Assembly: GCF_000971395.1 (NCBI RefSeq)
Contig: NZ_BBME01000011.1
Coordinates: forward strand, 248,001 to 312,000
Source: Demequina iriomotensis
GTDB taxonomy: Bacteria; Actinomycetota; Actinomycetes; Actinomycetales; Demequinaceae
Direction of reading: 5' to 3'
DNA: 64,000 nt
Part shown: positions 1-64,000 of the stretch, piece by piece
Position numbering within the stretch: the stretch's first letter is position 1
How the letters are laid out: the number at the start of each line of letters is the position of its first letter
Program-made: the position numbers and the translations under genes
Notes under the pieces: model-generated
What the model was told of the DNA's origin: nothing
Databases searched by the model: none
What the model saw: the letters and a program-made list of their open reading frames with translations, nothing else

Positions 1-504
1 CCGTGGCGAGGCGCCGCCGTCCTCGCGGCGCTGGCGCTGCTCGGCGGCTGGTGGGTGTGGGGGCCGGAGGTGCCGGCGGTCGCGGGACTGGCCGCGCGTG
101 GTGCGCCCGAGGCGAGCGCGCGATCGTCCCTGCCCGATGCGGGCGCGGCGGCGCGAGCGGTGACCCTCGAGCGCGCGGACGCCCTCGCGCGCGCGGACCC
201 GGAGGCTCTCGTCGCGTTGGCGGTGCCGGGATCCTCCGCGTGGGCCGCGGCGGAGCGCGAGGCGCGGGCCCTTCGCGAGGGTGCGCGCGTCGACGGGCTC
301 GCGGTGGAGGTCGGCGCGACCGAGGTCGTCGAGGTCGAGGGCGGGCGGGCGGTTGTGGATGTGGCCTACGTGGTCGCGGCGCACACGTGGCGCGGCGCGG
401 ACGGCGAGCTCGCGCGCACCCCGGCCCATGCGCAGCGCATACGGATGCTGCTCGTCTGGTCGGGCGAACGGTGGCGCGTCGAGGACGTCAGCGCGCGGCC
501 ATGA
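1..504 (+). CDS. C-terminal part of a membrane-anchored protein with an extracytoplasmic domain (partial)
   Basis: The reading frame is open from the first base of the window to a TGA at 502-504, so the gene starts upstream. The first visible residues form one hydrophobic Ala/Leu/Trp-rich segment (about residues 5-20) typical of a membrane anchor. About 145 mostly polar Ala/Glu/Arg-rich residues follow, ending in a strand-rich stretch (RMLLVWSGERWRVEDV) that resembles the core of small NTF2-like or Mce-associated extracytoplasmic domains. I do not recognise the family with certainty. The end overlaps the convergent epimerase gene by 17 bp. It could be the tail of a kinase or of a secreted accessory protein; the part in view does not decide this. 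Confidence 0.6.
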   Translation, partial: PWRGAAVLAALALLGGWWVWGPEVPAVAGLAARGAPEASARSSLPDAGAAARAVTLERADALARADPEALVALAVPGSSAWAAAEREARALREGARVDGLAVEVGATEVVEVEGGRAVVDVAYVVAAHTWRGADGELARTPAHAQRIRMLLVWSGERWRVEDVSARP

Positions 505-1390
505 CCCAGCGAGCGGCGTCCTCGATGGTCGGATGCCGCCACTCGAAGCCGAGGCGCGCGAGGACTCCTGGGGTCCCGTGCTGGGAGGTGAGCAGGTCCT
601 CGATCGCCCGGCCGACCGCGGCCTCGAGCACCACGCGGGGCACATGGAAGCCCGGACGGCGGCCCGCGGCCTCGGAGAAGGCGCGCAGCAGCGCGGCGTC
701 GCGAGCGGGATGCGGGGCGATGCACAGCGCGACCCCGGAGTGATCCGAGTCGATGAGGAACCGCAGCGCGCGGATGTGGTCCACGAGCGTGATCCAGGAG
801 TGCCACGTGTCGCCCGAGCCGAGCGCGCCCAGCAGCCCGCGCGTCGTCAGCGGGAGCAGGCGCTCCGCGAAGCCGCCGTGCGGGGCGAGCACGAGCCCGG
901 TGCGGGCGGTGACCACCCGGATGCCCGCGTCCCGCGCGGGCTGGGCGGCCGCCTCCCAGTCGAGCACGATGCTCGACAGGAGCGTCTCGCCCGGGCCGGA
1001 GCGCTCGGTGAGCTCCTCCTCGCCGCGCTCGCCGTAGAACCCCATGGCGGAACCCTGCAGGAGCATGCCCGAGAACCCGGCCCCGGCATCGTCCCCCAGC
1101 AGGGCGGAGACGATCGTCCGGGTCGAGTCGATGCGCGACTGCCGGACCACCCGGGCATAGGAATCGGTGAGGCGCTTGTCGCCGATCGACGCGCCGGCGA
1201 GGTTGACCACCGCATCCGCCGAGCGCAGGACCTCGGCGTCCACGTGGCCCGCGGCGGGGTCCCAGCGCGACTCGTGGGGACCCGTGGGGGAACGCCGCAC
1301 GAGGGCGACCACATCGTGGCCGCCCTCGCGCAGGTCCTTCGTGAGCGCCGTGCCGATGAGCCCCGAGGAGCCCGCGATGACGACGCGCAT
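488..1390 (-). CDS. TIGR01777-family NAD-dependent epimerase/dehydratase-like protein
   Basis: A 300-aa protein of normal length for the TIGR01777 (SulA/YfcH-like) branch of extended short-chain dehydrogenases. The N-terminus carries the Rossmann dinucleotide-binding motif GSSGLIGTAL (residues 8-17), then VVNLAGASIGDKR, and the C-terminus has the family's DUF1731-like end (GTPGVLARLGFEWRHPTIEDAARW). The usual catalytic Tyr-x3-Lys is not evident, as is common in this family, and its substrate is unknown. It follows sucB on the same strand by 19 bp, the order seen beside dlaT/sucB in many actinobacteria, suggesting co-transcription with the 2-oxoacid dehydrogenase genes. Confidence 0.85.
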   Translation of the reverse strand: MRVVIAGSSGLIGTALTKDLREGGHDVVALVRRSPTGPHESRWDPAAGHVDAEVLRSADAVVNLAGASIGDKRLTDSYARVVRQSRIDSTRTIVSALLGDDAGAGFSGMLLQGSAMGFYGERGEEELTERSGPGETLLSSIVLDWEAAAQPARDAGIRVVTARTGLVLAPHGGFAERLLPLTTRGLLGALGSGDTWHSWITLVDHIRALRFLIDSDHSGVALCIAPHPARDAALLRAFSEAAGRRPGFHVPRVVLEAAVGRAIEDLLTSQHGTPGVLARLGFEWRHPTIEDAARWVMAAR

Positions 1391-1409
1391 GGTCAGCTGT
1401 CCTGGGCCG

Positions 1410-3122
1410 TCACAGCCCGAGCTCGGACTCGAACTCGCCGGCCTCGATGATCTTCTTGACCGTCTGGAGGAAGCGGGCCGCGTCCGCGCCGTCCACGATC
1501 CGGTGGTCGTAGCTGAGCGGCAGGTAGGCCATCGGGCGCACCGAGATGACGTCCTCGCCGTCGGGGCCCTTGACCACGACGGGCTTCTTGACGATCGCGC
1601 AGGTCGCGAGGATGCCCACCTGGGGCGCGGGGACGATCGGCGTGTCGAAGAGCGTGCCGCCCGAGCCGGTGTTGGTCACCGAGAAGGTGCCTCCCGAGAT
1701 CTCGTCCGAGCTGAGGCCGCCGTTGCGGGCCTTGCCGGCGAGGTCGACGATGCCCTTGGCGTGGTCGACGATGGTCTTCGAGTCGGCGTCCTTGAGCGTC
1801 GGCAGCATGAGGCCCTTGGGGGTGTCCACCGCGAGCGACAGGTTGACGGCGGGGTGGTAGACGATGCTGTCGCCGTCGACCGAGGCGTTGAGGAACGCGT
1901 GCTCCTTGAGCGCCACCGCGACCGCGCGCGTGAAGAACGGCAGGAACGTGAGGTTCACGCCGTGCTTCTCCGAGAACGCGTTCTTGGACTTCGCACGCAG
2001 CGCCCAGATCTTGGTGCAGTCGACCTCGACCACGGAGGTGAGCTGCGCCATGCCGTGCAGCGACTCCATCATCTTGTCGGCGGTGATCTTGCGGATGCGG
2101 GTCATCTTGACCGTCTGGCCACGCAGCTCGGAGACCTCGACGTCCATCGCGGACGATGCGGGGGCAGCGGCCGCCGGGGCGGCAGCGGCGGCAGGCGCGG
2201 CGGTGGCCGCCGCGAGGACGTCCTCCTTGCGGATGCGGCCGCCGACACCGGTGCCGGTCAGCGTGGAGAGGTCCACGCCCTTGTCCGAGGCGAGCTTGCG
2301 CACGATCGGCGTGACGTAGCCCGAGCCGGACGATGCGGCAGCGGCGGGTGCCGGAGCGGCGGGTGCCGGAGCGGCGGGGGCGGCCACGGGGGCCGGGGGA
2401 GCGGGCGGTGCCGGGGGCGCGGCCGGAGCCGGAGCCGGGGCGGCCACCGGCGCGGGGGCCGGGGCCGGAGCGGCGGCGGGAGCCGCGGCCGGAGCCGGAG
2501 CCGGGGCGGCGCCAGGCTCGCCGATGCGGGCCAGGACCGAGCCGACCTCGGCGATCTCGTCCTCGCCGACGAGGATCTCGGTGAGCACGCCGGCGAACGG
2601 CGACGGGATCTCGGTGTCGACCTTGTCGGTCGAGACCTCGAGGAGGGGCTCGTCCGCGTCGACGGTGTCGCCGACGGCCTTGAGCCAGCGCGTGACGGTG
2701 CCCTCGGTCACGGACTCGCCCAGCGCGGGCAGCGTGACGTCGCGGCCACCGCCGGCCGGAGCGGCAGCGGGGGCAGGCGCCTCGGCGACGGGGGCAGGAG
2801 CGGGCTCGGCAGCCGGGGCGGGAGCCGCCTCCGGCGCGGGGGCGGCTCCCGCCCCGGGAGCAGGCGCGGCCGCAGGGGCCTCGCCCGCGTCGCCGATGCG
2901 CGCGAGGATCGCGCCGACCTCGGCCTCCTCGTCCTCCTGGACCAGGATCTCGAGCAGCGTGCCGGCGAACGGCGACGGGATCTCGGTGTCGACCTTGTCG
3001 GTCGAGACTTCGAGGAGGGGCTCGTCGGCGGCGACGGTGTCGCCGACGTTCTTCAGCCAGCGGGTGACGGTGCCCTCGGTGACGGACTCGCCGAGTGCGG
3101 GAAGGGTGACGTCGTTGCTCAT
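1410..3122 (-). CDS. sucB: Dihydrolipoamide acyltransferase (E2) of 2-oxoacid dehydrogenase, two lipoyl domains
   Basis: A 570-aa E2 protein that transfers the acyl group from a swinging lipoyl arm to CoA in pyruvate and/or 2-oxoglutarate dehydrogenase. Two nearly identical lipoyl domains (about residues 3-77 and 127-201) each carry the [12 protein letters not shown] lipoylation site (Lys43 and Lys167). Long Ala/Pro linkers follow, then a peripheral-subunit-binding domain (about 268-305) and the catalytic domain ending with the HRIVDGADA motif (catalytic His near 540). In actinobacteria one such E2 often serves both complexes, so sucB versus dlaT is not settled. It lies 27 bp downstream of lpdA (E3) in an apparent operon. 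Two copies of the dispersed GGACGATGCG 10-mer fall in its linkers. Confidence 0.95.
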
Positions 3123-3149
3123 GTGTGGTTCTCCCTCAGTCGGATCGGA

Positions 3150-4535
3150 TCAGTCGTGGGCGTGCAGCGGCTTGCCGGCGAGCGCGAGGTGCGCCTCGCC
3201 GAGAGCCTCGTTCTGCGTGGGGTGGGCGTGGATGAGCGGGGCGACGTCCTCGGGGTGCGCCTCCCAGCTCACGATGAGCTGCGCCTCGCCGATCTGCTCG
3301 CCGACGCGCGCGCCGAGCATGTGGACGCCGACCACCGGGCCGTCGACCACGCGCACCAGCTTGACGAAGCCGGTGGTGCCCAGGATCTGGCTCTTGCCGT
3401 TGCCGCCCAGGTTGTACTCGAGGGTGACGATGTTGTCCGCGCCGTGCTGCTCCGCGGCCTTGGCCTCGGTGAGGCCCACCGACGCGACCTCGGGGTCGCA
3501 GTAGGTGACGCGGGGGATGTTCGCCTCGACGATCGGCTGCGGCGCGAGGCCGGCGATCTCCTCGGCGACGAAGATGCCCTGCTGGAAGCCGCGGTGCGCG
3601 AGCTGCAGGCCGGGGACGATGTCGCCGACGGCGTAGATGTTCGCGACTCCGGTGTGGAGACGCTCGTCGGTGAGCACGAAGCCGCGGTCGATGCGGATGC
3701 CCTGCTCCTCGTAGCCGAGGTCGGCCGTGCGCGGCCCGCGGCCGACGGCGACCAGCATGACGTCCGCCTCGAGCACGGTGCCGTCCGCGAGGGTCACCTT
3801 GACGCCGGCGTCCGACTGCTCGACGCCCTGGAAGCGGACGCCCACCTTGAAGTTGATGCCGCGCTTGCGGAACGCGCGCTCAAGGCCCTTGGACAGCGCC
3901 TCGTCCTCGTTGGGGGCGAGGTGGGGGAGCGCCTCGACGATCGTGACGTCGGCGCCGAAGGACTTCCACACGGACGCGAACTCGACGCCGATGACGCCGC
4001 CGCCGAGCACGATCGCGCGCTGCGGGACCCACTCCATGCCGAGCGCCTGGTCGGACGTGATGACACGGCCGCCGATCTCGAGGCCGGGGAGCGAGCGGGC
4101 GTAGGAGCCGGTGCCGAGGATGATGTTCGAGCCGGTGTAGCGCTCGCCGTTCACCTCGATGGTGTCGGGGCCGACCAGGCGGCCGTGACCCTCGATCACG
4201 TGCACCTTGCGCGACTTCACGAGGCCCTGGAGGCCGCGGTAGAGGCGGTCGATGACGCCCTGCTTGTAGGAGTTCACCTTGAGCATGTCGATGCCCTGCA
4301 GCGAGCTGTTGACGCCGTACTTCTCACCCTCGCGGGCGCTGTCGGCGAGCTCGGCCGCGTGCAGCAGCGCCTTGGTCGGGATGCAGCCGTTGTGGAGGCA
4401 GGTTCCGCCGACCTTGGACTCCTCGACCAGGCCGACCGTCAGGCCGAGCTGCGACGCGCGAAGGGCAGCGGCATAGCCGCCCGACCCGCCGCCGAGGATG
4501 AGGACATCAAACGAGCGTGGGGTGGACTCGGACAC
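3150..4535 (-). CDS. lpdA: Dihydrolipoyl dehydrogenase (E3)
   Basis: A 461-aa flavoprotein that reoxidises dihydrolipoamide to lipoamide with NAD+ and serves the E2 encoded just downstream. It has an N-terminal FAD-binding motif (LILGGGSGGYAAA), the redox-active disulfide GGTCLHNGCIPTK (Cys46 and Cys51), the NAD-binding motif VLGGGVIGVEFASV, and the C-terminal HAHPTQNE motif (His438, Glu443) that acts as base. Length is normal. The start is GTG at 4533-4535, supported by an AAGGAG sequence about 7 nt upstream. Promoter and leader lie in 4536-4648, shared with a divergent small gene. Confidence 0.96.
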   Translation of the reverse strand: MSESTPRSFDVLILGGGSGGYAAALRASQLGLTVGLVEESKVGGTCLHNGCIPTKALLHAAELADSAREGEKYGVNSSLQGIDMLKVNSYKQGVIDRLYRGLQGLVKSRKVHVIEGHGRLVGPDTIEVNGERYTGSNIILGTGSYARSLPGLEIGGRVITSDQALGMEWVPQRAIVLGGGVIGVEFASVWKSFGADVTIVEALPHLAPNEDEALSKGLERAFRKRGINFKVGVRFQGVEQSDAGVKVTLADGTVLEADVMLVAVGRGPRTADLGYEEQGIRIDRGFVLTDERLHTGVANIYAVGDIVPGLQLAHRGFQQGIFVAEEIAGLAPQPIVEANIPRVTYCDPEVASVGLTEAKAAEQHGADNIVTLEYNLGGNGKSQILGTTGFVKLVRVVDGPVVGVHMLGARVGEQIGEAQLIVSWEAHPEDVAPLIHAHPTQNEALGEAHLALAGKPLHAHD

Positions 4536-4636
4536 TATGGGATCTCCTTGTAAGGGATGTCAGTACCGCTCATCTTGCCACGGTGCGCGTGACCCGCGAA
4601 CCGCGCGAGTTGCGCGCTGTGACGATACCCGGTGGT

Positions 4637-4642
4637 TACGCT
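4637..4642 (+). promoter_or_regulatory. -10-like hexamer TACGCT, leaderless start of the small gene at 4649
   Basis: TACGCT matches the actinobacterial TAnnnT -10 and is followed by exactly six bases before the ATG, so the transcript probably begins at or very near the start codon. No ribosome-binding sequence precedes the ATG. Confidence 0.5.
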
Positions 4643-4648
4643 GGGGAC

Positions 4649-4984
4649 ATGGGTCTGTTCTCGTGGATGTCGAGGTCCAAGCACGCATCGTCCCCTCAGG
4701 GAGGCGGTCGCGACGCCAAGGCGGAGACCATCGCGCACCTCAAGGAGTTCGTCGCGTCGCACACCGGCTGCGAGGCGTTCGTCGAGCCGCCGACGCGCGT
4801 GACGCAGACGACCATGGTGATCGTCGCGGACACGGGGGAGTGGACGCGCCGCCGCGTGCCCGACGAGGCCGCCGCGCGCAAGCTCGCGCAGCAGTTCTCG
4901 ATCCCCGCCTTCGACGTCAACCTCTCGGGCTACCCGTCGCGCATGCGCGAGTGGAACGAGAAGCAGCGCAAGAACCCCAGCTGA
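4649..4984 (+). CDS. Conserved actinobacterial small protein of unknown function
   Basis: A 111-aa protein beginning MGLFSWMSRSKHASSPQGGG, with a short hydrophobic amphipathic N-terminus, a polar linker, then a compact mixed domain (ETIAHLKEFVASHTGCEAFVE through RMREWNEKQRKNPS). The start is ATG at 4649 because a TACGCT -10-like hexamer (4637-4642) ends six bases before it, and the longer in-frame extension lacks coding character. Similar proteins sit divergent from lpdA in related genomes as far as I recall. No catalytic motif is visible. A GGACGATGCG copy (reverse, 4684-4693) falls in the linker at HASSP. Confidence 0.75.
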   Translation: MGLFSWMSRSKHASSPQGGGRDAKAETIAHLKEFVASHTGCEAFVEPPTRVTQTTMVIVADTGEWTRRRVPDEAAARKLAQQFSIPAFDVNLSGYPSRMREWNEKQRKNPS

Positions 4985-5022
4985 CCTCCCGCCCCACCCG
5001 CCGGACACTTCCAACGGAGTGA

Positions 5023-5080
5023 GTCCCGGTTGCGCGGCGTGTCGCTCGCGAAACGGCGCGACACGCCCGCGACCCGGGAC
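5023..5080. other. Long bipartite hairpin in the intergenic region before pepA's 3' end
   Basis: Arms GTCCCGGT (5023-5030) and GGCGTGTCGC (5036-5045) pair with GCGACACGCC (5058-5067) and ACCCGGGAC (5072-5080), giving a 58-nt stem-loop with a small internal loop. It lies 38 bp after the stop of the small gene at 4984 and may terminate it, although no T-run follows. Confidence 0.6.
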
Positions 5081-5164
5081 CAGGTCCGTTCCCAGTGTCA
5101 AAAGTTCCCGTGGCAGAAGAGGGGCCCGGGCGGCGACCCGGATTCAGGACGCGCTCCCGGACGA

Positions 5165-5200
5165 TCCTTCATGCGTGCCCAACCCGGCACGTATGAAGGA
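5165..5200. other. Near-perfect 15-bp inverted repeat with 6-nt loop
   Basis: TCCTTCATGCGTGCC (5165-5179) pairs with GGCACGTATGAAGGA (5186-5200) with one mismatch. It is AT-richer than the other hairpins here and has no T-run, so it may be an operator, a processing site or a decayed repeat rather than an intrinsic terminator. The 4985-5298 interval holds only this and two other hairpins; I see no gene in it. Confidence 0.55.
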
Positions 5201-5246
5201 AGGCTCCGTACATCCCCCTGTATGCGTGCCGCCCCCGATCGGCAGA

Positions 5247-5280
5247 AAGGCCCGGCCACCGCGAACGGTGACCGGGCCTT
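5247..5280 (-). terminator. Intrinsic terminator of pepA
   Basis: Arms AAGGCCCGGCCACCG (5247-5261) and CGGTGACCGGGCCTT (5266-5280) form a 15-bp stem with one mismatch and a four-base loop. Read on the minus strand it is followed by TTTCTG and lies just beyond the pepA stop codon. Confidence 0.8.
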
Positions 5281-5298
5281 CTGACCGTGCCGAAGTGT

Positions 5299-6741
5299 CT
5301 ACGCCTGCGCGCGCTCCTCGAGGAAGCGGAACAGGGTGCGCAGCGAGTGGCCGGTGGAGCCGGCGACGTTCTCGGCCCACGGCTTGCCCTCGTTGTAGGA
5401 CGGGCGCGCGATGTCGAGGTGAGCCCACGGGGTGTCGCCCACGAACTCGCGCAGGAAGATGCCGGCCGACAGCATGCCGCCGCCCTGCGGGTCGCCGATG
5501 TTCTGCAGGTCCGCGATCTTCGAGTCGATCGACTCACGCAGGTGCTCGGGGAGCGGCATCGCCCACATCGGCTCGTCGACCTCGTCCGCGCGGGACACGA
5601 CCTCGTCGCGGATCTCGGGGGTGCCCATGACGCCCGAGGTGCGGGTGCCGAGCGCCATGCCCTGGGCGCCGGTGAGGGTCGCGACGTCGATGAGGACGTC
5701 GGGGTTCTCCTCGCGGGCCTTCACCAGGCCGTCGGCCATCACCAGGCGTCCCTCGGCGTCGGTGTTGAGCACCTCGACGGTCTGGCCGCCGTAGATGCGG
5801 ATGACGTCGGAGGGGCGCTGCGCGGTGCCCGAGGGCATGTTCTCCGCGATGCACAGCCACGCGGTGACGGCGATGGGGAGCTCGGCGCGGGCGGCGGCGA
5901 CGACGGCGTGCAGCACGGTGGCGGCGCCCGTCATGTCGGACTTCATGGTCTCCATCGACTTCGCGGGCTTGAGCGAGATGCCGCCCGTGTCGAACGTGAT
6001 GCCCTTGCCGACGAGCGCGACGGTCTGCGTCGCCCCCTCGGGCTTGTAGGCCACGCGCACCAGGCGCGGCAGGCGCGAGGAGCCCATGCCGACGGCGAGG
6101 ATGCCGCCGAAGCCCTCGTTCGCGAGGCGGTTGGCGTCCCACACCTCGACGTCGACGCCGGCCTGCGCGCCGAGTTGCTCGGCGATCTCCGCGAAGGAGC
6201 CGGGGTAGAGGTCCAGCGGCGGGGTGTTGACCAGGTCGCGGATGCCCGCGGCGGCCTGGATGAGGATGGTGGCGCGCGCGATCGCGGCGTCGGACGCGCC
6301 CGCAACGACCCACTCGGTGTCGGTGGCCGCGTCCTCGGCGGACTTGTAGTCGGTGAACGTGTAGGCGCCGAGCACGGCGCCCTGCGCGACGGCGATCGCC
6401 GCATCGTCCGACTCGACGGGCAGCGCGACGACGACCTTGGACGGCTTCTTGCCGACCTGGCGGGAGGCCTCGCCGGCCGCCGCGCGGAGGTCGGCGTCCG
6501 AGCCGGAGCCGATGCCGACGACGACGATGCGGCGGGCCTCGGTGCCGGCGCCCGGCACGACGGTGACCTTGCCGGCCTTCGACGAGGCGTCGAGCAGGGA
6601 GGCGCCCGCGGCGATGGTCTCGCGCGCCTCGTCGGAGAGCAGCGGGTGGGCTGCGACGGCGTCGTCCGCGGTCCAGCCGACGATGATGGCGTCGGCCTCG
6701 ATGGACGCGACCTGGTCCTGGGTGGTGGTGATGGAGGTCAT
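5299..6741 (-). CDS. pepA: Leucyl aminopeptidase (M17)
   Basis: A 480-aa cytosolic metallo-aminopeptidase that removes N-terminal residues during peptide turnover. The C-terminal catalytic half contains the metal-binding Lys/Asp motif GKGITFDTGGISLKP and the family signature NTDAEGRL, both intact. The N-terminal half is the usual variable domain. The start is ATG at 6739-6741 (MTSITTTQ), because a TAGGCT -10-like hexamer (6749-6754 on the minus strand) ends seven bases before it; the reading frame is open further upstream but that stretch is not protein-like. It is divergent from pyrD (32-bp gap) and ends with a strong terminator. Confidence 0.95.
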   Translation of the reverse strand: MTSITTTQDQVASIEADAIIVGWTADDAVAAHPLLSDEARETIAAGASLLDASSKAGKVTVVPGAGTEARRIVVVGIGSGSDADLRAAAGEASRQVGKKPSKVVVALPVESDDAAIAVAQGAVLGAYTFTDYKSAEDAATDTEWVVAGASDAAIARATILIQAAAGIRDLVNTPPLDLYPGSFAEIAEQLGAQAGVDVEVWDANRLANEGFGGILAVGMGSSRLPRLVRVAYKPEGATQTVALVGKGITFDTGGISLKPAKSMETMKSDMTGAATVLHAVVAAARAELPIAVTAWLCIAENMPSGTAQRPSDVIRIYGGQTVEVLNTDAEGRLVMADGLVKAREENPDVLIDVATLTGAQGMALGTRTSGVMGTPEIRDEVVSRADEVDEPMWAMPLPEHLRESIDSKIADLQNIGDPQGGGMLSAGIFLREFVGDTPWAHLDIARPSYNEGKPWAENVAGSTGHSLRTLFRFLEERAQA

Positions 6742-6748
6742 GCCGACG

Positions 6749-6767
6749 AGCCTAGCCCCGGTAGTTT
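6749..6767. promoter_or_regulatory. Divergent leaderless promoters of pepA and pyrD
   Basis: TAGGCT on the minus strand (6749-6754) ends seven bases before the pepA ATG, and TAGTTT on the plus strand (6762-6767) ends six bases before the pyrD GTG. The 32-bp gap leaves no room for leaders, so each -35 region must lie inside or next to the other gene's start. Confidence 0.5.
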
Positions 6768-6773
6768 GGGACC

Positions 6774-7790
6774 GTGTACGTCCCCCTGTATCGCCACGTC
6801 CTGTCCCGCACCGACGCCGAGTGGGCACACCGCTTCGGGGTGACGGCCATCGGCCGCAACGCGTGGGCCTTCCGGACGATGCGGCGGCTGGGTCTGGTCG
6901 CGCGTCCCCACCGCGAGGGTGCGGTCGAGGCGCTCGGGATCACCTTCCCCGGACCCGTCGGCCTGGCCGCGGGCATGGACAAGGACGCCGAGGCCGTCGC
7001 GGGGCTCGCCGCCGCGGGCTTCGGCTTCGTCGAGGTCGGCACGGTCACGCCGATGGGCCAGCCGGGCAACGAGAAGCCGCGATCGTGGCGCGAGAAGGAC
7101 GTCCAGGGCCTGCGCAACCGCATGGGCTTCAACAACGGCGGCGCCGATGCGATGGCCGAGCGGCTCGCCCAGCTGCGCTCGACGAAGGCCGGCCGGCGCA
7201 TCGTGCTCGGCGTGAACCTGGGCAAGAACAAGGCGACGTCGCCCGAGGGTGCGGCGGACGACTACGCGTACTCCGCGAGGCTGCTCGCCCCGTACGCCGA
7301 CTACCTGGTGGTCAACGTGTCCTCGCCCAACACCCCGGGCCTGCGCGACCTGCAGTCCGTGGAGACGCTGCGTCCCATCCTCGAGGCGACCCGCGCGGCG
7401 GCGGACCAGGCGGTCACGGACCGCAGCGTCCCGCTCCTGGTGAAGATCGCCCCCGACCTCGCGGATGACGATGTCGACGCGGTCGCGGACCTCGCGCTCG
7501 AGCTCGGCCTCGACGGCATCGTCGCCTCGAACACGACCATCGCGCACGACCGCGGCGCCGGAGGGCTCTCCGGCCCCGTGCTGCTGCCGCGCCTCCTCGA
7601 GGTGATCGCGAGGCTGCGCGGCCGCGTCGGCCCCGACCTGTGCCTCATCGGCGTGGGGGGGATCTCCTCGGAGGAGGACGCGCGCGCCGTGCTGGGCGCC
7701 GGCGCGACGCTGCTCCAGGTCTACACGGCGTTCGTCTATCAGGGCCCGTGGTGGGTCGCGAGGCTCAACCGGGCGCTCACCGCGCGCTGA
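6774..7790 (+). CDS. pyrD: Dihydroorotate dehydrogenase, quinone-dependent (class 2)
   Basis: A 338-aa membrane-associated flavoenzyme oxidising dihydroorotate to orotate in pyrimidine synthesis, passing electrons to quinone. The N-terminal helical extension (about 40 residues) marks class 2. Family motifs include [39 protein letters not shown] and the late FMN phosphate-binding stretch [12 protein letters not shown], followed by [13 protein letters not shown]. Start is GTG at 6774, six bases after a TAGTTT hexamer. Its 3' end overlaps the convergent TDT transporter by 52 bp. Confidence 0.95.
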
Positions 7791-8848
7791 CCGCCCGCGG
7801 CCGGTCGCCGCGCGGCGAGCAGGTGCCGCACGGTCCCGGTCGCGGCGACGCCCCATCCGGCGAGCAGCAGCACGAACAGGCCGACGGCCAACGCGTCGAG
7901 CGCCGGCGCCCCGGTGTGCGCGGCGAGGGACGATGCGCCCGTCACCAGGGTGCCGACGGGGAAGGTGAACGCCCACCACCCGAGCGAGAACGGCAGCCCC
8001 TCGCGTGCGGCACGGGCGGTCAGCACGCCGCACACGCCGAGCCACGCGAGCGCGAAGCCCAGGACGGGCAGGCCGGCGAGCACGGCCGCGACCGTGAGCA
8101 GGCGGGCGTCGATCCCCAGCGCGCGACCCGCGTGATCCGCGAGCAGCCCCGCGGCGGTGACGCACTGCCCGAGCGGCCCGAGCACGATCCATAGCGCGGG
8201 CACCGACCGCGCCTCCCCGACGCCGTGCCGGGCGAGGCGCGACCAGATCTGCGGCAGGATCGCGAGCGTCGCGATGCCGGACACACCGACCATGGTCACG
8301 CATGCGACGGCGAGAGCCTGCGCCGTCCCGTCGCCAGCGTGCGGCAGCAGCAGCGCGCCCGTCGCCGCGGACACCATGGGCGGCACGACGGGGAGGAGCG
8401 CGGTCCCCGAGGCGCCGGCGGTCCCGGCCGCCGGGCGCAGGAACGCCAGCGCAGGGACGGCGACCGCCGTCGCGAGCCCCAGCGCCGTGCCCAGGAGCCA
8501 CAGCGCCGCGTCGATCGCGATCACCGCGGGACCGAGGAACGGTGCGGCGACCAGCAGCGTCGCGGCACCGAAGGCGAGCGGCGCCATCGCTGCGGCGCCG
8601 AAGAACGGCGCCACGGCGGGGTCGCGCAGCTGGGCGCTCAGCGCGCCCGGCGTGGTGAGCAGGTGCGCCGCGGTGGCGAGCGAGATGGCCGCGAGCGCGG
8701 CTCCCGCGACCGCCCACGCAGTCCACGCGATCGCGTCGAGCCCGGGCAGGCGCACGGGAAGCACGTGTGCGGAGGTCGCGATGATCGACGTGCCCATGAC
8801 CGCCGAGAACCACTGAGGGGCGACGGGGACGATGCGCGGGCGGGTCAT
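7739..8848 (-). CDS. TDT-family (TehA/SLAC1-like) transporter
   Basis: A 369-aa integral membrane protein with about ten hydrophobic helices and the family's opening PQWFSAVMGTSIIA. TDT proteins include tellurite/C4-dicarboxylate and sulfite exporters and plant SLAC1 anion channels; the substrate here cannot be read from sequence. Start is ATG at 8848 (MTRPRIVPVAP), the first position giving a short cytoplasmic lead before helix 1. A divergent LysR regulator 83 bp away is the likely controller. The last 52 bases overlap pyrD on the opposite strand. Two GGACGATGCG copies lie inside (7928 and 8827). Confidence 0.85.
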   Translation of the reverse strand: MTRPRIVPVAPQWFSAVMGTSIIATSAHVLPVRLPGLDAIAWTAWAVAGAALAAISLATAAHLLTTPGALSAQLRDPAVAPFFGAAAMAPLAFGAATLLVAAPFLGPAVIAIDAALWLLGTALGLATAVAVPALAFLRPAAGTAGASGTALLPVVPPMVSAATGALLLPHAGDGTAQALAVACVTMVGVSGIATLAILPQIWSRLARHGVGEARSVPALWIVLGPLGQCVTAAGLLADHAGRALGIDARLLTVAAVLAGLPVLGFALAWLGVCGVLTARAAREGLPFSLGWWAFTFPVGTLVTGASSLAAHTGAPALDALAVGLFVLLLAGWGVAATGTVRHLLAARRPAAGGQRAVSARLSLATHHGP

Positions 8849-8903
8849 GCGTCGAGCATCCCAAGGCCGGGTGGTCGCCGGTAGTGCGAGAATGCTCCCG
8901 AAC

Positions 8904-8920
8904 CACAAGCAGAGATTGTG
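8904..8920. promoter_or_regulatory. Dyad CACAA-N7-TTGTG, candidate LysR operator
   Basis: A perfect 5-bp dyad with a 7-bp spacer lies 11 bp before the LysR start codon, between that gene and the divergent TDT gene. Position and symmetry fit a LysR-type binding site (generic T-N11-A), which would give autoregulation. Confidence 0.4.
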
Positions 8921-8931
8921 ACGGAGGCGGC

Positions 8932-9825
8932 ATGGCGGAGACGTCCATCGAGGAGCTGCGGATGCTCGCGGCGGTCGAGGCGCATGGCAGCCTGACCGCC
9001 GCCGCCCATGCGGTGGGCGTGACGCAGCAGGCGGTGTCCCAGCGCATGCGTGCCGTCGAGCGCCGGTGGGGGCTCGCGCTGTTCTCGCGGAGCGCGCGGG
9101 GCACGACGCTCACCGACCACGGGGTCACGGTCGCCGGGTGGGCGGCGGCCGTGCTGCAGCAGATGGACGGCTTCGAGTCCGCCGTCCGGGCGCTCCGGGT
9201 GGATTCCGCTGCGCACGTGCGGCTGGCCGCCAGCCTCACCGTGGCGGAGCACCTGCTGCCGGGATGGCTCGTCGCCTACGCGGCGGAGCCTCACGCGGCG
9301 CAGGTCGAGCTTGCCGCGGTCAACAGCGCGAGCGTGGTCGAGCGCGTGCGCGCCGGTGCGGTGGACCTCGGGTTCGTCGAGACGCCGGACCCGCCCGAGC
9401 GGCTCGCCGCGCTCGTGGTCGCCCACGACGAGGTGGTGATCGTGGTAGCCCCCGGCCATCCGTGGGCGCGCCGCAGCGCGGTCGGCGCCGCGGAGCTCGC
9501 ACGGACTCCGCTCGTCAGCCGCGAGCCCGGCTCGGGGACCCGCCTGACCCTCGAGCGCGCGCTCGTGCCGGTGGTCGGCGCGGCCGGCGTCGCGGCGCCC
9601 GCGGCGGAGCTGTCGACCACCGCCGCGATCCGCGCCACCATCCTCGCCGGCGGGGGAGCGGCGGCGCTGAGCGAGCGGGCGGTGCACGACGACGTGGCCG
9701 CGGGCCGGCTCATCCGCGTGCCCATCGACGGGCCCTCGCTGTCGCGTCCGCTCGCGGCCGTGTGGGACCCCCGCCGGAGGCTGTCGCCTGCGGCCGCGCG
9801 CATCCTCGACATCGCGGGCCGCTAG
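8932..9825 (+). CDS. LysR-family transcriptional regulator
   Basis: A 297-aa regulator with an N-terminal winged helix-turn-helix (LRMLAAVEAHGSLTAAAHAV then TQQAVSQRMRAVERRWGL) and a C-terminal periplasmic-binding-like co-inducer domain. Start is ATG at 8932, chosen because GGAGGCGG lies just upstream and the HTH begins at the usual distance from it; an upstream in-frame ATG would add a non-conserved leader. It is divergent from the TDT exporter, a pairing common for LysR regulators of small anion transporters, so that gene is the likely target. The 3' end overlaps the next gene by 4 bp. Confidence 0.9.
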   Translation: MAETSIEELRMLAAVEAHGSLTAAAHAVGVTQQAVSQRMRAVERRWGLALFSRSARGTTLTDHGVTVAGWAAAVLQQMDGFESAVRALRVDSAAHVRLAASLTVAEHLLPGWLVAYAAEPHAAQVELAAVNSASVVERVRAGAVDLGFVETPDPPERLAALVVAHDEVVIVVAPGHPWARRSAVGAAELARTPLVSREPGSGTRLTLERALVPVVGAAGVAAPAAELSTTAAIRATILAGGGAAALSERAVHDDVAAGRLIRVPIDGPSLSRPLAAVWDPRRRLSPAAARILDIAGR

Positions 9826-10475
9826 GCGGACTCGCGCAGCAGCCTCAGCACCTCCGCGTCCGGGGTCTGCGAGAAGTCGAGGTACCACTGACCCACGGCC
9901 ATGAGGTGATCGGGGATGAGCGCCGCGAGCGCGAGATCGGCGCTGCCGTCCTTCATCAGCGCGTGCAGCGAGTCGGGCGCGGCGACGCCGGCGGCCACGA
10001 TCACCGTCGCGGCGCCCGCGGCGAGGGCGACGTGCGCCGCGGCCCGCGCGGTCCCGCCGGTCGCGATCCCGTCGTCCACCACGATCGCGGTGCGTCCCGC
10101 GAGCGGCACGCGGGGATGCGCGGCGCGGTACCTCGCCGACGCATCGTCCAGCACGGCGCGCTCGCGCGCCTCGATCCGTGCGACGTCGTCGTCCGAGACG
10201 CCCAGCGCGCGCATCGAGGCCTCGTCGAGCACGCGGACCCCGCCCACGCCGATCGCCCCGAAGCCGTACTCGGGGTTGCCCGGTGCGCCGAGCTTGCGCA
10301 CGACGCACACGTCGAGCGGGAGCCCGAGGCCGCGGGCGATCGCGGCGCCGACCGGGACTCCGCCGCGCGGCAGCCCGAGCACGACGGCGTCCGTCGCGTC
10401 GCCCTGGGCCACCAGCGGCGACAGGAGCCACGTGAGCCTCGCACCCGCGTCGTCGCGGTCGCGCAGCATGTCCAC
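9822..10475 (-). CDS. Phosphoribosyltransferase-domain protein
   Basis: A 217-aa type I PRTase-fold protein. The PRPP-binding loop IVVDDGIATGGTARAA is intact, and an N-terminal PRGGVPVGAAIARGLGLPLD motif is typical of the stand-alone actinobacterial PRTase family of unknown substrate (often fused to dienelactone hydrolases elsewhere). Start is GTG at 10475 (read Met-Asp-Met-Leu-Arg-Asp) because a CACACT hexamer ends exactly six bases before it; ATG at 10469 is the alternative. Stop codons of this gene and the LysR gene overlap (CTAG). Confidence 0.8.
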   Translation of the reverse strand: MDMLRDRDDAGARLTWLLSPLVAQGDATDAVVLGLPRGGVPVGAAIARGLGLPLDVCVVRKLGAPGNPEYGFGAIGVGGVRVLDEASMRALGVSDDDVARIEARERAVLDDASARYRAAHPRVPLAGRTAIVVDDGIATGGTARAAAHVALAAGAATVIVAAGVAAPDSLHALMKDGSADLALAALIPDHLMAVGQWYLDFSQTPDAEVLRLLRESA

Positions 10476-10530
10476 CGCTCCAGTGTGCGCCCGCCCGGGA
10501 ACACATGCGCGGTCCCGCGCGTTCCCCCTG

Positions 10531-10557
10531 TGCACGCACCTGCCAGGCGTGCACGCA
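10531..10557. repeat. Direct repeat TGCACGCA x2 upstream of the phosphoribosyltransferase gene
   Basis: TGCACGCA occurs at 10531-10538 and 10550-10557, separated by 11 bp (centre-to-centre 19 bp, nearly two helical turns). It lies 44-70 bp upstream of the -10-like hexamer and could be a regulator binding site. Confidence 0.35.
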
Positions 10558-10578
10558 TTGTTATCTCCTTTGATGCAG

Positions 10579-10611
10579 CGAAGGCCCCGGGGCGAACCCC
10601 CGGGGCCTTCG
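10579..10611. terminator. Terminator downstream of the aldo/keto reductase gene
   Basis: A perfect 14-bp stem, CGAAGGCCCCGGGG (10579-10592) with CCCCGGGGCCTTCG (10598-10611), and a five-base loop. It lies 14 bp beyond the stop codon of the minus-strand gene at 10626 and isolates it from the next gene. Confidence 0.85.
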
Positions 10612-10625
10612 TCGTCTGCGGGCCG

Positions 10626-11633
10626 TCAGCGGTGCGCGGGACCGGCTTCCGTGGTGCGGGCCGGGTCGCGCTCGACCACGTCGCCCAGGACCTCGTCGAT
10701 GCGCGTCATGAGCTCGGCCGGGATCTCGACGCCCGAGGCCTTCGCGTTGTCGACCACCTGCTCGGGCCGCGAGGCGCCGATGATCGCGGCCGCGACGTTG
10801 CTGTTCTGCAGCACCCACGCGATCGCGAGCTGCGCCATGGTGAGCCCGAGCTCGTCCGCGATCGGCTGGAGCCGCTGCACGCGCGTGAGGATCTCCTCGC
10901 CCATCCAGCGCTCGATGAAGCGTGCGCCCGACTTCGCGTCGGTCGCACGCGACCCGGCCGGGGCGGGCTGGCCGGGCTTGTACTTGCCGGTGAGCACGCC
11001 CTGAGCGACGGGCGACCACACGATCTGGCTCACGCCGACCTCGCGCGATGCGGGGACCACCTCCTCCTCGATGACGCGCCACAGCATGGAGTACTGGGGC
11101 TGCGAGGACACGAACGGGATGCGCAGCTCCTTCGCGAGGGCCGCGCCCGCACGGATCTGGTCCGCGGTCCATTCGCTCACGCCGATGTAGTGCGCCTTGC
11201 CCGAGTGCACGATGTCGGCGAACGCGCTCATCGTCTCCTCGAGCGGCGTGTCGTAGTCGTAGCGGTGCGCCTGGTAGAGGTCCACGTAGTCGGTCTGGAG
11301 CCGGCGCAGCGAGCCGTGGATGGACTCCATGATGTGCTTGCGCGACAGGCCCATGTCGTTCGCGCCGCCGGGCCCCGTGGACCAGAAGACCTTGGTGAAG
11401 ATCTCTAGGCTCTCGCGCCGCTCACCCTTGAGGGCCTCGCCCAGCACCACCTCGGCGCCGGTGTTCGCGTAGACGTCGGCCGTGTCGAACGAGGAGATGC
11501 CCACGTCGAGCGCGGCGCGCACGCATGCCGTCGCCTGGTCGTTCTCGACCTGCGAGGCGTGGGTGATCCAGTTGCCGTACGTGAGCTCCGTGATCTTGAG
11601 GCCGGAGTTGCCGAGGTATCGATAGTTGACCAT
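10626..11633 (-). CDS. Aldo/keto reductase, potassium-channel beta-subunit-like
   Basis: A 335-aa NADPH-dependent (beta/alpha)8 oxidoreductase of the AKR6-like group. It opens with YRYLGNSGLKITELTYGNW. The catalytic tetrad is visible as Asp and Tyr in FDTADVYANTG, Lys in IFTKVFW and His in LYQAHRYD. The nucleotide-binding end AAIIGASRPEQVVDN is present. Substrate unknown; such enzymes reduce toxic aldehydes and ketones. Start ATG at 11633 lies six bases after a TAGGGT hexamer, so the transcript is probably leaderless. Monocistronic, with terminators on both sides. Confidence 0.9.
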   Translation of the reverse strand: MVNYRYLGNSGLKITELTYGNWITHASQVENDQATACVRAALDVGISSFDTADVYANTGAEVVLGEALKGERRESLEIFTKVFWSTGPGGANDMGLSRKHIMESIHGSLRRLQTDYVDLYQAHRYDYDTPLEETMSAFADIVHSGKAHYIGVSEWTADQIRAGAALAKELRIPFVSSQPQYSMLWRVIEEEVVPASREVGVSQIVWSPVAQGVLTGKYKPGQPAPAGSRATDAKSGARFIERWMGEEILTRVQRLQPIADELGLTMAQLAIAWVLQNSNVAAAIIGASRPEQVVDNAKASGVEIPAELMTRIDEVLGDVVERDPARTTEAGPAHR

Positions 11634-11671
11634 GGCTCGACCCTAGGACAGCCGCGTGAGCCCCGGAGACG

Positions 11672-11709
11672 CGAGAGGCGCCCGCGGCGGATGGCCGGGG
11701 CGCCTCTCG
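11672..11709 (-). terminator. Terminator of the nadA-DUF3043 unit
   Basis: CGAGAGGCGCCC (11672-11683) pairs with GGGGCGCCTCTCG (11697-11709), giving a 12-bp stem, 20 bp beyond the DUF3043 stop. A GGACGATGCG copy (11710-11719) abuts it directly. Confidence 0.8.
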
Positions 11710-11728
11710 GGACGATGCGTGCGTCGGG

Positions 11729-12295
11729 TCAGACGGGGTAGTCGCCGCGCTTGACCTTCGGCTTGGGCGCGCGGAAGCGGCGCATGTTGAGGTGGCGCGC
11801 GATGACGTAGAACGTCCACCCGCGCGGCAGCTTGCGCTCCCCGAACTTCTCGATGAACCGCTTCTTGAGCCGGCGGGTCATGATGAAGGTCTCGATGCCG
11901 ACGATGAGCACCATGAGGTAGAAGAACACGATGAGCGCGAGGCCCGCCCATCCGCTGCTGATGAACAGCGAGAGGATCACGAAGACGATCGAGGCCGGCA
12001 GCAGGAACTCGCCGGGCGACGTGCGGGCGTCGACGTAGTCGCGCAGGTAACGGCGCTCGGGACCGCGGTGCTCGAGCGGCATGTGGCGCTCGTCGCCGTC
12101 GCGCATCGCCTGCCACTCCTTCTCACGGGAGTTGCGCTGCTGCTCGCGCTGCTGCTTCTTCGCGGCCTTGGTGTCGGCGATGACCGGGCGCTTGCGCGCG
12201 GCCTCCTGATCCTTGCGCTTCGGGGTCGGCTTGCCCTTCTTGCCGGGTGCCTCGACGCCGGGGATGTCGGTCTCGGGGGTGGTGTTGTCGCTCAT
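11729..12295 (-). CDS. DUF3043 membrane protein
   Basis: A 188-aa protein with a highly charged Lys/Arg/Glu-rich cytoplasmic N-terminus (about residues 1-95, including PEAPGKKGKPTPKRKDQEAARKR-type sequence split by short gaps), two adjacent hydrophobic helices (about 98-145) and a basic C-terminus. This is the layout of the actinobacterial DUF3043 family. Its role is unknown. It follows nadA by 10 bp on the same strand and probably shares its transcript. The terminator lies 20 bp past the stop. Confidence 0.85.
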   Translation of the reverse strand: MSDNTTPETDIPGVEAPGKKGKPTPKRKDQEAARKRPVIADTKAAKKQQREQQRNSREKEWQAMRDGDERHMPLEHRGPERRYLRDYVDARTSPGEFLLPASIVFVILSLFISSGWAGLALIVFFYLMVLIVGIETFIMTRRLKKRFIEKFGERKLPRGWTFYVIARHLNMRRFRAPKPKVKRGDYPV

Positions 12296-12305
12296 GTTCT
12301 TCTGA

Positions 12306-13508
12306 TCAGTCCTTGGCGGGGTTCTTGGCGGGAAGCGCGAGCATGCGGTCGAGCGCGATCTTCGCGAGCCGCTGCGTCTCGTCGTCGACGACGATGACGT
12401 TGGGCACGTCGCCCGCGACCAGCGACTCGAGCGCCCACACGAGGTGCGGGAGGTCGATGCGGTTCATGGTCGAGCAGAAGCAGACCGTGTCCTCGAGGAA
12501 GTGGATGTCCTTGTCGGGGTGCGCGTTCGCGAGACGGCGGACCAGGTTGAGCTCGGTGCCGATCACCCAGCTCGAGCCCGGCTCCGCGGCGTCGAGCTTC
12601 TTGATGATGTACTCGGTCGAGCCGACGAAGTCCGCGGCGTTCACCACGTCGTGGGCGCACTCGGGGTGGACCAGCACGTTGATGCCGGGCACCTCCTCGC
12701 GGAAGCGGTCCACGTGGGCCTTGCGGAAGCGCCCGTGCACGGAGCAGTGGCCCTTCCACAGGATCATGCGCGCGGCCTCGACGGCCTCGGGGGAGTTGCC
12801 ACCCAGGGGCTTGCGGGGATCCCAGACGATGCAGTCGTCGAGCGACAGGCCGAGCTTCAGCACGGCGGTGTTGCGGCCCAGGTGCTGGTCCGGCAGGAAC
12901 AGCACCTTGCCGTCGCCGTCGACGCCGCCGACCTGCGCGAAGGCCCAGTCGAGCGCGACCTCGGCGTTCGACGAGGTGCAGACCACGCCGCCGTGCTCGC
13001 CGCAGAACGCCTTGATGGCCGCGGTCGAGTTCATGTACGTGACGGGAACCGTGCGGGAGGCGATGCCGGCCTCCTCGAGCTGCGCCCAGGCATCGTCCAC
13101 CTGGTTGATGTTCGCCATGTCCGCCATCGAGCAGCCGGCCGCCATGTCGGGCAGGATCACCTGCTGCGCGTCGGACGTGAGGATGTCCGCGGACTCCGCC
13201 ATGAAGTGCACGCCGCAGAACACGATGAACTCGGCCGCCGGGCGCGCCGCGGCGTCGCGCGCGAGCTTGAACGAGTCGCCCGTGACGTCCGCGAACTGGA
13301 TGACCTCGTCGCGCTGGTAGTGGTGGCCCAGGATGAAGACGCGGTCGCCAAGCGCTTCCTTCGCGGCCCGCGCGCGCTCGACCAGGTCGGGGTCCGACGC
13401 GGAGGGAAGGGTTCCCGGGCAGTCGACCCCACGCTCCGAGAGGGGGTCGCGACGCTCGCCCAGGAGCATCAGCGCAGACGGCGAGGGCTCAGAGAAGGTC
13501 TGGGTCAT
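12306..13508 (-). CDS. nadA: Quinolinate synthase
   Basis: A 400-aa [4Fe-4S] enzyme condensing iminoaspartate with dihydroxyacetone phosphate to quinolinate for NAD synthesis. Visible motifs are ILGHHYQRDEVI, FCGVHFMAESADIL (Cys98), PDMAAGCSMAD (Cys126), the VHPEC stretch and the late DTVCFCSTMNRI that supplies the third cluster ligand. Start is ATG at 13508 (MTQTFSEPSP): a GACAAT hexamer ends six bases before it, and upstream sequence in this frame lies opposite the divergent gene at 13549. nadB and nadC are not in the window, so de novo NAD synthesis would need them elsewhere. Confidence 0.95.
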   Translation of the reverse strand: MTQTFSEPSPSALMLLGERRDPLSERGVDCPGTLPSASDPDLVERARAAKEALGDRVFILGHHYQRDEVIQFADVTGDSFKLARDAAARPAAEFIVFCGVHFMAESADILTSDAQQVILPDMAAGCSMADMANINQVDDAWAQLEEAGIASRTVPVTYMNSTAAIKAFCGEHGGVVCTSSNAEVALDWAFAQVGGVDGDGKVLFLPDQHLGRNTAVLKLGLSLDDCIVWDPRKPLGGNSPEAVEAARMILWKGHCSVHGRFRKAHVDRFREEVPGINVLVHPECAHDVVNAADFVGSTEYIIKKLDAAEPGSSWVIGTELNLVRRLANAHPDKDIHFLEDTVCFCSTMNRIDLPHLVWALESLVAGDVPNVIVVDDETQRLAKIALDRMLALPAKNPAKD

Positions 13509-13548
13509 CCGGCCATTGTCGCATGCGCGACAGGGCACACTTGAGGCC

Positions 13549-14529
13549 ATGCGTGCCGCCATCGCCGCCCAGAGCTGGCTCCGCCCGGACACCGGGCGAC
13601 TCACCCCCGTCGACACCGTCCGGATCGTCCGAGATGCCTGGTCGGCGGCGGCCTCGCACGTCGAGCTGCAGGTGGTCGCGACGCCCTCCGGCGGACCGCG
13701 CAGCGCCGATGCGCTGGCCGGTGAGGTGCGCGCCGTGGGGGGTGCGACGGCCCGCGACGTGGGCGCCTCGGTGGTGCTCGCCCCTGCCGCCAACGGGCGC
13801 TGGGAGCCTGCCGCGCTGCGTGCCGCGCTGCTCGGGCTCGCGGCCGCCGGCGAGCAGCGCAGCATCGTGGTGCCGCTCGGGGATGCGCCGCCGGCGGGCG
13901 ACGCCGTCGACCTGTGGGGCGGGGGCCTCGAGGCGGCGCGCGCCGACCTGTCCGCGCTCCGCATGGTCGCGCTCGTGACCTCCGACAGGCCGTTGCTCGG
14001 CTTCACGGGGATGAGCGCCGCCGTGCGGGACGGACGCGAGCACGATGCGGCGCTGGCCTCGGCCGCGCAGGCGCAGGAGGAGCGCTGGACCGCGATCGCG
14101 AGGGCCGCCGACCCCGTCGCGTCCCGACGCACGCTCGTCGGCCCCGGCCGGCTCTCCGACGAACGAGGCACCGGCGCCGCCGGCGGCCTCGCCTACGCGT
14201 TGGCCGCGATGGGCGCGCACGTGGCGCCGGCCGCGGGTGCGCTGGCCGAGCTCACGGGGTTCGACCGGGCGGCCGCCGACGCGGACGTCGTGGTCGCCGT
14301 GGTCGACCGCCTGCGCGCGGCGGACCTCGACCACGGCGCCGCCTCCGCCGCATCGTCCCTCGCGGCGCGCCGCGGCGTTCCATGCGTCGTCGTGACGGCG
14401 GAGCTCGCGGTGGGCAAGCGCGACCTCATGGCCGCCGGGATCGCCGGCGCCCACGAGGGCGCGGCGGGGGAGGGCGGCCTCGCCGATCAGGTGCGCCGCG
14501 TGGCGCAGACCTGGACCCCCGCTCGATGA
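13549..14529 (+). CDS. Degenerate glycerate-kinase-family protein
   Basis: A 326-aa protein resembling the GlxK glycerate kinase fold but about 50 residues shorter than usual. The nucleotide-site stretch GTGAAGGLAYALAAMGA and the following LAELTGFDRAAADADVVV match the family. The N-terminal substrate-side segment (normally a PDSFKGS-like motif) is missing, and the late GEGxxDxQT motif is replaced by AVVDRLRAADLDHG. Actinobacteria carry a similar gene beside erpA, so this may be a conserved non-enzymatic member. Start ATG at 13549 is seven bases after CACACT; it is divergent from nadA with a 40-bp gap. Confidence 0.65.
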   Translation: MRAAIAAQSWLRPDTGRLTPVDTVRIVRDAWSAAASHVELQVVATPSGGPRSADALAGEVRAVGGATARDVGASVVLAPAANGRWEPAALRAALLGLAAAGEQRSIVVPLGDAPPAGDAVDLWGGGLEAARADLSALRMVALVTSDRPLLGFTGMSAAVRDGREHDAALASAAQAQEERWTAIARAADPVASRRTLVGPGRLSDERGTGAAGGLAYALAAMGAHVAPAAGALAELTGFDRAAADADVVVAVVDRLRAADLDHGAASAASSLAARRGVPCVVVTAELAVGKRDLMAAGIAGAHEGAAGEGGLADQVRRVAQTWTPAR

Positions 14530-14615
14530 CATGTCTACATCCGGTGCGAGCCGGGGTTCGGAATATCCGCCGGGCGGCGTACGCTTGACACAACACCGAG
14601 AGAGAGGAGGCGTCA

Positions 14616-14969
14616 GTGACTGATATCGCAACCGAGACCAAGTCGCACGGCGTCGTCATCACCGATGCTGCGGCGGCCAAGGTCAGGAGCCTGCTCGAGC
14701 AGGAGGGCCGCGACGACCTTCGACTGCGCCTCGCGGTGCAGCCCGGCGGTTGCTCGGGCCTCATCTACCAGCTCTACTTCGACGAGCGCACGCTGGACGG
14801 GGACGCGATCCGCGACTTCGACGGCGTGGAGGTCGTTGTCGACAAGATGTCGGTCCCGTACCTCGACGGTGCGTCGATCGACTTCGCGGACACCATCGAG
14901 AAGCAGGGTTTCACCATCGACAACCCGAACGCCTCGAGTTCCTGCGCGTGCGGAGACTCCTTCAGCTGA
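14616..14969 (+). CDS. erpA: A-type iron-sulfur carrier / insertion protein
   Basis: A 117-aa HesB/IscA-family protein that hands assembled Fe-S clusters to apoproteins. The three conserved cysteines are present: one in QPGGCSGLIY and two in the C-terminal SSCACGDSF. Start is GTG at 14616 with a strong GAGAGGAGG ribosome-binding sequence; an upstream TACGCT hexamer (14579-14584) leaves a leader of about 25 nt, so this gene, unlike many neighbours, is not leaderless. The convergent sulfur-carrier and desulfurase-like genes follow. The respiratory and NadA proteins encoded nearby include Fe-S proteins. Confidence 0.93.
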   Translation: MTDIATETKSHGVVITDAAAAKVRSLLEQEGRDDLRLRLAVQPGGCSGLIYQLYFDERTLDGDAIRDFDGVEVVVDKMSVPYLDGASIDFADTIEKQGFTIDNPNASSSCACGDSFS

Positions 14970-14975
14970 TCTGAT

Positions 14976-15227
14976 TCAGCGCAGACGGACGGTGAGGGCT
15001 ACGCCCTCGCCGTCCGTTTCGCTTTCCCCCAGGAACTCGTGGCCCGTCATGCGCGCCCACGCGGGCACGTCGACCCGCGCCGCCAGGTCTGTGCAGATCA
15101 CGGTGATCTCCGTGCCTGCCTCCAGGCCGCGCGCGGCCTTCGCGAGCTCGATGATCGGCAGCGGGCACAGGAGCCCCGCCGCATCGACCGTGACGCGACC
15201 CGCGCCGGCGACCGGCGCATCGTCCAT
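14976..15227 (-). CDS. TusA/SirA-family sulfur-carrier protein
   Basis: An 83-aa protein of the small TusA fold. It has the hallmark AAGLLCPLPIIELAKAA, with the sulfur-carrying Cys21 in the conserved Cys-Pro-x-Pro motif. TusA-like proteins accept persulfide from cysteine desulfurases and pass it to tRNA thiolation, molybdopterin or other sulfur pathways. Start is ATG at 15227 (MDDAPVAGAG), two bases after the stop of the desulfurase-like gene, so the two are almost certainly translated from one message. A reverse GGACGATGCG copy covers the first codons (15216-15225). Confidence 0.88.
   Translation of the reverse strand: MDDAPVAGAGRVTVDAAGLLCPLPIIELAKAARGLEAGTEITVICTDLAARVDVPAWARMTGHEFLGESETDGEGVALTVRLR
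14985..15017 (+). terminator. Terminator of erpA, embedded in the 3' end of the tusA-like gene
   Basis: ACGGACGGTGAGGGC (14985-14999) pairs with GCCCTCGCCGTCCGT (15003-15017), one mismatch, followed on the plus strand by TTTCGCTTT. It lies 15 bp after the erpA stop and inside the coding end of the convergent gene. Confidence 0.75.
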
Positions 15228-15229
15228 GC

Positions 15230-16363
15230 TCACGCGAGCCCCGGCGCGCCGGCCTCGGTGCGCAGGTCGGCGATGACGCGCGGCATGAGCGCGAGCAGGC
15301 GGGACACCTGCTCCTCGGTGACGCCGGGGTGCAGCCCGAGCCGCACGTTGCCGTGGCTGAGGGCCCCCACGGATGCGAGCACGCGGCTGGGCTCGAGGGT
15401 GCTGGTGGTGCACGCGGAGCCCGATCCCACGGCGATGCCCTCGCGGTCGAGGCGCGACAGCAGCGCCTCGCCGTCGACGTAGAGGCACGAGAAGGTCACC
15501 ACGTGGGGGAGCCGCTCGTTGGGGTCGCCCACGACGTCGACGCCCGCCCAGCCGGCGGCGGTCGAGCGGACCCGGTCGACGAGCCCGCGCATCCTGGCCG
15601 TGGTGGCGTCGAGCTGCTCGAGCCGCTCCTGGAGCGCCACGGCCGCGGCGAGGACCGCGGGCACGAGCACGCCTCCGGGCGCCCAGTCGTCGCCCTCCGG
15701 CCACGCGGGCAGCCAGCGCGTGCGCGGGCGCATCGCCACGACGCCGAGCCCCGCGGGACCGCCCCAGTCGGCGGGGTTGGCGACCATCGCGTCCCAGTGC
15801 TCCGGCGCCGGGCCGTGACCGATGCTCGCGGTCGCGTCGACCAGGAGCGGCACCTTCGCGGCGGCGGTCGCCTCCGCGACGCGGTCGAGCCGCTGGAGCG
15901 TGCCGATCTCATGGTTGCCGTGCTGGACCGCGGCGAAGGCGACGTCGGGCACCGCGAGCTCGCGCGCGAGCGCGTCGAGCTCGACGTGGCCCAGGCGGTC
16001 GACGGGCACCAGCGTGAGGTTGCCCGCAGCGACGTGGTCGGCCGCGTGAAGGGTGGCGTCGCGCTCGATCGCCGTGGCGACGATGCGGTCGCGACCCCGC
16101 CGCGCCGCGAAGATCCCGGCCGCGACGCGCTCGATCGCGGCATGGGGGGAGTGGGCGAGGAAGGTGTGCTCGGGGCGTGAACCGAGCGCCTCGGCGAGGG
16201 CCTCGCGGGCCGCGTCGACAAGCTGCCTGGCACGACGCGACTCGGTGTGCAGACGGGCGGGATCCGCCCATCCGTCGGCCAGCCCGGCGTGGAACGCCTC
16301 GAGCGTCCTGTTCGTCAAAGGAGCGGATCCCGAGGCGTCCAGGAACATGCGTGCGGCCTGCAT
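15230..16363 (-). CDS. Cysteine-desulfurase-like class V aminotransferase-fold protein lacking the PLP lysine
   Basis: A 377-aa NifS/IscS-like protein. The catalytic cysteine loop is intact (GSGSACTTSTLEP, Cys318), as are the PLP-ring aspartate (LLVDATAS, Asp176) and an Asn-x-Glu-Ile-Gly stretch (GNHEIGT, 150-154). Where the family has a His-Lys Schiff-base motif before Gly-Gly-Pro, this protein reads VANPADWGGPAG (194-205), without lysine. The usual SAIEH histidine is Arg101 (TAIERD). Its only lysine is Lys170, not at the cofactor position. Start ATG at 16363 lies six bases after TACGGT. It is coupled to the tusA-like gene (2-bp gap). Either a pseudoenzyme or an unusual PLP-binding mode. Confidence 0.82.
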   Translation of the reverse strand: MQAARMFLDASGSAPLTNRTLEAFHAGLADGWADPARLHTESRRARQLVDAAREALAEALGSRPEHTFLAHSPHAAIERVAAGIFAARRGRDRIVATAIERDATLHAADHVAAGNLTLVPVDRLGHVELDALARELAVPDVAFAAVQHGNHEIGTLQRLDRVAEATAAAKVPLLVDATASIGHGPAPEHWDAMVANPADWGGPAGLGVVAMRPRTRWLPAWPEGDDWAPGGVLVPAVLAAAVALQERLEQLDATTARMRGLVDRVRSTAAGWAGVDVVGDPNERLPHVVTFSCLYVDGEALLSRLDREGIAVGSGSACTTSTLEPSRVLASVGALSHGNVRLGLHPGVTEEQVSRLLALMPRVIADLRTEAGAPGLA

Positions 16364-16369
16364 GGCTTC

Positions 16370-16389
16370 ACCGTACAGCGCGCTACACT
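16370..16389. promoter_or_regulatory. Divergent leaderless promoters for ctaC and the desulfurase-like gene
   Basis: TACACT (16384-16389, plus) ends six bases before the ctaC GTG at 16396. TACGGT (16370-16375, minus) ends six bases before the ATG at 16363. The gap between start codons is 32 bp, as in pepA/pyrD, so the two core promoters overlap and could compete. Confidence 0.5.
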
Positions 16390-16395
16390 GCCCGT

Positions 16396-17271
16396 GTGTC
16401 CCTGCTTTCACGTCCCCGCGTGCCCGGAAAAGCCCTGGCAGGCATCGCTGTCCTGGGACTGACGTCCCTCCTGGCAGGATGCGCCAACGGCATCGAGAAC
16501 GGCGCCCTCCCGAGTTCCCCTGACATCACCAACCAGACCGGGCGGATCATCACGCTCTGGAACGGCTCCTGGATCGCCGCGCTGACCGTCGGCGTCATCA
16601 CCTGGGGCCTGATCCTCTGGTGCGTGGCGGTCTACCGCAAGCGCAAGGGGGACAACAAGCTCCCCGTGCAGACGCGCGCGAACGTCCCGCTCGAGCTGAT
16701 GTACACCATCGTCCCGCTGCTCATGATCGGCGTGCTGTTCAAGTACACCGCCGAGGACATCGCCGCGATCCACGACACGTCCGAGACCCCCGACGTCCAG
16801 ATCAACGTGGTCGGCAAGCAGTGGAGCTGGGACTTCAACTACATCGACGACGATGTCTACGATCCCGGCGTCCAGGCGACCCTGACCGGCGAGGAGGGCG
16901 TCGAGGAGACGCTCCCCACGCTCTACCTGCCCGTCGACGAGCGCGTCGAGTTCACCATCGAGTCGCGCGACGTCATCCACTCGTTCTGGATCCCCGCGTT
17001 CCTCTACAAGGTCGACGCCGTCCCCGGCCGGACCAACACCTTCCAGGTCATCCCGACCGAGGAGGGCATGTACCAGGGCAAGTGCGCCGAGCTCTGCGGC
17101 GAGTACCACGCCTCGATGCTCTTCAACGTGGCCGTCGTGTCGCGTGAGGAGTACGACGCCCACATGGAGGAGCTCCGCGCGGCCGGCTACGACGGCCAGA
17201 TCGGCGTCGACGACTACAGCCGCGACCAGGTGGTCCAGCTGACCGAGCAGCACGAGGAGGCCGATTCCTGA
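16396..17271 (+). CDS. ctaC: Cytochrome c oxidase subunit II
   Basis: A 291-aa lipoprotein subunit of the aa3 oxidase that receives electrons from the bcc complex. The signal peptide ends in the lipobox LAGC. Two transmembrane helices follow (about 55-80 and 98-115), then the periplasmic cupredoxin domain with VGKQWSWDF and the CuA site [13 protein letters not shown] (Cys-x3-Cys-x3-His-x2-Met). Start is GTG at 16396, set by a TACACT hexamer six bases upstream and by signal-peptide length. The stop overlaps the ctaD start (TGATG), so translation is coupled. First gene of ctaC-ctaD-ctaF. Confidence 0.96.
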
Positions 17272-18986
17272 TGGCCACGACCGTTCCCTTCGAGACCGGC
17301 GACGCCGAGCGCGCCGTCTCCATCCCGGTCGCCCCCACGCGCCGCGGCTCGCTGGTCATCAAGTGGATCACCTCCACCGACCACAAGACCATCGGGTACA
17401 TGTACCTGATCACGTCGTTCTTCTTCTTCATCGTGGGCGGCCTGCTCGCGCTGCTGATCCGCGCCGAGCTCTTCGAGCCCGGCATGCAGGTGGTGCAGTC
17501 GGCCGAGCAGTACAACCAGCTCTTCACGATGCACGGCACGATCATGCTGCTGCTGTTCGCCACCCCGCTGTTCGCGGGCTTCGCGAACTTCATCATGCCG
17601 CTGCAGATCGGCGCGCCCGACGTGGCGTTCCCGCGCCTCAACATGCTCGCGTACTGGCTCTACCTCTTCGGCGGCGTCATCGCGATGGCGGGCTTCTTCA
17701 CCCCGCAGGGCGCCGCATCGTTCGGCTGGTTCGCCTACGCGCCGCTGTCGAACTCGATCTACTCGCCCGGCGTCGGCGGGGACCTGTGGGTCTTCGGCCT
17801 CGCGCTCGGCGGCTTCGGCACCATCCTCGGCTCGGTCAACTTCATCACGACCATCGTGACGATGCGCGCGCCGGGCATGACGATGTTCCGCATGCCGATC
17901 TTCACCTGGAACATCCTGGTGACGTCGATGCTCGTGCTGCTCGCGTTCCCGCCGCTCGCGTCGGCGCTGTTCGCGCTCGGCTCGGACCGCGTGCTGCACT
18001 CCCAGGTGTTCAACCCCGACAACGGCGGCGCCATCCTGTGGCAGCACCTGTTCTGGTTCTTCGGGCATCCCGAGGTGTACATCATCGCGCTGCCGTTCTT
18101 CGGCATCGTCTCGGAGATCTTCCCGGTCTTCTCCCGCAAGCCGCTGTTCGGCTATCACGGCCTGGTCTACGCGACCATCGCGATCGCGGCGCTGTCGGTG
18201 ACGGTGTGGGCGCACCACATGTACGTCACGGGCGCGGTCCTGCTGCCGTTCTTCTCCTTCATGACGATGCTCATCGCGGTCCCGACCGGTGTGAAGTTCT
18301 TCAACTGGATCGGCACGATGTGGCGAGGGAAGATCACGTTCGAGACGCCGATGCTGTGGTCGATCGGCTTCCTGGTCACCTTCCTCTTCGGCGGTCTCAC
18401 CGGCATCATCCTGAGCTCGTCGGTGCTCGACTTCCCGCTGTCCGACTCCTACTTCGTGGTCGCGCACTTCCACTACGTCGTCTTCGGCACGGTGGTGTTC
18501 GCGATGTTCGCGGGCTTCTACTTCTGGTGGCCCAAGTTCACGGGCAAGATGCTGGACGAGCGCCTGGGCAAGATCCACTTCTGGCTCCTGTTCGTCGGCT
18601 TCCACACCACGTTCCTCATCCAGCACTGGCTGGGCGCGCACGGCATGGCGCGACGCTACGTCGACTACATGCCCGAGGACGGCTTCCAGTGGATGAACCA
18701 GGTGTCGACCATCGGCGCCGTCGTGCTCGCGCTGTCGACGCTGCCGTTCCTGTGGAACGTGTACATCACGTCGAAGCGTGCGCCGAAGGTGACGGTCGAC
18801 GACCCGTGGGGCTTCGGCAACTCGCTCGAGTGGGTGACCTCGTGCCCGCCGCCGCGCCACAACTTCACGTCCATCCCGCGCATCCGCTCGGAGCGCCCCG
18901 CGTTCGACCTGCACCACCCCGGTGCCGCGGCGCGCGACCACTACCAGGCCGAGCGTGACGCCACGGATCACGCGCCGGTCGCGTAA
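17271..18986 (+). CDS. ctaD: Cytochrome c oxidase subunit I
   Basis: A 571-aa heme-copper oxidase catalytic subunit with twelve expected transmembrane helices. Metal ligands are in place: the low-spin heme a His in [10 protein letters not shown], the CuB/cross-link motif [14 protein letters not shown], the His-His pair in WAHHMYVTG, and the heme a3/a His pair in [12 protein letters not shown]. The D-channel-type entry region is of the A-family kind. It pumps protons while reducing O2 to water. It overlaps ctaC by one base and is followed by ctaF after 11 bp. Confidence 0.97.
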
Positions 18987-18997
18987 GGAGAGAGCCG

Positions 18998-19399
18998 ATG
19001 CGTACTGAGGCGAACATCTTCATCATCCCCGCGGCGTTCTTCTTCCTCGCGGGCACGGCCTACGGCATCTTCACGCACTGGGCCGAGTGGGTCGGGTTCC
19101 TCGCGATCTACCTCACCGGCGGCATGTTCGCCATGGTGGCCGTGTACTTCAAGATGCTCGAGAAGCGTCATGGCAAGCGCGCCGAGGACCGGGAGGACGC
19201 GGAGATCTCCGAGGACGCCGGCGTCCAGGGCACGTTCGCGCCGTGGAGCTGGTGGCCGCTCGTGGTCGGAGCCGGCGCGGCGCTGTCCTTCGTGGCGCTC
19301 GCCGTCGGCTGGTGGATCATGGCCCCGGCCGTGGTGCTGGGCGTGATCGGCCTGGTCGGCTGGGTCATGGAGTTCTCGCGCGGCCAGCACGCGCACTGA
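18998..19399 (+). CDS. ctaF: Cytochrome c oxidase subunit IV (actinobacterial type)
   Basis: A 133-aa small membrane subunit found in actinobacterial bcc-aa3 supercomplexes. It starts MRTEANIFIIPAAFFFLAGTAYG and has about four hydrophobic helices in two pairs, split by a charged loop (KRHGKRAEDREDAEISEDAG). An AAGGAG ribosome-binding site lies 8 bp before the ATG. It closes the ctaC-ctaD-ctaF unit and is followed by a strong terminator. Confidence 0.92.
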   Translation: MRTEANIFIIPAAFFFLAGTAYGIFTHWAEWVGFLAIYLTGGMFAMVAVYFKMLEKRHGKRAEDREDAEISEDAGVQGTFAPWSWWPLVVGAGAALSFVALAVGWWIMAPAVVLGVIGLVGWVMEFSRGQHAH

Positions 19400-19416
19400 T
19401 TCCCGGACGTCTGAGG

Positions 19417-19446
19417 CGGCCCGTCCCCGGTGGGGGCGGGCCGTTT
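19417..19446 (+). terminator. Terminator of the ctaC-ctaD-ctaF operon
   Basis: CGGCCCGTCCCC pairs with GGGGGCGGGCCG around a three-base loop, followed by TTT, 18 bp beyond the ctaF stop. Confidence 0.85.
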
Positions 19447-19559
19447 CCGTGCTCCGGCGGGGGAGGACGGCGCGGACGTTCGCCGGCCGACGCCGCGATG
19501 TCGGTGCCGCACGGCACAATGGTCCCCGTCGCATCGTCCCCACCGACGGGAGCCCCCTC

Positions 19560-21926
<2,367 letters not shown>

Positions 21927-21929
21927 CGC

Positions 21930-22640
21930 TCAGGCCTCGGTCGTGTCGCGCGGGGCGAAGCCGGCGACGCCCACCAGCCGTGCGATCACGACGGCGACGA
22001 ACAGCGTGCCGAGCACGGCCTCGAACGACCACAGCGACCGGGCCCACGGGGTCACGGGCACGATGTCCCCGAAGCCGAGCGTCGCGAGCGTGACGTAGCT
22101 GCCATAGAGCAGACCCTGCCACGTGAGGGCGCCCGCGGCGGCGTTGGGGTCCATGAAGCTGCCGGGGTGCGACAGCTCCATGAGGCCCGAGGCGACCCCG
22201 AACACCCCGCCGAGCAGCAGGTACGCGGAGACCGCCACGAGCAGCAGGTCGATGGTGCGCGCACGGGGCGGGGGCTGGACCAGCGAGGCCGTGAGCGTGA
22301 CGACGAGCGCGAGCTGGAGCAGGCCGACGCCCGTGAGCATGGCGGCGGTGGCCGTCTCGTCGTGCTGCTGGAACGCGAACCACGTGGCGCCCGCCACGAG
22401 CGCGAGCGAGGCGACCAGCAGGGGCCAGTAGCGTCGGCGATCGACGTTGGCGCGCCGGACGCTGAACACCACCACGCCCATGTAGGCCAGCAGGTAGACG
22501 ATCGTCCACCCCCGGCCCCCGAAGGTCACGGGATACCCGAACTGCAGCACCACGAGCGTGACGAGCAGCAGCCACATCATCGGGCGGCGTTCGGCCGCCG
22601 GGAGACGGTCGGAGGCCGGGGCGCTGTCGTCGGTCGGCAT
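21930..22640 (-). CDS. Two-pore-helix ion channel family protein (K+ channel-like)
   Basis: A 236-aa membrane protein with four to six hydrophobic helices, then a pore loop with the selectivity-filter-like TLGFGDIVP flanked by LLYGSYVTLA and a final helix, matching the Ion_trans_2 family. Phe replaces the usual Tyr in the filter, which is tolerated in some K+ channels. There is no C-terminal RCK domain. Start ATG at 22640 (MPTDDSAPAS) lies six bases after TACGGT. It probably conducts potassium or another monovalent cation; gating is unknown. Confidence 0.8.
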   Translation of the reverse strand: MPTDDSAPASDRLPAAERRPMMWLLLVTLVVLQFGYPVTFGGRGWTIVYLLAYMGVVVFSVRRANVDRRRYWPLLVASLALVAGATWFAFQQHDETATAAMLTGVGLLQLALVVTLTASLVQPPPRARTIDLLLVAVSAYLLLGGVFGVASGLMELSHPGSFMDPNAAAGALTWQGLLYGSYVTLATLGFGDIVPVTPWARSLWSFEAVLGTLFVAVVIARLVGVAGFAPRDTTEA

Positions 22641-22694
22641 GCTCCCACCGTAGCGTCGCGCCTGGTCTGTGCGAGGGACCGGGACCGGAACGGC

Positions 22695-22730
22695 GCAGGG
22701 GCGGCCTCCCGGATGGGAGACCGCCCCTGC
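22695..22730 (-). terminator. Terminator of sodA
   Basis: GCAGGGGCGGCCTCCC (22695-22710) pairs with GGGAGACCGCCCCTGC (22715-22730), one mismatch and a four-base loop. It is followed on the gene side directly by a GGACGATGCG copy (22731-22740), four bases before the sodA stop. Confidence 0.8.
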
Positions 22731-22744
22731 GGACGATGCGCGCC

Positions 22745-23365
22745 TTACGCGACGATGAGCCCCTGCGTGGCCGTGGCGGTGATGAAGCGCTGCTGGACGT
22801 TGGCCCAGTCCACGACGTTCCACCAGGCGTTGACGTAGTCGGCCTTCACGTTCTTGTACTGCAGGTAGAACGCGTGCTCCCACATGTCGAGCATGAGCAG
22901 CGGGATGAGCCCCACGGGCACGTTGCCCTGCTGGTCGTAGAGCTGGACGATGATGAGCTTCTTGCCGATGGTGTCCCACGCGAGGATCGACCAGCCCGAG
23001 CCCATGATGGTCATGGCGTTGTTGGTGAAGTGCGCGCGGAAGCCGTCGAAGGAGCCGAAGTGCTCGTCGATGGCAGCCGCGAGCTCACCCTCGGGCTTGT
23101 CGCCGCCGTCGGGGGACATGTTGGTCCAGAAGACGGAGTGGTTGGTGTGGCCGCCGAGGTTGAAGGCGAGGGCCTTCTCGAGGCCCGCGATGGCGCCGAA
23201 GTCGCCGCTCTCGCGCGCGCCGGCCATCTTCTCGAGGGCGGTGTTCGCGCCGGCCACGTAGGCGGCGTGGTGCTTGCTGTGGTGCAGCTCCATGATCTCG
23301 CCCGCGATGTGCGGGTCGAGGGCGCCGTAGTCGTAGCTGAGGTCCGGCAGCGTGTAGTCGGCCAT
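22745..23365 (-). CDS. sodA: Superoxide dismutase, Fe/Mn family
   Basis: A 206-aa cytosolic superoxide dismutase. All four metal ligands are visible in their motifs: His in MELHHSKHH, His in [11 protein letters not shown], and Asp and His in [15 protein letters not shown]. The Gly/Gln pattern ([12 protein letters not shown]) leaves Fe versus Mn unresolved. ATG at 23365 is preceded by GGAGGA at good spacing. A TAGGCT hexamer on the minus strand (about 23431-23436) gives a leader of about 60 nt, so this gene is not leaderless. It fits beside the respiratory genes as protection from respiratory superoxide. Confidence 0.96.
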
Positions 23366-23510
23366 TCTTCCTCCAAGGTCGGGCCGCGGCGCCAGGGAGG
23401 CGACGCGGCCGGGTTTCCGGGAACGTTCCGAGCCTAGCGGTGCCCGGCCCGGGAGCGTGATGGGACATCCACTCCAACCGGGAAGGATGCCAGGGCATTC
23501 CGGGGACACG

Positions 23511-23579
23511 CCCACGGAACCCGCCCACGGAACCCGCCCACGGAGCGCCCTCGGAGCGCGCACGGAGCGCGCACGGAAT
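23511..23579. repeat. Degenerate tandem repeats, six units of 10-13 bp
   Basis: Two perfect CCCACGGAACCCG units (23511-23536) are followed by CCCACGGAGCG, CCCTCGGAGCG, CGCACGGAGCG and CGCACGGAAT. They share the core CACGGA. No reading frame here looks like protein. The whole 23366-23779 stretch holds the sodA leader, this array, an inverted repeat and an 18-bp tandem duplication, and no gene that I can support. Confidence 0.75.
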
Positions 23580-23668
23580 GGGGCGCTCACCGTCGCTTTC
23601 CTCACCGCGGCGCTCGCCAGGGGGCGCCTGCGGTCGTCCGCCGCGGGCGCGCGACGATGAGCGCCCCA
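23579..23668. repeat. Inverted repeat TGGGGCGCTCA / TGAGCGCCCCA
   Basis: Perfect 11-bp arms at 23579-23589 and 23658-23668 enclose 68 bp. They sit between the tandem array and an 18-bp duplication in the sodA-qcrB intergenic region. The size resembles a small hairpin element or decayed repeat. Confidence 0.5.
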
Positions 23669-23716
23669 CAACGCATTAGTTGCGCTCCGGAGCGACCGCA
23701 GGTGCCCCATTCCTCG

Positions 23717-23752
23717 CGGGCCCGCGAGGAGGACCGGGCCCGCGAGGAGGAC
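23717..23752. repeat. Perfect 18-bp tandem duplication
   Basis: CGGGCCCGCGAGGAGGAC occurs twice head to tail (23717-23734 and 23735-23752). The first copy overlaps a 14-bp palindrome, TCGCGGGCCCGCGA (23714-23727). Confidence 0.8.
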
Positions 23753-23779
23753 GTCCGCGCATCGTCCCCGGGGACGCCG

Positions 23780-23811
23780 AAGGGGCGCCCGGTCTCGGCC
23801 GGACGCCCCTT
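23780..23811 (-). terminator. Terminator of the ctaE-qcrCAB operon
   Basis: AAGGGGCG and CGCCCCTT form the outer stem, with further GC pairs inside, 14 bp beyond the qcrB stop. A reverse GGACGATGCG copy (23758-23767) lies just past it. Confidence 0.75.
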
Positions 23812-23824
23812 GCGGTCCCTGCTC

Positions 23825-25447
23825 CTAGTGGTGCTCGTGCTTCGCAGCCTCGAGTTCCTCCGGGGTGACGGGGGAGATGCGCTTCTCGAAGTAGATCCGC
23901 GAGAGCCGCTGCTTGAAGCGGTCCCACCGGTAGCCCTTGCGGCGCACGCCGCGGTCGTTGTACTCGGGCTCGATCTCGAGCGGAGAGATGTCGTCGTAGG
24001 AGACGAGGACCCAACGCTCGTGATCGGTGAGCGGCTCGTGGACCTCCTGGTACTCGCCGTGCTCGTGACGGACGATGCGACCCGTCTCCTTGCCGTGCAG
24101 CACCAGCTCGCGGTCCTTGCGCTGGAGGCCGATGCACAGGCGGCGGGTGATCCAGAAGGCGAGGACCGGCAGCACGAAGATGCCGATGCGGAAGAAGTAG
24201 GTGAGGTCGTTGAGCGACAGGTGGAACAGGTTCGCGATGATGTCGTTCGAGCCCTCCATCACCAGGATCACGTAGAAGGTGATGAGCGCGACGCCGATGC
24301 CGGTGCGGACCGGCGCGTTGCGCGGACGGTCGAGCACGTGCTTCTCGCCGCGGTCGCCCGTGGCCCACGACTCGATCCACGGGTACAGCGCGACGAACCC
24401 GAAGAACAGGCCCGGCATGATGAGCGCGGGGATGAGGAGGTTGAGCGAGAGCGTGTAGCCCCAGATCTCCCACTCCATCGGGATGACGTCGAACAGCCAG
24501 CCCGGCATGAGGCGCAGCGCGCCGTCGACGAACAGGATGTACCAGTCGGGCTGGGTTCCGGCCGACACGGGCGACGGGTCGTAGGGGCCGTAGTTCCACA
24601 CCGGGTTGATGGTGAAGATGGCCGCGACCAGCGCGATGATGCCGAACACGACGAAGAAGAATCCGCCGGCCTTCGCGGTGTACACCGGGAACAGGGGAAG
24701 GCCCACGACGTTCTTGTCGGTGCGGCCGCCGCCCGGGTACTGCGTGTGCTTGTGCAGGAACACCAGGAACAGGTGCAGCGCGACGAGCACGAGGATCAGG
24801 CCGGGCACCAGCAGGATGTGCATGGTGAAGAGGCGGGGGATGAGGATCTCGCCGGGGAACTCGCCGCCGAAGATCCAGTACGAGATGTACTCGCCCACGA
24901 TCGGGATCGAGCGCGTCACGCCCTCGATGATGCGCAGGCCGTTGCCGGAGAGCACGTCGTCGGGGAGCGAGTAGCCGGAGAAGCCCGCCGCGAGCGACAG
25001 GATCATCAGCGTGAAGCCCACGAGCCAGTTGAGCTCGCGCGGCTTGCGGAACGCGCCGGTGAAGAACACGCGCGCCATGTGCGTGACGATCGCCGCCGTG
25101 AACAGCAGCGCCGACCAGTGGTGGATCTGGCGCATGAGGAGGCCGCCGGGGACCTCGAACGACATGTGCAGCGTCGACTCGAAGGCCTTCGACATCTCGA
25201 CGCCCTGCATCGTGGCGAGCGGGCCCTCGTAGGTGACGATGTCCATCGACGGCACGAAGAAGGCCGTGAGGAAGACGCCCGAGAGCAGCAGCACGACGAA
25301 CGAGTACAGCGCGATCTCGCCCAGCATGAACGACCAGTGGTCGGGGAAGAGCTTGCGTGCGAAGAACTTGACGAAGCCACCGATCGAGGTGCGCTCGTCG
25401 ACCCAGTTCGCGGTGCCGGCGGCGGCGGTGTTGACGCGAGCGCCCAT
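23825..25447 (-). CDS. qcrB: Cytochrome bc1 complex cytochrome b subunit
   Basis: A 540-aa menaquinol-oxidising cytochrome b. Heme-ligating His pairs are visible in MRQIHHWSALLFTAAIVTHMARVF and in the later FTMHILLVPGLILVLVALHLF region (shown only in part). The Qo-site motif is PDWY in GTQPDWYILFVDG, the actinobacterial form of PEWY. The long hydrophilic C-terminal tail (about 110 residues) is typical of actinobacterial QcrB. It is the last gene of ctaE-qcrC-qcrA-qcrB, starting within the qcrA stop codon. Inhibitor-binding Qp-site residues cannot be judged without alignment. Confidence 0.96.
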   Translation of the reverse strand: MGARVNTAAAGTANWVDERTSIGGFVKFFARKLFPDHWSFMLGEIALYSFVVLLLSGVFLTAFFVPSMDIVTYEGPLATMQGVEMSKAFESTLHMSFEVPGGLLMRQIHHWSALLFTAAIVTHMARVFFTGAFRKPRELNWLVGFTLMILSLAAGFSGYSLPDDVLSGNGLRIIEGVTRSIPIVGEYISYWIFGGEFPGEILIPRLFTMHILLVPGLILVLVALHLFLVFLHKHTQYPGGGRTDKNVVGLPLFPVYTAKAGGFFFVVFGIIALVAAIFTINPVWNYGPYDPSPVSAGTQPDWYILFVDGALRLMPGWLFDVIPMEWEIWGYTLSLNLLIPALIMPGLFFGFVALYPWIESWATGDRGEKHVLDRPRNAPVRTGIGVALITFYVILVMEGSNDIIANLFHLSLNDLTYFFRIGIFVLPVLAFWITRRLCIGLQRKDRELVLHGKETGRIVRHEHGEYQEVHEPLTDHERWVLVSYDDISPLEIEPEYNDRGVRRKGYRWDRFKQRLSRIYFEKRISPVTPEELEAAKHEHH

Positions 25448-26523
25448 CAGTGGCTGCTCCCCTCGGTCTCATCGGCGTGCAGGCCGTCGGAGGTGTCGCT
25501 CAGTCGCGTCCAGTAGGACGGTCCGATCGGCTCGTGGAAGTCGCTCTGGGCGATGATGTAGCCCTCGTCGTCGATCGCGATCGGCAGCTGCGGCAGCGGG
25601 CGCTTCGCGGGGCCGAAGACCACCTTGGCGCCGTCCGAGACGTCGAACGTCGACTGGTGGCAGGGGCACAGCAGGTGGTGCGTCTGCTGCTCGTACAGCG
25701 CCACGGGGCAGCCGACGTGCGTGCAGATCTTGGAGTACGCGACGATGCCGTCGAAGGACCAGTCCTCGCGCCCCTCCGGGATCTTGAGGTCGCGCGGGTC
25801 GAGGCGGAGCAGGAGGACGACGGCCTTCGCCTTCTCCTCGATCTTGTGGTGCTCGAGCTCGTTGAGGCCCTCGGGGATGACGTGGAACGCCGAGCCGATG
25901 GTGACGTCGGACGCCTTGATGGGCGTGCCGTCGGGGTCGCGCGTGAGGCGCATCCCCTTGCGCCACATGGTGTGACCGAAGTTCGAGGTGTTCCAGTCGG
26001 CGCCCATGTTGCCGATCTGGGGCCACAGGATCGCGAGCGGAGCGAGCAGCATGGCGAACACGCCGGTGCCCACGAGCACGGGGCGGCGCTTCACGCCGGA
26101 GATGCCCGAGTCCTCGGCGCCGTCCTTGAGGTTCTGGATCGCGCCCGCGCGTCCCTCCTCGGAGGAGCGGAGCTCGTGGCGCTCCTCGACCATCTCGTGG
26201 TCGCGCATGAGGGTCTTGGCCCAGTGGATCGCGCCGAAGCCGATGCCGATCATGGCGAGGAAGATGCCGATGCCGATCGCCATGTTGACGAAGCGGATCG
26301 AGTCGATCTCGTCCGTCATGTCGAGCGCCATGTAGGAGCCGATGGCCACGACGGTGCCGACGATCGAGACGCCGAACAGCGCTGCGACCTGGCGCTCGGC
26401 CTTCTTCTCGGCCTTCGGGTCGACGTCCGCGCGGCGCGGACGGTGATAGGGGAGGCCCGGGTCCTCGAAGGACTCGGGGGTGTTGTCCGACTCGTGCGAG
26501 GTCGGGTTCTCAGTGGTGCTCAT
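25447..26523 (-). CDS. qcrA: Rieske iron-sulfur subunit of the cytochrome bc1 complex
   Basis: A 358-aa Rieske protein of the actinobacterial type, with a charged N-terminus and three hydrophobic helices (the third about 152-172) rather than one, then a C-terminal Rieske domain. Cluster ligands are CTHVGC and CPCHQS (Cys-x-His and Cys-x2-His pairs), with the disulfide cysteines in the same motifs. It moves electrons from menaquinol to QcrC. Its ATG overlaps the qcrC stop (ATGA) and its stop overlaps the qcrB start by one base, so the three are translationally coupled. Confidence 0.96.
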   Translation of the reverse strand: MSTTENPTSHESDNTPESFEDPGLPYHRPRRADVDPKAEKKAERQVAALFGVSIVGTVVAIGSYMALDMTDEIDSIRFVNMAIGIGIFLAMIGIGFGAIHWAKTLMRDHEMVEERHELRSSEEGRAGAIQNLKDGAEDSGISGVKRRPVLVGTGVFAMLLAPLAILWPQIGNMGADWNTSNFGHTMWRKGMRLTRDPDGTPIKASDVTIGSAFHVIPEGLNELEHHKIEEKAKAVVLLLRLDPRDLKIPEGREDWSFDGIVAYSKICTHVGCPVALYEQQTHHLLCPCHQSTFDVSDGAKVVFGPAKRPLPQLPIAIDDEGYIIAQSDFHEPIGPSYWTRLSDTSDGLHADETEGSSH

Positions 26524-27308
26524 GAAGAACGGGCTCCGATCCACACGGTGCTGGCGATGATGAGGCCGAGGGCGACGAGCCACCCCCACATGCCTTCGGC
26601 GACGGGTCCGATGGTGCCGAGGCGGAGACCGCCCGGCGAGCCCTCGTCCTGCGCCTTGAGGTAGGCGATGATGTCGCGCTTGCCCTCGGGGTCGATGTTC
26701 GCGTCGTTGAACACGGGCATCGACTGCGGGCCCGTGAGCATGGCCTCGTAGATGTGGGTGGGAGTGGTCTCCCACAGGTTGGGCGCGTACTTGCCCTGGG
26801 TGAGCGCGCCACCGCCGCCGACGGAGCCGTGGCACATGGCGCAGTTGGTGCGGAAGAGCTCCATGCCGTTCGCGGGGTCGCCCAGCTCGGGGTCGACCTG
26901 CTCCTCGGTGGGGATCGCCGGGCCCGCGCCGAGCGACGCGACGTACGCGGCGAGCTGCGAGATCTCCTCGGCGGTGAACTGCGGGCGCTTGGCGATGGCC
27001 TGCGGGCCGGACGACTGCATCGGCATGCGGCCGGTGCCGACCTGGAAGTCGACGGCGGCGGCGCCGACGCCCACGAGCGAGGGCGCGACGCCCTCGGTGC
27101 CCGTGGCGTCGAGGCCGTGGCACGACGCGCAGTTGGCGGCGAACAGCTTCTGGCCCTCCGCGGCGTCGTCGGCGGTGGCCGTGGTGGCTGCCTCGGCGGA
27201 CGATGCGTTGGAGACGGCGGCGGCGACGCCCGTGACGAGCGCGAGCAGCAGCAGGACGAGGACGACCGGTGCCGCGCGGTGGTAGCGGTGACGTGCGAGT
27301 GCGTTCAC
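26520..27308 (-). CDS. qcrC: Diheme cytochrome c subunit of the bc1 complex
   Basis: A 262-aa membrane-anchored diheme cytochrome c. It has an N-terminal signal/anchor helix, two c-type heme sites (NCASCHG and NCAMCHG), and a C-terminal transmembrane helix (MWGWLVALGLIIASTVW). The two heme domains replace a soluble cytochrome c and wire bc1 straight to the CuA site of the oxidase, the hallmark of actinobacterial supercomplexes. A GGACGATGCG copy (27198-27207) encodes part of the Ala/Ser-rich stretch just after the signal segment. Confidence 0.96.
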   Translation of the reverse strand: MNALARHRYHRAAPVVLVLLLLALVTGVAAAVSNASSAEAATTATADDAAEGQKLFAANCASCHGLDATGTEGVAPSLVGVGAAAVDFQVGTGRMPMQSSGPQAIAKRPQFTAEEISQLAAYVASLGAGPAIPTEEQVDPELGDPANGMELFRTNCAMCHGSVGGGGALTQGKYAPNLWETTPTHIYEAMLTGPQSMPVFNDANIDPEGKRDIIAYLKAQDEGSPGGLRLGTIGPVAEGMWGWLVALGLIIASTVWIGARSS

Positions 27309-27321
27309 GATGCGGGGCCCT

Positions 27322-27951
27322 TTACTGGATCAGGTAGATCACGGCGAACAGCGCGATCCACACCACGTCGACGAAGTGCCAGTAGTACGAGACCACGATG
27401 GTCGTGGTGGCCTCGTGTGTGCCGAACTTCTTGGCGGCGAACGAGCGGGCGAGCACGAAGAGCATGGCGATGAGACCGCCGATGACGTGCAGGCCGTGGA
27501 AGCCGGTCGTGAGGTAGAACACCGAGCCGTACGGGCTCGAGGAGATCGTGAGGCCCTCGGAGATCAGCATCGCGTACTCGTACACCTGTCCGGCGACGAA
27601 GACGGAGCCCATGATGTACGTCAGCACGAACCACTCGTGCATGCCCCAGCCCTTGAACTGGTGCAGCTTCCCGGTGCGGCGGCGCTGGTAGCGCTCGGCC
27701 GCCCACACACCCGCCTGAGCGGTGAAGGACGACAGCACCAGGACGGTGGTGTTCGCGAGGGCGAAGGGGACGTTCAGGAGCTCGGTCTTCTCGGCCCAGA
27801 CCTCGGGTACCTGAGCACGGAGCGTGAAGTACATCGCGAAGAGGCCCGCGAAGAACATCAGCTCGGAGCTCAGCCACACGATGGTGCCGACGGCTACCTG
27901 ATTGGGCCGGGTCGCGTGAATGGGCGACGGCGCAGTCGTGGCGTGGGACAT
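27322..27951 (-). CDS. ctaE: Cytochrome c oxidase subunit III
   Basis: A 209-aa oxidase subunit with about five to seven helices and the conserved [16 protein letters not shown] and [11 protein letters not shown] motifs. First gene of ctaE-qcrC-qcrA-qcrB, with 13 bp to qcrC. I took ATG at 27951 (MSHATT); an ATG nine bases upstream (MGPMSHATT) is equally open. TACGCTTTAAT just upstream gives an AT-rich -10 region, so the transcript has a very short or no leader. Confidence 0.93.
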
Positions 27952-28096
27952 AGGTCCCATTAAAGCGTACGGAGCACCCGGGACTCACCAAGCAACGCGC
28001 GGGTACGACGTCATGTTCCCGTGCCCCGGGCGGTATGCCCGGATGCGGGCGAGCGGCGGGCCGGACGGGCGCGGGTGTCGTGCCAGAATGGGCGCC

Positions 28097-28519
28097 ATGA
28101 GCGACGTGGTCAAGCACGAGTCCGGGGACGTCACCGTCCGCAAGGCACGCATCCTTCTGTACAGCGACGATCGCAACGTGCGTGAGAAGGTGCGCTTCGC
28201 GGTGGGACCCACCACCCACGGCCAGCCGATCGAGTGGACCGAGACCGCGACGCATGCGGCCGTCACCGAGCGCCTCGACAATGCGACCTTCGACCTGGTG
28301 ATCCTCGACGGCGAGACCGCGAAGGTGGGCGGCATGGCCGTCGCGCGCCAGATGCGTCACGAGCTGTACTCGTGCCCCCCGATCCTGCTGCTCGTCGGGC
28401 GGCCCGGTGACGCGTGGCTCGCCACGTGGTCCGAGGCGGACGCCGCGGTGTCGCACCCGCTCGACCCGTTCGTGCTGCGCGACGCCGTCGACGCGTTCTT
28501 CGCGCCCGCGACCGCCTGA
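28097..28519 (+). CDS. Receiver-domain-like regulator without output domain
   Basis: A 140-aa protein with a CheY-like pattern: ARILLYSDDRNVREKVRFAV at the N-terminus (acidic pair), DLVILDGETAKVGGMAVARQMR around the presumptive phospho-acceptor Asp, and ILLLVGRPGDAW in place of the signalling Thr/Ser strand. No DNA-binding domain follows. I cannot see a partner kinase in the window. It is divergent from ctaE and 11 bp upstream of trpD, the arrangement I recall from other actinobacteria. ATG at 28097 lies seven bases after CAGAAT; ATG at 28088 is possible. Confidence 0.75.
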   Translation: MSDVVKHESGDVTVRKARILLYSDDRNVREKVRFAVGPTTHGQPIEWTETATHAAVTERLDNATFDLVILDGETAKVGGMAVARQMRHELYSCPPILLLVGRPGDAWLATWSEADAAVSHPLDPFVLRDAVDAFFAPATA

Positions 28520-28530
28520 GGCGCGCGACG

Positions 28531-29571
28531 ATGGCGACGCTTCAGGATCTCCTCGCTCGCCTCGTCGAGCATGAGGACCTCACGGCGGAGGAGACGTCCG
28601 CCGTCATGGACTCGGTGCTGACCGACTCCGCGTCGCCCGTCGCGATGGGCGCGTTCCTGGCGGCGCTGCGCGTCAAGCGGGAGACGCCGGCCGAGGTCGC
28701 GGGCCTGGCCGAGGCGATGCTCCGGCACGCGGTGCGGTTCGAGGTTCCCGGACGCACCGTCGACATCGTCGGCACGGGCGGCGACGGCGCGCACACCGTC
28801 AACATCTCGACCATGGCGTCCATCGTGATCGCCGGCGCCGGCCCGACCGTGGTCAAGCACGGCAACCGTGCGGCGACGTCGAAGTCGGGCTCGGCCGACG
28901 TGCTCGGCGCTCTCGGGGTGCGGCTCGACCTCCCCGTCGAGCGGGTGAAGGAGCTCGCGACCGAGGTGGGCATCACGTTCTGCTTCGCGCAGGTGTTCCA
29001 CCCGTCGATGCGCTTCGCCATGCCGATCCGCAAGGAGCTGGGCGTCCCGACCACCTTCAACATCCTGGGCCCGCTCACCAACCCGGCGCAGCCGCAGGCG
29101 ACCGCGATCGGCTCCTCGTCGCTGCGTGTCTCGCCGGTGCTCGCCGGCGTGATCGCCGCGCAGGGACGCGAGGCGCTCGTGTTCCACGGCGACGACGGCC
29201 TCGACGAGCTCGCTCCCACGGGCGCCGCGACCGTCTGGGAGGTGCGTGGCGGAGGCGTGACCGAGCTGCGGCTCGACCCGGTCGCCGACCTGGGCCTGCC
29301 GCGCATCGTGCTCGAGGATCTGCGCGGCGGCGAGGCGGAGGAGAACGCGGTCGTGGTGCGTCGGCTGCTCGGGGGCGCGACCGGCGCGGTGCGCGACACG
29401 GTCCTGCTCAACGCGGCCGCGGGCCTCGTGGCCGATGCGACCCTGCCCGGCACGTCGAGCGGCACGCTGGTCGAAAGGTTCGAGGCGGCCCTGGGCCACG
29501 CCGCGAGGTCCGTCGACTCGGGCGCGGCCGCCGATATGCTGGACCGCTGGGTGGCGGCCACTCAGTCCTGA
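28531..29571 (+). CDS. trpD: Anthranilate phosphoribosyltransferase
   Basis: A 346-aa enzyme transferring phosphoribose from PRPP to anthranilate, the second step of tryptophan synthesis. The PRPP/metal motif GTGGDGAHTVNIST, KHGNRAATSKSGSADVL and HPSMRFAMPIRKELG are all intact, and length is normal. Start ATG at 28531 follows the upstream regulator by 11 bp. Other trp genes are not in the window, consistent with the isolated trpD next to the bc1 operon in many actinobacteria. The 3' end overlaps the nuclease gene by 10 bp. Confidence 0.95.
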   Translation: MATLQDLLARLVEHEDLTAEETSAVMDSVLTDSASPVAMGAFLAALRVKRETPAEVAGLAEAMLRHAVRFEVPGRTVDIVGTGGDGAHTVNISTMASIVIAGAGPTVVKHGNRAATSKSGSADVLGALGVRLDLPVERVKELATEVGITFCFAQVFHPSMRFAMPIRKELGVPTTFNILGPLTNPAQPQATAIGSSSLRVSPVLAGVIAAQGREALVFHGDDGLDELAPTGAATVWEVRGGGVTELRLDPVADLGLPRIVLEDLRGGEAEENAVVVRRLLGGATGAVRDTVLLNAAAGLVADATLPGTSSGTLVERFEAALGHAARSVDSGAAADMLDRWVAATQS

Positions 29572-31289
29572 GCGCCGCGGGTGAGGGGCCTCGCGTCCCG
29601 GTCCGCGCGACGCGCCTGCACCCAGCGCGCGTGGCGCCCGGCTCCCGTGACGGGGCTCGACCATTCGCCGTCCACGTAGAGCAGCCGCGTGCCCGGGGCC
29701 TCGAGCCAACGAGACACCAGCTCGCGCTCCTCGACGAGCACCTCGACATCGAGCGCCAGCTCGTGCGTGGCGGCGCGCAGCCGATCGGCGGCCTCCCACA
29801 CGCGGTCCTTGACGCGCTCGGTCCCGGCCAGCGCCCCGCGGCTGAACGCCGCGACGTCCCACCAGTCGCCGTCGGGATGCACGGCGACGATCGAGCAGCG
29901 CGCGAGCGAGGCGAGCCGCTGCGCACGCATGGCTCCGTCCACGACTGCGCTCACGCCGTCGCGCAGCTCCGCGGCGCGCTCGTAGTCGAGCGCCTCGGCA
30001 CGCTCCGCGATCTGCCGTTCGAGCGCGCTCACCACCGGGGTCGGGTCCTCCCGCAGGGCCGAACGGGCCGCGTCGGCGGTGGCCTCGTACCCCGACTCTG
30101 CGCCGGCGATGCACGGCGCCGCGCAGGCGCCCAGGTCCTTGAGCAGGCACGCGCGCGCGTTCGCGCGCGGCACCACCGGCAGCCGCGTGGTGCAGGTCCG
30201 CACGCCGAGCGCGCCCTGGAGCACCTCGATCGCGAGCCTCGCGTCGCTCGCGGATCGCATCGGTCCGAGCGCCCCCTCGGGGCCGGTCACCGCGCGCGAC
30301 ACGGACAGCCGCGGATAGCGCTCGTCGGTGAGGCGCACCCACGCGGTCCGTTCGGGGCGTGCCGATCGTCGGTTGTAGCGCGGACGATGCTCGGCGATGA
30401 GGCGCACCTCGCGCACGTTCGCCTCGAGCTCCGTCGCGCACACGGTGGTGTCGACGTCGACCGCGAGCTCGAGCATGTCCCGTACCGACCGGCGCTGCTC
30501 GGCCGTGGTGAAGTAGGACTTCACCCGGGCGCGCAGGTTCTTCGAGGTGCCGACGTAAAGGCGCTCGCCCCGAGGTCCGCGGAACGTGTAGACACCTGGC
30601 TTGGGCGGCACGCGGTCCGCCATCGTGGCCTTCTTGCGGATGCGTTCGGGCATGGGGTTGCGCAGCGTGTCCAGGTCCTCGCGGTGGCTGATGCCGAACG
30701 CCGCGACCCGCTCGAGCATGCGGTGGAGGATCTCCGAGGTGGCACGCGCGTCCTCGAGGGCGCGGTGGTTCGGCTCGACCACCGTGCCGAAGACCTTGGC
30801 GAGGGTCGAGAGCTTCTTGTTGGGCGCCTCCTCCTTGGTGGTGGCCCGGCGTGCGAGGGTCACGGTGTCGACCACCTGGTTGCCCGGCCACGGGTAGCCG
30901 TGCGCCCGGCACGCCGCGCGCAGGAATCCCGTGTCGAACGGCGCGTTGTGCGCCACGAGGACGGCGTCGCCCAGGAACTCGAGGAACGACGGCAGCACCT
31001 GCTCGATGCGCGGCGCGGCGACGACCATGGCGTCGGTGATGCCGGTGAGGGCGACGATGAACGGAGGGATGGGGGCCCCGGGATCGACGAGGGTCTGGAA
31101 CTCGCCGATCACCTCGCCTCCGCGCGTCTTGACCGCGCCGATCTCGGTGATGTGCGCCTTGTCGGGGGACGTGCCGGTGGTCTCGAGGTCGACCACCACG
31201 AACGTGGTGCGATGGAGGGGCTCGCCGACGTCCTCGAACGATCGCTGCTGGTGCAGGAGCTGCTCGACGGTCTCGGCGGGGCTGGTCAC
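29562..31289 (-). CDS. DEDDh exonuclease fused to a GIY-YIG/UvrC-like nuclease
   Basis: A 575-aa two-domain nuclease. The N-terminal DnaQ-type 3'-5' exonuclease (about 25-190) has VVDLETTGTSPDKAHITEIGA, HNAPFDTGFL and HRALEDARATSEI, which give the DEDDh residues. A central GIY-YIG domain (GVYTFRGPRGERLYVGTSKNLRARVKSYF, written here as one motif region near 235-265) resembles UvrC/Cho, followed by a UvrC-like Cys-containing region. The family is widespread in actinobacteria and is linked to DNA repair by homology only. Start GTG at 31289: TACCGT ends six bases upstream. Confidence 0.9.
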   Translation of the reverse strand: MTSPAETVEQLLHQQRSFEDVGEPLHRTTFVVVDLETTGTSPDKAHITEIGAVKTRGGEVIGEFQTLVDPGAPIPPFIVALTGITDAMVVAAPRIEQVLPSFLEFLGDAVLVAHNAPFDTGFLRAACRAHGYPWPGNQVVDTVTLARRATTKEEAPNKKLSTLAKVFGTVVEPNHRALEDARATSEILHRMLERVAAFGISHREDLDTLRNPMPERIRKKATMADRVPPKPGVYTFRGPRGERLYVGTSKNLRARVKSYFTTAEQRRSVRDMLELAVDVDTTVCATELEANVREVRLIAEHRPRYNRRSARPERTAWVRLTDERYPRLSVSRAVTGPEGALGPMRSASDARLAIEVLQGALGVRTCTTRLPVVPRANARACLLKDLGACAAPCIAGAESGYEATADAARSALREDPTPVVSALERQIAERAEALDYERAAELRDGVSAVVDGAMRAQRLASLARCSIVAVHPDGDWWDVAAFSRGALAGTERVKDRVWEAADRLRAATHELALDVEVLVEERELVSRWLEAPGTRLLYVDGEWSSPVTGAGRHARWVQARRADRDARPLTRGAQD

Positions 31290-31386
31290 GTGATGACGGT
31301 ACGTCGGCCCACCGACAGCGCTCGCCGTTGCTTGATCTGCCTGCCATGACGTCGCAATGTCAGACCCCCCTCCTAGCGTGTGGAGC

Positions 31387-31587
31387 ATGTTGATCGATTG
31401 CGATTCGTGCGAGATGCGCGGCAAGGCATGCGGAGACTGCGTGGTGTCGTTCCTCACCATCGAGGTGCGGCCGTCCGACCGGAGCACGGTCGAGGTGGAC
31501 CAGGATCAGGCGGCGGCGATGTCGGTGCTCGCAGAGGGCGGGCTCGTGCCGCCGCTCAGGCTGGTCCGCCCGCCGCGCGCGAGCTGA
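31387..31587 (+). CDS. Small conserved CxxC protein
   Basis: A 66-aa protein, MLIDCDSCEMRGKACGDCVV followed by a short beta-rich and helical segment. Its four cysteines (two C-x2-C-like pairs) suggest a zinc knuckle. Small proteins with this N-terminus are widespread in actinobacteria with no known role, as far as I recall. ATG at 31387 follows a TAGCGT hexamer by seven bases; there is no ribosome-binding sequence. A terminator follows. Confidence 0.8.
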   Translation: MLIDCDSCEMRGKACGDCVVSFLTIEVRPSDRSTVEVDQDQAAAMSVLAEGGLVPPLRLVRPPRAS

Positions 31588-31594
31588 GACGCGC

Positions 31595-31632
31595 GGCACG
31601 CCGGGGGAGCGGGTGGCTCCTCCCGGCGTGCC
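31595..31632 (+). terminator. Terminator after the 66-aa gene
   Basis: GGCACGCCGGG (from 31595) pairs with CCCGGCGTGCC (ending 31632), with GAGC/GCTC pairing inside, 8 bp beyond the stop. It may serve both convergent genes. Confidence 0.8.
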
Positions 31633-31654
31633 CTGACGCGGCTCGCGCGGCGTG

Positions 31655-33100
31655 TCAGGCGGCGTCGACGGCGGCGCGGCCCGTGGCGTGGCCATGGCGC
31701 CGCATGACGGTCTCGTCGGGGTCGTAGGACAGGCGCACCGTGTCGAGGCGGTCGGTCGCCGTGCCCACGAGAGCGCGCTCGTCGATCGGGCGCTCGACGA
31801 AGTTCGCGTACTGATGCGCACCCGCCCATGGCGCGAGCGACGCCAGCGCGGCCTCGACCATCGCGGCCGCGGCGGCGGCATCTGCGTGGGGCGTGACCGG
31901 CGCGACCGCCACGGCGGCGACCGCGCCGTCGATGCCGGTGAGCGCCGCATCTTCGCCGGCCCGCGGGGCGAGCGCCCCGCCCAGCTGGCGCAGGTCGGCC
32001 GACACCACGCCCGCGCAGTCCGGGGAGTCGAGAGCGGCGAGCCACGCATCGATGGCAGCCGCGTCGAGCGTGGCGAGCACCAGGCCCTCGGCGACGCCCG
32101 CCGACGGCTCAGGCGGGTCCATCGCGAGGTGGCCGAGCGTCTCGAGCGGTGCCGGGGCGACGTCGTCCATGAACGGCTCGAGCTCGCGCAAGGGCGAGAG
32201 CAGGCGGTCCGCGAGGCCGGCCGATCCGACCACGGCGGCCTGCACCAGCACCAGCTCCGCCCCGCGCAGGTGCGGGGGCAGGGCGTCGATGTCCGGGAAC
32301 CGGACCACCCGCGCGACGGTGGTGACCTCGTGCGGGAGCGTCGGGATGAGCCGCGCCCACGCCGTGAGGACCTCGGCTGCGCGTCCGCGCGGCCACCAGA
32401 GCGTCCCCGCCACCAGGTGCGGCACATCGAACAGCCGCAGCGTCAGCTCGGTGACCACGCCCGCGCCTCCTCCGCCGCGCAGCGCCCAGAACAGGTCGGC
32501 GTGCTCGGAGGGGGAGGCGATCACCACCGCGCCGCCCGGCAGCGCCACGCGCGCCGCGAGGATCGTGCCCGCGCCGAGGCCGTGCAGCCGGCCGAGCCAG
32601 CCGATCCCGCCGCCGAGGCAGTAGCCGACCACTCCGACGGTCCGCGACGATCCGGAGAGGCCGGCGAGCCCATGCGGCGCGGCCGCATCGGAGACGTCGC
32701 CCCACGTCGCGCCCGCGCCGACGGTGGCGGTGCGCGCCTCGGCGTCGATCACCACGGCGGAGAGCGCGCTCATGCGGAGCAGGATCGCGCCGTCGAGCGG
32801 GCCGAGCGCGACCGCGCCGTGGCCGGACGACTGCGGAGCGACGCGCACGCCCATCCGGGTGGCGAGGCGCAGGGTGCGCGCGACGTCCGCCTCGGACCGC
32901 GCGAGCACGACGGCGACCGGGTGCTGGTCGACGCCGAGCTGCCACGCGGCGCGCGCCGCGTCCCAGTCGAGGTCGGCCGGACGGACCAGGGCGCCGTCGA
33001 GGCGGTCGGACAGGCCGTCGAGCGCCACGTCGAGGGCATGGACGCCGAGTCGGGTCGGGCTCGCGGTGCGCGCCGCGACAGCAGGGGCGGACAGGGACAT
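31655..33100 (-). CDS. FAD-linked oxidase (berberine-bridge-enzyme-like)
   Basis: A 481-aa oxidoreductase of the VAO/PCMH flavoprotein fold. The N-terminal FAD domain (about 60-230) has APQSSGHGAV with His94, the expected covalent FAD attachment, and GGGIGWLGR. The C-terminal short BBE segment includes HQYANFVE. At the position of the second attachment cysteine of bicovalent members there is Ser, so attachment is probably through His only. Such enzymes oxidise sugars or secondary metabolites; substrate unknown. A GGAGG sequence precedes the ATG. It stands alone between terminators and looks like an accessory insertion in the core block. Confidence 0.85.
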   Translation of the reverse strand: MSLSAPAVAARTASPTRLGVHALDVALDGLSDRLDGALVRPADLDWDAARAAWQLGVDQHPVAVVLARSEADVARTLRLATRMGVRVAPQSSGHGAVALGPLDGAILLRMSALSAVVIDAEARTATVGAGATWGDVSDAAAPHGLAGLSGSSRTVGVVGYCLGGGIGWLGRLHGLGAGTILAARVALPGGAVVIASPSEHADLFWALRGGGGAGVVTELTLRLFDVPHLVAGTLWWPRGRAAEVLTAWARLIPTLPHEVTTVARVVRFPDIDALPPHLRGAELVLVQAAVVGSAGLADRLLSPLRELEPFMDDVAPAPLETLGHLAMDPPEPSAGVAEGLVLATLDAAAIDAWLAALDSPDCAGVVSADLRQLGGALAPRAGEDAALTGIDGAVAAVAVAPVTPHADAAAAAAMVEAALASLAPWAGAHQYANFVERPIDERALVGTATDRLDTVRLSYDPDETVMRRHGHATGRAAVDAA

Positions 33101-33173
33101 GATCGGTACCTCCGGGTTGGATTCCGGATCATGCTCGCGCCGTCCGATTCGTCCCGACAGCCCCGACTTGTGG

Positions 33174-33193
33174 TGCCCCTCGCTCGGGGGGCA
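33174..33193 (-). terminator. Short hairpin downstream of the FadD15-type gene
   Basis: TGCCCC (33174-33179) pairs with GGGGCA (33188-33193) around an 8-nt loop, 31 bp beyond the stop codon. It is weaker than the other terminators here. Confidence 0.4.
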
Positions 33194-33223
33194 TAGGGCA
33201 TGGGGTGCCGGATGCCCCCTGGT

Positions 33224-35017
33224 CTAGCGGGGAGCGGTCGCGTACAGCGCGTCGACGTCCGCGGCGAAGTCCCGCAGCACCTGCCCCCGCTTGACCTTCA
33301 ACGACGGCGTGAGGTGGCCGCCCTCGACGGTGAAGTCGGTCGGCAGGATCTCCCAGCGCCGGATCGACTCGGCGCGCGAGACCGCGCTGTTCGCCCTGGT
33401 CACCGCCTTCTCGAGGTGCTCCCGCACCACGGGGTGCGCCGCCGCCTCCGCGACCGGCATGACGGGGAGGCCGTGGCTGGTGAGCCACCCGGGCAGCGCC
33501 TCGGCGTCAAGCGTGAGGAGCGCCCCGATGAACGGGCGCGCATCGCCGACGACCACGCACTGGCTCACGAGCGCGTACCCGCGGATCCGGTCCTCGAGCA
33601 GCGCGGGCGCGACGTTCTTGCCGCCGGCCGTGACGATGATCTCCTTCTTGCGGCCCGTGATGTAGAGGAAGCCGTCCGCGTCCTCGCGGCCGATGTCGCC
33701 CGTGTGGAACCAGCCGTCCCGCACGGCGTCGGCGGTCGCCTCGGGGTTGCGGTGGTAGCCGCGGAAGAGCATGTCTCCGCGCAGGAGGATCTCGCCGTCG
33801 TCCGCGATCCGCGTCTCGAAGCCGGGCAGCGCGGGACCGACCGAGCCGATCCGCGAGCGGGCCGTCCGGTTGACGTGCGAGGCGGCCGTGACCTCGGTGA
33901 GGCCGTAGCCCTCCATGACCTGGAGGCCGAGCCCGTTGTAGAAGTGGCCCAGGCGCTCGCCGAGCGGTGCCGATCCCGAGATCGCGTGGATCGCCCGGCC
34001 TCCGAGCACCTCGCGGATCTTCGCGAGCACCAGGCGGTCGGCCACCGCGTGGCGCGCCTTGAGGCCGAGCGAGGGACCGGACGGGGTCGCCAGCGCCGTG
34101 GAGTAGTCGATCGCCTGCTTCGCGGCCCACCGGAAGATCCGGACCTTCCCGCCGGCGGCGGCCTTCTGCTCGGCGGAGTTGTACACCTTCTCGAAGACCC
34201 GCGGCACGGCCAGGATCAAGGTCGGGCGGAAGGTCGCGAAGTACGGCACCAGCTTCCGAGAGTCGGGGCAGTACCCGATGGTGGTGCCGCAGGCGAGCAG
34301 CACCACCTCCACGAGCCGCGCGAGCGAGTGCGCGAGCGTGAGGAACAGCACGGAGCTGGAGTCCTCGCGCATGAGGACGTCCGGCAGCTCCTGCTGGATG
34401 CCGTACGTGTGGCGGACGAAGTTGAGATGCGTGAGCACCGCGCCCTTGGGCCGTCCGGTGGTGCCGGAGGTGTAGACGATCGTCGCCGGGTCCTCGAGGG
34501 TCGCCAGTGCGGCCCGTTCGGCGACGAGCGAGTCGGGGATGCCGGCGCCCGCGGCCTCGAGCGCGGCGATGCAGCCCTCGTCGATGACCTGGACGTCGCT
34601 CAGCGGGCTCTCGGGATCCGTCGCGACCTGTCGGGCGAGCGCTGCGTGCGCCTCCGTCTCGACGAACAGCAGCGACACGTCGGCGTCCGACGTGATCCAG
34701 TCGATCTGCGAGGACGACGACGTGTCGTAGATCGGGACCGGCAGCGCGCCCACGGTCCAGATCGCGATGTCGAGGATCGACCACTCGATGCGGGTCCGCG
34801 CCATGATGCCCACGCTCTGCCCCGGCTCGACGCCGCGCGCGATGAGCCCCTTCGCGACGGCGGTCACCCACGCCTGCGCCTGGGCGCCGGTGACGTCGAT
34901 CCACGCGTCGTCGTCGTCGGCGTACCGCATCACCACCTTGTCGGCATGGACGCGCCACGCGTCCGCGATGAGGGCGACGATGTTGGGGGCGTAGTCCGCG
35001 GGCGCGGGATGGCTCAT
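33224..35017 (-). CDS. Long-chain acyl-CoA synthetase (FadD15-type AMP-forming ligase)
   Basis: A 597-aa acyl-adenylating ligase. The AMP-binding P-loop TIVYTSGTTGRPKGAVLTH is intact, with EGYGLTEVTAAS and the GWFHTGDIGREDADGFLYITGRKKE hinge region (given by its key parts) and the catalytic late Lys in SLKVKRGQVL. It activates long-chain fatty acids to acyl-CoA for membrane lipid synthesis or oxidation. I chose ATG at 35017 (MSHPAP), which has GGGAG nine bases upstream; ATG at 35032 (MGVPKMSHP) is the alternative. It is divergent from the ROK kinase gene. Confidence 0.93.
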   Translation of the reverse strand: MSHPAPADYAPNIVALIADAWRVHADKVVMRYADDDDAWIDVTGAQAQAWVTAVAKGLIARGVEPGQSVGIMARTRIEWSILDIAIWTVGALPVPIYDTSSSSQIDWITSDADVSLLFVETEAHAALARQVATDPESPLSDVQVIDEGCIAALEAAGAGIPDSLVAERAALATLEDPATIVYTSGTTGRPKGAVLTHLNFVRHTYGIQQELPDVLMREDSSSVLFLTLAHSLARLVEVVLLACGTTIGYCPDSRKLVPYFATFRPTLILAVPRVFEKVYNSAEQKAAAGGKVRIFRWAAKQAIDYSTALATPSGPSLGLKARHAVADRLVLAKIREVLGGRAIHAISGSAPLGERLGHFYNGLGLQVMEGYGLTEVTAASHVNRTARSRIGSVGPALPGFETRIADDGEILLRGDMLFRGYHRNPEATADAVRDGWFHTGDIGREDADGFLYITGRKKEIIVTAGGKNVAPALLEDRIRGYALVSQCVVVGDARPFIGALLTLDAEALPGWLTSHGLPVMPVAEAAAHPVVREHLEKAVTRANSAVSRAESIRRWEILPTDFTVEGGHLTPSLKVKRGQVLRDFAADVDALYATAPR

Positions 35018-35102
35018 CTTTGGGACTCCCATGGCAGTAGGGGGGACGTGTCAGACGATAGCCTTGACGGAGTCCCAGCGAGGTAGCGGAAGGCCACAGA
35101 GA

Positions 35103-36065
35103 ATGCATGCAATCGGCGTAGACATCGGCGGCACGAAGATCGCGGTCGGTGTGGTCGACGAGCACGGCGCGATCGTCGCGAAGACGAAGCGCAAGACCAA
35201 GCCTCAGGATCCCGCGAGCATCGATGCCGCGATCGCCGATGCGGTGGCCGAGCTCGCCGTCGATCACGAGTTCCACGCCGTGGGCCTCGCGGCCGCCGGG
35301 TTCGTCTCCTCCGATCAGGAGAACGTGCTCTTCGCCCCCAACATCGCGTGGCGCGACTACCCGCTGGCCAAGAACGTGGGCGAGCTCATCGGCCGCGACG
35401 ACATCGCGGTGGTCGTGGAGAACGATGCGAACGCCGCCGGGTGGGCGGAGTTCGCCTTCGGCGCCGCTCGCGACGTCAAGCACATGGTGCTGCTCACCAT
35501 CGGCACCGGCCTGGGCGCGGCGCTCGTGGTCGACGGCAAGCTGGTCCGCGGCGCCTACGGCTTCGCCGCGGAGCTCGGCCACCTGCGGGTGGTGCCCAAC
35601 GGCCATTCGTGCGGCTGCGGCCTGCGCGGCTGCTGGGAGCAGTACGCCTCGGGCTCCGCCCTCACGCGCGAGGCGCGCCGCGCTGCGGTCGACCGTCCCG
35701 TCCGCGCCTCCGGGCTTCTCGAGCTCGCCGGCGGCGACGCCACGGCGATCACCGGCCCGCAGGTCACGCAGATCGCCATGGACGGTGACGAGCTCGGGCT
35801 CGAGCTGCTCGCGGAGCTGGGACGCTGGATCGGCGAGGGCTCGGCGTCGCTCGCCGCGGCGCTCGACCCCGAGCTGTTCGTCATCGGCGGGGGCGTGGTC
35901 GCCGCCGGGGACCTGCTGCTCCACCCGGCCCGCAAGGCGTTCGAGGCGAACCTGCCCGCGCGCGGCCACCGTCCCATCGTGCCCATCGTCGCCGCGGAGA
36001 TGGGCAACGACGCGGGCATCGTCGGCGCCGCCGACCTCGCCCGCCTCGCCTCCGCCGACCGCTAG
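35103..36065 (+). CDS. ROK-family sugar kinase (probable glucokinase)
   Basis: A 320-aa ROK protein. It has the ATP-binding N-terminal IGVDIGGTKIAVGVVD, the catalytic Asp in VVENDANAAGWAEF, and the zinc motif beginning ELGHLRVVPNGHSCGCGLRG (His plus three Cys). There is no N-terminal HTH, so it is a kinase and not a repressor. Glucose is the likely substrate from the ENDANAA and AELGH pattern. ATG at 35103 has GGAAGG upstream. It lies 16 bp before plsC, and PPi-PFK and DAHP synthase follow, linking sugar phosphorylation to phospholipid and aromatic precursors. Confidence 0.88.
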   Translation: MHAIGVDIGGTKIAVGVVDEHGAIVAKTKRKTKPQDPASIDAAIADAVAELAVDHEFHAVGLAAAGFVSSDQENVLFAPNIAWRDYPLAKNVGELIGRDDIAVVVENDANAAGWAEFAFGAARDVKHMVLLTIGTGLGAALVVDGKLVRGAYGFAAELGHLRVVPNGHSCGCGLRGCWEQYASGSALTREARRAAVDRPVRASGLLELAGGDATAITGPQVTQIAMDGDELGLELLAELGRWIGEGSASLAAALDPELFVIGGGVVAAGDLLLHPARKAFEANLPARGHRPIVPIVAAEMGNDAGIVGAADLARLASADR

Positions 36066-36081
36066 GAACCTCCCCGGAATC

Positions 36082-36795
36082 ATGAGCGACACCTACTACC
36101 GCCTCTTCAAGCACGTCCTGGTCGGGCCGGCGCTCAAGGGCGTCTACAAGCCGTCCGTCGAGGGCGAGGAGCACATCCCGGAGACGGGTGGCGCGATCCT
36201 CGCGTCCAACCACCTGTCCTTCTCGGACTCGGTGTTCCTGCCCGTCGTGATCAAGCGCAAGGTGGTGTTCCTCGGCAAGGAGGAGTACTTCACCGGCAAG
36301 GGCGTCAAGGGATACGCGACGAAGGCCTTCATGGAGGGCGTCGGCACCATCCCCGTCCACCGCGGCGGCGGGCGGGCCTCGGAGGCCGCCCTGCGCACGG
36401 GCCTGCAGGTGGTGCAGGGCGGCGAGCTCCTCGGGATCTACCCGGAGGGCACCCGCAGCCCCGACGGTCGCCTCTACCGCGGCAAGACCGGGGTGGCGCG
36501 CCTCGCGATCGAGTCCGGGGCCCCCGTGATCCCCGTCGCGATGATCGACACGCACATCGCGCAGCCCATCGGGCAGAAGGTGCCCAAGCGCCACCCGATC
36601 GGCGTGCGCATCGGCCCCGCCATCGACCTGTCGGACTTCGACGGTCGGCAGGAGGACCGGGCCGCGCTGCGCGAGGCCACCGACCGCATCATGGCCGCGA
36701 TCGCCGCGCTGTCGGGTCAGGAGTACGTCGAGCGCGACGCCGCGATCGTGAAGCGGGAGCTCGCCAAGGAGGCTCGCCGGGAGGCGGGGGAGTAG
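36082..36795 (+). CDS. 1-acylglycerol-3-phosphate O-acyltransferase (PlsC family)
   Basis: A 237-aa membrane-associated acyltransferase. It has the catalytic NHLSFSD (His-x4-Asp) block and the substrate block IYPEGTRSPDG, with VPHRGGG-type motif between (IPVHRGGG). It would convert lysophosphatidic acid to phosphatidic acid. Start ATG at 36082 lies 16 bp after the ROK kinase stop, so the pair is probably one transcript. The basic C-terminus (KRELAKEARREAGE) may bind membrane. Confidence 0.92.
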   Translation: MSDTYYRLFKHVLVGPALKGVYKPSVEGEEHIPETGGAILASNHLSFSDSVFLPVVIKRKVVFLGKEEYFTGKGVKGYATKAFMEGVGTIPVHRGGGRASEAALRTGLQVVQGGELLGIYPEGTRSPDGRLYRGKTGVARLAIESGAPVIPVAMIDTHIAQPIGQKVPKRHPIGVRIGPAIDLSDFDGRQEDRAALREATDRIMAAIAALSGQEYVERDAAIVKRELAKEARREAGE

Positions 36796-36831
36796 GTCCC
36801 CCGTCCCGGCTCCGCGCGCATCGTCGCGCGC

Positions 36832-36837
36832 CTAGAA
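36832..36837 (+). promoter_or_regulatory. -10 element TAGAAT upstream of PPi-PFK
   Basis: TAGAAT fits the TAnnnT -10. It lies about 40 bp upstream of the ATG at 36878, leaving a real leader with GAAAGG as ribosome-binding sequence. This gene is therefore a contrast to the leaderless set. Confidence 0.5.
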
Positions 36838-36877
36838 TGACCACGAAATCCGCAAGACACAGAACGAAAGGTCCGTC

Positions 36878-38077
36878 ATGTCGGTTCGCCGCGTTGCACT
36901 CCTGACCGCCGGTGGGTTCGCTCCCTGCCTCTCCTCAGCGGTGGGAGGCCTGATCGAGCGCTACACCGAGATCGCCCCCGAGGTGGAGATCATCGCCTAT
37001 GAGCACGGCTACTGGGGCCTGCTGCTCGGCAAGAAGATCGTGATCGACGACGAGGTCCGCAAGCACGCCGGCCTGCTCCACGAGTTCGGCGGCTCGCCCA
37101 TCGGCAACTCGCGCGTCAAGCTCACCAACGTCGCGGACTGCGTCAAGCGCGGCCTCGTGCAGGAGGGCGAGGACCCGCTGGCCGTCGCGGCCGAGCAGCT
37201 CAAGGCCGATGGCGTCGACGTGCTCCACACCATCGGCGGCGACGACACGAACACGACGGCCGCCGACCTCGCCGCGTACCTCGCCGACAACGACTACGGC
37301 CTCACCGTCGTAGGCCTGCCCAAGACCATCGACAACGACGTGGTGCCGATCCGCCAGTCGCTGGGCGCCTGGACCGCCGCCGAGGAGGCCGCCAAGTTCG
37401 GCCGCAACATCATCGGCGAGCACCGGTCGGGTCCGCGCATGCTCATCATCCACGAGGTCATGGGTCGCGCGTGCGGCTGGCTGACCGCCGCCGCGGCGAT
37501 GAAGTACCGCGAGGACCTCGCGACCCGCACGTTCCTGCCCGGCATCGGGCTCACCAAGGAGCGCTGGGACATCCACGCCGTGTACGTCCCCGAGCAGAAG
37601 CTCGACATCGACGCCGAGGCGGCGCGCCTGCGCACCGTCATGGACGAGGTCGGCAACGTCAACATCTTCCTGTCGGAGGGCGCCGGCGTGCCCGAGATCA
37701 TCGCGGAGATGGAGGCGACCGGCCAGGAGGTCAAGCGCGACCCCTTCGGCCACGTGCGCCTCGACGAGATCAACCCCGGCCAGTGGTTCGCGAAGCAGTT
37801 CGCGGAGAAGCTGGGCGCCGAGAAGGTCATGGTCCAGAAGTCGGGCTACTTCTCGCGCGCGGCGGCCGCCAACGCCGAGGACCTGCGTCTCATCAAGTCG
37901 ATGACCGACTACGCCGTCGAGTGCGCGCTGCGCGGCGAGCCCGGCGTGATCGGCCACGACGAGGAGGACGGCGACCGTCTCAAGGCGATCCCGTTCCCGC
38001 GCATCGCGGGCCACAAGCCGTTCGACACCACCACCCCGTGGTACGTCGAGACGCTCGAGGCGATCGGGCAGGCGTAA
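36878..38077 (+). CDS. Pyrophosphate-dependent 6-phosphofructokinase
   Basis: A 399-aa phosphofructokinase. The phosphoryl-donor motif reads GGDDTNTT (Gly-Gly-Asp-Asp, 120-123), where ATP-dependent enzymes have Gly-Gly-Asp-Gly; that second Asp is the accepted marker of PPi use. The catalytic LPKTIDND is intact (148-154). It would interconvert fructose 6-phosphate and fructose 1,6-bisphosphate reversibly, saving ATP in glycolysis and permitting gluconeogenic flow. A leader with GAAAGG precedes the ATG. It lies four bases upstream of DAHP synthase in an apparent operon. Confidence 0.92.
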   Translation: MSVRRVALLTAGGFAPCLSSAVGGLIERYTEIAPEVEIIAYEHGYWGLLLGKKIVIDDEVRKHAGLLHEFGGSPIGNSRVKLTNVADCVKRGLVQEGEDPLAVAAEQLKADGVDVLHTIGGDDTNTTAADLAAYLADNDYGLTVVGLPKTIDNDVVPIRQSLGAWTAAEEAAKFGRNIIGEHRSGPRMLIIHEVMGRACGWLTAAAAMKYREDLATRTFLPGIGLTKERWDIHAVYVPEQKLDIDAEAARLRTVMDEVGNVNIFLSEGAGVPEIIAEMEATGQEVKRDPFGHVRLDEINPGQWFAKQFAEKLGAEKVMVQKSGYFSRAAAANAEDLRLIKSMTDYAVECALRGEPGVIGHDEEDGDRLKAIPFPRIAGHKPFDTTTPWYVETLEAIGQA

Positions 38078-38081
38078 TCAC

Positions 38082-39461
38082 ATGACAGAGGCTGCCCTGA
38101 CGGCGGCGGGCGTCGACTCGTACCTCTCCAAGGAGGCGAGGCAGCAGCCGCAGTGGCCCGACGCCGCTGCGCTGCGACGCGCGACCGACCGTCTCACGCA
38201 GGTCCCCCCTCTGGTGTTCGCGGGCGAGGCGGACCGGCTGCGCGCGCAGCTGGCCGCCGCGTCCCGCGGCGAGGCATTCGTCCTCCAGGGCGGCGACTGC
38301 GCCGAGATCTTCGCGGAGGCCACGGCCGACCGCATCCGGAACAAGATCAAGACCATCCTCCAGATGGCGGTCATCCTCACCTACGGCGCCTCGACGCCCG
38401 TGGTGAAGATCGGCCGCATGGCGGGCCAGTACGCGAAGCCGCGGTCGTCGGACACGGAGACCCGTGACGGCCTCACGCTGCCCGTGTACCGGGGCGACAT
38501 CGTCAACTCCTCGGGCTTCACCGAGGACGAGCGGATCCCGAACCCCGACCGTCTGCTCGATGCGTACCACGTGTCGGCTTCCACGCTCAACCTCATCCGC
38601 GCGTTCACGCAGGGCGGCTTCGCCGACCTGCGTCGCGTCCACCAGTGGAACAAGGGCTTCGCCGCCAACCCGGCCTACGCGAAGTACGAGGCGTTCGCGA
38701 AGGAGATCGACCGTGCCGTGCGCTTCATGGGCGCGGCCGGCGGCGACTTCGAGGCGCTCAAGACGGTCGAGCTGTTCTCGAGCCACGAGGCGCTCCTGCT
38801 CGATTACGAGCGCGCGCTCACGCGCATCGACTCGCGCTCGGGCCTGCCGTACGACTGCTCGGCGCACTTCCTGTGGATCGGCGAGCGCACCCGACAGCTC
38901 GACGGCGCGCACGTCGAGTTCCTGTCGAAGGTGCACAACCCGCTCGCGGTGAAGCTCGGGCCCACCGCCACGTCCGCGGACGCGGTCGAGCTCGCGGAGC
39001 GCCTCAACCCGGAGAACATCCCGGGCCGCCTGACGTTCGTCGCCCGCATGGGCGCCGACAAGGTGCGGGACGCGCTCCCGGGCATCGTCGAGGGCGTGCG
39101 GGACTCCGGAGTGGCGGTCACCTGGCTCACCGACCCGATGCACGGCAACACGTTCACGTCGGACTCGGGCTACAAGACGCGCAAGTTCGACACGATCCTC
39201 GACGAGGTCACCGGCTTCTTCGAGGTGCACGAGGCGCTGGGAACCGTCCCGGGCGGCCTGCACGTGGAGCTCACGGGCGACGACGTGACCGAGGTCATGG
39301 GCGGCACCGAGAAGATCGACGACGAGGGCCTGGCCCGGCGCTACGAGACCAAGGTCGACCCGCGCCTCAACCACCAGCAGTCGCTCGAGCTCGCGTTCCT
39401 GGTGGCCGACCTGCTCGCGCGCCACAAGGCGCGCCTGCCGCAGGAGGACGAGCTGGCCTAG
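38082..39461 (+). CDS. aroG: 3-deoxy-7-phosphoheptulonate synthase, class II (DAHP synthase)
   Basis: A 459-aa class II (plant-like) DAHP synthase that condenses PEP with erythrose 4-phosphate, entering the shikimate pathway. Motifs include LQGGDCAEIF (metal Cys), KIGRMAGQYAKPRS, HFLWIGERTRQLD, GGLHVELTGDDVTE and the end DPRLNHQQSLELAF. Length is normal. The N-terminal allosteric extension of mycobacterial AroG looks largely absent, so feedback by several aromatics is uncertain. ATG four bases after PPi-PFK; a strong terminator follows. Confidence 0.95.
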   Translation: MTEAALTAAGVDSYLSKEARQQPQWPDAAALRRATDRLTQVPPLVFAGEADRLRAQLAAASRGEAFVLQGGDCAEIFAEATADRIRNKIKTILQMAVILTYGASTPVVKIGRMAGQYAKPRSSDTETRDGLTLPVYRGDIVNSSGFTEDERIPNPDRLLDAYHVSASTLNLIRAFTQGGFADLRRVHQWNKGFAANPAYAKYEAFAKEIDRAVRFMGAAGGDFEALKTVELFSSHEALLLDYERALTRIDSRSGLPYDCSAHFLWIGERTRQLDGAHVEFLSKVHNPLAVKLGPTATSADAVELAERLNPENIPGRLTFVARMGADKVRDALPGIVEGVRDSGVAVTWLTDPMHGNTFTSDSGYKTRKFDTILDEVTGFFEVHEALGTVPGGLHVELTGDDVTEVMGGTEKIDDEGLARRYETKVDPRLNHQQSLELAFLVADLLARHKARLPQEDELA

Positions 39462-39477
39462 CCGCCTCGTCCACGCA

Positions 39478-39509
39478 CGAAGGCCCCGTCCGGACGGACG
39501 GGGCCTTCG
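39478..39509 (+). terminator. Terminator of PPi-PFK-aroG
   Basis: CGAAGGCCCCGTCC (39478-39491) pairs perfectly with GGACGGGGCCTTCG (39496-39509), a 14-bp stem with a 4-base loop, 16 bp past the aroG stop. Confidence 0.9.
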
Positions 39510-39524
39510 TCGTGCTTGGGGAAG

Positions 39525-39555
39525 GGACGATGCGAAGGCGGGCCGCGCATCGTCC
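39525..39555. repeat. Inverted pair of the 10-mer GGACGATGCG
   Basis: GGACGATGCG (39525-39534) and its reverse complement (39546-39555) flank 11 bases, making a perfect 10-bp hairpin between the convergent aroG and kinase genes. It is the only place in the window where two copies face each other at close range. Confidence 0.85.
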
Positions 39556-39561
39556 GTTCCG

Positions 39562-41526
39562 TCAGTCGTACTGCAGGATCAGATCCGTGCCGCGCTCCAC
39601 CTGGATGCCGGGCTGCAGGTTCTGGTCGACGATCTTGTCCTTGTCGCTGAGGAAGCTCCACTTGCCCGTGGTGGTGACCTTGAGACCGGACGCGTTCGCC
39701 GCCCGGACAGCCTCGTCGTAGTCCATGCCGACGTAGTTGTCGACGGTGACGAGCGGCGGGCCGTCCGAGACCGTGATGGTGATGCTGTCGAGCCGGTGGC
39801 CCGCCTCGCCCGCGCCGGGTGTCTGCGCGAACACGATGCCCTTGTCCGCCTCCTCGGTGCGTTCGTGCTCGACGGTCACGTCGAGGCTGTAGTCGTCCGC
39901 CTCGAGCGCCGCCACCGCCTCGTCCTCCGTCATGCCCGTGACCTGGGGGAACTCGATGGGGGCGGGACCGGCGGACACCTCGAGCGACACCGGGGTGTCG
40001 TGGGGCACGGACTCGCCGGCCTCCGGCGTGATCGACATGACCTCGCCGGCGGCGATGGTGTCGGAGAACGTCTCGGACACGTCGCCGAGCGGGAGCTCGA
40101 GCTCCGCGAGCCGCGCCTCCGCGTCCTCCTGCGACCGGCCCACGAGCTTCGGCACGTCCGTCATGCGCGGCCCCTTGGACACCGTCACGGTGACCACGGC
40201 ATCGTTGAGGACGCGCTGCTGCGCGCCGGGATCGGTCGAGATGACGAAGCCGTCGGGGATCACGTCGTCGAAGGTGCGCTCGACGTCGGGCGTGAGGCCC
40301 GCGCCCTTGAGGATCGCGGTCGCGTCCTCCTCCGTCTCGTTCACCACGGACGGAACGGTCGTGTAGGCGCCCGGGCCGATCGAGTTGTACCACCAGAGCC
40401 CGCCGCCGCCGAGCACGAGCAGCGCGACGATGACCGCCGCGATCCACCAGCCCGCACGGCGCTCCGCGCGCTGCGGCTCCCGCGCCTCCGGGTCGTCGTC
40501 GGGAAGCGGCTGGAGCTCAGCACCCACGGCGGCGAAGGGGTGGCCGAGCCCGATGGGCAGCGCCACGGTCGAGCCGGGCGACGCCGACTCGAGCACGGCG
40601 GTCGCGTCGCCGTCGCGCACGAGGACGGTCGAGCCCGACGGGGGGTCGGCGCGCCGGTCGAGCGTGGGCTCGTCGAGCAGCCCGCGGGTGCGCCGCACGA
40701 GCTGCAGCGCCTCGCCGGCGTCCTGCGGGCGCGCCTCCGGGTCGCGGGCGGTCAGGGACGCGACCAGCTCGTCGATCTCCGGAGGCAGCCACGCCACCAC
40801 CGTCGACGGGGCAGGGACGTCGTCGTGCACGTGCTTGGTCGCGACCTGGATCGCGGTGGTACCGGTGTGCGGCTGGCGGCCGGTGACGAGCTCGTACAGG
40901 AGCACGCCCGTCGCGTAGACGTCGGTGCGCGCGTCGGACACGCCGTTGGTGATGAGCTCGGGGCCCAGGTACGCCACCGTGCCCAGGATCGTCCCGGAGG
41001 TGCTCGAGGTCACCTCGGTGACCGCCCGGGCGAGCCCGAAGTCGGCGACGCGGGGCCGTCCCTCCGAGTCGATGAGGACGTTCTCGGGCTTGACGTCCTG
41101 ATGGACCAGCCCCTGGCGGTGCGCCGACGCAAGGGCGTCGAGCACCTGCTCGACCGTCGTGAGCGCGGCGGCGAGCGACAGGGTTCCCTCGTGCGCGAGG
41201 ACCTCGCGCAGATTCTCGCCGTCGACGTACTCCATGGTGAGGTAGGAGACGTCCGCGTCGACGCCTTGGTCGTAGACCCGCACCACGCCCGGGTGCGTGA
41301 GGCGCGCGGCCGCCTTCGCCTCGCGCCGGAACCGGGCCACGAACTCCCGCGAGTTCGGGTCGACCTCGAGGTGGCGGTGCATGACCTTCAGCGCGACGTC
41401 GCGCTCGAGGCGGCGGTCGAAGGCGAGGTAGACCGTGGCCATGCCCCCCGCGGCGATCCGCTCGCGCACCTCGTAGCGGCCGTCGATGACGCGGCCCAGG
41501 AGGGGATCGGTGAGGGTGTCGGACAC
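39562..41526 (-). CDS. PASTA-domain Ser/Thr protein kinase (PknL-like) with a non-RD catalytic loop
   Basis: A 654-aa membrane kinase. The N-terminal kinase domain has IAAGGMATVY, Lys47 and DFG (ADFGLAR), but the catalytic loop reads HQDVKPEN (His142-Gln143-Asp144) and not HRD, and the APE motif is GPE. One transmembrane helix follows (about 355-378), then four extracellular PASTA repeats that sense peptidoglycan or muropeptides. Its place between class II DAHP synthase and an Rv2175c-type gene matches the pknL locus. Start is GTG at 41526, because TAGAAT (41534-41539, minus) ends seven bases before it; the upstream ATG overlaps that hexamer. Confidence 0.92.
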   Translation of the reverse strand: MSDTLTDPLLGRVIDGRYEVRERIAAGGMATVYLAFDRRLERDVALKVMHRHLEVDPNSREFVARFRREAKAAARLTHPGVVRVYDQGVDADVSYLTMEYVDGENLREVLAHEGTLSLAAALTTVEQVLDALASAHRQGLVHQDVKPENVLIDSEGRPRVADFGLARAVTEVTSSTSGTILGTVAYLGPELITNGVSDARTDVYATGVLLYELVTGRQPHTGTTAIQVATKHVHDDVPAPSTVVAWLPPEIDELVASLTARDPEARPQDAGEALQLVRRTRGLLDEPTLDRRADPPSGSTVLVRDGDATAVLESASPGSTVALPIGLGHPFAAVGAELQPLPDDDPEAREPQRAERRAGWWIAAVIVALLVLGGGGLWWYNSIGPGAYTTVPSVVNETEEDATAILKGAGLTPDVERTFDDVIPDGFVISTDPGAQQRVLNDAVVTVTVSKGPRMTDVPKLVGRSQEDAEARLAELELPLGDVSETFSDTIAAGEVMSITPEAGESVPHDTPVSLEVSAGPAPIEFPQVTGMTEDEAVAALEADDYSLDVTVEHERTEEADKGIVFAQTPGAGEAGHRLDSITITVSDGPPLVTVDNYVGMDYDEAVRAANASGLKVTTTGKWSFLSDKDKIVDQNLQPGIQVERGTDLILQYD

Positions 41527-41580
41527 GCCGCCCATTCTAGGCGTCCGCCCTGCCGGCTCCGACGGTGCGCGCGCGGCGCG

Positions 41581-42912
41581 TCAGCTGAACCGCGCCATGA
41601 GCGCCTTGACGCTCGCGACGTAGCCGACGGTGTCGGAGTGGTAGCCGTGGTCGATGACGGCGGCGGCGCCCTGGTAGTACCCCGCGATCGCGTCCTCGAC
41701 GCTCGTGAAGGTGCGGTCGAGCGCCCGCAGGATGAGCACGCCCGCGAGGACGTTGTCACGCGGGTCGAGCAGGTCGAGCCGCCGCCCCGCCATGTCGGAG
41801 GCCCACTCGCCCGAGGTGGGGATCACCTGCATCACGCCCACCGCGTTGGCGGGGGAGACCGCGCGCATGTCGAAGCCGGACTCCTGGTACGAGATGGCCT
41901 GGGCGAGCACCGGGTCGACGCCATGCTCCTTCGCGGTCGCGATGATGATCCGCTGCATGTCGTCCCGCGACGGCACGGCCCGCGTGAGCAGGACGGCCTT
42001 GTTCTGGTTGGCGGCCCGGACGATGTCGGAGGCGTAGGTGCGTCCCGCGAACGTGTCGCCGACCAGCGGCTCGGTCGAATCGCCCGGCACGGTGAGGCGC
42101 TGGCCCACCCGGATGAGCGACGCGTTCGCGAGCGTGTTCTCGCGGGCGAGCACGGCGACCGTGGTGCCGTGCCGCTGCGCGATCGACGAGAGCGTGTCGC
42201 CGGCCTTGACCGTGTAATGGGTGCGGGACGCGGCGGCCGGGGCCGTCTGCGTCGTGGCCGTGCGGGAGGACGATGCGGAGGTCGCCTTCCCTGGGATGGA
42301 GAGGCGCTGGCCGACCGTGATGAAGGAGGCGTTCGCCAGGGTGTTGGCCTTCGCGAGGGAGGCGACCGTGGTGCCGTGCCTCTGCGCGATCTCCGACAGC
42401 GTGTCGCCCGAGCGGACGGTGTAGGTCGACGCCGTCCTTGCCGTCGGCTGCGACGTGTGGGACGCGGAGGCGGAGGCCTGGCCCGAGCCACCGATGGTGA
42501 GTCGCTGCCCGGGGAAGATCAGTGCGGCGTTCGCCAGGTGGTTGTCCCGCGCGAGCCTCGCGACCGTGGTGCCGTGGCGGTGCGCGATCTCGGACAGCGT
42601 GTCGCCCGATTTGACGGTGTACGTGGCGGCGAGGGTCGTCACCTTCGTCGAGGGCTTGCCGGCGGATCCCGTCGGCACGGTGACGGTGGTGCCGACGTAG
42701 ATGGTGGCCCGCGAGTCGAGGTCGTTCGCGGCGACGATCGCGGGGATGGTGCTGCCGTAACGATGCGCGAGGTGCGACACCGTGTCACCCGGTTCGACGC
42801 GGTGCTGCTCGTCCGCGGCAGCCGGGGCCGTCGTCGCGAGGCCGAAGAAGGTGGCGATCGCGGCGGTGGTCGCCGCGGGTCCGGCGGGGACGAGGGGGGA
42901 CGTCGCAGCCAT
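41581..42912 (-). CDS. Secreted LysM / lytic transglycosylase (SLT) protein
   Basis: A 443-aa exported cell-wall enzyme. A signal peptide (about 1-33, ending APAAADE) precedes four LysM repeats, each with the SGDTLSEIAHRHGTT-type core, joined by Ser/Thr/Ala linkers. The C-terminal SLT domain has the catalytic Glu in AISYQESGFDMRAVS, then NAVGVMQVIP and IAGYYQGAAAV. It would cleave glycan strands to 1,6-anhydro ends. GGAGG precedes the ATG. Its place beside the PASTA kinase suggests a shared role in wall growth. A GGACGATGCG copy falls in the third linker. Confidence 0.92.
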   Translation of the reverse strand: MAATSPLVPAGPAATTAAIATFFGLATTAPAAADEQHRVEPGDTVSHLAHRYGSTIPAIVAANDLDSRATIYVGTTVTVPTGSAGKPSTKVTTLAATYTVKSGDTLSEIAHRHGTTVARLARDNHLANAALIFPGQRLTIGGSGQASASASHTSQPTARTASTYTVRSGDTLSEIAQRHGTTVASLAKANTLANASFITVGQRLSIPGKATSASSSRTATTQTAPAAASRTHYTVKAGDTLSSIAQRHGTTVAVLARENTLANASLIRVGQRLTVPGDSTEPLVGDTFAGRTYASDIVRAANQNKAVLLTRAVPSRDDMQRIIIATAKEHGVDPVLAQAISYQESGFDMRAVSPANAVGVMQVIPTSGEWASDMAGRRLDLLDPRDNVLAGVLILRALDRTFTSVEDAIAGYYQGAAAVIDHGYHSDTVGYVASVKALMARFS

Positions 42913-43013
42913 GCATGCCTCCGGTGTGAGAGATGGTGCTCAAGTGACGGATGTGACAAAAGTGACCGTAACCCCGGTCCGGGCGCGGCCGCAAGGGGTC
43001 CGGCCACGGTCGG

Positions 43014-43019
43014 TACCCT
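43014..43019 (+). promoter_or_regulatory. -10-like hexamer TACCCT, leaderless start of the Rv2175c homologue
   Basis: TACCCT is followed by six bases and then the ATG at 43026, with no ribosome-binding sequence between. Confidence 0.45.
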
Positions 43020-43025
43020 GGTGCC

Positions 43026-43373
43026 ATGACCGACGCCATGTGGCTCACCGTTCCCGACTTCGCCGACCGCCTGGGGTCCACCCCGAGCAAGGTGCGTGAC
43101 ATGCTCCGCGAGGGCGACCTGCTCGCCGTGCGCCGCGGAGAGCGTCAGACCCTGCAGATCCCCGCCGACGTCATCGTCGACGGCGACGCCGGTCCCGAGG
43201 TGATCGCGACGCTGCGCGGCACGCTGACGCTGCTGCGCGACGCGGGCATGGACGACGCCGAATGCGCGGAGTGGCTGCTTTCGGACGAGCCGGAGCTCGG
43301 CATGTCGCCGCTCGCCGCGCTGCGCGAGGGACGTCGCGCGCACGTGCGGCGCGTCGCGCAGGCGCTCCTGTAA
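43026..43373 (+). CDS. Rv2175c-family DNA-binding protein
   Basis: A 115-aa small winged-helix protein. The N-terminal half, MTDAMWLTVPDFADRLG with TPSKVRDMLREGDLLAVRRGE, is the helix-turn-helix of this family, which in M. tuberculosis is a PknL substrate whose DNA binding is lost on phosphorylation (established for Rv2175c). The C-terminus (LRGTLTLLRDAGMDDAECAEWLL) matches the family. The N-terminal disordered phospho-acceptor region of Rv2175c is short here. Target genes unknown. The kinase and this gene are divergent around the LysM gene. Confidence 0.88.
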   Translation: MTDAMWLTVPDFADRLGSTPSKVRDMLREGDLLAVRRGERQTLQIPADVIVDGDAGPEVIATLRGTLTLLRDAGMDDAECAEWLLSDEPELGMSPLAALREGRRAHVRRVAQALL

Positions 43374-43384
43374 CGAGGCGCAGG

Positions 43385-44440
43385 CTAGGACGCGCGGTCG
43401 ACCGCGGCGTCGACCAAGGCGAGCACCGGCTCCGGCCGCGCGAGGGCCGCGACCAGGGATTCGCGTGCGAGCGCGGCCTGGGTCGCGATCTCCCGCTCGG
43501 CCGCCGCGAGCGCTCCGGAGGACTCGATCGCGGCGATCGCGGTGGCGAGCTCGGCCTCGGCGGCCGACGCGCGGCCGAGCACACGCTCGACCGCCGCGCG
43601 CTCGGCGGCGTCGCCGTGGGCGAGCGCGTGCCACACGAGGAGGGTGCGCTTGCCCTCGCGGAGGTCGTCCCCGACGGGCTTGCCGGTCACCTGCGGGCTG
43701 CCCGTGAGCCCGAGCACGTCGTCGCGCAGCTGGAACGCGACCCCCAGCGGCAGGCCCGCACCGCGGAGCGCGGTGATCGTCGCGTGCTCTGCCCCGGCCA
43801 CGGCCGCGCCGAGCGCGAGCGGGAACTCCGCCGTGTAGGAGGCCGTCTTCGCGCGCATCACCGCGCGGATGTCTACCTCGAGCGCGGCCAGGTCGGACCA
43901 CGGCGCGGCGGCGACGCGCATGTCGAGGTGCTGTCCCGCCGTGACGAGCGCCGCCATCTCGTCGAACAGGTCGCCGACCATGTCACCGGCGGCTCGGGCC
44001 GCGAGCGTGGCTCCCCGCAGCGCCGCGACGAGCGCGACGTCACCCGCGAGGATCGCTCCCGCGCGCCCGTACGCCTCGGCGTCGCCGGGCCAGCCCGCCT
44101 GCCGGTGACGCGCCTCGAACGCGCGGTGCGCCGCGGGCCGACCACGACGCATGTCCGAGCCGTCGAGCACGTCGTCGTGGAGCAGCGCCGCCGTCTGGAA
44201 CAGCTCGAGCGACGCGGCGACGCCCGCCGCGACGTCGGGGTCGTTGCCGCCGCACGCCTCGAACGATGCGAGCAGCAGCAGTCCCCGGAACGCCTTGCCT
44301 CCCTGGGAGGACTCGGCGAGCTGGTCGATCAGGTCGATCCCGGCCGCACCGCCGGGACTCATGGCGCTGCCGGCCCACGACAGCAGGGTGGCGGTGCGGT
44401 CGGCGATGAGGGCGCGATGGCGGGTGTGCGTCGCATGCAT
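43385..44440 (-). CDS. Polyprenyl diphosphate synthase (IdsA-like)
   Basis: A 351-aa trans-prenyltransferase that extends isoprenoid chains. The first Asp-rich motif is LLHDDVLDGSDMRRG (DDxxD). The second is FQLRDDVLGLTG, with only two of the usual three aspartates; this is common in actinobacterial IdsA-type enzymes. Residues just before the first motif suggest a C15-C20 product, but chain length cannot be fixed by eye. ATG at 44440 is six bases after TACGCT. It converges with the Rv2175c homologue, as idsA2 does near pknL. Confidence 0.88.
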   Translation of the reverse strand: MHATHTRHRALIADRTATLLSWAGSAMSPGGAAGIDLIDQLAESSQGGKAFRGLLLLASFEACGGNDPDVAAGVAASLELFQTAALLHDDVLDGSDMRRGRPAAHRAFEARHRQAGWPGDAEAYGRAGAILAGDVALVAALRGATLAARAAGDMVGDLFDEMAALVTAGQHLDMRVAAAPWSDLAALEVDIRAVMRAKTASYTAEFPLALGAAVAGAEHATITALRGAGLPLGVAFQLRDDVLGLTGSPQVTGKPVGDDLREGKRTLLVWHALAHGDAAERAAVERVLGRASAAEAELATAIAAIESSGALAAAEREIATQAALARESLVAALARPEPVLALVDAAVDRAS

Positions 44441-44558
44441 GCGACCAGCGTAGGGGCGCGGGACGAGGCGAGGTCCCCAGGCCGGCCGCGCCCGCCGGCA
44501 CTCCACAGAACCGCTCGCGGGAACCTCGCGGCGGCGGATCCCGCCTCACGCTCGTCCC

Positions 44559-45548
44559 ATGACGACGATCACCGGACCCGGCGAGCTGGCCTCCCTCATC
44601 CCCGCGCTCCTCGGATTCGAGCCCGAGGACTCGGTGGTGGCCGTGGTGGTGCGCGAGCACGGGGAGCTCGGGGCGATCCTGCGCCTCGACGAGCGCGACC
44701 TGGTCGGAGACCGCCGCGAGGATCCCGCGCGGGACCTCGCGCTCGTCGCGATGCGCGAGGGTGCGCGCTCCGCGATCGTGCTCGCGTACACGCGTGACGA
44801 GTCCATCGCGATCGAGGCGCTCGCGACGGCCGTGGCCGCGCTCGACGAGACGGTGGCGAGCGTCGAGCCGTGGATCGTAGTTGCGGGACGGTACTTCTGT
44901 CCCGACTGCGACGACCCTCGGTGCTGCCCTCCCGGCGGGAGGCCGGTGCCTCCGGGCGCCTCGGTGCCCGGACCGGCCGTGCGCCTGCGCCGCATGCCCG
45001 GGTCGGGGCGTGCCCCTGCGGCGCAACGGCGCCTGGCGGCACGTGCGGCGCGCCGGTGGGAGGACCGCGCGCCGCGCGACCTCGAGGCATGGCGCACCGA
45101 GTCGGCGCGTCGCTGGAGAGCCGTGCTGCGCGACGGCGTCGACGGGCCCGCGCGCCTGGGTGCGCTCGGCGCCGCGCTCGCGGATGTGCGGGTGCGCGAT
45201 GCGGTCCTCCTCATGCTGGTGCCCGGCGCGGACGAGGCCGTCGAGGATGCGCTGCGGGGCATCGACTCGCTCGCGCTCGGGCGGGCGCTGGGGGAGGGCA
45301 TGCGACCCGCGACGCCGCCGGACCCGGGGACCGCGCGGCGCGCCCGGACCCTGCTGCTCGACCTCCTCGCGCATCTGCCGGCGCGCCTGTGCGCACCCCC
45401 TGCCGCGACGCTCGCCGTGATCGCGTGGTGGAGCGGTGGCGAGCGGGAGGCGCGGGAGTGGTGCGCGGTCGCCCTCGACCACGATCCCCGGTATCGTCTT
45501 GCGCTTCTGGTGCTGGCCCTCATCGACGCCGCGGGCCCGTCGCGCTGA
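44559..45548 (+). CDS. DUF4192 family protein
   Basis: A 329-aa cytosolic protein of the actinobacterial DUF4192 family. It begins TITGPGELASLIPALLGFEPEDSVV, the family's hallmark, followed by an alpha/beta N-terminal domain and a C-terminal TPR-like helical region (LAVIAWWSGGEREAREWCAVAL). No catalytic residues are evident and the function is unknown. ATG at 44559 lies six bases after CACGCT. It lies upstream of sigA on the same strand with a 145-bp gap. Confidence 0.85.
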   Translation: MTTITGPGELASLIPALLGFEPEDSVVAVVVREHGELGAILRLDERDLVGDRREDPARDLALVAMREGARSAIVLAYTRDESIAIEALATAVAALDETVASVEPWIVVAGRYFCPDCDDPRCCPPGGRPVPPGASVPGPAVRLRRMPGSGRAPAAQRRLAARAARRWEDRAPRDLEAWRTESARRWRAVLRDGVDGPARLGALGAALADVRVRDAVLLMLVPGADEAVEDALRGIDSLALGRALGEGMRPATPPDPGTARRARTLLLDLLAHLPARLCAPPAATLAVIAWWSGGEREAREWCAVALDHDPRYRLALLVLALIDAAGPSR

Positions 45549-45605
45549 CGGTGCCGCGCGCGGGTCACGATCGCGTAAGAAGATGGCCGCGATGGAACGG
45601 ATCGA

Positions 45606-45624
45606 TTGACAAGAGCGTTACAAT
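45606..45624 (+). promoter_or_regulatory. Candidate sigA promoter region
   Basis: TTGACA (45606-45611) is a perfect -35 hexamer, but the best -10-like hexamer, TACAAT (45619-45624), is only seven bases away. A -10 at the usual 17-bp spacing would be TGGATT (45629-45634). The sequence is clearly AT-rich and promoter-like; its exact geometry is unresolved. Confidence 0.45.
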
Positions 45625-45693
45625 CTAATGGATTTGCGCGAGGCGATCAGCGGGGCCTCACCATCCACTCCGTGACAGGTCGAGAGGGAAGCC

Positions 45694-47136
<1,443 letters not shown>

Positions 47137-47151
47137 CGGGCATCGCCCCGT

Positions 47152-47191
47152 GACGAAGGCGCCTACCCCGGTCGGGGTGGGCGCCTTCGTC
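47152..47191. terminator. Terminator between sigA and the AGCS symporter gene
   Basis: A 19-bp stem (47152-47170 with 47173-47191, one mismatch) whose arms start GACGAAGGCGCC and end GGCGCCTTCGTC. It lies 15 bp past the sigA stop and 17 bp before the stop of the convergent gene, so it may serve both. Confidence 0.9.
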
Positions 47192-47208
47192 GTGTCCGGG
47201 GTGGGGAG

Positions 47209-48672
47209 CTAGCCGCCGGTGCCGGAGCGCGGAGGCAACCCCGTCACGGACTGCTCGTCCTCCCAGACCTCGACGCCCCGCGCTCCCGGCAGCCGGTCGC
47301 GGGTGAACACCGGGTCGCGGCCCTCGCGTCGCTGCACGCGGAAGTCCTTGAGCAGCGCGAAGGCGTGGCGGGACAGGGGCGCGATCGCGACGAGGTTGAT
47401 GATCGCCAGCACCCCGAGCAGCAGATCCGACAGGGACCACACCACGGACGCCGTCACGAGCCCGCCCACGAGCACGGCGCCGAGCACCAGGACCCGGTAG
47501 ACCCAGAGGGCTGCGGGGTGCTCGCTCATGAACTCGACGTTCGACTCGCCGTAGAAGTAGAGGCCGAGGATGGTGCTGAACGCAAGCATGAACACGATCA
47601 CTGACAACAGGATCCCGGCCCAGCCTCCCAGCGATCCGACGATCGCGTCGTGGGTGAGCGCGATCCCGGGCTCCGCGGACTCGAGGTCGGGTCGCGTCAC
47701 GAGGATGATGAAGGCGGTGATCGAGCACACGAAGAATGTGTCGAAGTAGACGCCGAGCGTCTGCACGAGGCCCTGCTTGACAGGGTGCGTCGTCGCCGCG
47801 CTGGCGGCGGCATTGGGGGCGGTGCCGAAGCCGGCCTCGTTCGAGAACATGCCGCGCTGGACCCCGGTGAGGATGACGGTGCCGATCGCGCCGCCGGCGA
47901 CGGCCTCACCCGTGACCGCGTCGTGCGCGATCGCCGCGAGCACGGGCCCGACGGCGTCGAGGTGCAGGACCACGATGACGACGCCGAGCGCGAGGTACAG
48001 GACCGCCATCGCCGGCACGAGCGTCTCCGTCACGAGCGCGATGCGGTGGGTCCCGCCGAGCACCACGGCGGCGGTCGCCACGGCGACGAACGTCGCGACC
48101 GCCGGTGCGACCCAGCCCGGCGCGCCACCGTCGAACGAGTTGGTGACGGTCTCGGCGATGGTGAACGACTGGAGCATGTTGACCGCGAGCGGCGCGGCCA
48201 CGATGAGCACGATCGCGAGGACGACGCCGAGCCACCGCCGGCCCAGGCCGCGTTGGATGTAGTACGCGGGGCCGCCCCGGAACCCGGCGGCGTCGCGATG
48301 CTTGTACAGCTGCGCGAGCGTGGCCTCGACGAAGCCGGTCGCGGAACCGAACAGCGCCATGAGCCACATCCATGCGACGGCGCCGGGCCCGCCGACCGCG
48401 ATCGCGGTGCCCACGCCCGCGATGTTGCCGATGCCCACGCGCGAGGCGGCGGACACGGTGAAGGCCTGGAAGGCGGAGAGCGATTGCGCGTGCCCGCGCG
48501 CATCCGTCGGGGTGCGGTCGCTCAGCCCCCGGAACATCTGCGGGAGCATGCGCACCTGCACCAGGCCGGAGCGGCCGGTGAAGTACAGGCCGAGCACCGC
48601 GACCAGCGGCAGGACCAGCCACGTCCACAGGCTGTCGCTTGCGGAGACCACCCAGCTCTCGAAGGCGCTCAT
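47209..48672 (-). CDS. Alanine/glycine:cation symporter (AGCS family)
   Basis: A 487-aa membrane transporter with about ten to eleven helices that couples small neutral amino-acid uptake to Na+ or H+. Family motifs are SAFQAFTVSAASRVGIGNIAGV (the signature region), GGPAYYIQRGL and MFSNEAGFGTAPNAAA. Length is normal. TAGCGT lies nine bases before the ATG, slightly further than in the leaderless set, with GGGAG between. Monocistronic. Confidence 0.92.
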   Translation of the reverse strand: MSAFESWVVSASDSLWTWLVLPLVAVLGLYFTGRSGLVQVRMLPQMFRGLSDRTPTDARGHAQSLSAFQAFTVSAASRVGIGNIAGVGTAIAVGGPGAVAWMWLMALFGSATGFVEATLAQLYKHRDAAGFRGGPAYYIQRGLGRRWLGVVLAIVLIVAAPLAVNMLQSFTIAETVTNSFDGGAPGWVAPAVATFVAVATAAVVLGGTHRIALVTETLVPAMAVLYLALGVVIVVLHLDAVGPVLAAIAHDAVTGEAVAGGAIGTVILTGVQRGMFSNEAGFGTAPNAAASAATTHPVKQGLVQTLGVYFDTFFVCSITAFIILVTRPDLESAEPGIALTHDAIVGSLGGWAGILLSVIVFMLAFSTILGLYFYGESNVEFMSEHPAALWVYRVLVLGAVLVGGLVTASVVWSLSDLLLGVLAIINLVAIAPLSRHAFALLKDFRVQRREGRDPVFTRDRLPGARGVEVWEDEQSVTGLPPRSGTGG

Positions 48673-48782
48673 AGGACTCCCACGCTAGGCGGTCACCCGC
48701 ATCGGCGCTGGTTCAGGGGTGAGGCATGCGCACGCGCACGCTAGCATCGTGCCGTCCCGCTGTTCTACCGAGGAGTTGCCCC

Positions 48783-49136
48783 GTGACCGCTCTGCGCTAC
48801 GCCCTGCTGGTGCTCCACTTCATCGGCCTGGCCGCGATCCTCGGGCCCGCGCTCGAGCAGCTCCGGGCGGACACGAAGCGCATCACCATCGCGATGCTGT
48901 GGGGTGCGCGCGCGCAGATCGTCACGGGCCTCGCGCTCGCGGGGCTCGCATTCGCGCGATCCGACGAGACGGGCTACGAGCCCGACCACGTGAAGATCGC
49001 CGTGAAGCTCGTCATCGCGCTCGCGATCGCCGGCATCGCTGAGTCGAGCCGCAAGCGCGAGAACCCGGTGGTCCAGTACTGGCTCGTGGGTGCGCTGACG
49101 GTGGTCAACATCGTCGTCGCCGTCGCGTGGCGCTGA
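48783..49136 (+). CDS. Small membrane protein, four helices
   Basis: A 117-aa integral membrane protein (RYALLVLHFIGLAAILGPAL, a central pair of helices and a final ALTVVNIVVAVAW), similar to small actinobacterial membrane proteins of unknown function. GTG at 48783 has GAGGAG upstream and TAGCAT about 30 bp further up. Its stop lies one base before the GTG of the acetyltransferase, so the two form an operon. Confidence 0.75.
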   Translation: MTALRYALLVLHFIGLAAILGPALEQLRADTKRITIAMLWGARAQIVTGLALAGLAFARSDETGYEPDHVKIAVKLVIALAIAGIAESSRKRENPVVQYWLVGALTVVNIVVAVAWR

Positions 49137-49137
49137 G

Positions 49138-49608
49138 GTGACCGAGGTCCGTCCCGCGACCTCGGAGGACGCAGCCGAGATCGTCCACCTCGGCGCGCTC
49201 ATGTACAAGGCGGTCGGGGCCAAGCCCACGCCCACCTGGGCCGTCGAGTCGACGCGCACGGTCCGCGACCGGATGGGGCAGGACCTGTTCGGGATGGTGA
49301 TCGACGCCCCGGAGGGCGGGCTGGCCGCGTGCGGCCTGGTCAACGTCGCGCGCAGGCTGGCGCGACCCGGCGCGCAGGCGCACGAGATGGGCTACATCCA
49401 ATGGGTGTCCACGGCGCCGCAGCACCAGCGCAAGGGCTACGCGCGCGCGATCATGGAGGCGCTGCTCGCCGAGACGGACCGACGGGGGATCGAGGTGGTC
49501 GAGCTGCACGCAAGCCCCGCGGGCCTGCATCTCTACCAGGACCTCGGATTCTTCATCAAGCACGACAACGTGGCGATGACCTCGCAGCGCCTGCGGCCGC
49601 GCCGGTAG
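49138..49608 (+). CDS. GNAT-family N-acetyltransferase
   Basis: A 156-aa acetyl-CoA-dependent acetyltransferase. Motif A is APQHQRKGYARAIMEALL (acetyl-CoA pyrophosphate loop Gln/Arg-x-x-Gly-x-Ala), and motif B ends HLYQDLGFF. It opens with VRPATSEDAAEIVHLGALMYKA. The substrate is unknown. Start GTG at 49138 is fixed by the two-base spacing from the preceding stop. The next gene is convergent. Confidence 0.88.
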   Translation: MTEVRPATSEDAAEIVHLGALMYKAVGAKPTPTWAVESTRTVRDRMGQDLFGMVIDAPEGGLAACGLVNVARRLARPGAQAHEMGYIQWVSTAPQHQRKGYARAIMEALLAETDRRGIEVVELHASPAGLHLYQDLGFFIKHDNVAMTSQRLRPRR

Positions 49609-49618
49609 CAGGACCTCG

Positions 49619-50482
49619 TCAGCCGTAATCCTCGACGCCGCGCTCGCGCGCACGTCGCGCCCGCACCACGCGCGCGACGGCCGCCGCGATGGTGGCGACC
49701 GCCGTGGTGAGGACCACGCAGGCCGCCGCCGCGAGCGCGGTCCACCCGACCAGCGCATCGGCCGGCTCGCCGTGGAGCCGTCCCTCGCCGATCCACGCGA
49801 GGCCCCACGCGAAGCCCGCCGTGGCGACCCAGCCGAGCGCGGGCGACGCCGACAGGTCGCGCACCATCGCGACGCCGAGGAAGCCGGTGCCCACGAGCAC
49901 GCCGAGCGCCGCGGGCATGCCCGCATCGGCCGGCGTGCCGAGCCACCACGCGCCGAGCGCGGTGACGTTCGCGACCGTGGCGACGGCCGCCCAGCCGAGG
50001 AAGAGGCCGACGGGCAGGTCGATCGTGGCCGCCTCGAGGAGACCTCTGGCGGGCCGGCGGACCAGCACCGCGGCCGCCCAGCCGAGGCACGCGACCAGCG
50101 CGGCGCATGCGCCGACAGAGGCCGCGAGCCATCCGTGCTGGATGGTGTAGACCCATACGAAGCTCATGACCATCGCGAGCAGCATGGGCAGGCTCGCGGC
50201 GCGGACCCGGCTGCTCGAGCCCGGCCGCGGCAGCGCCTGCGCGACGGCGAACACCGCCAGGCCGGCATAGATCGCGCCCCAGATCGCGAACGCGGGCGCG
50301 GCCGGCGCGATCAGCGTGGCGTCCGAGGCGAGCGCTCCGTCGACGGCCTCCTCGATCGGGGTGCCGCCGAAGGCGCCCGAGCCCCAGGCGCCGCCGAGGA
50401 TCGCGAGGATCGCGGACGCGGCCACCACCCCGCGCGCGACCAGGTCGCCAGGTGTGATCCGCCGCTGTGCCGTCACGGTCAT
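49619..50482 (-). CDS. TspO/MBR-related tryptophan-rich membrane protein
   Basis: A 287-aa protein with about eight hydrophobic helices. The motif APAAPAFAIWGAIYAGLAVF matches the Pro-x-x-x-Phe-x-Ile-Trp-x-x-Ile-Tyr element of TspO-like proteins and their longer bacterial relatives. These are linked to porphyrin or redox sensing, but the long form is uncharacterised. ATG at 50482 with GGGGGCA-like upstream sequence. It is divergent from parE with a 98-bp gap. Confidence 0.65.
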   Translation of the reverse strand: MTVTAQRRITPGDLVARGVVAASAILAILGGAWGSGAFGGTPIEEAVDGALASDATLIAPAAPAFAIWGAIYAGLAVFAVAQALPRPGSSSRVRAASLPMLLAMVMSFVWVYTIQHGWLAASVGACAALVACLGWAAAVLVRRPARGLLEAATIDLPVGLFLGWAAVATVANVTALGAWWLGTPADAGMPAALGVLVGTGFLGVAMVRDLSASPALGWVATAGFAWGLAWIGEGRLHGEPADALVGWTALAAAACVVLTTAVATIAAAVARVVRARRARERGVEDYG

Positions 50483-50580
50483 CGTGCCCCCTTCATGCCA
50501 GGCATAACGCTCCCACGTCCCGTCGTCATCCGCACGCTCATCGGAGAGGCGGCGCCGTGGTGTCGGCCGCCCCAACTAAG

Positions 50581-52682
<2,102 letters not shown>

Positions 52683-52686
<4 letters not shown>

Positions 52687-53132
52687 GCGGGCTGCCCGGA
52701 CGGGCCCCCGAGGTTCACGAGGGTGCGCCGGCGTGCCCCGTGCACCCGTACGGCTACCACCTCGAGCCGCGGGTCAACGCCGTCGGCACCCACCGCGTGT
52801 TCCGCGACGTCTCGCTGCTGGGCGTCCCGCAGCGGTGCGCGCTCCTCGAGGAGGAGCTCATGGAGGCCGAGCGTGAGCTCGACCTGCTGGACGAGCTGTG
52901 GGTGCGCGAGCGGGCGTCGACGGGGCGTCCGCTCACGATGGCCGCCGCGACCCTGTCGGGCGCCGTGCTCGTGATCGCCGCGCTGTCCGACGCGAGCGGG
53001 GCGACCGTCGCGGCCGTGGTGGGCGGGGGAGCGGCGCTGACGCTGCTCGGGTCTCGCGCCGAGGCGGTGCTGGTGCGGGCGCGGCTATGGCGCATCCGCG
53101 ACTGGCACCGTCGCGTCGGCGTGCCGCGCTAA
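52683..53132 (+). CDS. Small membrane protein translationally coupled to parE
   Basis: A 149-aa protein of unknown function. The first 85 residues are polar, with two cysteines lying apart and an acidic Leu-rich helix (RCALLEEELMEAERELDLLDELW) that looks like a coiled coil. Two hydrophobic helices follow (LSGAVLVIAALSDASGATVAAVV and neighbours), then a basic tail. Its ATG overlaps the parE stop by four bases and its stop overlaps the next gene by four. I do not recognise the family. Confidence 0.7.
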
Positions 53133-54427
53133 CGCACGGCGGCATCCTCGACGGACGCGGACAGGCCGTCTCCAGGGCGGCTCACGGGTGAATCGGGCAG
53201 CCGTGCGGGGATGCCGCGGGCGGCGGCCACGAGGGCCGTCAGCGCGGCGGCGTGGAGGATCAGCTGCACGGCCGGCGGCCCCGGCACGGGATGGGCCTGC
53301 GCGAGGGCCAGCACCACGACCCCGATGCCGGCGCCTGCCGCGGCGCGCCGTGACCGGGTCGCGAGGTACCAGGCCGCCGCCGCGAGCACGAACGCGGCCG
53401 TCGGCACCAGGACCGAGAGCCGGTAGTACGGGAACGTGAGCGGGTCCGTGACCAGTCGCGCCCACGCGGCGACCACCACGGCCACCGTGACGGCGTCCGA
53501 CCGCCGGCGCGTGGCGAACCACGCGGCGAGCCCGGCTCCCACGATGACGGCGGCCTGCGCGACGCGCGTGGTCCAGGTGACCGCTCCGTCGCCCGGGACC
53601 AGGAGCGTGAGCACCGTCGGCCTGCCCGTCGACCACGCGAAGTCGAGCATGTGGAAGCGATCGCTCAGCACGAACGGCGCCCACAGCGCCGCAGTGCCCA
53701 GCCCGCTCACCGCCGCTCCCACGGCGCGCCGAGGCCACGTCGGGAGGCACAGGAGGATGACCGGGGCCGCCAGCACGGCCCACGTCTCGAGCCCGCAGGC
53801 GAGCACGAGCGCCAGTGCCGCCGGCACGGTACGGGACCGCTGTGCGAACCCGCCGGCGACGAGCCAGAGCACCGGGACCCACACATAGGTCGGGTGCTGG
53901 AACGTCACAAGCGCCGCGAGCTGCCAGGCGGCCACGAGCCCCGCCGTGACGGCGAGCGCCGTGGCGAACAGCCACCGGGGCGGTCGCAGGCGCCCGGCCC
54001 AGCGCGTCGCGCCGTACAGGGCCGGCACGATCACCACGATCGCGGAGATCGCGAACCCCACGCCGGGCGCCGCGCCCACGACGTGGAGGACCCAGGCCAG
54101 CAGCGCGGCCCAGGCGAGCGCGAGCGGGCCCGTTTGCACCGCGGGGTCCGCATACGCATCGCCCGGGTGACCCTCGAGGATGGTCCGGCCCGCGTCGACG
54201 AACAGGAGCAGGTCGCCGTAGCCCTGGGACCCGCCTTCCCAGACGGTGGCGTCAGGCCAGCGCGTGTCCATCCCGCTGCTCGGCAGCACCGTCATGAGGA
54301 CGGCGAGGCCGATGCCCGAGGCGAGGAGCGCGCGCCACGACGGCGGGGCGTCGGGGACGTGTCGCAGCCAGCGCTGGACCGGCAGGGGCATGGCCGCGAG
54401 GAGGGACCTTGGCATGGTCGGGATCAT
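53129..54427 (-). CDS. Polytopic membrane protein, GT87/DUF2029-like
   Basis: A 432-aa membrane protein with about ten to twelve helices and, after helix 1, a periplasmic loop containing WEGGSQGYGDLLLFVDAGRTILEG. An acidic first loop with many helices resembles the GT-C mannosyltransferase families (GT87, DUF2029) that use polyprenyl-phosphate sugars. No motif proves this. ATG at 54427 (MIPTMPRSLL) was chosen; ATG at 54415 is possible. It converges with the parE-linked gene. Confidence 0.6.
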   Translation of the reverse strand: MIPTMPRSLLAAMPLPVQRWLRHVPDAPPSWRALLASGIGLAVLMTVLPSSGMDTRWPDATVWEGGSQGYGDLLLFVDAGRTILEGHPGDAYADPAVQTGPLALAWAALLAWVLHVVGAAPGVGFAISAIVVIVPALYGATRWAGRLRPPRWLFATALAVTAGLVAAWQLAALVTFQHPTYVWVPVLWLVAGGFAQRSRTVPAALALVLACGLETWAVLAAPVILLCLPTWPRRAVGAAVSGLGTAALWAPFVLSDRFHMLDFAWSTGRPTVLTLLVPGDGAVTWTTRVAQAAVIVGAGLAAWFATRRRSDAVTVAVVVAAWARLVTDPLTFPYYRLSVLVPTAAFVLAAAAWYLATRSRRAAAGAGIGVVVLALAQAHPVPGPPAVQLILHAAALTALVAAARGIPARLPDSPVSRPGDGLSASVEDAAVR

Positions 54428-54591
54428 GGCGGCAGCCGGCGCGCCGCGACGGCAGGGCACGCCGGGTGCGCCCGCTTTGCCGGGCCCGGGGCTTCGTCCG
54501 CGTGCCGTTGGCCCGCGCGCCCCGACGTTTGCCAGAATGAAGGCCCCGGAGAGCCAGGCGGCATCGCCGCGACATCGATACGAGGGGTGAC

Positions 54592-55878
54592 ATGGCGGAT
54601 TCAGACGCGCAGACCCGGGACCCCGAGCACTCGCTCGAACCCGTCGGCCTCATCGCGCAATCCGGGGCCATCCTGCGCATGGGCCGGATGATGCTCGCCG
54701 CCGGCACCGCGAGCTACCGGGTCAAGGAGGCCATGGGCGCGGTCGCGCACGCGCTCGGCGTGGACCGCCACACCGCCGCCGTGACGCTCACGGAGATCAC
54801 CGCGACCACGCACCGTGGCGCGATCTTCCGCACCGAGGTCACCGAGGTCCGCAAGTTCGGCGTGAACGCCGAGCGCATCAAGCTGCTCGACGACTTCCGC
54901 TCGGGCCTGCCCGAGTCGATCACGGTCGAGGAGGTCCACGAGGCGCTCGACCGCATCGAGAGCAGGCCCGCGCTCTACCCCGCGGCGGTCAACGCGCTCT
55001 CCGCGGGTGCGGCCTGCGCCGCCTTCGGCGTCCTCAACAACGCCCGACCGCTCGAGGTGCTCGCCGTGCTGGTCGCGGCGACCGCGGGACAGTTCCTGCG
55101 GCGCTCCCTCGCGCATCGTGGCTTCAACCCGTTCGGCACCACGATGGTGGCGGCGGCGCTCGCGTGCGGCCTCTACCTCGCCTCGGTCGCGCTCTACGGC
55201 GCCTTCGGCCTCGACGTCGACGTCCACGCCTCGGGCTACATCGCGTGCACGCTGTTCCTCCTGCCGGGCTTCCCGCTCATCACAGCCGCGCTCGACATGG
55301 CCAAGCTGGACTTCTCCGCCGGCATATCGCGCCTGGTGTTCGCCACGATGATGATCGTCGGAGCCGCGCTGTCGGTGTGGGGGATCACGCTGCTCGGAGC
55401 CCTCGACTCGAGTGCGCGCGAGCCCATCCCGCTCGACCCGCTCCCGCACTACGCGATGATGGCGGTCGCCAGCCTCGTGGGGGTGCTCGGCTTCGCCCTG
55501 ATGTTCAACTCGCCGTGGCGCATGGCGCTGTCCGCCGCGCTCATCGGCATGGTCTCGAACACCGCGCGGCTCTACCTGGCGGATCACGGCGTGATGATCC
55601 AGATGGCCACCGTGCTCGCGTGCGTGCTCGTGGGCGTGCTTGTCGCGGTGGCCGCGCCCCGCACGCCCTCGCCGATCATCACCCTCCAGGTGCCGGCGGT
55701 GCTCGTGATGATCCCCGGCGTGCTCGCGTTCCAGTCGGTGGTGCGCCTCAACGAGGGCGACTACACCGCGACCATCGGCGCGATCCTCCAGGTGGTGCTC
55801 ATCGTGCTGTCGATCATGGTGGGCCTGGTGGTGGCGAAGCTCTTCACGGACCGCCAGTGGGCGTTCGACAGGGGATGA
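54592..55878 (+). CDS. Threonine/serine exporter family protein (ThrE-type, fused domains)
   Basis: A 428-aa protein with both parts of the ThrE family: an N-terminal cytoplasmic DUF1212-type domain (IAQSGAILRMGRMMLAAGTASYRV, then TEVRKFGVNAERIKLL) and about ten helices covering the DUF1212 and DUF3815 membrane regions. In Corynebacterium ThrE exports threonine and serine; other substrates are possible. GAGGGGTG precedes the ATG. The next gene starts seven bases after its stop. Confidence 0.85.
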   Translation: MADSDAQTRDPEHSLEPVGLIAQSGAILRMGRMMLAAGTASYRVKEAMGAVAHALGVDRHTAAVTLTEITATTHRGAIFRTEVTEVRKFGVNAERIKLLDDFRSGLPESITVEEVHEALDRIESRPALYPAAVNALSAGAACAAFGVLNNARPLEVLAVLVAATAGQFLRRSLAHRGFNPFGTTMVAAALACGLYLASVALYGAFGLDVDVHASGYIACTLFLLPGFPLITAALDMAKLDFSAGISRLVFATMMIVGAALSVWGITLLGALDSSAREPIPLDPLPHYAMMAVASLVGVLGFALMFNSPWRMALSAALIGMVSNTARLYLADHGVMIQMATVLACVLVGVLVAVAAPRTPSPIITLQVPAVLVMIPGVLAFQSVVRLNEGDYTATIGAILQVVLIVLSIMVGLVVAKLFTDRQWAFDRG

Positions 55879-55885
55879 GGCGCGC

Positions 55886-56710
55886 ATGACCCACGTCATC
55901 GAGGTCACCCGGCGGATCGCGGTGCTCGACGCTCACCGGCTCACCGATCGCGCCGTGGCACGGCTGGCCGGTGCATCGTCCACCCTGGTCCTGCTCAGCA
56001 GCGACGCGCTCTTCGACGCGTCCGACCGGTTCCGCGCGGTCACGCCGCAGCTCGAGATCGTGGACGGCGGGCTGGTCCGCGGCGAGGTACGGGAGGCCAT
56101 CGTGCGCGCCGCGGACCTCGACTGCGTGCTCCTCGCGGTGCCGCCGCCACCACGACGGCGGAGGTTCCTCCATCTGGCGGTGAACGGGGCGATCGATGCC
56201 GCCGCGGCGGGGCACCCGACGGTCGCCGTGCTGGTGATGCGCGACATCGAGGTGCGCGGCGACGTCGCCGTGTTCTCGCGCTCGGGCGAGGCGTCCGGCT
56301 ACGGCCTGGCCTTCGCCCTCGAGATCGCGATGCGGCGCGGCGTCCATGTGGCGCGCATCCTGCCCAAGAAGGGGCTGTACGTGCGCCGCACCGCGGAGGT
56401 CGGGCATCGTGCCGACGTCGAGGCGGGGGAGTACGGCGTGAAGGTGCGTTACCGGCGGGTCTCGAGCCCGCTGGAGACGGTGCTGCGGGGGCAGTACACG
56501 CTCGCGGTGCATTCCGTGCTCGACGTGATCGGCCGACGCTCGACGCGCGCCGAGCCGGGGGCGCCGGCGCGGATCCAGAAGGACGCGAACGTCGACGCGG
56601 TGCTGTGGCTGCTGCGGTTCTTCCGGGGCGACGTGCTGCTCGTCGGCGACGGCGTGCGGCTGCGCGAGGGCGGCGAGGCGCGGGCCACGGTCGAGGAGCC
56701 GCTGCTCTAA
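55886..56710 (+). CDS. Unknown protein with a possible Usp/HUP-like core
   Basis: A 274-aa cytosolic protein I cannot name. Its middle has STLVLLSSDALFDASDRF, VLLAVPPPPRRRR and FSRSGEASGYGLAFALEIAMRRGV; the last resembles the loop-helix of universal stress proteins but without the ATP-binding Gly-x2-Gly-x9-Gly motif. A C-terminal helix (DAVLWLLRFFRGDVLLV) follows. It is coupled to the ThrE-type exporter (7-bp gap), so a role with that transporter is plausible but unproven. It ends before a G-rich intergenic tract. Confidence 0.55.
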   Translation: MTHVIEVTRRIAVLDAHRLTDRAVARLAGASSTLVLLSSDALFDASDRFRAVTPQLEIVDGGLVRGEVREAIVRAADLDCVLLAVPPPPRRRRFLHLAVNGAIDAAAAGHPTVAVLVMRDIEVRGDVAVFSRSGEASGYGLAFALEIAMRRGVHVARILPKKGLYVRRTAEVGHRADVEAGEYGVKVRYRRVSSPLETVLRGQYTLAVHSVLDVIGRRSTRAEPGAPARIQKDANVDAVLWLLRFFRGDVLLVGDGVRLREGGEARATVEEPLL

Positions 56711-56783
56711 GTCACGGCCCTGGAGCCGACCGCGAGCGGCCCATGCGGGATCCGGGTGGCGGCGTCCCGCAGGTCCGTGACTT
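56709..56783. repeat. Inverted repeat AAGTCACGG / CCGTGACTT around the gene end
   Basis: Perfect 9-bp arms at 56709-56717 and 56775-56783 enclose 57 bp, starting at the stop codon of the 274-aa gene. It is not terminator-like because of the long loop, but could form a larger fold. Confidence 0.5.
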
Positions 56784-56800
56784 GCGGCACCGGGGGCGAC

Positions 56801-56838
56801 GGGAGGGGGGGCGTCGGGAGGAGGGGCGATGGCGGGAG
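56801..56838 (+). other. G-rich tract, candidate G-quadruplex
   Basis: From 56791 to 56838 the plus strand has runs of five, three, seven, three, four and three G separated by one to five bases, in the convergent gap between the 274-aa gene and the GNAT gene. It meets the usual G3-loop pattern on the strand that would be 3' mRNA of the plus-strand unit. Confidence 0.5.
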
Positions 56839-56849
56839 CCGCGAGGCGC

Positions 56850-56880
56850 GCGACCCGCTGCGCTCAGCCCAGCGGGTCGC
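56850..56880 (-). terminator. Hairpin at the GNAT gene's stop codon
   Basis: GCGACCCGCTG (56850-56860) pairs perfectly with CAGCGGGTCGC (56870-56880) around a nine-base loop. It spans the stop at 56864, so it could terminate the parC-GNAT message. Confidence 0.55.
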
Positions 56881-57276
56881 CCGGCAGAAGCTCCCAGGAG
56901 CGCTCGTGGCGGCGATAGCCGAGCCCGGGGTAGTACCCGGCCGCGTCGGGCGCCGCCGAGAGCCGCACCTTGCAGTGGGGCCCCAGCTGCGCGCGCATGA
57001 TCCGCTGGAGCTCGAGCCCGATGCCCCGGCGCTGGTACGCCACGTCGACGCCCAGGTCCTGGAGGTAGCAGATGAGCTCGAGGTCCGTGAGTGCGCGGGC
57101 GAAGCCCACGAGCAGGTCCCCGTCCCATGCCGTCACCAGCAGGTTCGAGGCGGCGAGCGCGCGCTCGAACACCACCGGATCGTCGGTCGGGCGGCGGGCG
57201 CCCAGCGTCGACCGGTCGAGCGCGTCGATGTACTGCGCCGCCGTCACGACGGCGTCGGTGCGGTAGACGAGCCCGC

Positions 57277-57280
<4 letters not shown>
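56864..57280 (-). CDS. GNAT-family N-acetyltransferase coupled to parC
   Basis: A 138-aa acetyltransferase. Motif A is [18 protein letters not shown] (Arg-x-x-Gly-x-Gly loop), with [16 protein letters not shown] at the C-terminus. GTG at 57280 overlaps the parC stop (GTGA), so it is made from the parC message. Its substrate is unknown. Confidence 0.85.
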
Positions 57281-59712
<2,432 letters not shown>

Positions 59713-59861
59713 CAGTCACCTCGCAGAATTCTGGCGGTCAGGGTCCAGCCCGTATTGTCTCGCGTCCGTCGGACAGCGGCGCACAGGCACGCGGAGAGGG
59801 CCTCCGCATCGTCCTGAGGACGGGCGGAACGTCCACCCCCGAAGGTGAGACAATAGCGGCC

Positions 59862-60428
59862 ATGTCACAGACCCTCGACCAGGCCGTACGCATCGCGGGC
59901 TACTACCCGGCGCTCGCCACGTCCGTGCTCCGCTCGGCGATCGGGGCGGAGAAGGCGCGCGCGCACTTCGTCCACGCCGAGACCACGTTCGACGACCGCG
60001 AGGTCCGCCGCCACATGACGGTCCTGGTGATCACGGACACGCGCCTGCTGCGCGTCCACATGGACGATGGCGCGGGCCACGGCGCGGAGGGCGGCCACGA
60101 GGCCTCGGCGACGGTCGAGACCACGTCGCTGTCCGCGATCCGGAACACCGCGATGACGCACGTGGTCCACGAGCCCGAGCACTTCTCCGAGGGCGACCTC
60201 CCGAGCGAGCTGGTGCTCGCCGTGGGAGGCTCCGTGCACTCGCGGGTCGACCTCGAGCCGGCGAGCTGCGGCGACCAGAGCTGCGAGGCGGACCACGGCT
60301 ACACCGGGACGTTGACCTCGGACGACATCCTGGTCCGCGTCAGCCTCATCGCCGACGGCGAGGACTCCATCCGCGCGCTGCAGGACTTCGCGGGTGTGCT
60401 GCAGGGGGCGATCGGGGCCAGGGGGTGA
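59862..60428 (+). CDS. DUF5998 family protein
   Basis: A 188-aa actinobacterial protein. It has AGYYPALATSVLRSAIGAE at the N-terminus, then HMTVLVITDTRLLRVHMDDG and a Cys-x4-Cys pair (SCGDQSCEADHGYTG), resembling a PH-like fold with a small metal or disulfide loop. Function unknown. ATG at 59862 follows GACAAT by seven bases. Its stop overlaps the next start (GTGA). The 149-bp gap upstream carries the parC promoter and a reverse GGACGATGCG copy. Confidence 0.8.
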   Translation: MSQTLDQAVRIAGYYPALATSVLRSAIGAEKARAHFVHAETTFDDREVRRHMTVLVITDTRLLRVHMDDGAGHGAEGGHEASATVETTSLSAIRNTAMTHVVHEPEHFSEGDLPSELVLAVGGSVHSRVDLEPASCGDQSCEADHGYTGTLTSDDILVRVSLIADGEDSIRALQDFAGVLQGAIGARG

Positions 60429-61591
60429 CCCCCGGGGGACGGCTGGCGGCTGCGGGGCTGTCCGTCCCCGACTACGGCGGCCTCGAGCTGGGCGCCGTGC
60501 TGCCGGGCGTGCTCGCCGCGGTGGGCGCCGCCGATGCGGTGGCCGCGCGCGATGCCGAGGCGGACCGGGTCCGTCTGGGCATCCCCGCCGCCGAGCACAT
60601 CGTCGTGGTCCTCATCGACGGCCTGGGCCACCACCAGCTCGACGCGCGGAAGGGCCACGCGCCGTTCCTGCGCGGTACCGAGTCGGCCGTCATCACCGCA
60701 GGCTTCCCCACGACGACGGCGACGTCGCTCGCGCTCTTCGGCACCGGACGGCCCTCCGGCGCGACGGGGATGACCGGCTACACCGCGCACAACCCCGCGA
60801 CGGGCGCCGCCGCGAACCTCGTGTCGTGGGAGGGCGCAGACGATCCGCACCGGTGGCAGCGCGAGCCCTCGCTCCTCGCCGCCGCGCACGAGCGCGGGCT
60901 CAGCGTCGCGTCGCTGGGTCAGGCCAAGTTCGAGGGTTCGGGCCTCACCCGCGCCGCGCTGGCGGGCGGGGACTTCATCGGCACCACGGGCCTGGCCGAG
61001 CGCGTCGACCAGGCGATCCGCCGCGCTCGTACGCCCGGGCTCACCTACCTCTACTGGGGGGCGCTCGACCGCCAGGGCCACAAGCACGGCTGGCAGTCGG
61101 AACCGTGGACGGCGGCGCTCGAGGACGCCGACCAGGAGCTGCGGCGCCTGCGCGCCCGCCTGCCGCGCCATGCGGCCATGGTCATCACCGCCGATCACGG
61201 CATGGTCGACGTCACGGGCGCACCTCGCTGGGACATCGGGGCCGATCCCGCCCTCGCGCAGGACGTGCGGCTGGTCGCGGGCGAGCCCCGCATGCTCCAC
61301 CTCCACATGGACGATGCGTCGGCGGCGCCCGCGGTGGCCGAGCGGTGGCGCTCGGTGCTGGGCGAGGGGGCGGCCGTGCTCGAGCGCGCAGAGGCCGTCG
61401 CGCTCGGCTTGTTCGGACCCGTCTCCGGCCACGTCGAGGATCGCATCGGCGACGTGGTGGTCGCGATGGGGGGCCGGGCGACCGTGGTCGACTCCCGCAC
61501 CCAGACGCCCGAGGCGATCGGGCTCGTCGGCGTGCACGGCTCGCTCACGCGTGAGGAGCTCGACGTGCCGTTGCTGGTGGCGGCGGGCTGA
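60425..61591 (+). CDS. Alkaline-phosphatase-superfamily phosphodiesterase/pyrophosphatase
   Basis: A 388-aa protein of the type I phosphodiesterase/nucleotide-pyrophosphatase family. Metal sites appear as Asp in VVVLIDGLGHHQL, the nucleophile Thr in GFPTTTATSL, Asp in WGALDRQGHKHGW, and Asp-His in VITADHGMVD. It probably hydrolyses nucleotide or phospho-diester substrates; which is unknown. There is no signal peptide, so it is cytosolic. GTG start overlaps the DUF5998 stop. A GGACGATGCG copy lies at 61309. Confidence 0.85.
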   Translation: MTPGGRLAAAGLSVPDYGGLELGAVLPGVLAAVGAADAVAARDAEADRVRLGIPAAEHIVVVLIDGLGHHQLDARKGHAPFLRGTESAVITAGFPTTTATSLALFGTGRPSGATGMTGYTAHNPATGAAANLVSWEGADDPHRWQREPSLLAAAHERGLSVASLGQAKFEGSGLTRAALAGGDFIGTTGLAERVDQAIRRARTPGLTYLYWGALDRQGHKHGWQSEPWTAALEDADQELRRLRARLPRHAAMVITADHGMVDVTGAPRWDIGADPALAQDVRLVAGEPRMLHLHMDDASAAPAVAERWRSVLGEGAAVLERAEAVALGLFGPVSGHVEDRIGDVVVAMGGRATVVDSRTQTPEAIGLVGVHGSLTREELDVPLLVAAG

Positions 61592-61608
61592 GGGAGCCCG
61601 CCGGGCGA

Positions 61609-62682
61609 TCAGCCCTGGTCGTTCTTCGCGCCGAAGACGATCTCGTCCCAGCTGGGGACCGAGGCGCGCCCACGCTTCGCCGGACGCCGATCGACCGGCT
61701 CCTCGGGCTTGGGCTGCGGAGCCGCGGCCGCGGGTTCGCTCGCGCGCGCCCGACCAGCGGGGTGGGAGAAGCCCGTCTCCGCCTCGCGAGCGCGGCGCGC
61801 GGGGCCGAAGCCCTCGAACGCCTCGTCGTCGTCCTCGTCCTCGTCGGTCTCCGCCACGGCCTCGCGCGTGCCGCGCCGGAGGTCGAGGTCGTCGAGCAGC
61901 AGCTCGGTCTGGGTGGGCTCGGGGGCGCGACGCGCGGCGGGGGCCGGCGCATCGTCCTCCGCCGCGGCCTCGGCGGCCTCGGGGGAGTCCACCAGGGGCA
62001 CGGGCTCCGTGGGGGCCGGCGGGCGGGTGGCCTGCAACGGTCGGGCGGCGTCCTTCTCGGAGTCGCGCACGGCGCTGAGGTGGCGCCGGGGGATGGGCAC
62101 GTCGAGCAGCTCGGTCTCCGAGAGCCAGCGCGCCTCCTCGTCCTCGGCGGTGAGCGTCCGCGCCGAGTGGTCGAACGTCCACAGGGCACGCACGCCGCGA
62201 CCGGACACGCGGTAGTCGGCGGCGACGCGCCAGGGCTCGTCGATCTCGCGCCAGGCGTCCCACGTGACCGACTCGGGGTCGACGCCGCGGGCGGCCAGGC
62301 GGTCGGTCACCAGGTCGCCCAGCTGGGGAGCGCTGGGGTCGCGGCCGATGCGGGTCTCGCGTGCGAGGTCCGCGATGTAGCGGCGCTCGGCGGCGACGGG
62401 GCCCTCGTACTTCTCGATGGCGGCCAGGGACGTGCCGGACAGCTCCGCGAGCTCCGCCGCCGTGAGCCCGGCACGGATGCGCTGCTGGATCTCGCGCGGC
62501 GTCATCGTGGGCCCGTCGGACTCCTCGGGCGACGCGGCGGCGGGCGACGCGGCGGGGCGCGTGTACCTGACCGCGTGGCGAAGCTCGTCGGAGAGGGGCA
62601 GCTCGAAGCGGTCACCCGACTCGGACTCCACGACGAGGTGGAGCCCGTCCTCGGAGGGGCCGACAAGGGTGAGGCGCGTCAT
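61609..62682 (-). CDS. sepH: Septation protein SepH (DUF3071)
   Basis: A 357-aa actinobacterial cell-division protein. The N-terminal domain starts MTRLTLVGPSEDGLHLVVES and includes an HTH-like segment (MTPREIQQRIRAGLTAAELAELSG in key parts). A long disordered Ala/Glu/Asp region follows, ending in the conserved short C-terminal motif KRGRASVPSWDEIVFGAK. In Streptomyces SepH binds FtsZ and promotes its assembly. ATG at 62682 lies six bases after CACCCT. A reverse GGACGATGCG copy falls in the disordered region. Confidence 0.9.
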   Translation of the reverse strand: MTRLTLVGPSEDGLHLVVESESGDRFELPLSDELRHAVRYTRPAASPAAASPEESDGPTMTPREIQQRIRAGLTAAELAELSGTSLAAIEKYEGPVAAERRYIADLARETRIGRDPSAPQLGDLVTDRLAARGVDPESVTWDAWREIDEPWRVAADYRVSGRGVRALWTFDHSARTLTAEDEEARWLSETELLDVPIPRRHLSAVRDSEKDAARPLQATRPPAPTEPVPLVDSPEAAEAAAEDDAPAPAARRAPEPTQTELLLDDLDLRRGTREAVAETDEDEDDDEAFEGFGPARRAREAETGFSHPAGRARASEPAAAAPQPKPEEPVDRRPAKRGRASVPSWDEIVFGAKNDQG

Positions 62683-62769
62683 GGCATCAGGGTGCCACGC
62701 CCGATCGCGACCGAGGCCGCGACACCCCGGTTCACGACGATTGCCGGGATCTCCGGTCGCGGCGCCTCC

Positions 62770-62775
62770 TACGAT
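62770..62775 (+). promoter_or_regulatory. -10-like hexamer TACGAT, leaderless start of the inositol-monophosphatase-family gene
   Basis: TACGAT ends six bases before the ATG at 62782, with no ribosome-binding sequence. Confidence 0.5.
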
Positions 62776-62781
62776 GTGCCC

Positions 62782-63588
62782 ATGAGCACCCCTGCCGCCT
62801 TGCTCGAGGTCGCCACCACGCTCGCGACGGAGGCCGGCCGGCTCATCGTCGCCGGGCGCGCCTCGGCCCGCGTCGCCGACACGAAGTCCTCGTCGGTCGA
62901 CATCGTCACCCAGATGGACCTTGCGGCGGAGGAGCTGCTGCGCGCCAGGATCCGCGAGCTGCGCCCGGACGACGGCATCCTCGGCGAGGAGGGCGACGAC
63001 GTCGAGGGGACGTCGGGCATCACGTGGGTGCTCGATCCCATCGACGGCACGGTCAACTACCTGTACGGGATCCCGCACTACTCGGTCTCGGTCGCCGCCG
63101 TGAGCGGACCGCCCGAGCCGCACCGGTGGACCATCGAGGCCGGCGCGGTGAGCGACGGCGCGGGCACCCTGTGGACGGCTGCGCGCGGCCTCGGGGCGTG
63201 GCGGGACGGCGAGGCGCTCCGGCGCGAGGGCTCCGCGCCGCTCGACCGCACGCTCGTGGCCACCGGCTTCCAGTACACCGCCGAGCGGCGTGCGCTCCAG
63301 GGGCAGGTGGTCGCGCGGCTGCTGCCTCAGGTGCGCGACATCCGGCGGCTCGGCTCGGCTTCGGTCGACCTGTGCCACGTCGCGGCCGGCACCGTGGACG
63401 CCTACTACGAGCAGGGTCTCCATCCGTGGGACTTCGCCGCCGCGGCGCTCATCGCGACGGAGGCGGGGGTGAAGGTCGCGGGCCTGGACGGCGGTGCGCC
63501 GGATGGGGACATGGTCATCGCGGCGATGCCCGAGGCGTGGGACGCCCTGCGAGATGCGCTGGCAGAGGCAGGTGTCCGGCCGTTCTAG
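62782..63588 (+). CDS. Inositol monophosphatase family protein (SuhB-like)
   Basis: A 268-aa Mg2+-dependent phosphatase. Metal-binding motifs are GEEGDD, VLDPIDGTVNYLYG and LHPWDFAAAAL, all intact. It would act on inositol-1-phosphate or related sugar phosphates, feeding phosphatidylinositol or mycothiol synthesis in actinobacteria. Start at 62782. It is divergent from sepH (99-bp gap) and upstream of DUF4193, the arrangement of suhB near sigA in other actinobacteria. Confidence 0.9.
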   Translation: MSTPAALLEVATTLATEAGRLIVAGRASARVADTKSSSVDIVTQMDLAAEELLRARIRELRPDDGILGEEGDDVEGTSGITWVLDPIDGTVNYLYGIPHYSVSVAAVSGPPEPHRWTIEAGAVSDGAGTLWTAARGLGAWRDGEALRREGSAPLDRTLVATGFQYTAERRALQGQVVARLLPQVRDIRRLGSASVDLCHVAAGTVDAYYEQGLHPWDFAAAALIATEAGVKVAGLDGGAPDGDMVIAAMPEAWDALRDALAEAGVRPF

Positions 63589-63713
63589 AAGGCCCGCGCA
63601 CGCTCGGGTCGCATTCTTCTCCGGGATGGTGCAGAATGCGTCAGCCGCGCGGGAACAAAAGGTGCCCGCTGCGCATTAGACAGCCACAGGAACGTGGAAG
63701 GGACTTCAGCCGC

Positions 63714-64000
63714 ATGGCAACCGATTACGACGCGCCGCGCAAGACCGACGACGAGATCTCGGCCGACTCCATCGAGGAGCTCAAGGCCCGTCGCGCGGAC
63801 AAGACCTCCGGCGTGGTCGACGAGGACGAGACCGAGGCCGCGGAGGGCTTCGAGCTCCCCGGCGCCGATCTGTCCGGCGAGGAGCTCTCGGTCCGCGTGC
63901 TGCCGGCGCAGCAGGACGAGTTCACGTGCATGTCGTGCTTCCTCGTGCACCACCGCAGCCAGCTCGCGAGCTTCAAGAACGACCAGCCGATCTGCTCGGA
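63714..64000 (+). CDS. DUF4193 family protein (partial)
   Basis: The first 95 codons are in the window. The protein starts MATDYDAPRKTDDEISADSI, is strongly acidic, and has the family's late segment FTCMSCFLVHHRSQLA with a Cys-x2-Cys that suggests zinc binding. It belongs to a small, highly conserved actinobacterial family of unknown function. GGAAGGGAC precedes the ATG. It runs off the window end. Confidence 0.9.
   Translation, partial: MATDYDAPRKTDDEISADSIEELKARRADKTSGVVDEDETEAAEGFELPGADLSGEELSVRVLPAQQDEFTCMSCFLVHHRSQLASFKNDQPICS

What the first reader, a model, noticed from the sequence alone, without database searches (positions are those of the whole stretch)
2151..61957. A 10-bp DNA word, GGACGATGCG, is about 80-fold over-represented across the window
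I count 24 perfect copies, 12 on each strand, spread from 2 to 62 kb. With about 72% G+C and independent bases, the expected number on both strands is about 0.3 (0.36^7 x 0.14^3 x 128,000). Copies occur in unrelated genes, both orientations and all frames, so shared protein sequence cannot explain them. The equal strand split argues against a replication-polarised KOPS or Chi-like word, unless the window spans a polarity switch. Candidates are a binding site for a nucleoid or partitioning protein, a methylation or uptake word, or a small dispersed repeat.
Basis: partly seen in the sequence, partly recalled or inferred. Interest (0 to 1): 0.75.

Follow-up and report, generated by a model that had tools for sequence, protein, structure and literature searches.

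The report
Likely DNA uptake signal in Demequina
A ten-letter DNA word repeated about 1,300 times in this actinobacterium, with one-letter variants in sister species, looks like a password for taking up DNA of one's own kind, a system so far known mainly from Neisseria and Haemophilus relatives.

Summary
GGACGATGCG occurs 24 times in the window (12 per strand) against about 1 expected, and 1,324 times in the 3.16-Mb genome, a Demequina. Codon usage and protein sequence do not explain it. It has no strand polarity and is 2.5 times denser between genes. It often forms close inverted pairs: 447 seen, about 70 expected, in 15 genomes. At orthologous sites it is kept more often than its flanks.

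The genus has dialects: 28 of 44 genomes have a dominant word of 611 to 1,564 copies, of the form N-N-A/C-CGA-Y-GC-N. Within seven genomes bases 4-9 tolerate change little, bases 1-3 and 10 more. This mirrors the Neisseriaceae DNA uptake sequence. The genome also has type IV pilus genes, ComEC and a ComEA-like gene.

Best reading: an independently evolved, dialect-forming DNA uptake sequence in a high-G+C Gram-positive genus. Competence, uptake bias and receptor are unproven; one genome with pilus and ComEC genes shows no such word.

The parts
2151..2160 (+). GGACGATGCG copy, antisense in sucB-like gene 1410-3122
2328..2337 (+). GGACGATGCG copy, antisense in the same gene
4684..4693 (-). copy, antisense, in ORF 4649-4984
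6400..6409 (-). copy, sense, in leucyl aminopeptidase gene 5299-6741
6874..6883 (+). copy, sense, in ORF 6774-7790
7928..7937 (+). copy, antisense, in ORF 7739-8848; the aligned site reads GGACGATGCC in D. sediminis (its own dialect) but also in D. subtropica and D. gelatinilytica, which use GGACGATGCG
8827..8836 (+). copy, antisense near the start of ORF 7739-8848
10140..10149 (-). copy, sense, in ORF 9822-10475
11710..11719 (+). intergenic copy; the aligned site in D. sediminis reads GGACGATGCC, its own dialect
14349..14358 (-). copy, antisense, in ORF 13549-14529
15216..15225 (-). copy, sense, at the start of ORF 14976-15227
19530..19539 (-). intergenic copy
22731..22740 (+). intergenic copy
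23758..23767 (-). intergenic copy
24070..24079 (+). copy, antisense, in qcrB-like gene 23825-25447
27198..27207 (+). copy, antisense, in ORF 26520-27308
39525..39534 (+). left arm of an inverted pair between the convergent genes 38082-39461 (+) and 39562-41535 (-)
   Evidence: hairpin -29.2 kcal/mol
39546..39555 (-). right arm of the same inverted pair, terminator-like position
42268..42277 (+). copy, antisense, in ORF 41581-42912
45780..45789 (-). copy, antisense, in sigma-70-like gene 45745-47136
58504..58513 (-). copy, sense, in topoisomerase subunit A gene 57277-59712
59805..59814 (-). intergenic copy
61309..61318 (+). copy, sense, in ORF 60425-61591
61948..61957 (-). copy, sense, in ORF 61609-62682

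Best explanation
GGACGATGCG is the DNA uptake sequence of this Demequina. A surface DNA receptor, probably a minor pilin of its type IV pilus or a partner of it, prefers DNA carrying the word; the pilus retracts, ComEA and ComEC pass one strand into the cell, and RecA recombines it. Because incoming DNA that carries the word is favoured at each round of transformation, copies accumulate and are kept wherever they are tolerated (between genes, in variable stretches of genes, in terminator-like hairpins) until there is one per 2-3 kb. When receptor specificity shifts, the genome's word drifts to a new dialect, mostly at the tolerant bases (1-3 and 10, sometimes 7), while the CGAYGC core stays. 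Shown here: the over-representation, genus-wide dialects, core/edge tolerance, inverted pairs, lack of polarity, local site conservation and the machinery genes. Inferred: competence, sequence-biased uptake, the receptor and the evolutionary driver.
For: 1,324 copies genome-wide. Whole-genome counts in 44 Demequina genomes: GGACGATGCG dominant with 711-1,564 copies in 15, GGCCGATGCG with 667-1,203 in 6, GGCCGATGCC with 651-1,118 in 5, GGACGATGCC with 611 in 1, GCCCGACGCT with 908 in 1; GGCCGATGCT in one more from stretches, 26 against 0.8. One-mismatch variants in seven genomes with five different words: clear excess at base 1 in all 7 (3- to 5-fold) and at base 10 in most, against at most mild excess at bases 4-9 (largest 19/11, 14/8, 7/3). 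Codon choice is overridden: after a G, Asp-Asp-Ala is written GAC GAT GCG in 53 of 63 cases although GAT is 617 of 5,900 Asp codons. Inverted pairs 2-20 bp apart: 248 + 199 in 15 genomes against about 35 expected per orientation. Denser between genes: 2.5-fold in the own genome, 1.2- to 4.5-fold in 9 of 9 others tested. Sites kept in 12 same-dialect relatives: 36 of 91 aligned sites intact against 449 of 2,856 flanking 10-mers. No polarity. Pilus cluster in the own genome: PilB, PilT, PilC, PilA, two more N_methyl proteins, a lectin-domain protein, PilD, PilM, and PilN and PilO by position. ComEC in 43 of 44 genomes, T2SSE ATPases in 44 of 44, a ComEA-like SLBB + HhH protein beside ComEC in the own genome.
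Against: No listed paper deals with natural transformation of Demequina. The receptor is unknown: 0 of 44 genomes have a ComP_DUS match over the cut-off, and identity of PilA to the own-genome PilA does not follow dialect in the clusters compared. In three genomes the ComEC match comes in two pieces (G008, G026, G041), which may be broken genes or sequencing errors; all three have a dominant dialect word. G001 keeps ComEC and a PilB cluster but no family word stands out in 120 kb, and 16 of 44 genomes have none of the five counted words at 600 or more. Evidence that sites convert to the local dialect is thin: of two D. sediminis sites reading GGACGATGCC, one reads the same in two species of the other dialect. 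Against all 10-mers of the region, not just flanks, site conservation is only slightly raised. Spacing is random (gap CV 0.99). Depletion in foreign DNA was not tested.
Confidence: 0.74

Rival explanations
1. A recombination hotspot word (Chi-like) read by a RecBCD/AddAB/AdnAB-type nuclease, which would also be a short non-palindromic word that differs between species.
For: Short, non-palindromic, genome-wide, species-specific.
Against: No orientation bias against GC skew: 348 versus 323 of 671 copies; Chi words are polarised (recalled). Over-representation is 27-fold over order-3 Markov (116/4.3) and inverted pairs are enriched, neither expected of Chi as I recall it.
Confidence: 0.08
2. A binding site of a nucleoid-associated, partitioning or chromosome-organising protein.
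For: Dispersed over the genome, both strands, intergenic enrichment.
Against: Spacing in 312 kb is as random as a Poisson process; replacement of the dominant word between sister species at single edge bases is hard to drive through an internal site; no polarity.
Confidence: 0.08
3. A DNA methylation or restriction-modification word, as with self-recognition by a methylated uptake motif.
For: Would also discriminate own DNA and could differ between species.
Against: Fully specified 10-bp words at 25-30 times expectation are unlike restriction sites, which are usually avoided (recalled). Graded tolerance of bases 1-3 and 10 is unlike a methylase site. No methylome data were available.
Confidence: 0.05
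4. A small dispersed mobile repeat or terminator cassette spread by copying.
For: Inverted pairs, three of three examined just after gene ends.
Against: Conservation stops at 10 bp with only weak flank bias (at most 0.33 bit); 93 of 116 copies lie in coding sequence; no larger shared unit was seen in the flank analysis of 116 copies.
Confidence: 0.02
5. A by-product of codon or codon-pair usage or of neighbour-dependent mutation.
For: 76 of 93 coding copies share one codon offset.
Against: Synonymous shuffling gives 11 (maximum 20) against 93; the word forces rare codons (GAT, GCA); it is denser between genes.
Confidence: 0.01

Closest known systems
DNA uptake sequence (DUS) of Neisseriaceae with its dialects
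   Same: A 10-mer in exceptionally high numbers, eight dialects following phylogeny, an essential core (CTG there, CGAYGC here by tolerance only), inverted pairs at terminators, permissive intergenic placement (PMC3630211, passages). Type IV pilus and DNA receptor pilin (PMC6370729, passages).
   Different: Different word and core; high-G+C Gram-positive host; uptake not demonstrated; no ComP over the Pfam cut-off in 44 genomes.
Uptake signal sequence (USS) of Pasteurellaceae
   Same: Short over-represented uptake word of 9 bp in H. influenzae (PMC1626085, start of abstract), with clade variants (recalled).
   Different: Unrelated word; the A/T-tract flanks of USS (recalled) have no counterpart: flank bias here is weak.
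Natural transformation of Micrococcus luteus (Actinobacteria)
   Same: Actinobacterium with comEA and comEC (PMC6370729 and PMC4322843, passages).
   Different: M. luteus uses Flp/Tad pili; Demequina has a PilB/PilT/PilC/PilM cluster; the passages I saw mention no uptake word for M. luteus.
HIP1 of cyanobacteria
   Same: Very abundant genomic short word (recalled).
   Different: HIP1 is a palindromic octamer (recalled); here non-palindromic words change between sister species.

Membership tests
DNA uptake sequence (DUS/USS class) | Short word highly over-represented genome-wide, on both strands | tested here: met
   1,324 copies, 680/644; 116 against 4.3 by order-3 Markov in 312 kb
DNA uptake sequence (DUS/USS class) | Species or clade dialects sharing a core | tested here: met
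   five words counted in 44 genomes, 28 with a dominant word of 611 or more; low tolerance at bases 4-9 in 7 genomes
DNA uptake sequence (DUS/USS class) | Inverted pairs in terminator-like hairpins | tested here: met
   447 pairs against about 70 expected in 15 genomes; 3 of 3 pairs looked at lie just after gene ends; other dialects: pairs in the stretches of 3 of 12 genomes
DNA uptake sequence (DUS/USS class) | Host has a DNA uptake pilus and ComEC | tested here: met
   genes present: pilus cluster, ComEC, ComEA-like; that they take up DNA is not shown; ComEC match split in 3 genomes
DNA uptake sequence (DUS/USS class) | Copies conserved in core genes and depleted in foreign DNA | tested here: inconclusive
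   kept more than flanks, 36/91 versus 449/2,856; depletion in foreign DNA not tested
DNA uptake sequence (DUS/USS class) | Preferential binding, uptake or transformation of DNA with the word | not testable with these tools
   needs cells or purified receptor
Neisserial DUS with ComP receptor | ComP_DUS pilin | tested here: not met
   0 of 44 genomes over the Pfam cut-off; 2 of 44 at E <= 0.001 below it; own PilA E = 0.0024, below cut-off
KOPS / Chi (polarised words) | Strand bias along the replichore | tested here: not met
   348 versus 323 of 671 copies against local GC skew; C17 68/48; ori and dif not mapped
Restriction-modification / methylation word | Base modification at the word | not testable with these tools
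   no long-read signal available
Dispersed mobile repeat | Conserved unit longer than the word | tested here: not met
   information at most 0.33 bit outside the 10 bp, 116 copies

The most novel reading that the evidence does not exclude
A third, independently evolved lineage of DNA-uptake-sequence biology, the first in a Gram-positive phylum, with at least six dialects inside one genus (GGACGATGCG, GGCCGATGCG, GGCCGATGCC, GGACGATGCC, GCCCGACGCT, and GGCCGATGCT from stretches only), including a dialect (GGACGATGCG) that appears again in D. salsinemoris, which sits in another clade of the PepA tree. It would imply sequence-specific self-recognition across a thick cell wall by a receptor that is not ComP.
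Probability: 0.64. Interest if true: 0.9.

Novelty: new variant of a known kind. Interest (0 to 1): 0.82.

Why it matters
Uptake sequences are described for Neisseriaceae and Pasteurellaceae (as the passages seen put it). If confirmed, Demequina shows that such self-recognition arises independently in a Gram-positive lineage, gives another radiation of dialects with which to test how word and receptor co-evolve, and marks a genus as probably competent, with a word that should raise transformation. It offers many closely related cultured strains with different dialects in one genus.

Tried and rejected
Codon origin: rejected by synonymous shuffling and by the rare codons the word forces. Replication polarity: no sign of it; a long run of '+' places in the listing was checked on stretches, which hold both strands, so I take it for a listing artefact. 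Regular spacing: not found (CV 0.99). The longest word-free gaps (up to 12.7 kb) have ordinary G+C and about the length random spacing gives. ComP homologue: none over cut-off. PilA as the dialect-determining receptor: identity to the own-genome PilA does not follow dialect; the PDB relatives at E <= 0.01 are type IV pilins, pseudopilins and geopilins. Presence beyond the genus: GGACGATGCG is at 1-70 copies in the 75 genomes outside the genus that were searched; the short PepA loci of other genera gave no dispersed word of the family, and a TGGCCGATGC signal in Ruaniaceae loci comes largely from stretches shared between the orthologous loci; those loci, 3 to 21 kb each, are too short to exclude other words. 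Apparent words in Rarobacter and Cellulomonas loci are mostly tandem repeats. Structure prediction was not used, because its rule as I read it does not admit loci from the fetch from genomes. Searching papers for the letters of the word: 320 papers hold them or parts, 20 were listed, none by title about a genomic word in bacteria.

Limits: gene calls are from my own codon-based caller, not a standard annotation. In one search, of 22 pilus loci 4 printed no cluster (G002, G009, G020, G036), G017 only two genes, G041 is fragmented and G027 is cut at a contig end; these say little. The tree is of one protein and holds 37 of the 44 genomes; G001, G002, G003, G008, G017, G034 and G041 are not in it. 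Expected counts use low-order Markov models; expected pairs use rounded genome sizes. Stretches were fetched for a part of the genomes only: no word scan was made, or only on a 13-21-kb locus, for G004, G010, G016, G018, G019, G022, G024, G025, G028, G029, G030, G032, G037, G038 and on 20 kb for G003, whose dialects rest on whole-genome counts of the five words.
Full report
What was checked. The window holds 24 copies of GGACGATGCG, 12 per strand; Markov models of order 1 to 4 expect 1.0 to 1.9. The window lies in a genome of 3,164,437 bases in 27 contigs, a Demequina: the window's leucyl aminopeptidase is up to 94% identical to those of named Demequina species. The genome holds 1,324 copies, 680 and 644 by strand; the word read backwards occurs 3 times, though that control is not codon-matched.

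Not codons. In 312 contiguous kb of contig C17 there are 116 copies against 4.3 expected by an order-3 model. Of these 93 lie in coding sequence, 22 between genes and 1 at an edge; density is 22 in 27.0 kb against 93 in 285 kb, 2.5-fold higher between genes. In nine other genomes, with their own word, the ratio is 1.2 to 4.5. Shuffling synonymous codons 200 times gives a mean of 11 and a maximum of 20 coding copies. After a G, Asp-Asp-Ala is GAC GAT GCG in 53 of 63 occurrences although GAT is only 617 of 5,900 Asp codons; after a C, Ala-Ser-Ser is most often GCA TCG TCC (23) although GCA is rare (576, against 7,883 GCG and 5,446 GCC). The word dictates codon choice, not the reverse.

Anatomy. 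Outside the ten bases the information content is at most 0.33 bit. In seven genomes with five different words, one-mismatch variants are in clear excess at base 1 (7 of 7) and, in most, at bases 2 and 10; base 3 is tolerant in some (68/33, 19/6, 11/4). Bases 4-9 (CGAYGC) show at most a mild excess: base 7 19/11 and 14/8, base 9 7/3, base 6 10/6 and 8/5. The word is not polarised: 348 of 671 copies lie on the G-rich strand in stretches of 15 genomes. Gaps between copies are random (CV 0.99).

Dialects. Counts in 44 genomes of the genus (the own and 43 others): GGACGATGCG dominates in 15 (711-1,564 copies), GGCCGATGCG in 6 (667-1,203), GGCCGATGCC in 5 (651-1,118), GGACGATGCC in 1 (611), GCCCGACGCT in 1 (908). 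The other 16 have none of these five at 600 or more. From stretches, one of the 16 has GGCCGATGCT (26 against 0.8 in 121 kb), several have mixed GGCCGATGC-G/C/T words, G002 and G027 have weak GGCCGACGC- and GGACGACGCC signals, G011 has 254 copies of GCCCGACGCT genome-wide but only 5 in 121 kb of stretches, and in G001 none stands out in 120 kb. On a tree of the aminopeptidase (39 rows, 37 of the 44 genomes) the GGACGATGCG species form one clade with D. sediminis (GGACGATGCC) inside it; D. salsinemoris, also GGACGATGCG (1,403 copies), sits with NBRC 110052 and T00b26 in another clade (100/100), which suggests a recurrent dialect, with the caution that this is a single-gene tree. Outside the genus the word is at 1-70 copies in 75 genomes.

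Copies are kept, with turnover. In 12 relatives with the same dialect, 36 of 91 aligned sites of the first 17 kb of the window are intact, against 449 of 2,856 flanking 10-mers. Against the regional average of all 10-mers (0.22-0.39 by species) the excess is small, so the sites lie in locally variable stretches and are kept there. Turnover is high: 55 of 91 are not intact, and by relative the share intact runs from 2 of 8 to 5 of 8 or 6 of 10. In D. sediminis two of eight aligned sites read exactly its own dialect word and one reads GGACGATGCG; but one of those two also reads GGACGATGCC in D. subtropica and D. gelatinilytica, so it is not a clean case of conversion.

Inverted pairs. Pairs 2-20 bp apart occur 248 times in one orientation and 199 in the other in the 15 GGACGATGCG genomes; about 35 are expected for each (two hits in D. 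sediminis are left out). Three pairs examined lie just after gene ends, two folded as RNA give hairpins of -39 and -29 kcal/mol. One is in the window, 39525-39555, between convergent genes. Pairs of other dialects were seen in stretches of 3 of 12 genomes (G013, G033, G014). This matches the statement for Neisseriaceae that inverted DUS pairs associate with terminators (PMC3630211, passages).

Machinery. The own genome has a cluster PilB-PilT-PilC-PilA, then proteins of 735, 221 and 527 aa, then PilD-PilM-PilN-PilO. Pfam (ten proteins including ComEC and ComEA): T2SSE on PilT, T2SSF on PilC, N_methyl on PilA and on the 735- and 221-aa proteins, PilM_2, Peptidase_A24; the 527-aa protein has only a ricin-type lectin match. 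PilB rests on the T2SSE search; PilN and PilO are named by position. ComEC (758 aa) lies next to a 236-aa SLBB + helix-hairpin-helix protein, ComEA-like. ComEC is found in 43 of 44 genomes; in G008, G026 and G041 the match comes in two pieces. T2SSE ATPases are in 44 of 44.

Interpretation. A non-palindromic, unpolarised, heavily over-represented word with single-base dialects between sister species, a little-tolerant core, tolerance in permissive places and terminator-like hairpins, in a host with pilus, ComEA-like and ComEC genes, is what DNA uptake sequences look like. What it works like is therefore fairly clear (0.74). Membership is not complete: uptake bias is untested and the neisserial receptor ComP is absent by the Pfam test. 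The Chi, nucleoid-site, methylation and mobile-repeat readings each fit less well (see rivals); methylation could not be tested.

Literature. Searches for uptake sequences with Actinobacteria, Gram-positive hosts or Demequina (0 papers; 26: 111, 25 listed; 27: 5; 52: 52, 15 listed; 53: 4; 54: 7) listed no paper whose title or abstract start reports an uptake sequence in Actinobacteria. The library is open-access only, lists were capped in two of the six, and I read passages of four papers, none whole. So novelty is likely, not proven.

Noticed in passing
L065, L071, L072 (Occultella) and L059, L068, L070 (Ruaniaceae): ACGCCGTCG is over-represented on both strands in short loci of Ruaniaceae (30 against 4.3 in 48 kb of Occultella; 14 against 1.3 in 50 kb of the other three), perhaps another genomic word. 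The loci are orthologous, so part may be shared sequence.
   Followed up: partly
G001 (L088-L092, L216) and G011 (L136-L139, L215, L030): Two Demequina genomes with PilB and ComEC but little or no sign of a family word in about 120 kb; G011 has 254 copies of GCCCGACGCT genome-wide. Possible loss, or a word outside the scanned form.
   Followed up: partly
G008:C1:2039413-2040200, G026:C1:423579-424363, G041:C1:296957-297743: The ComEC match comes in two pieces in three genomes that each have a dominant dialect word; broken gene or sequencing error.
   Followed up: no
L208:10453-12036 (-), own-genome pilus cluster: A 527-aa protein inside the type IV pilus cluster carries a ricin-type beta-trefoil lectin domain (E 4.3e-12); the neighbouring N_methyl protein is 735 aa long.
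   Followed up: no
L080, seven places 4203-11568: CGTACGGTCC occurs seven times on one strand in 21 kb of a Streptosporangiales MAG, in different contexts.
   Followed up: no
G026 stretches L103-L107: GCTCCGCCACA and overlapping words, 12 copies in 100 kb of this genome, perhaps a separate repeat.
   Followed up: no
window 27208-39524 and 45790-58503: The two longest word-free gaps of the 312-kb contig part (12.3 and 12.7 kb) both lie in the window; ordinary G+C.
   Followed up: partly
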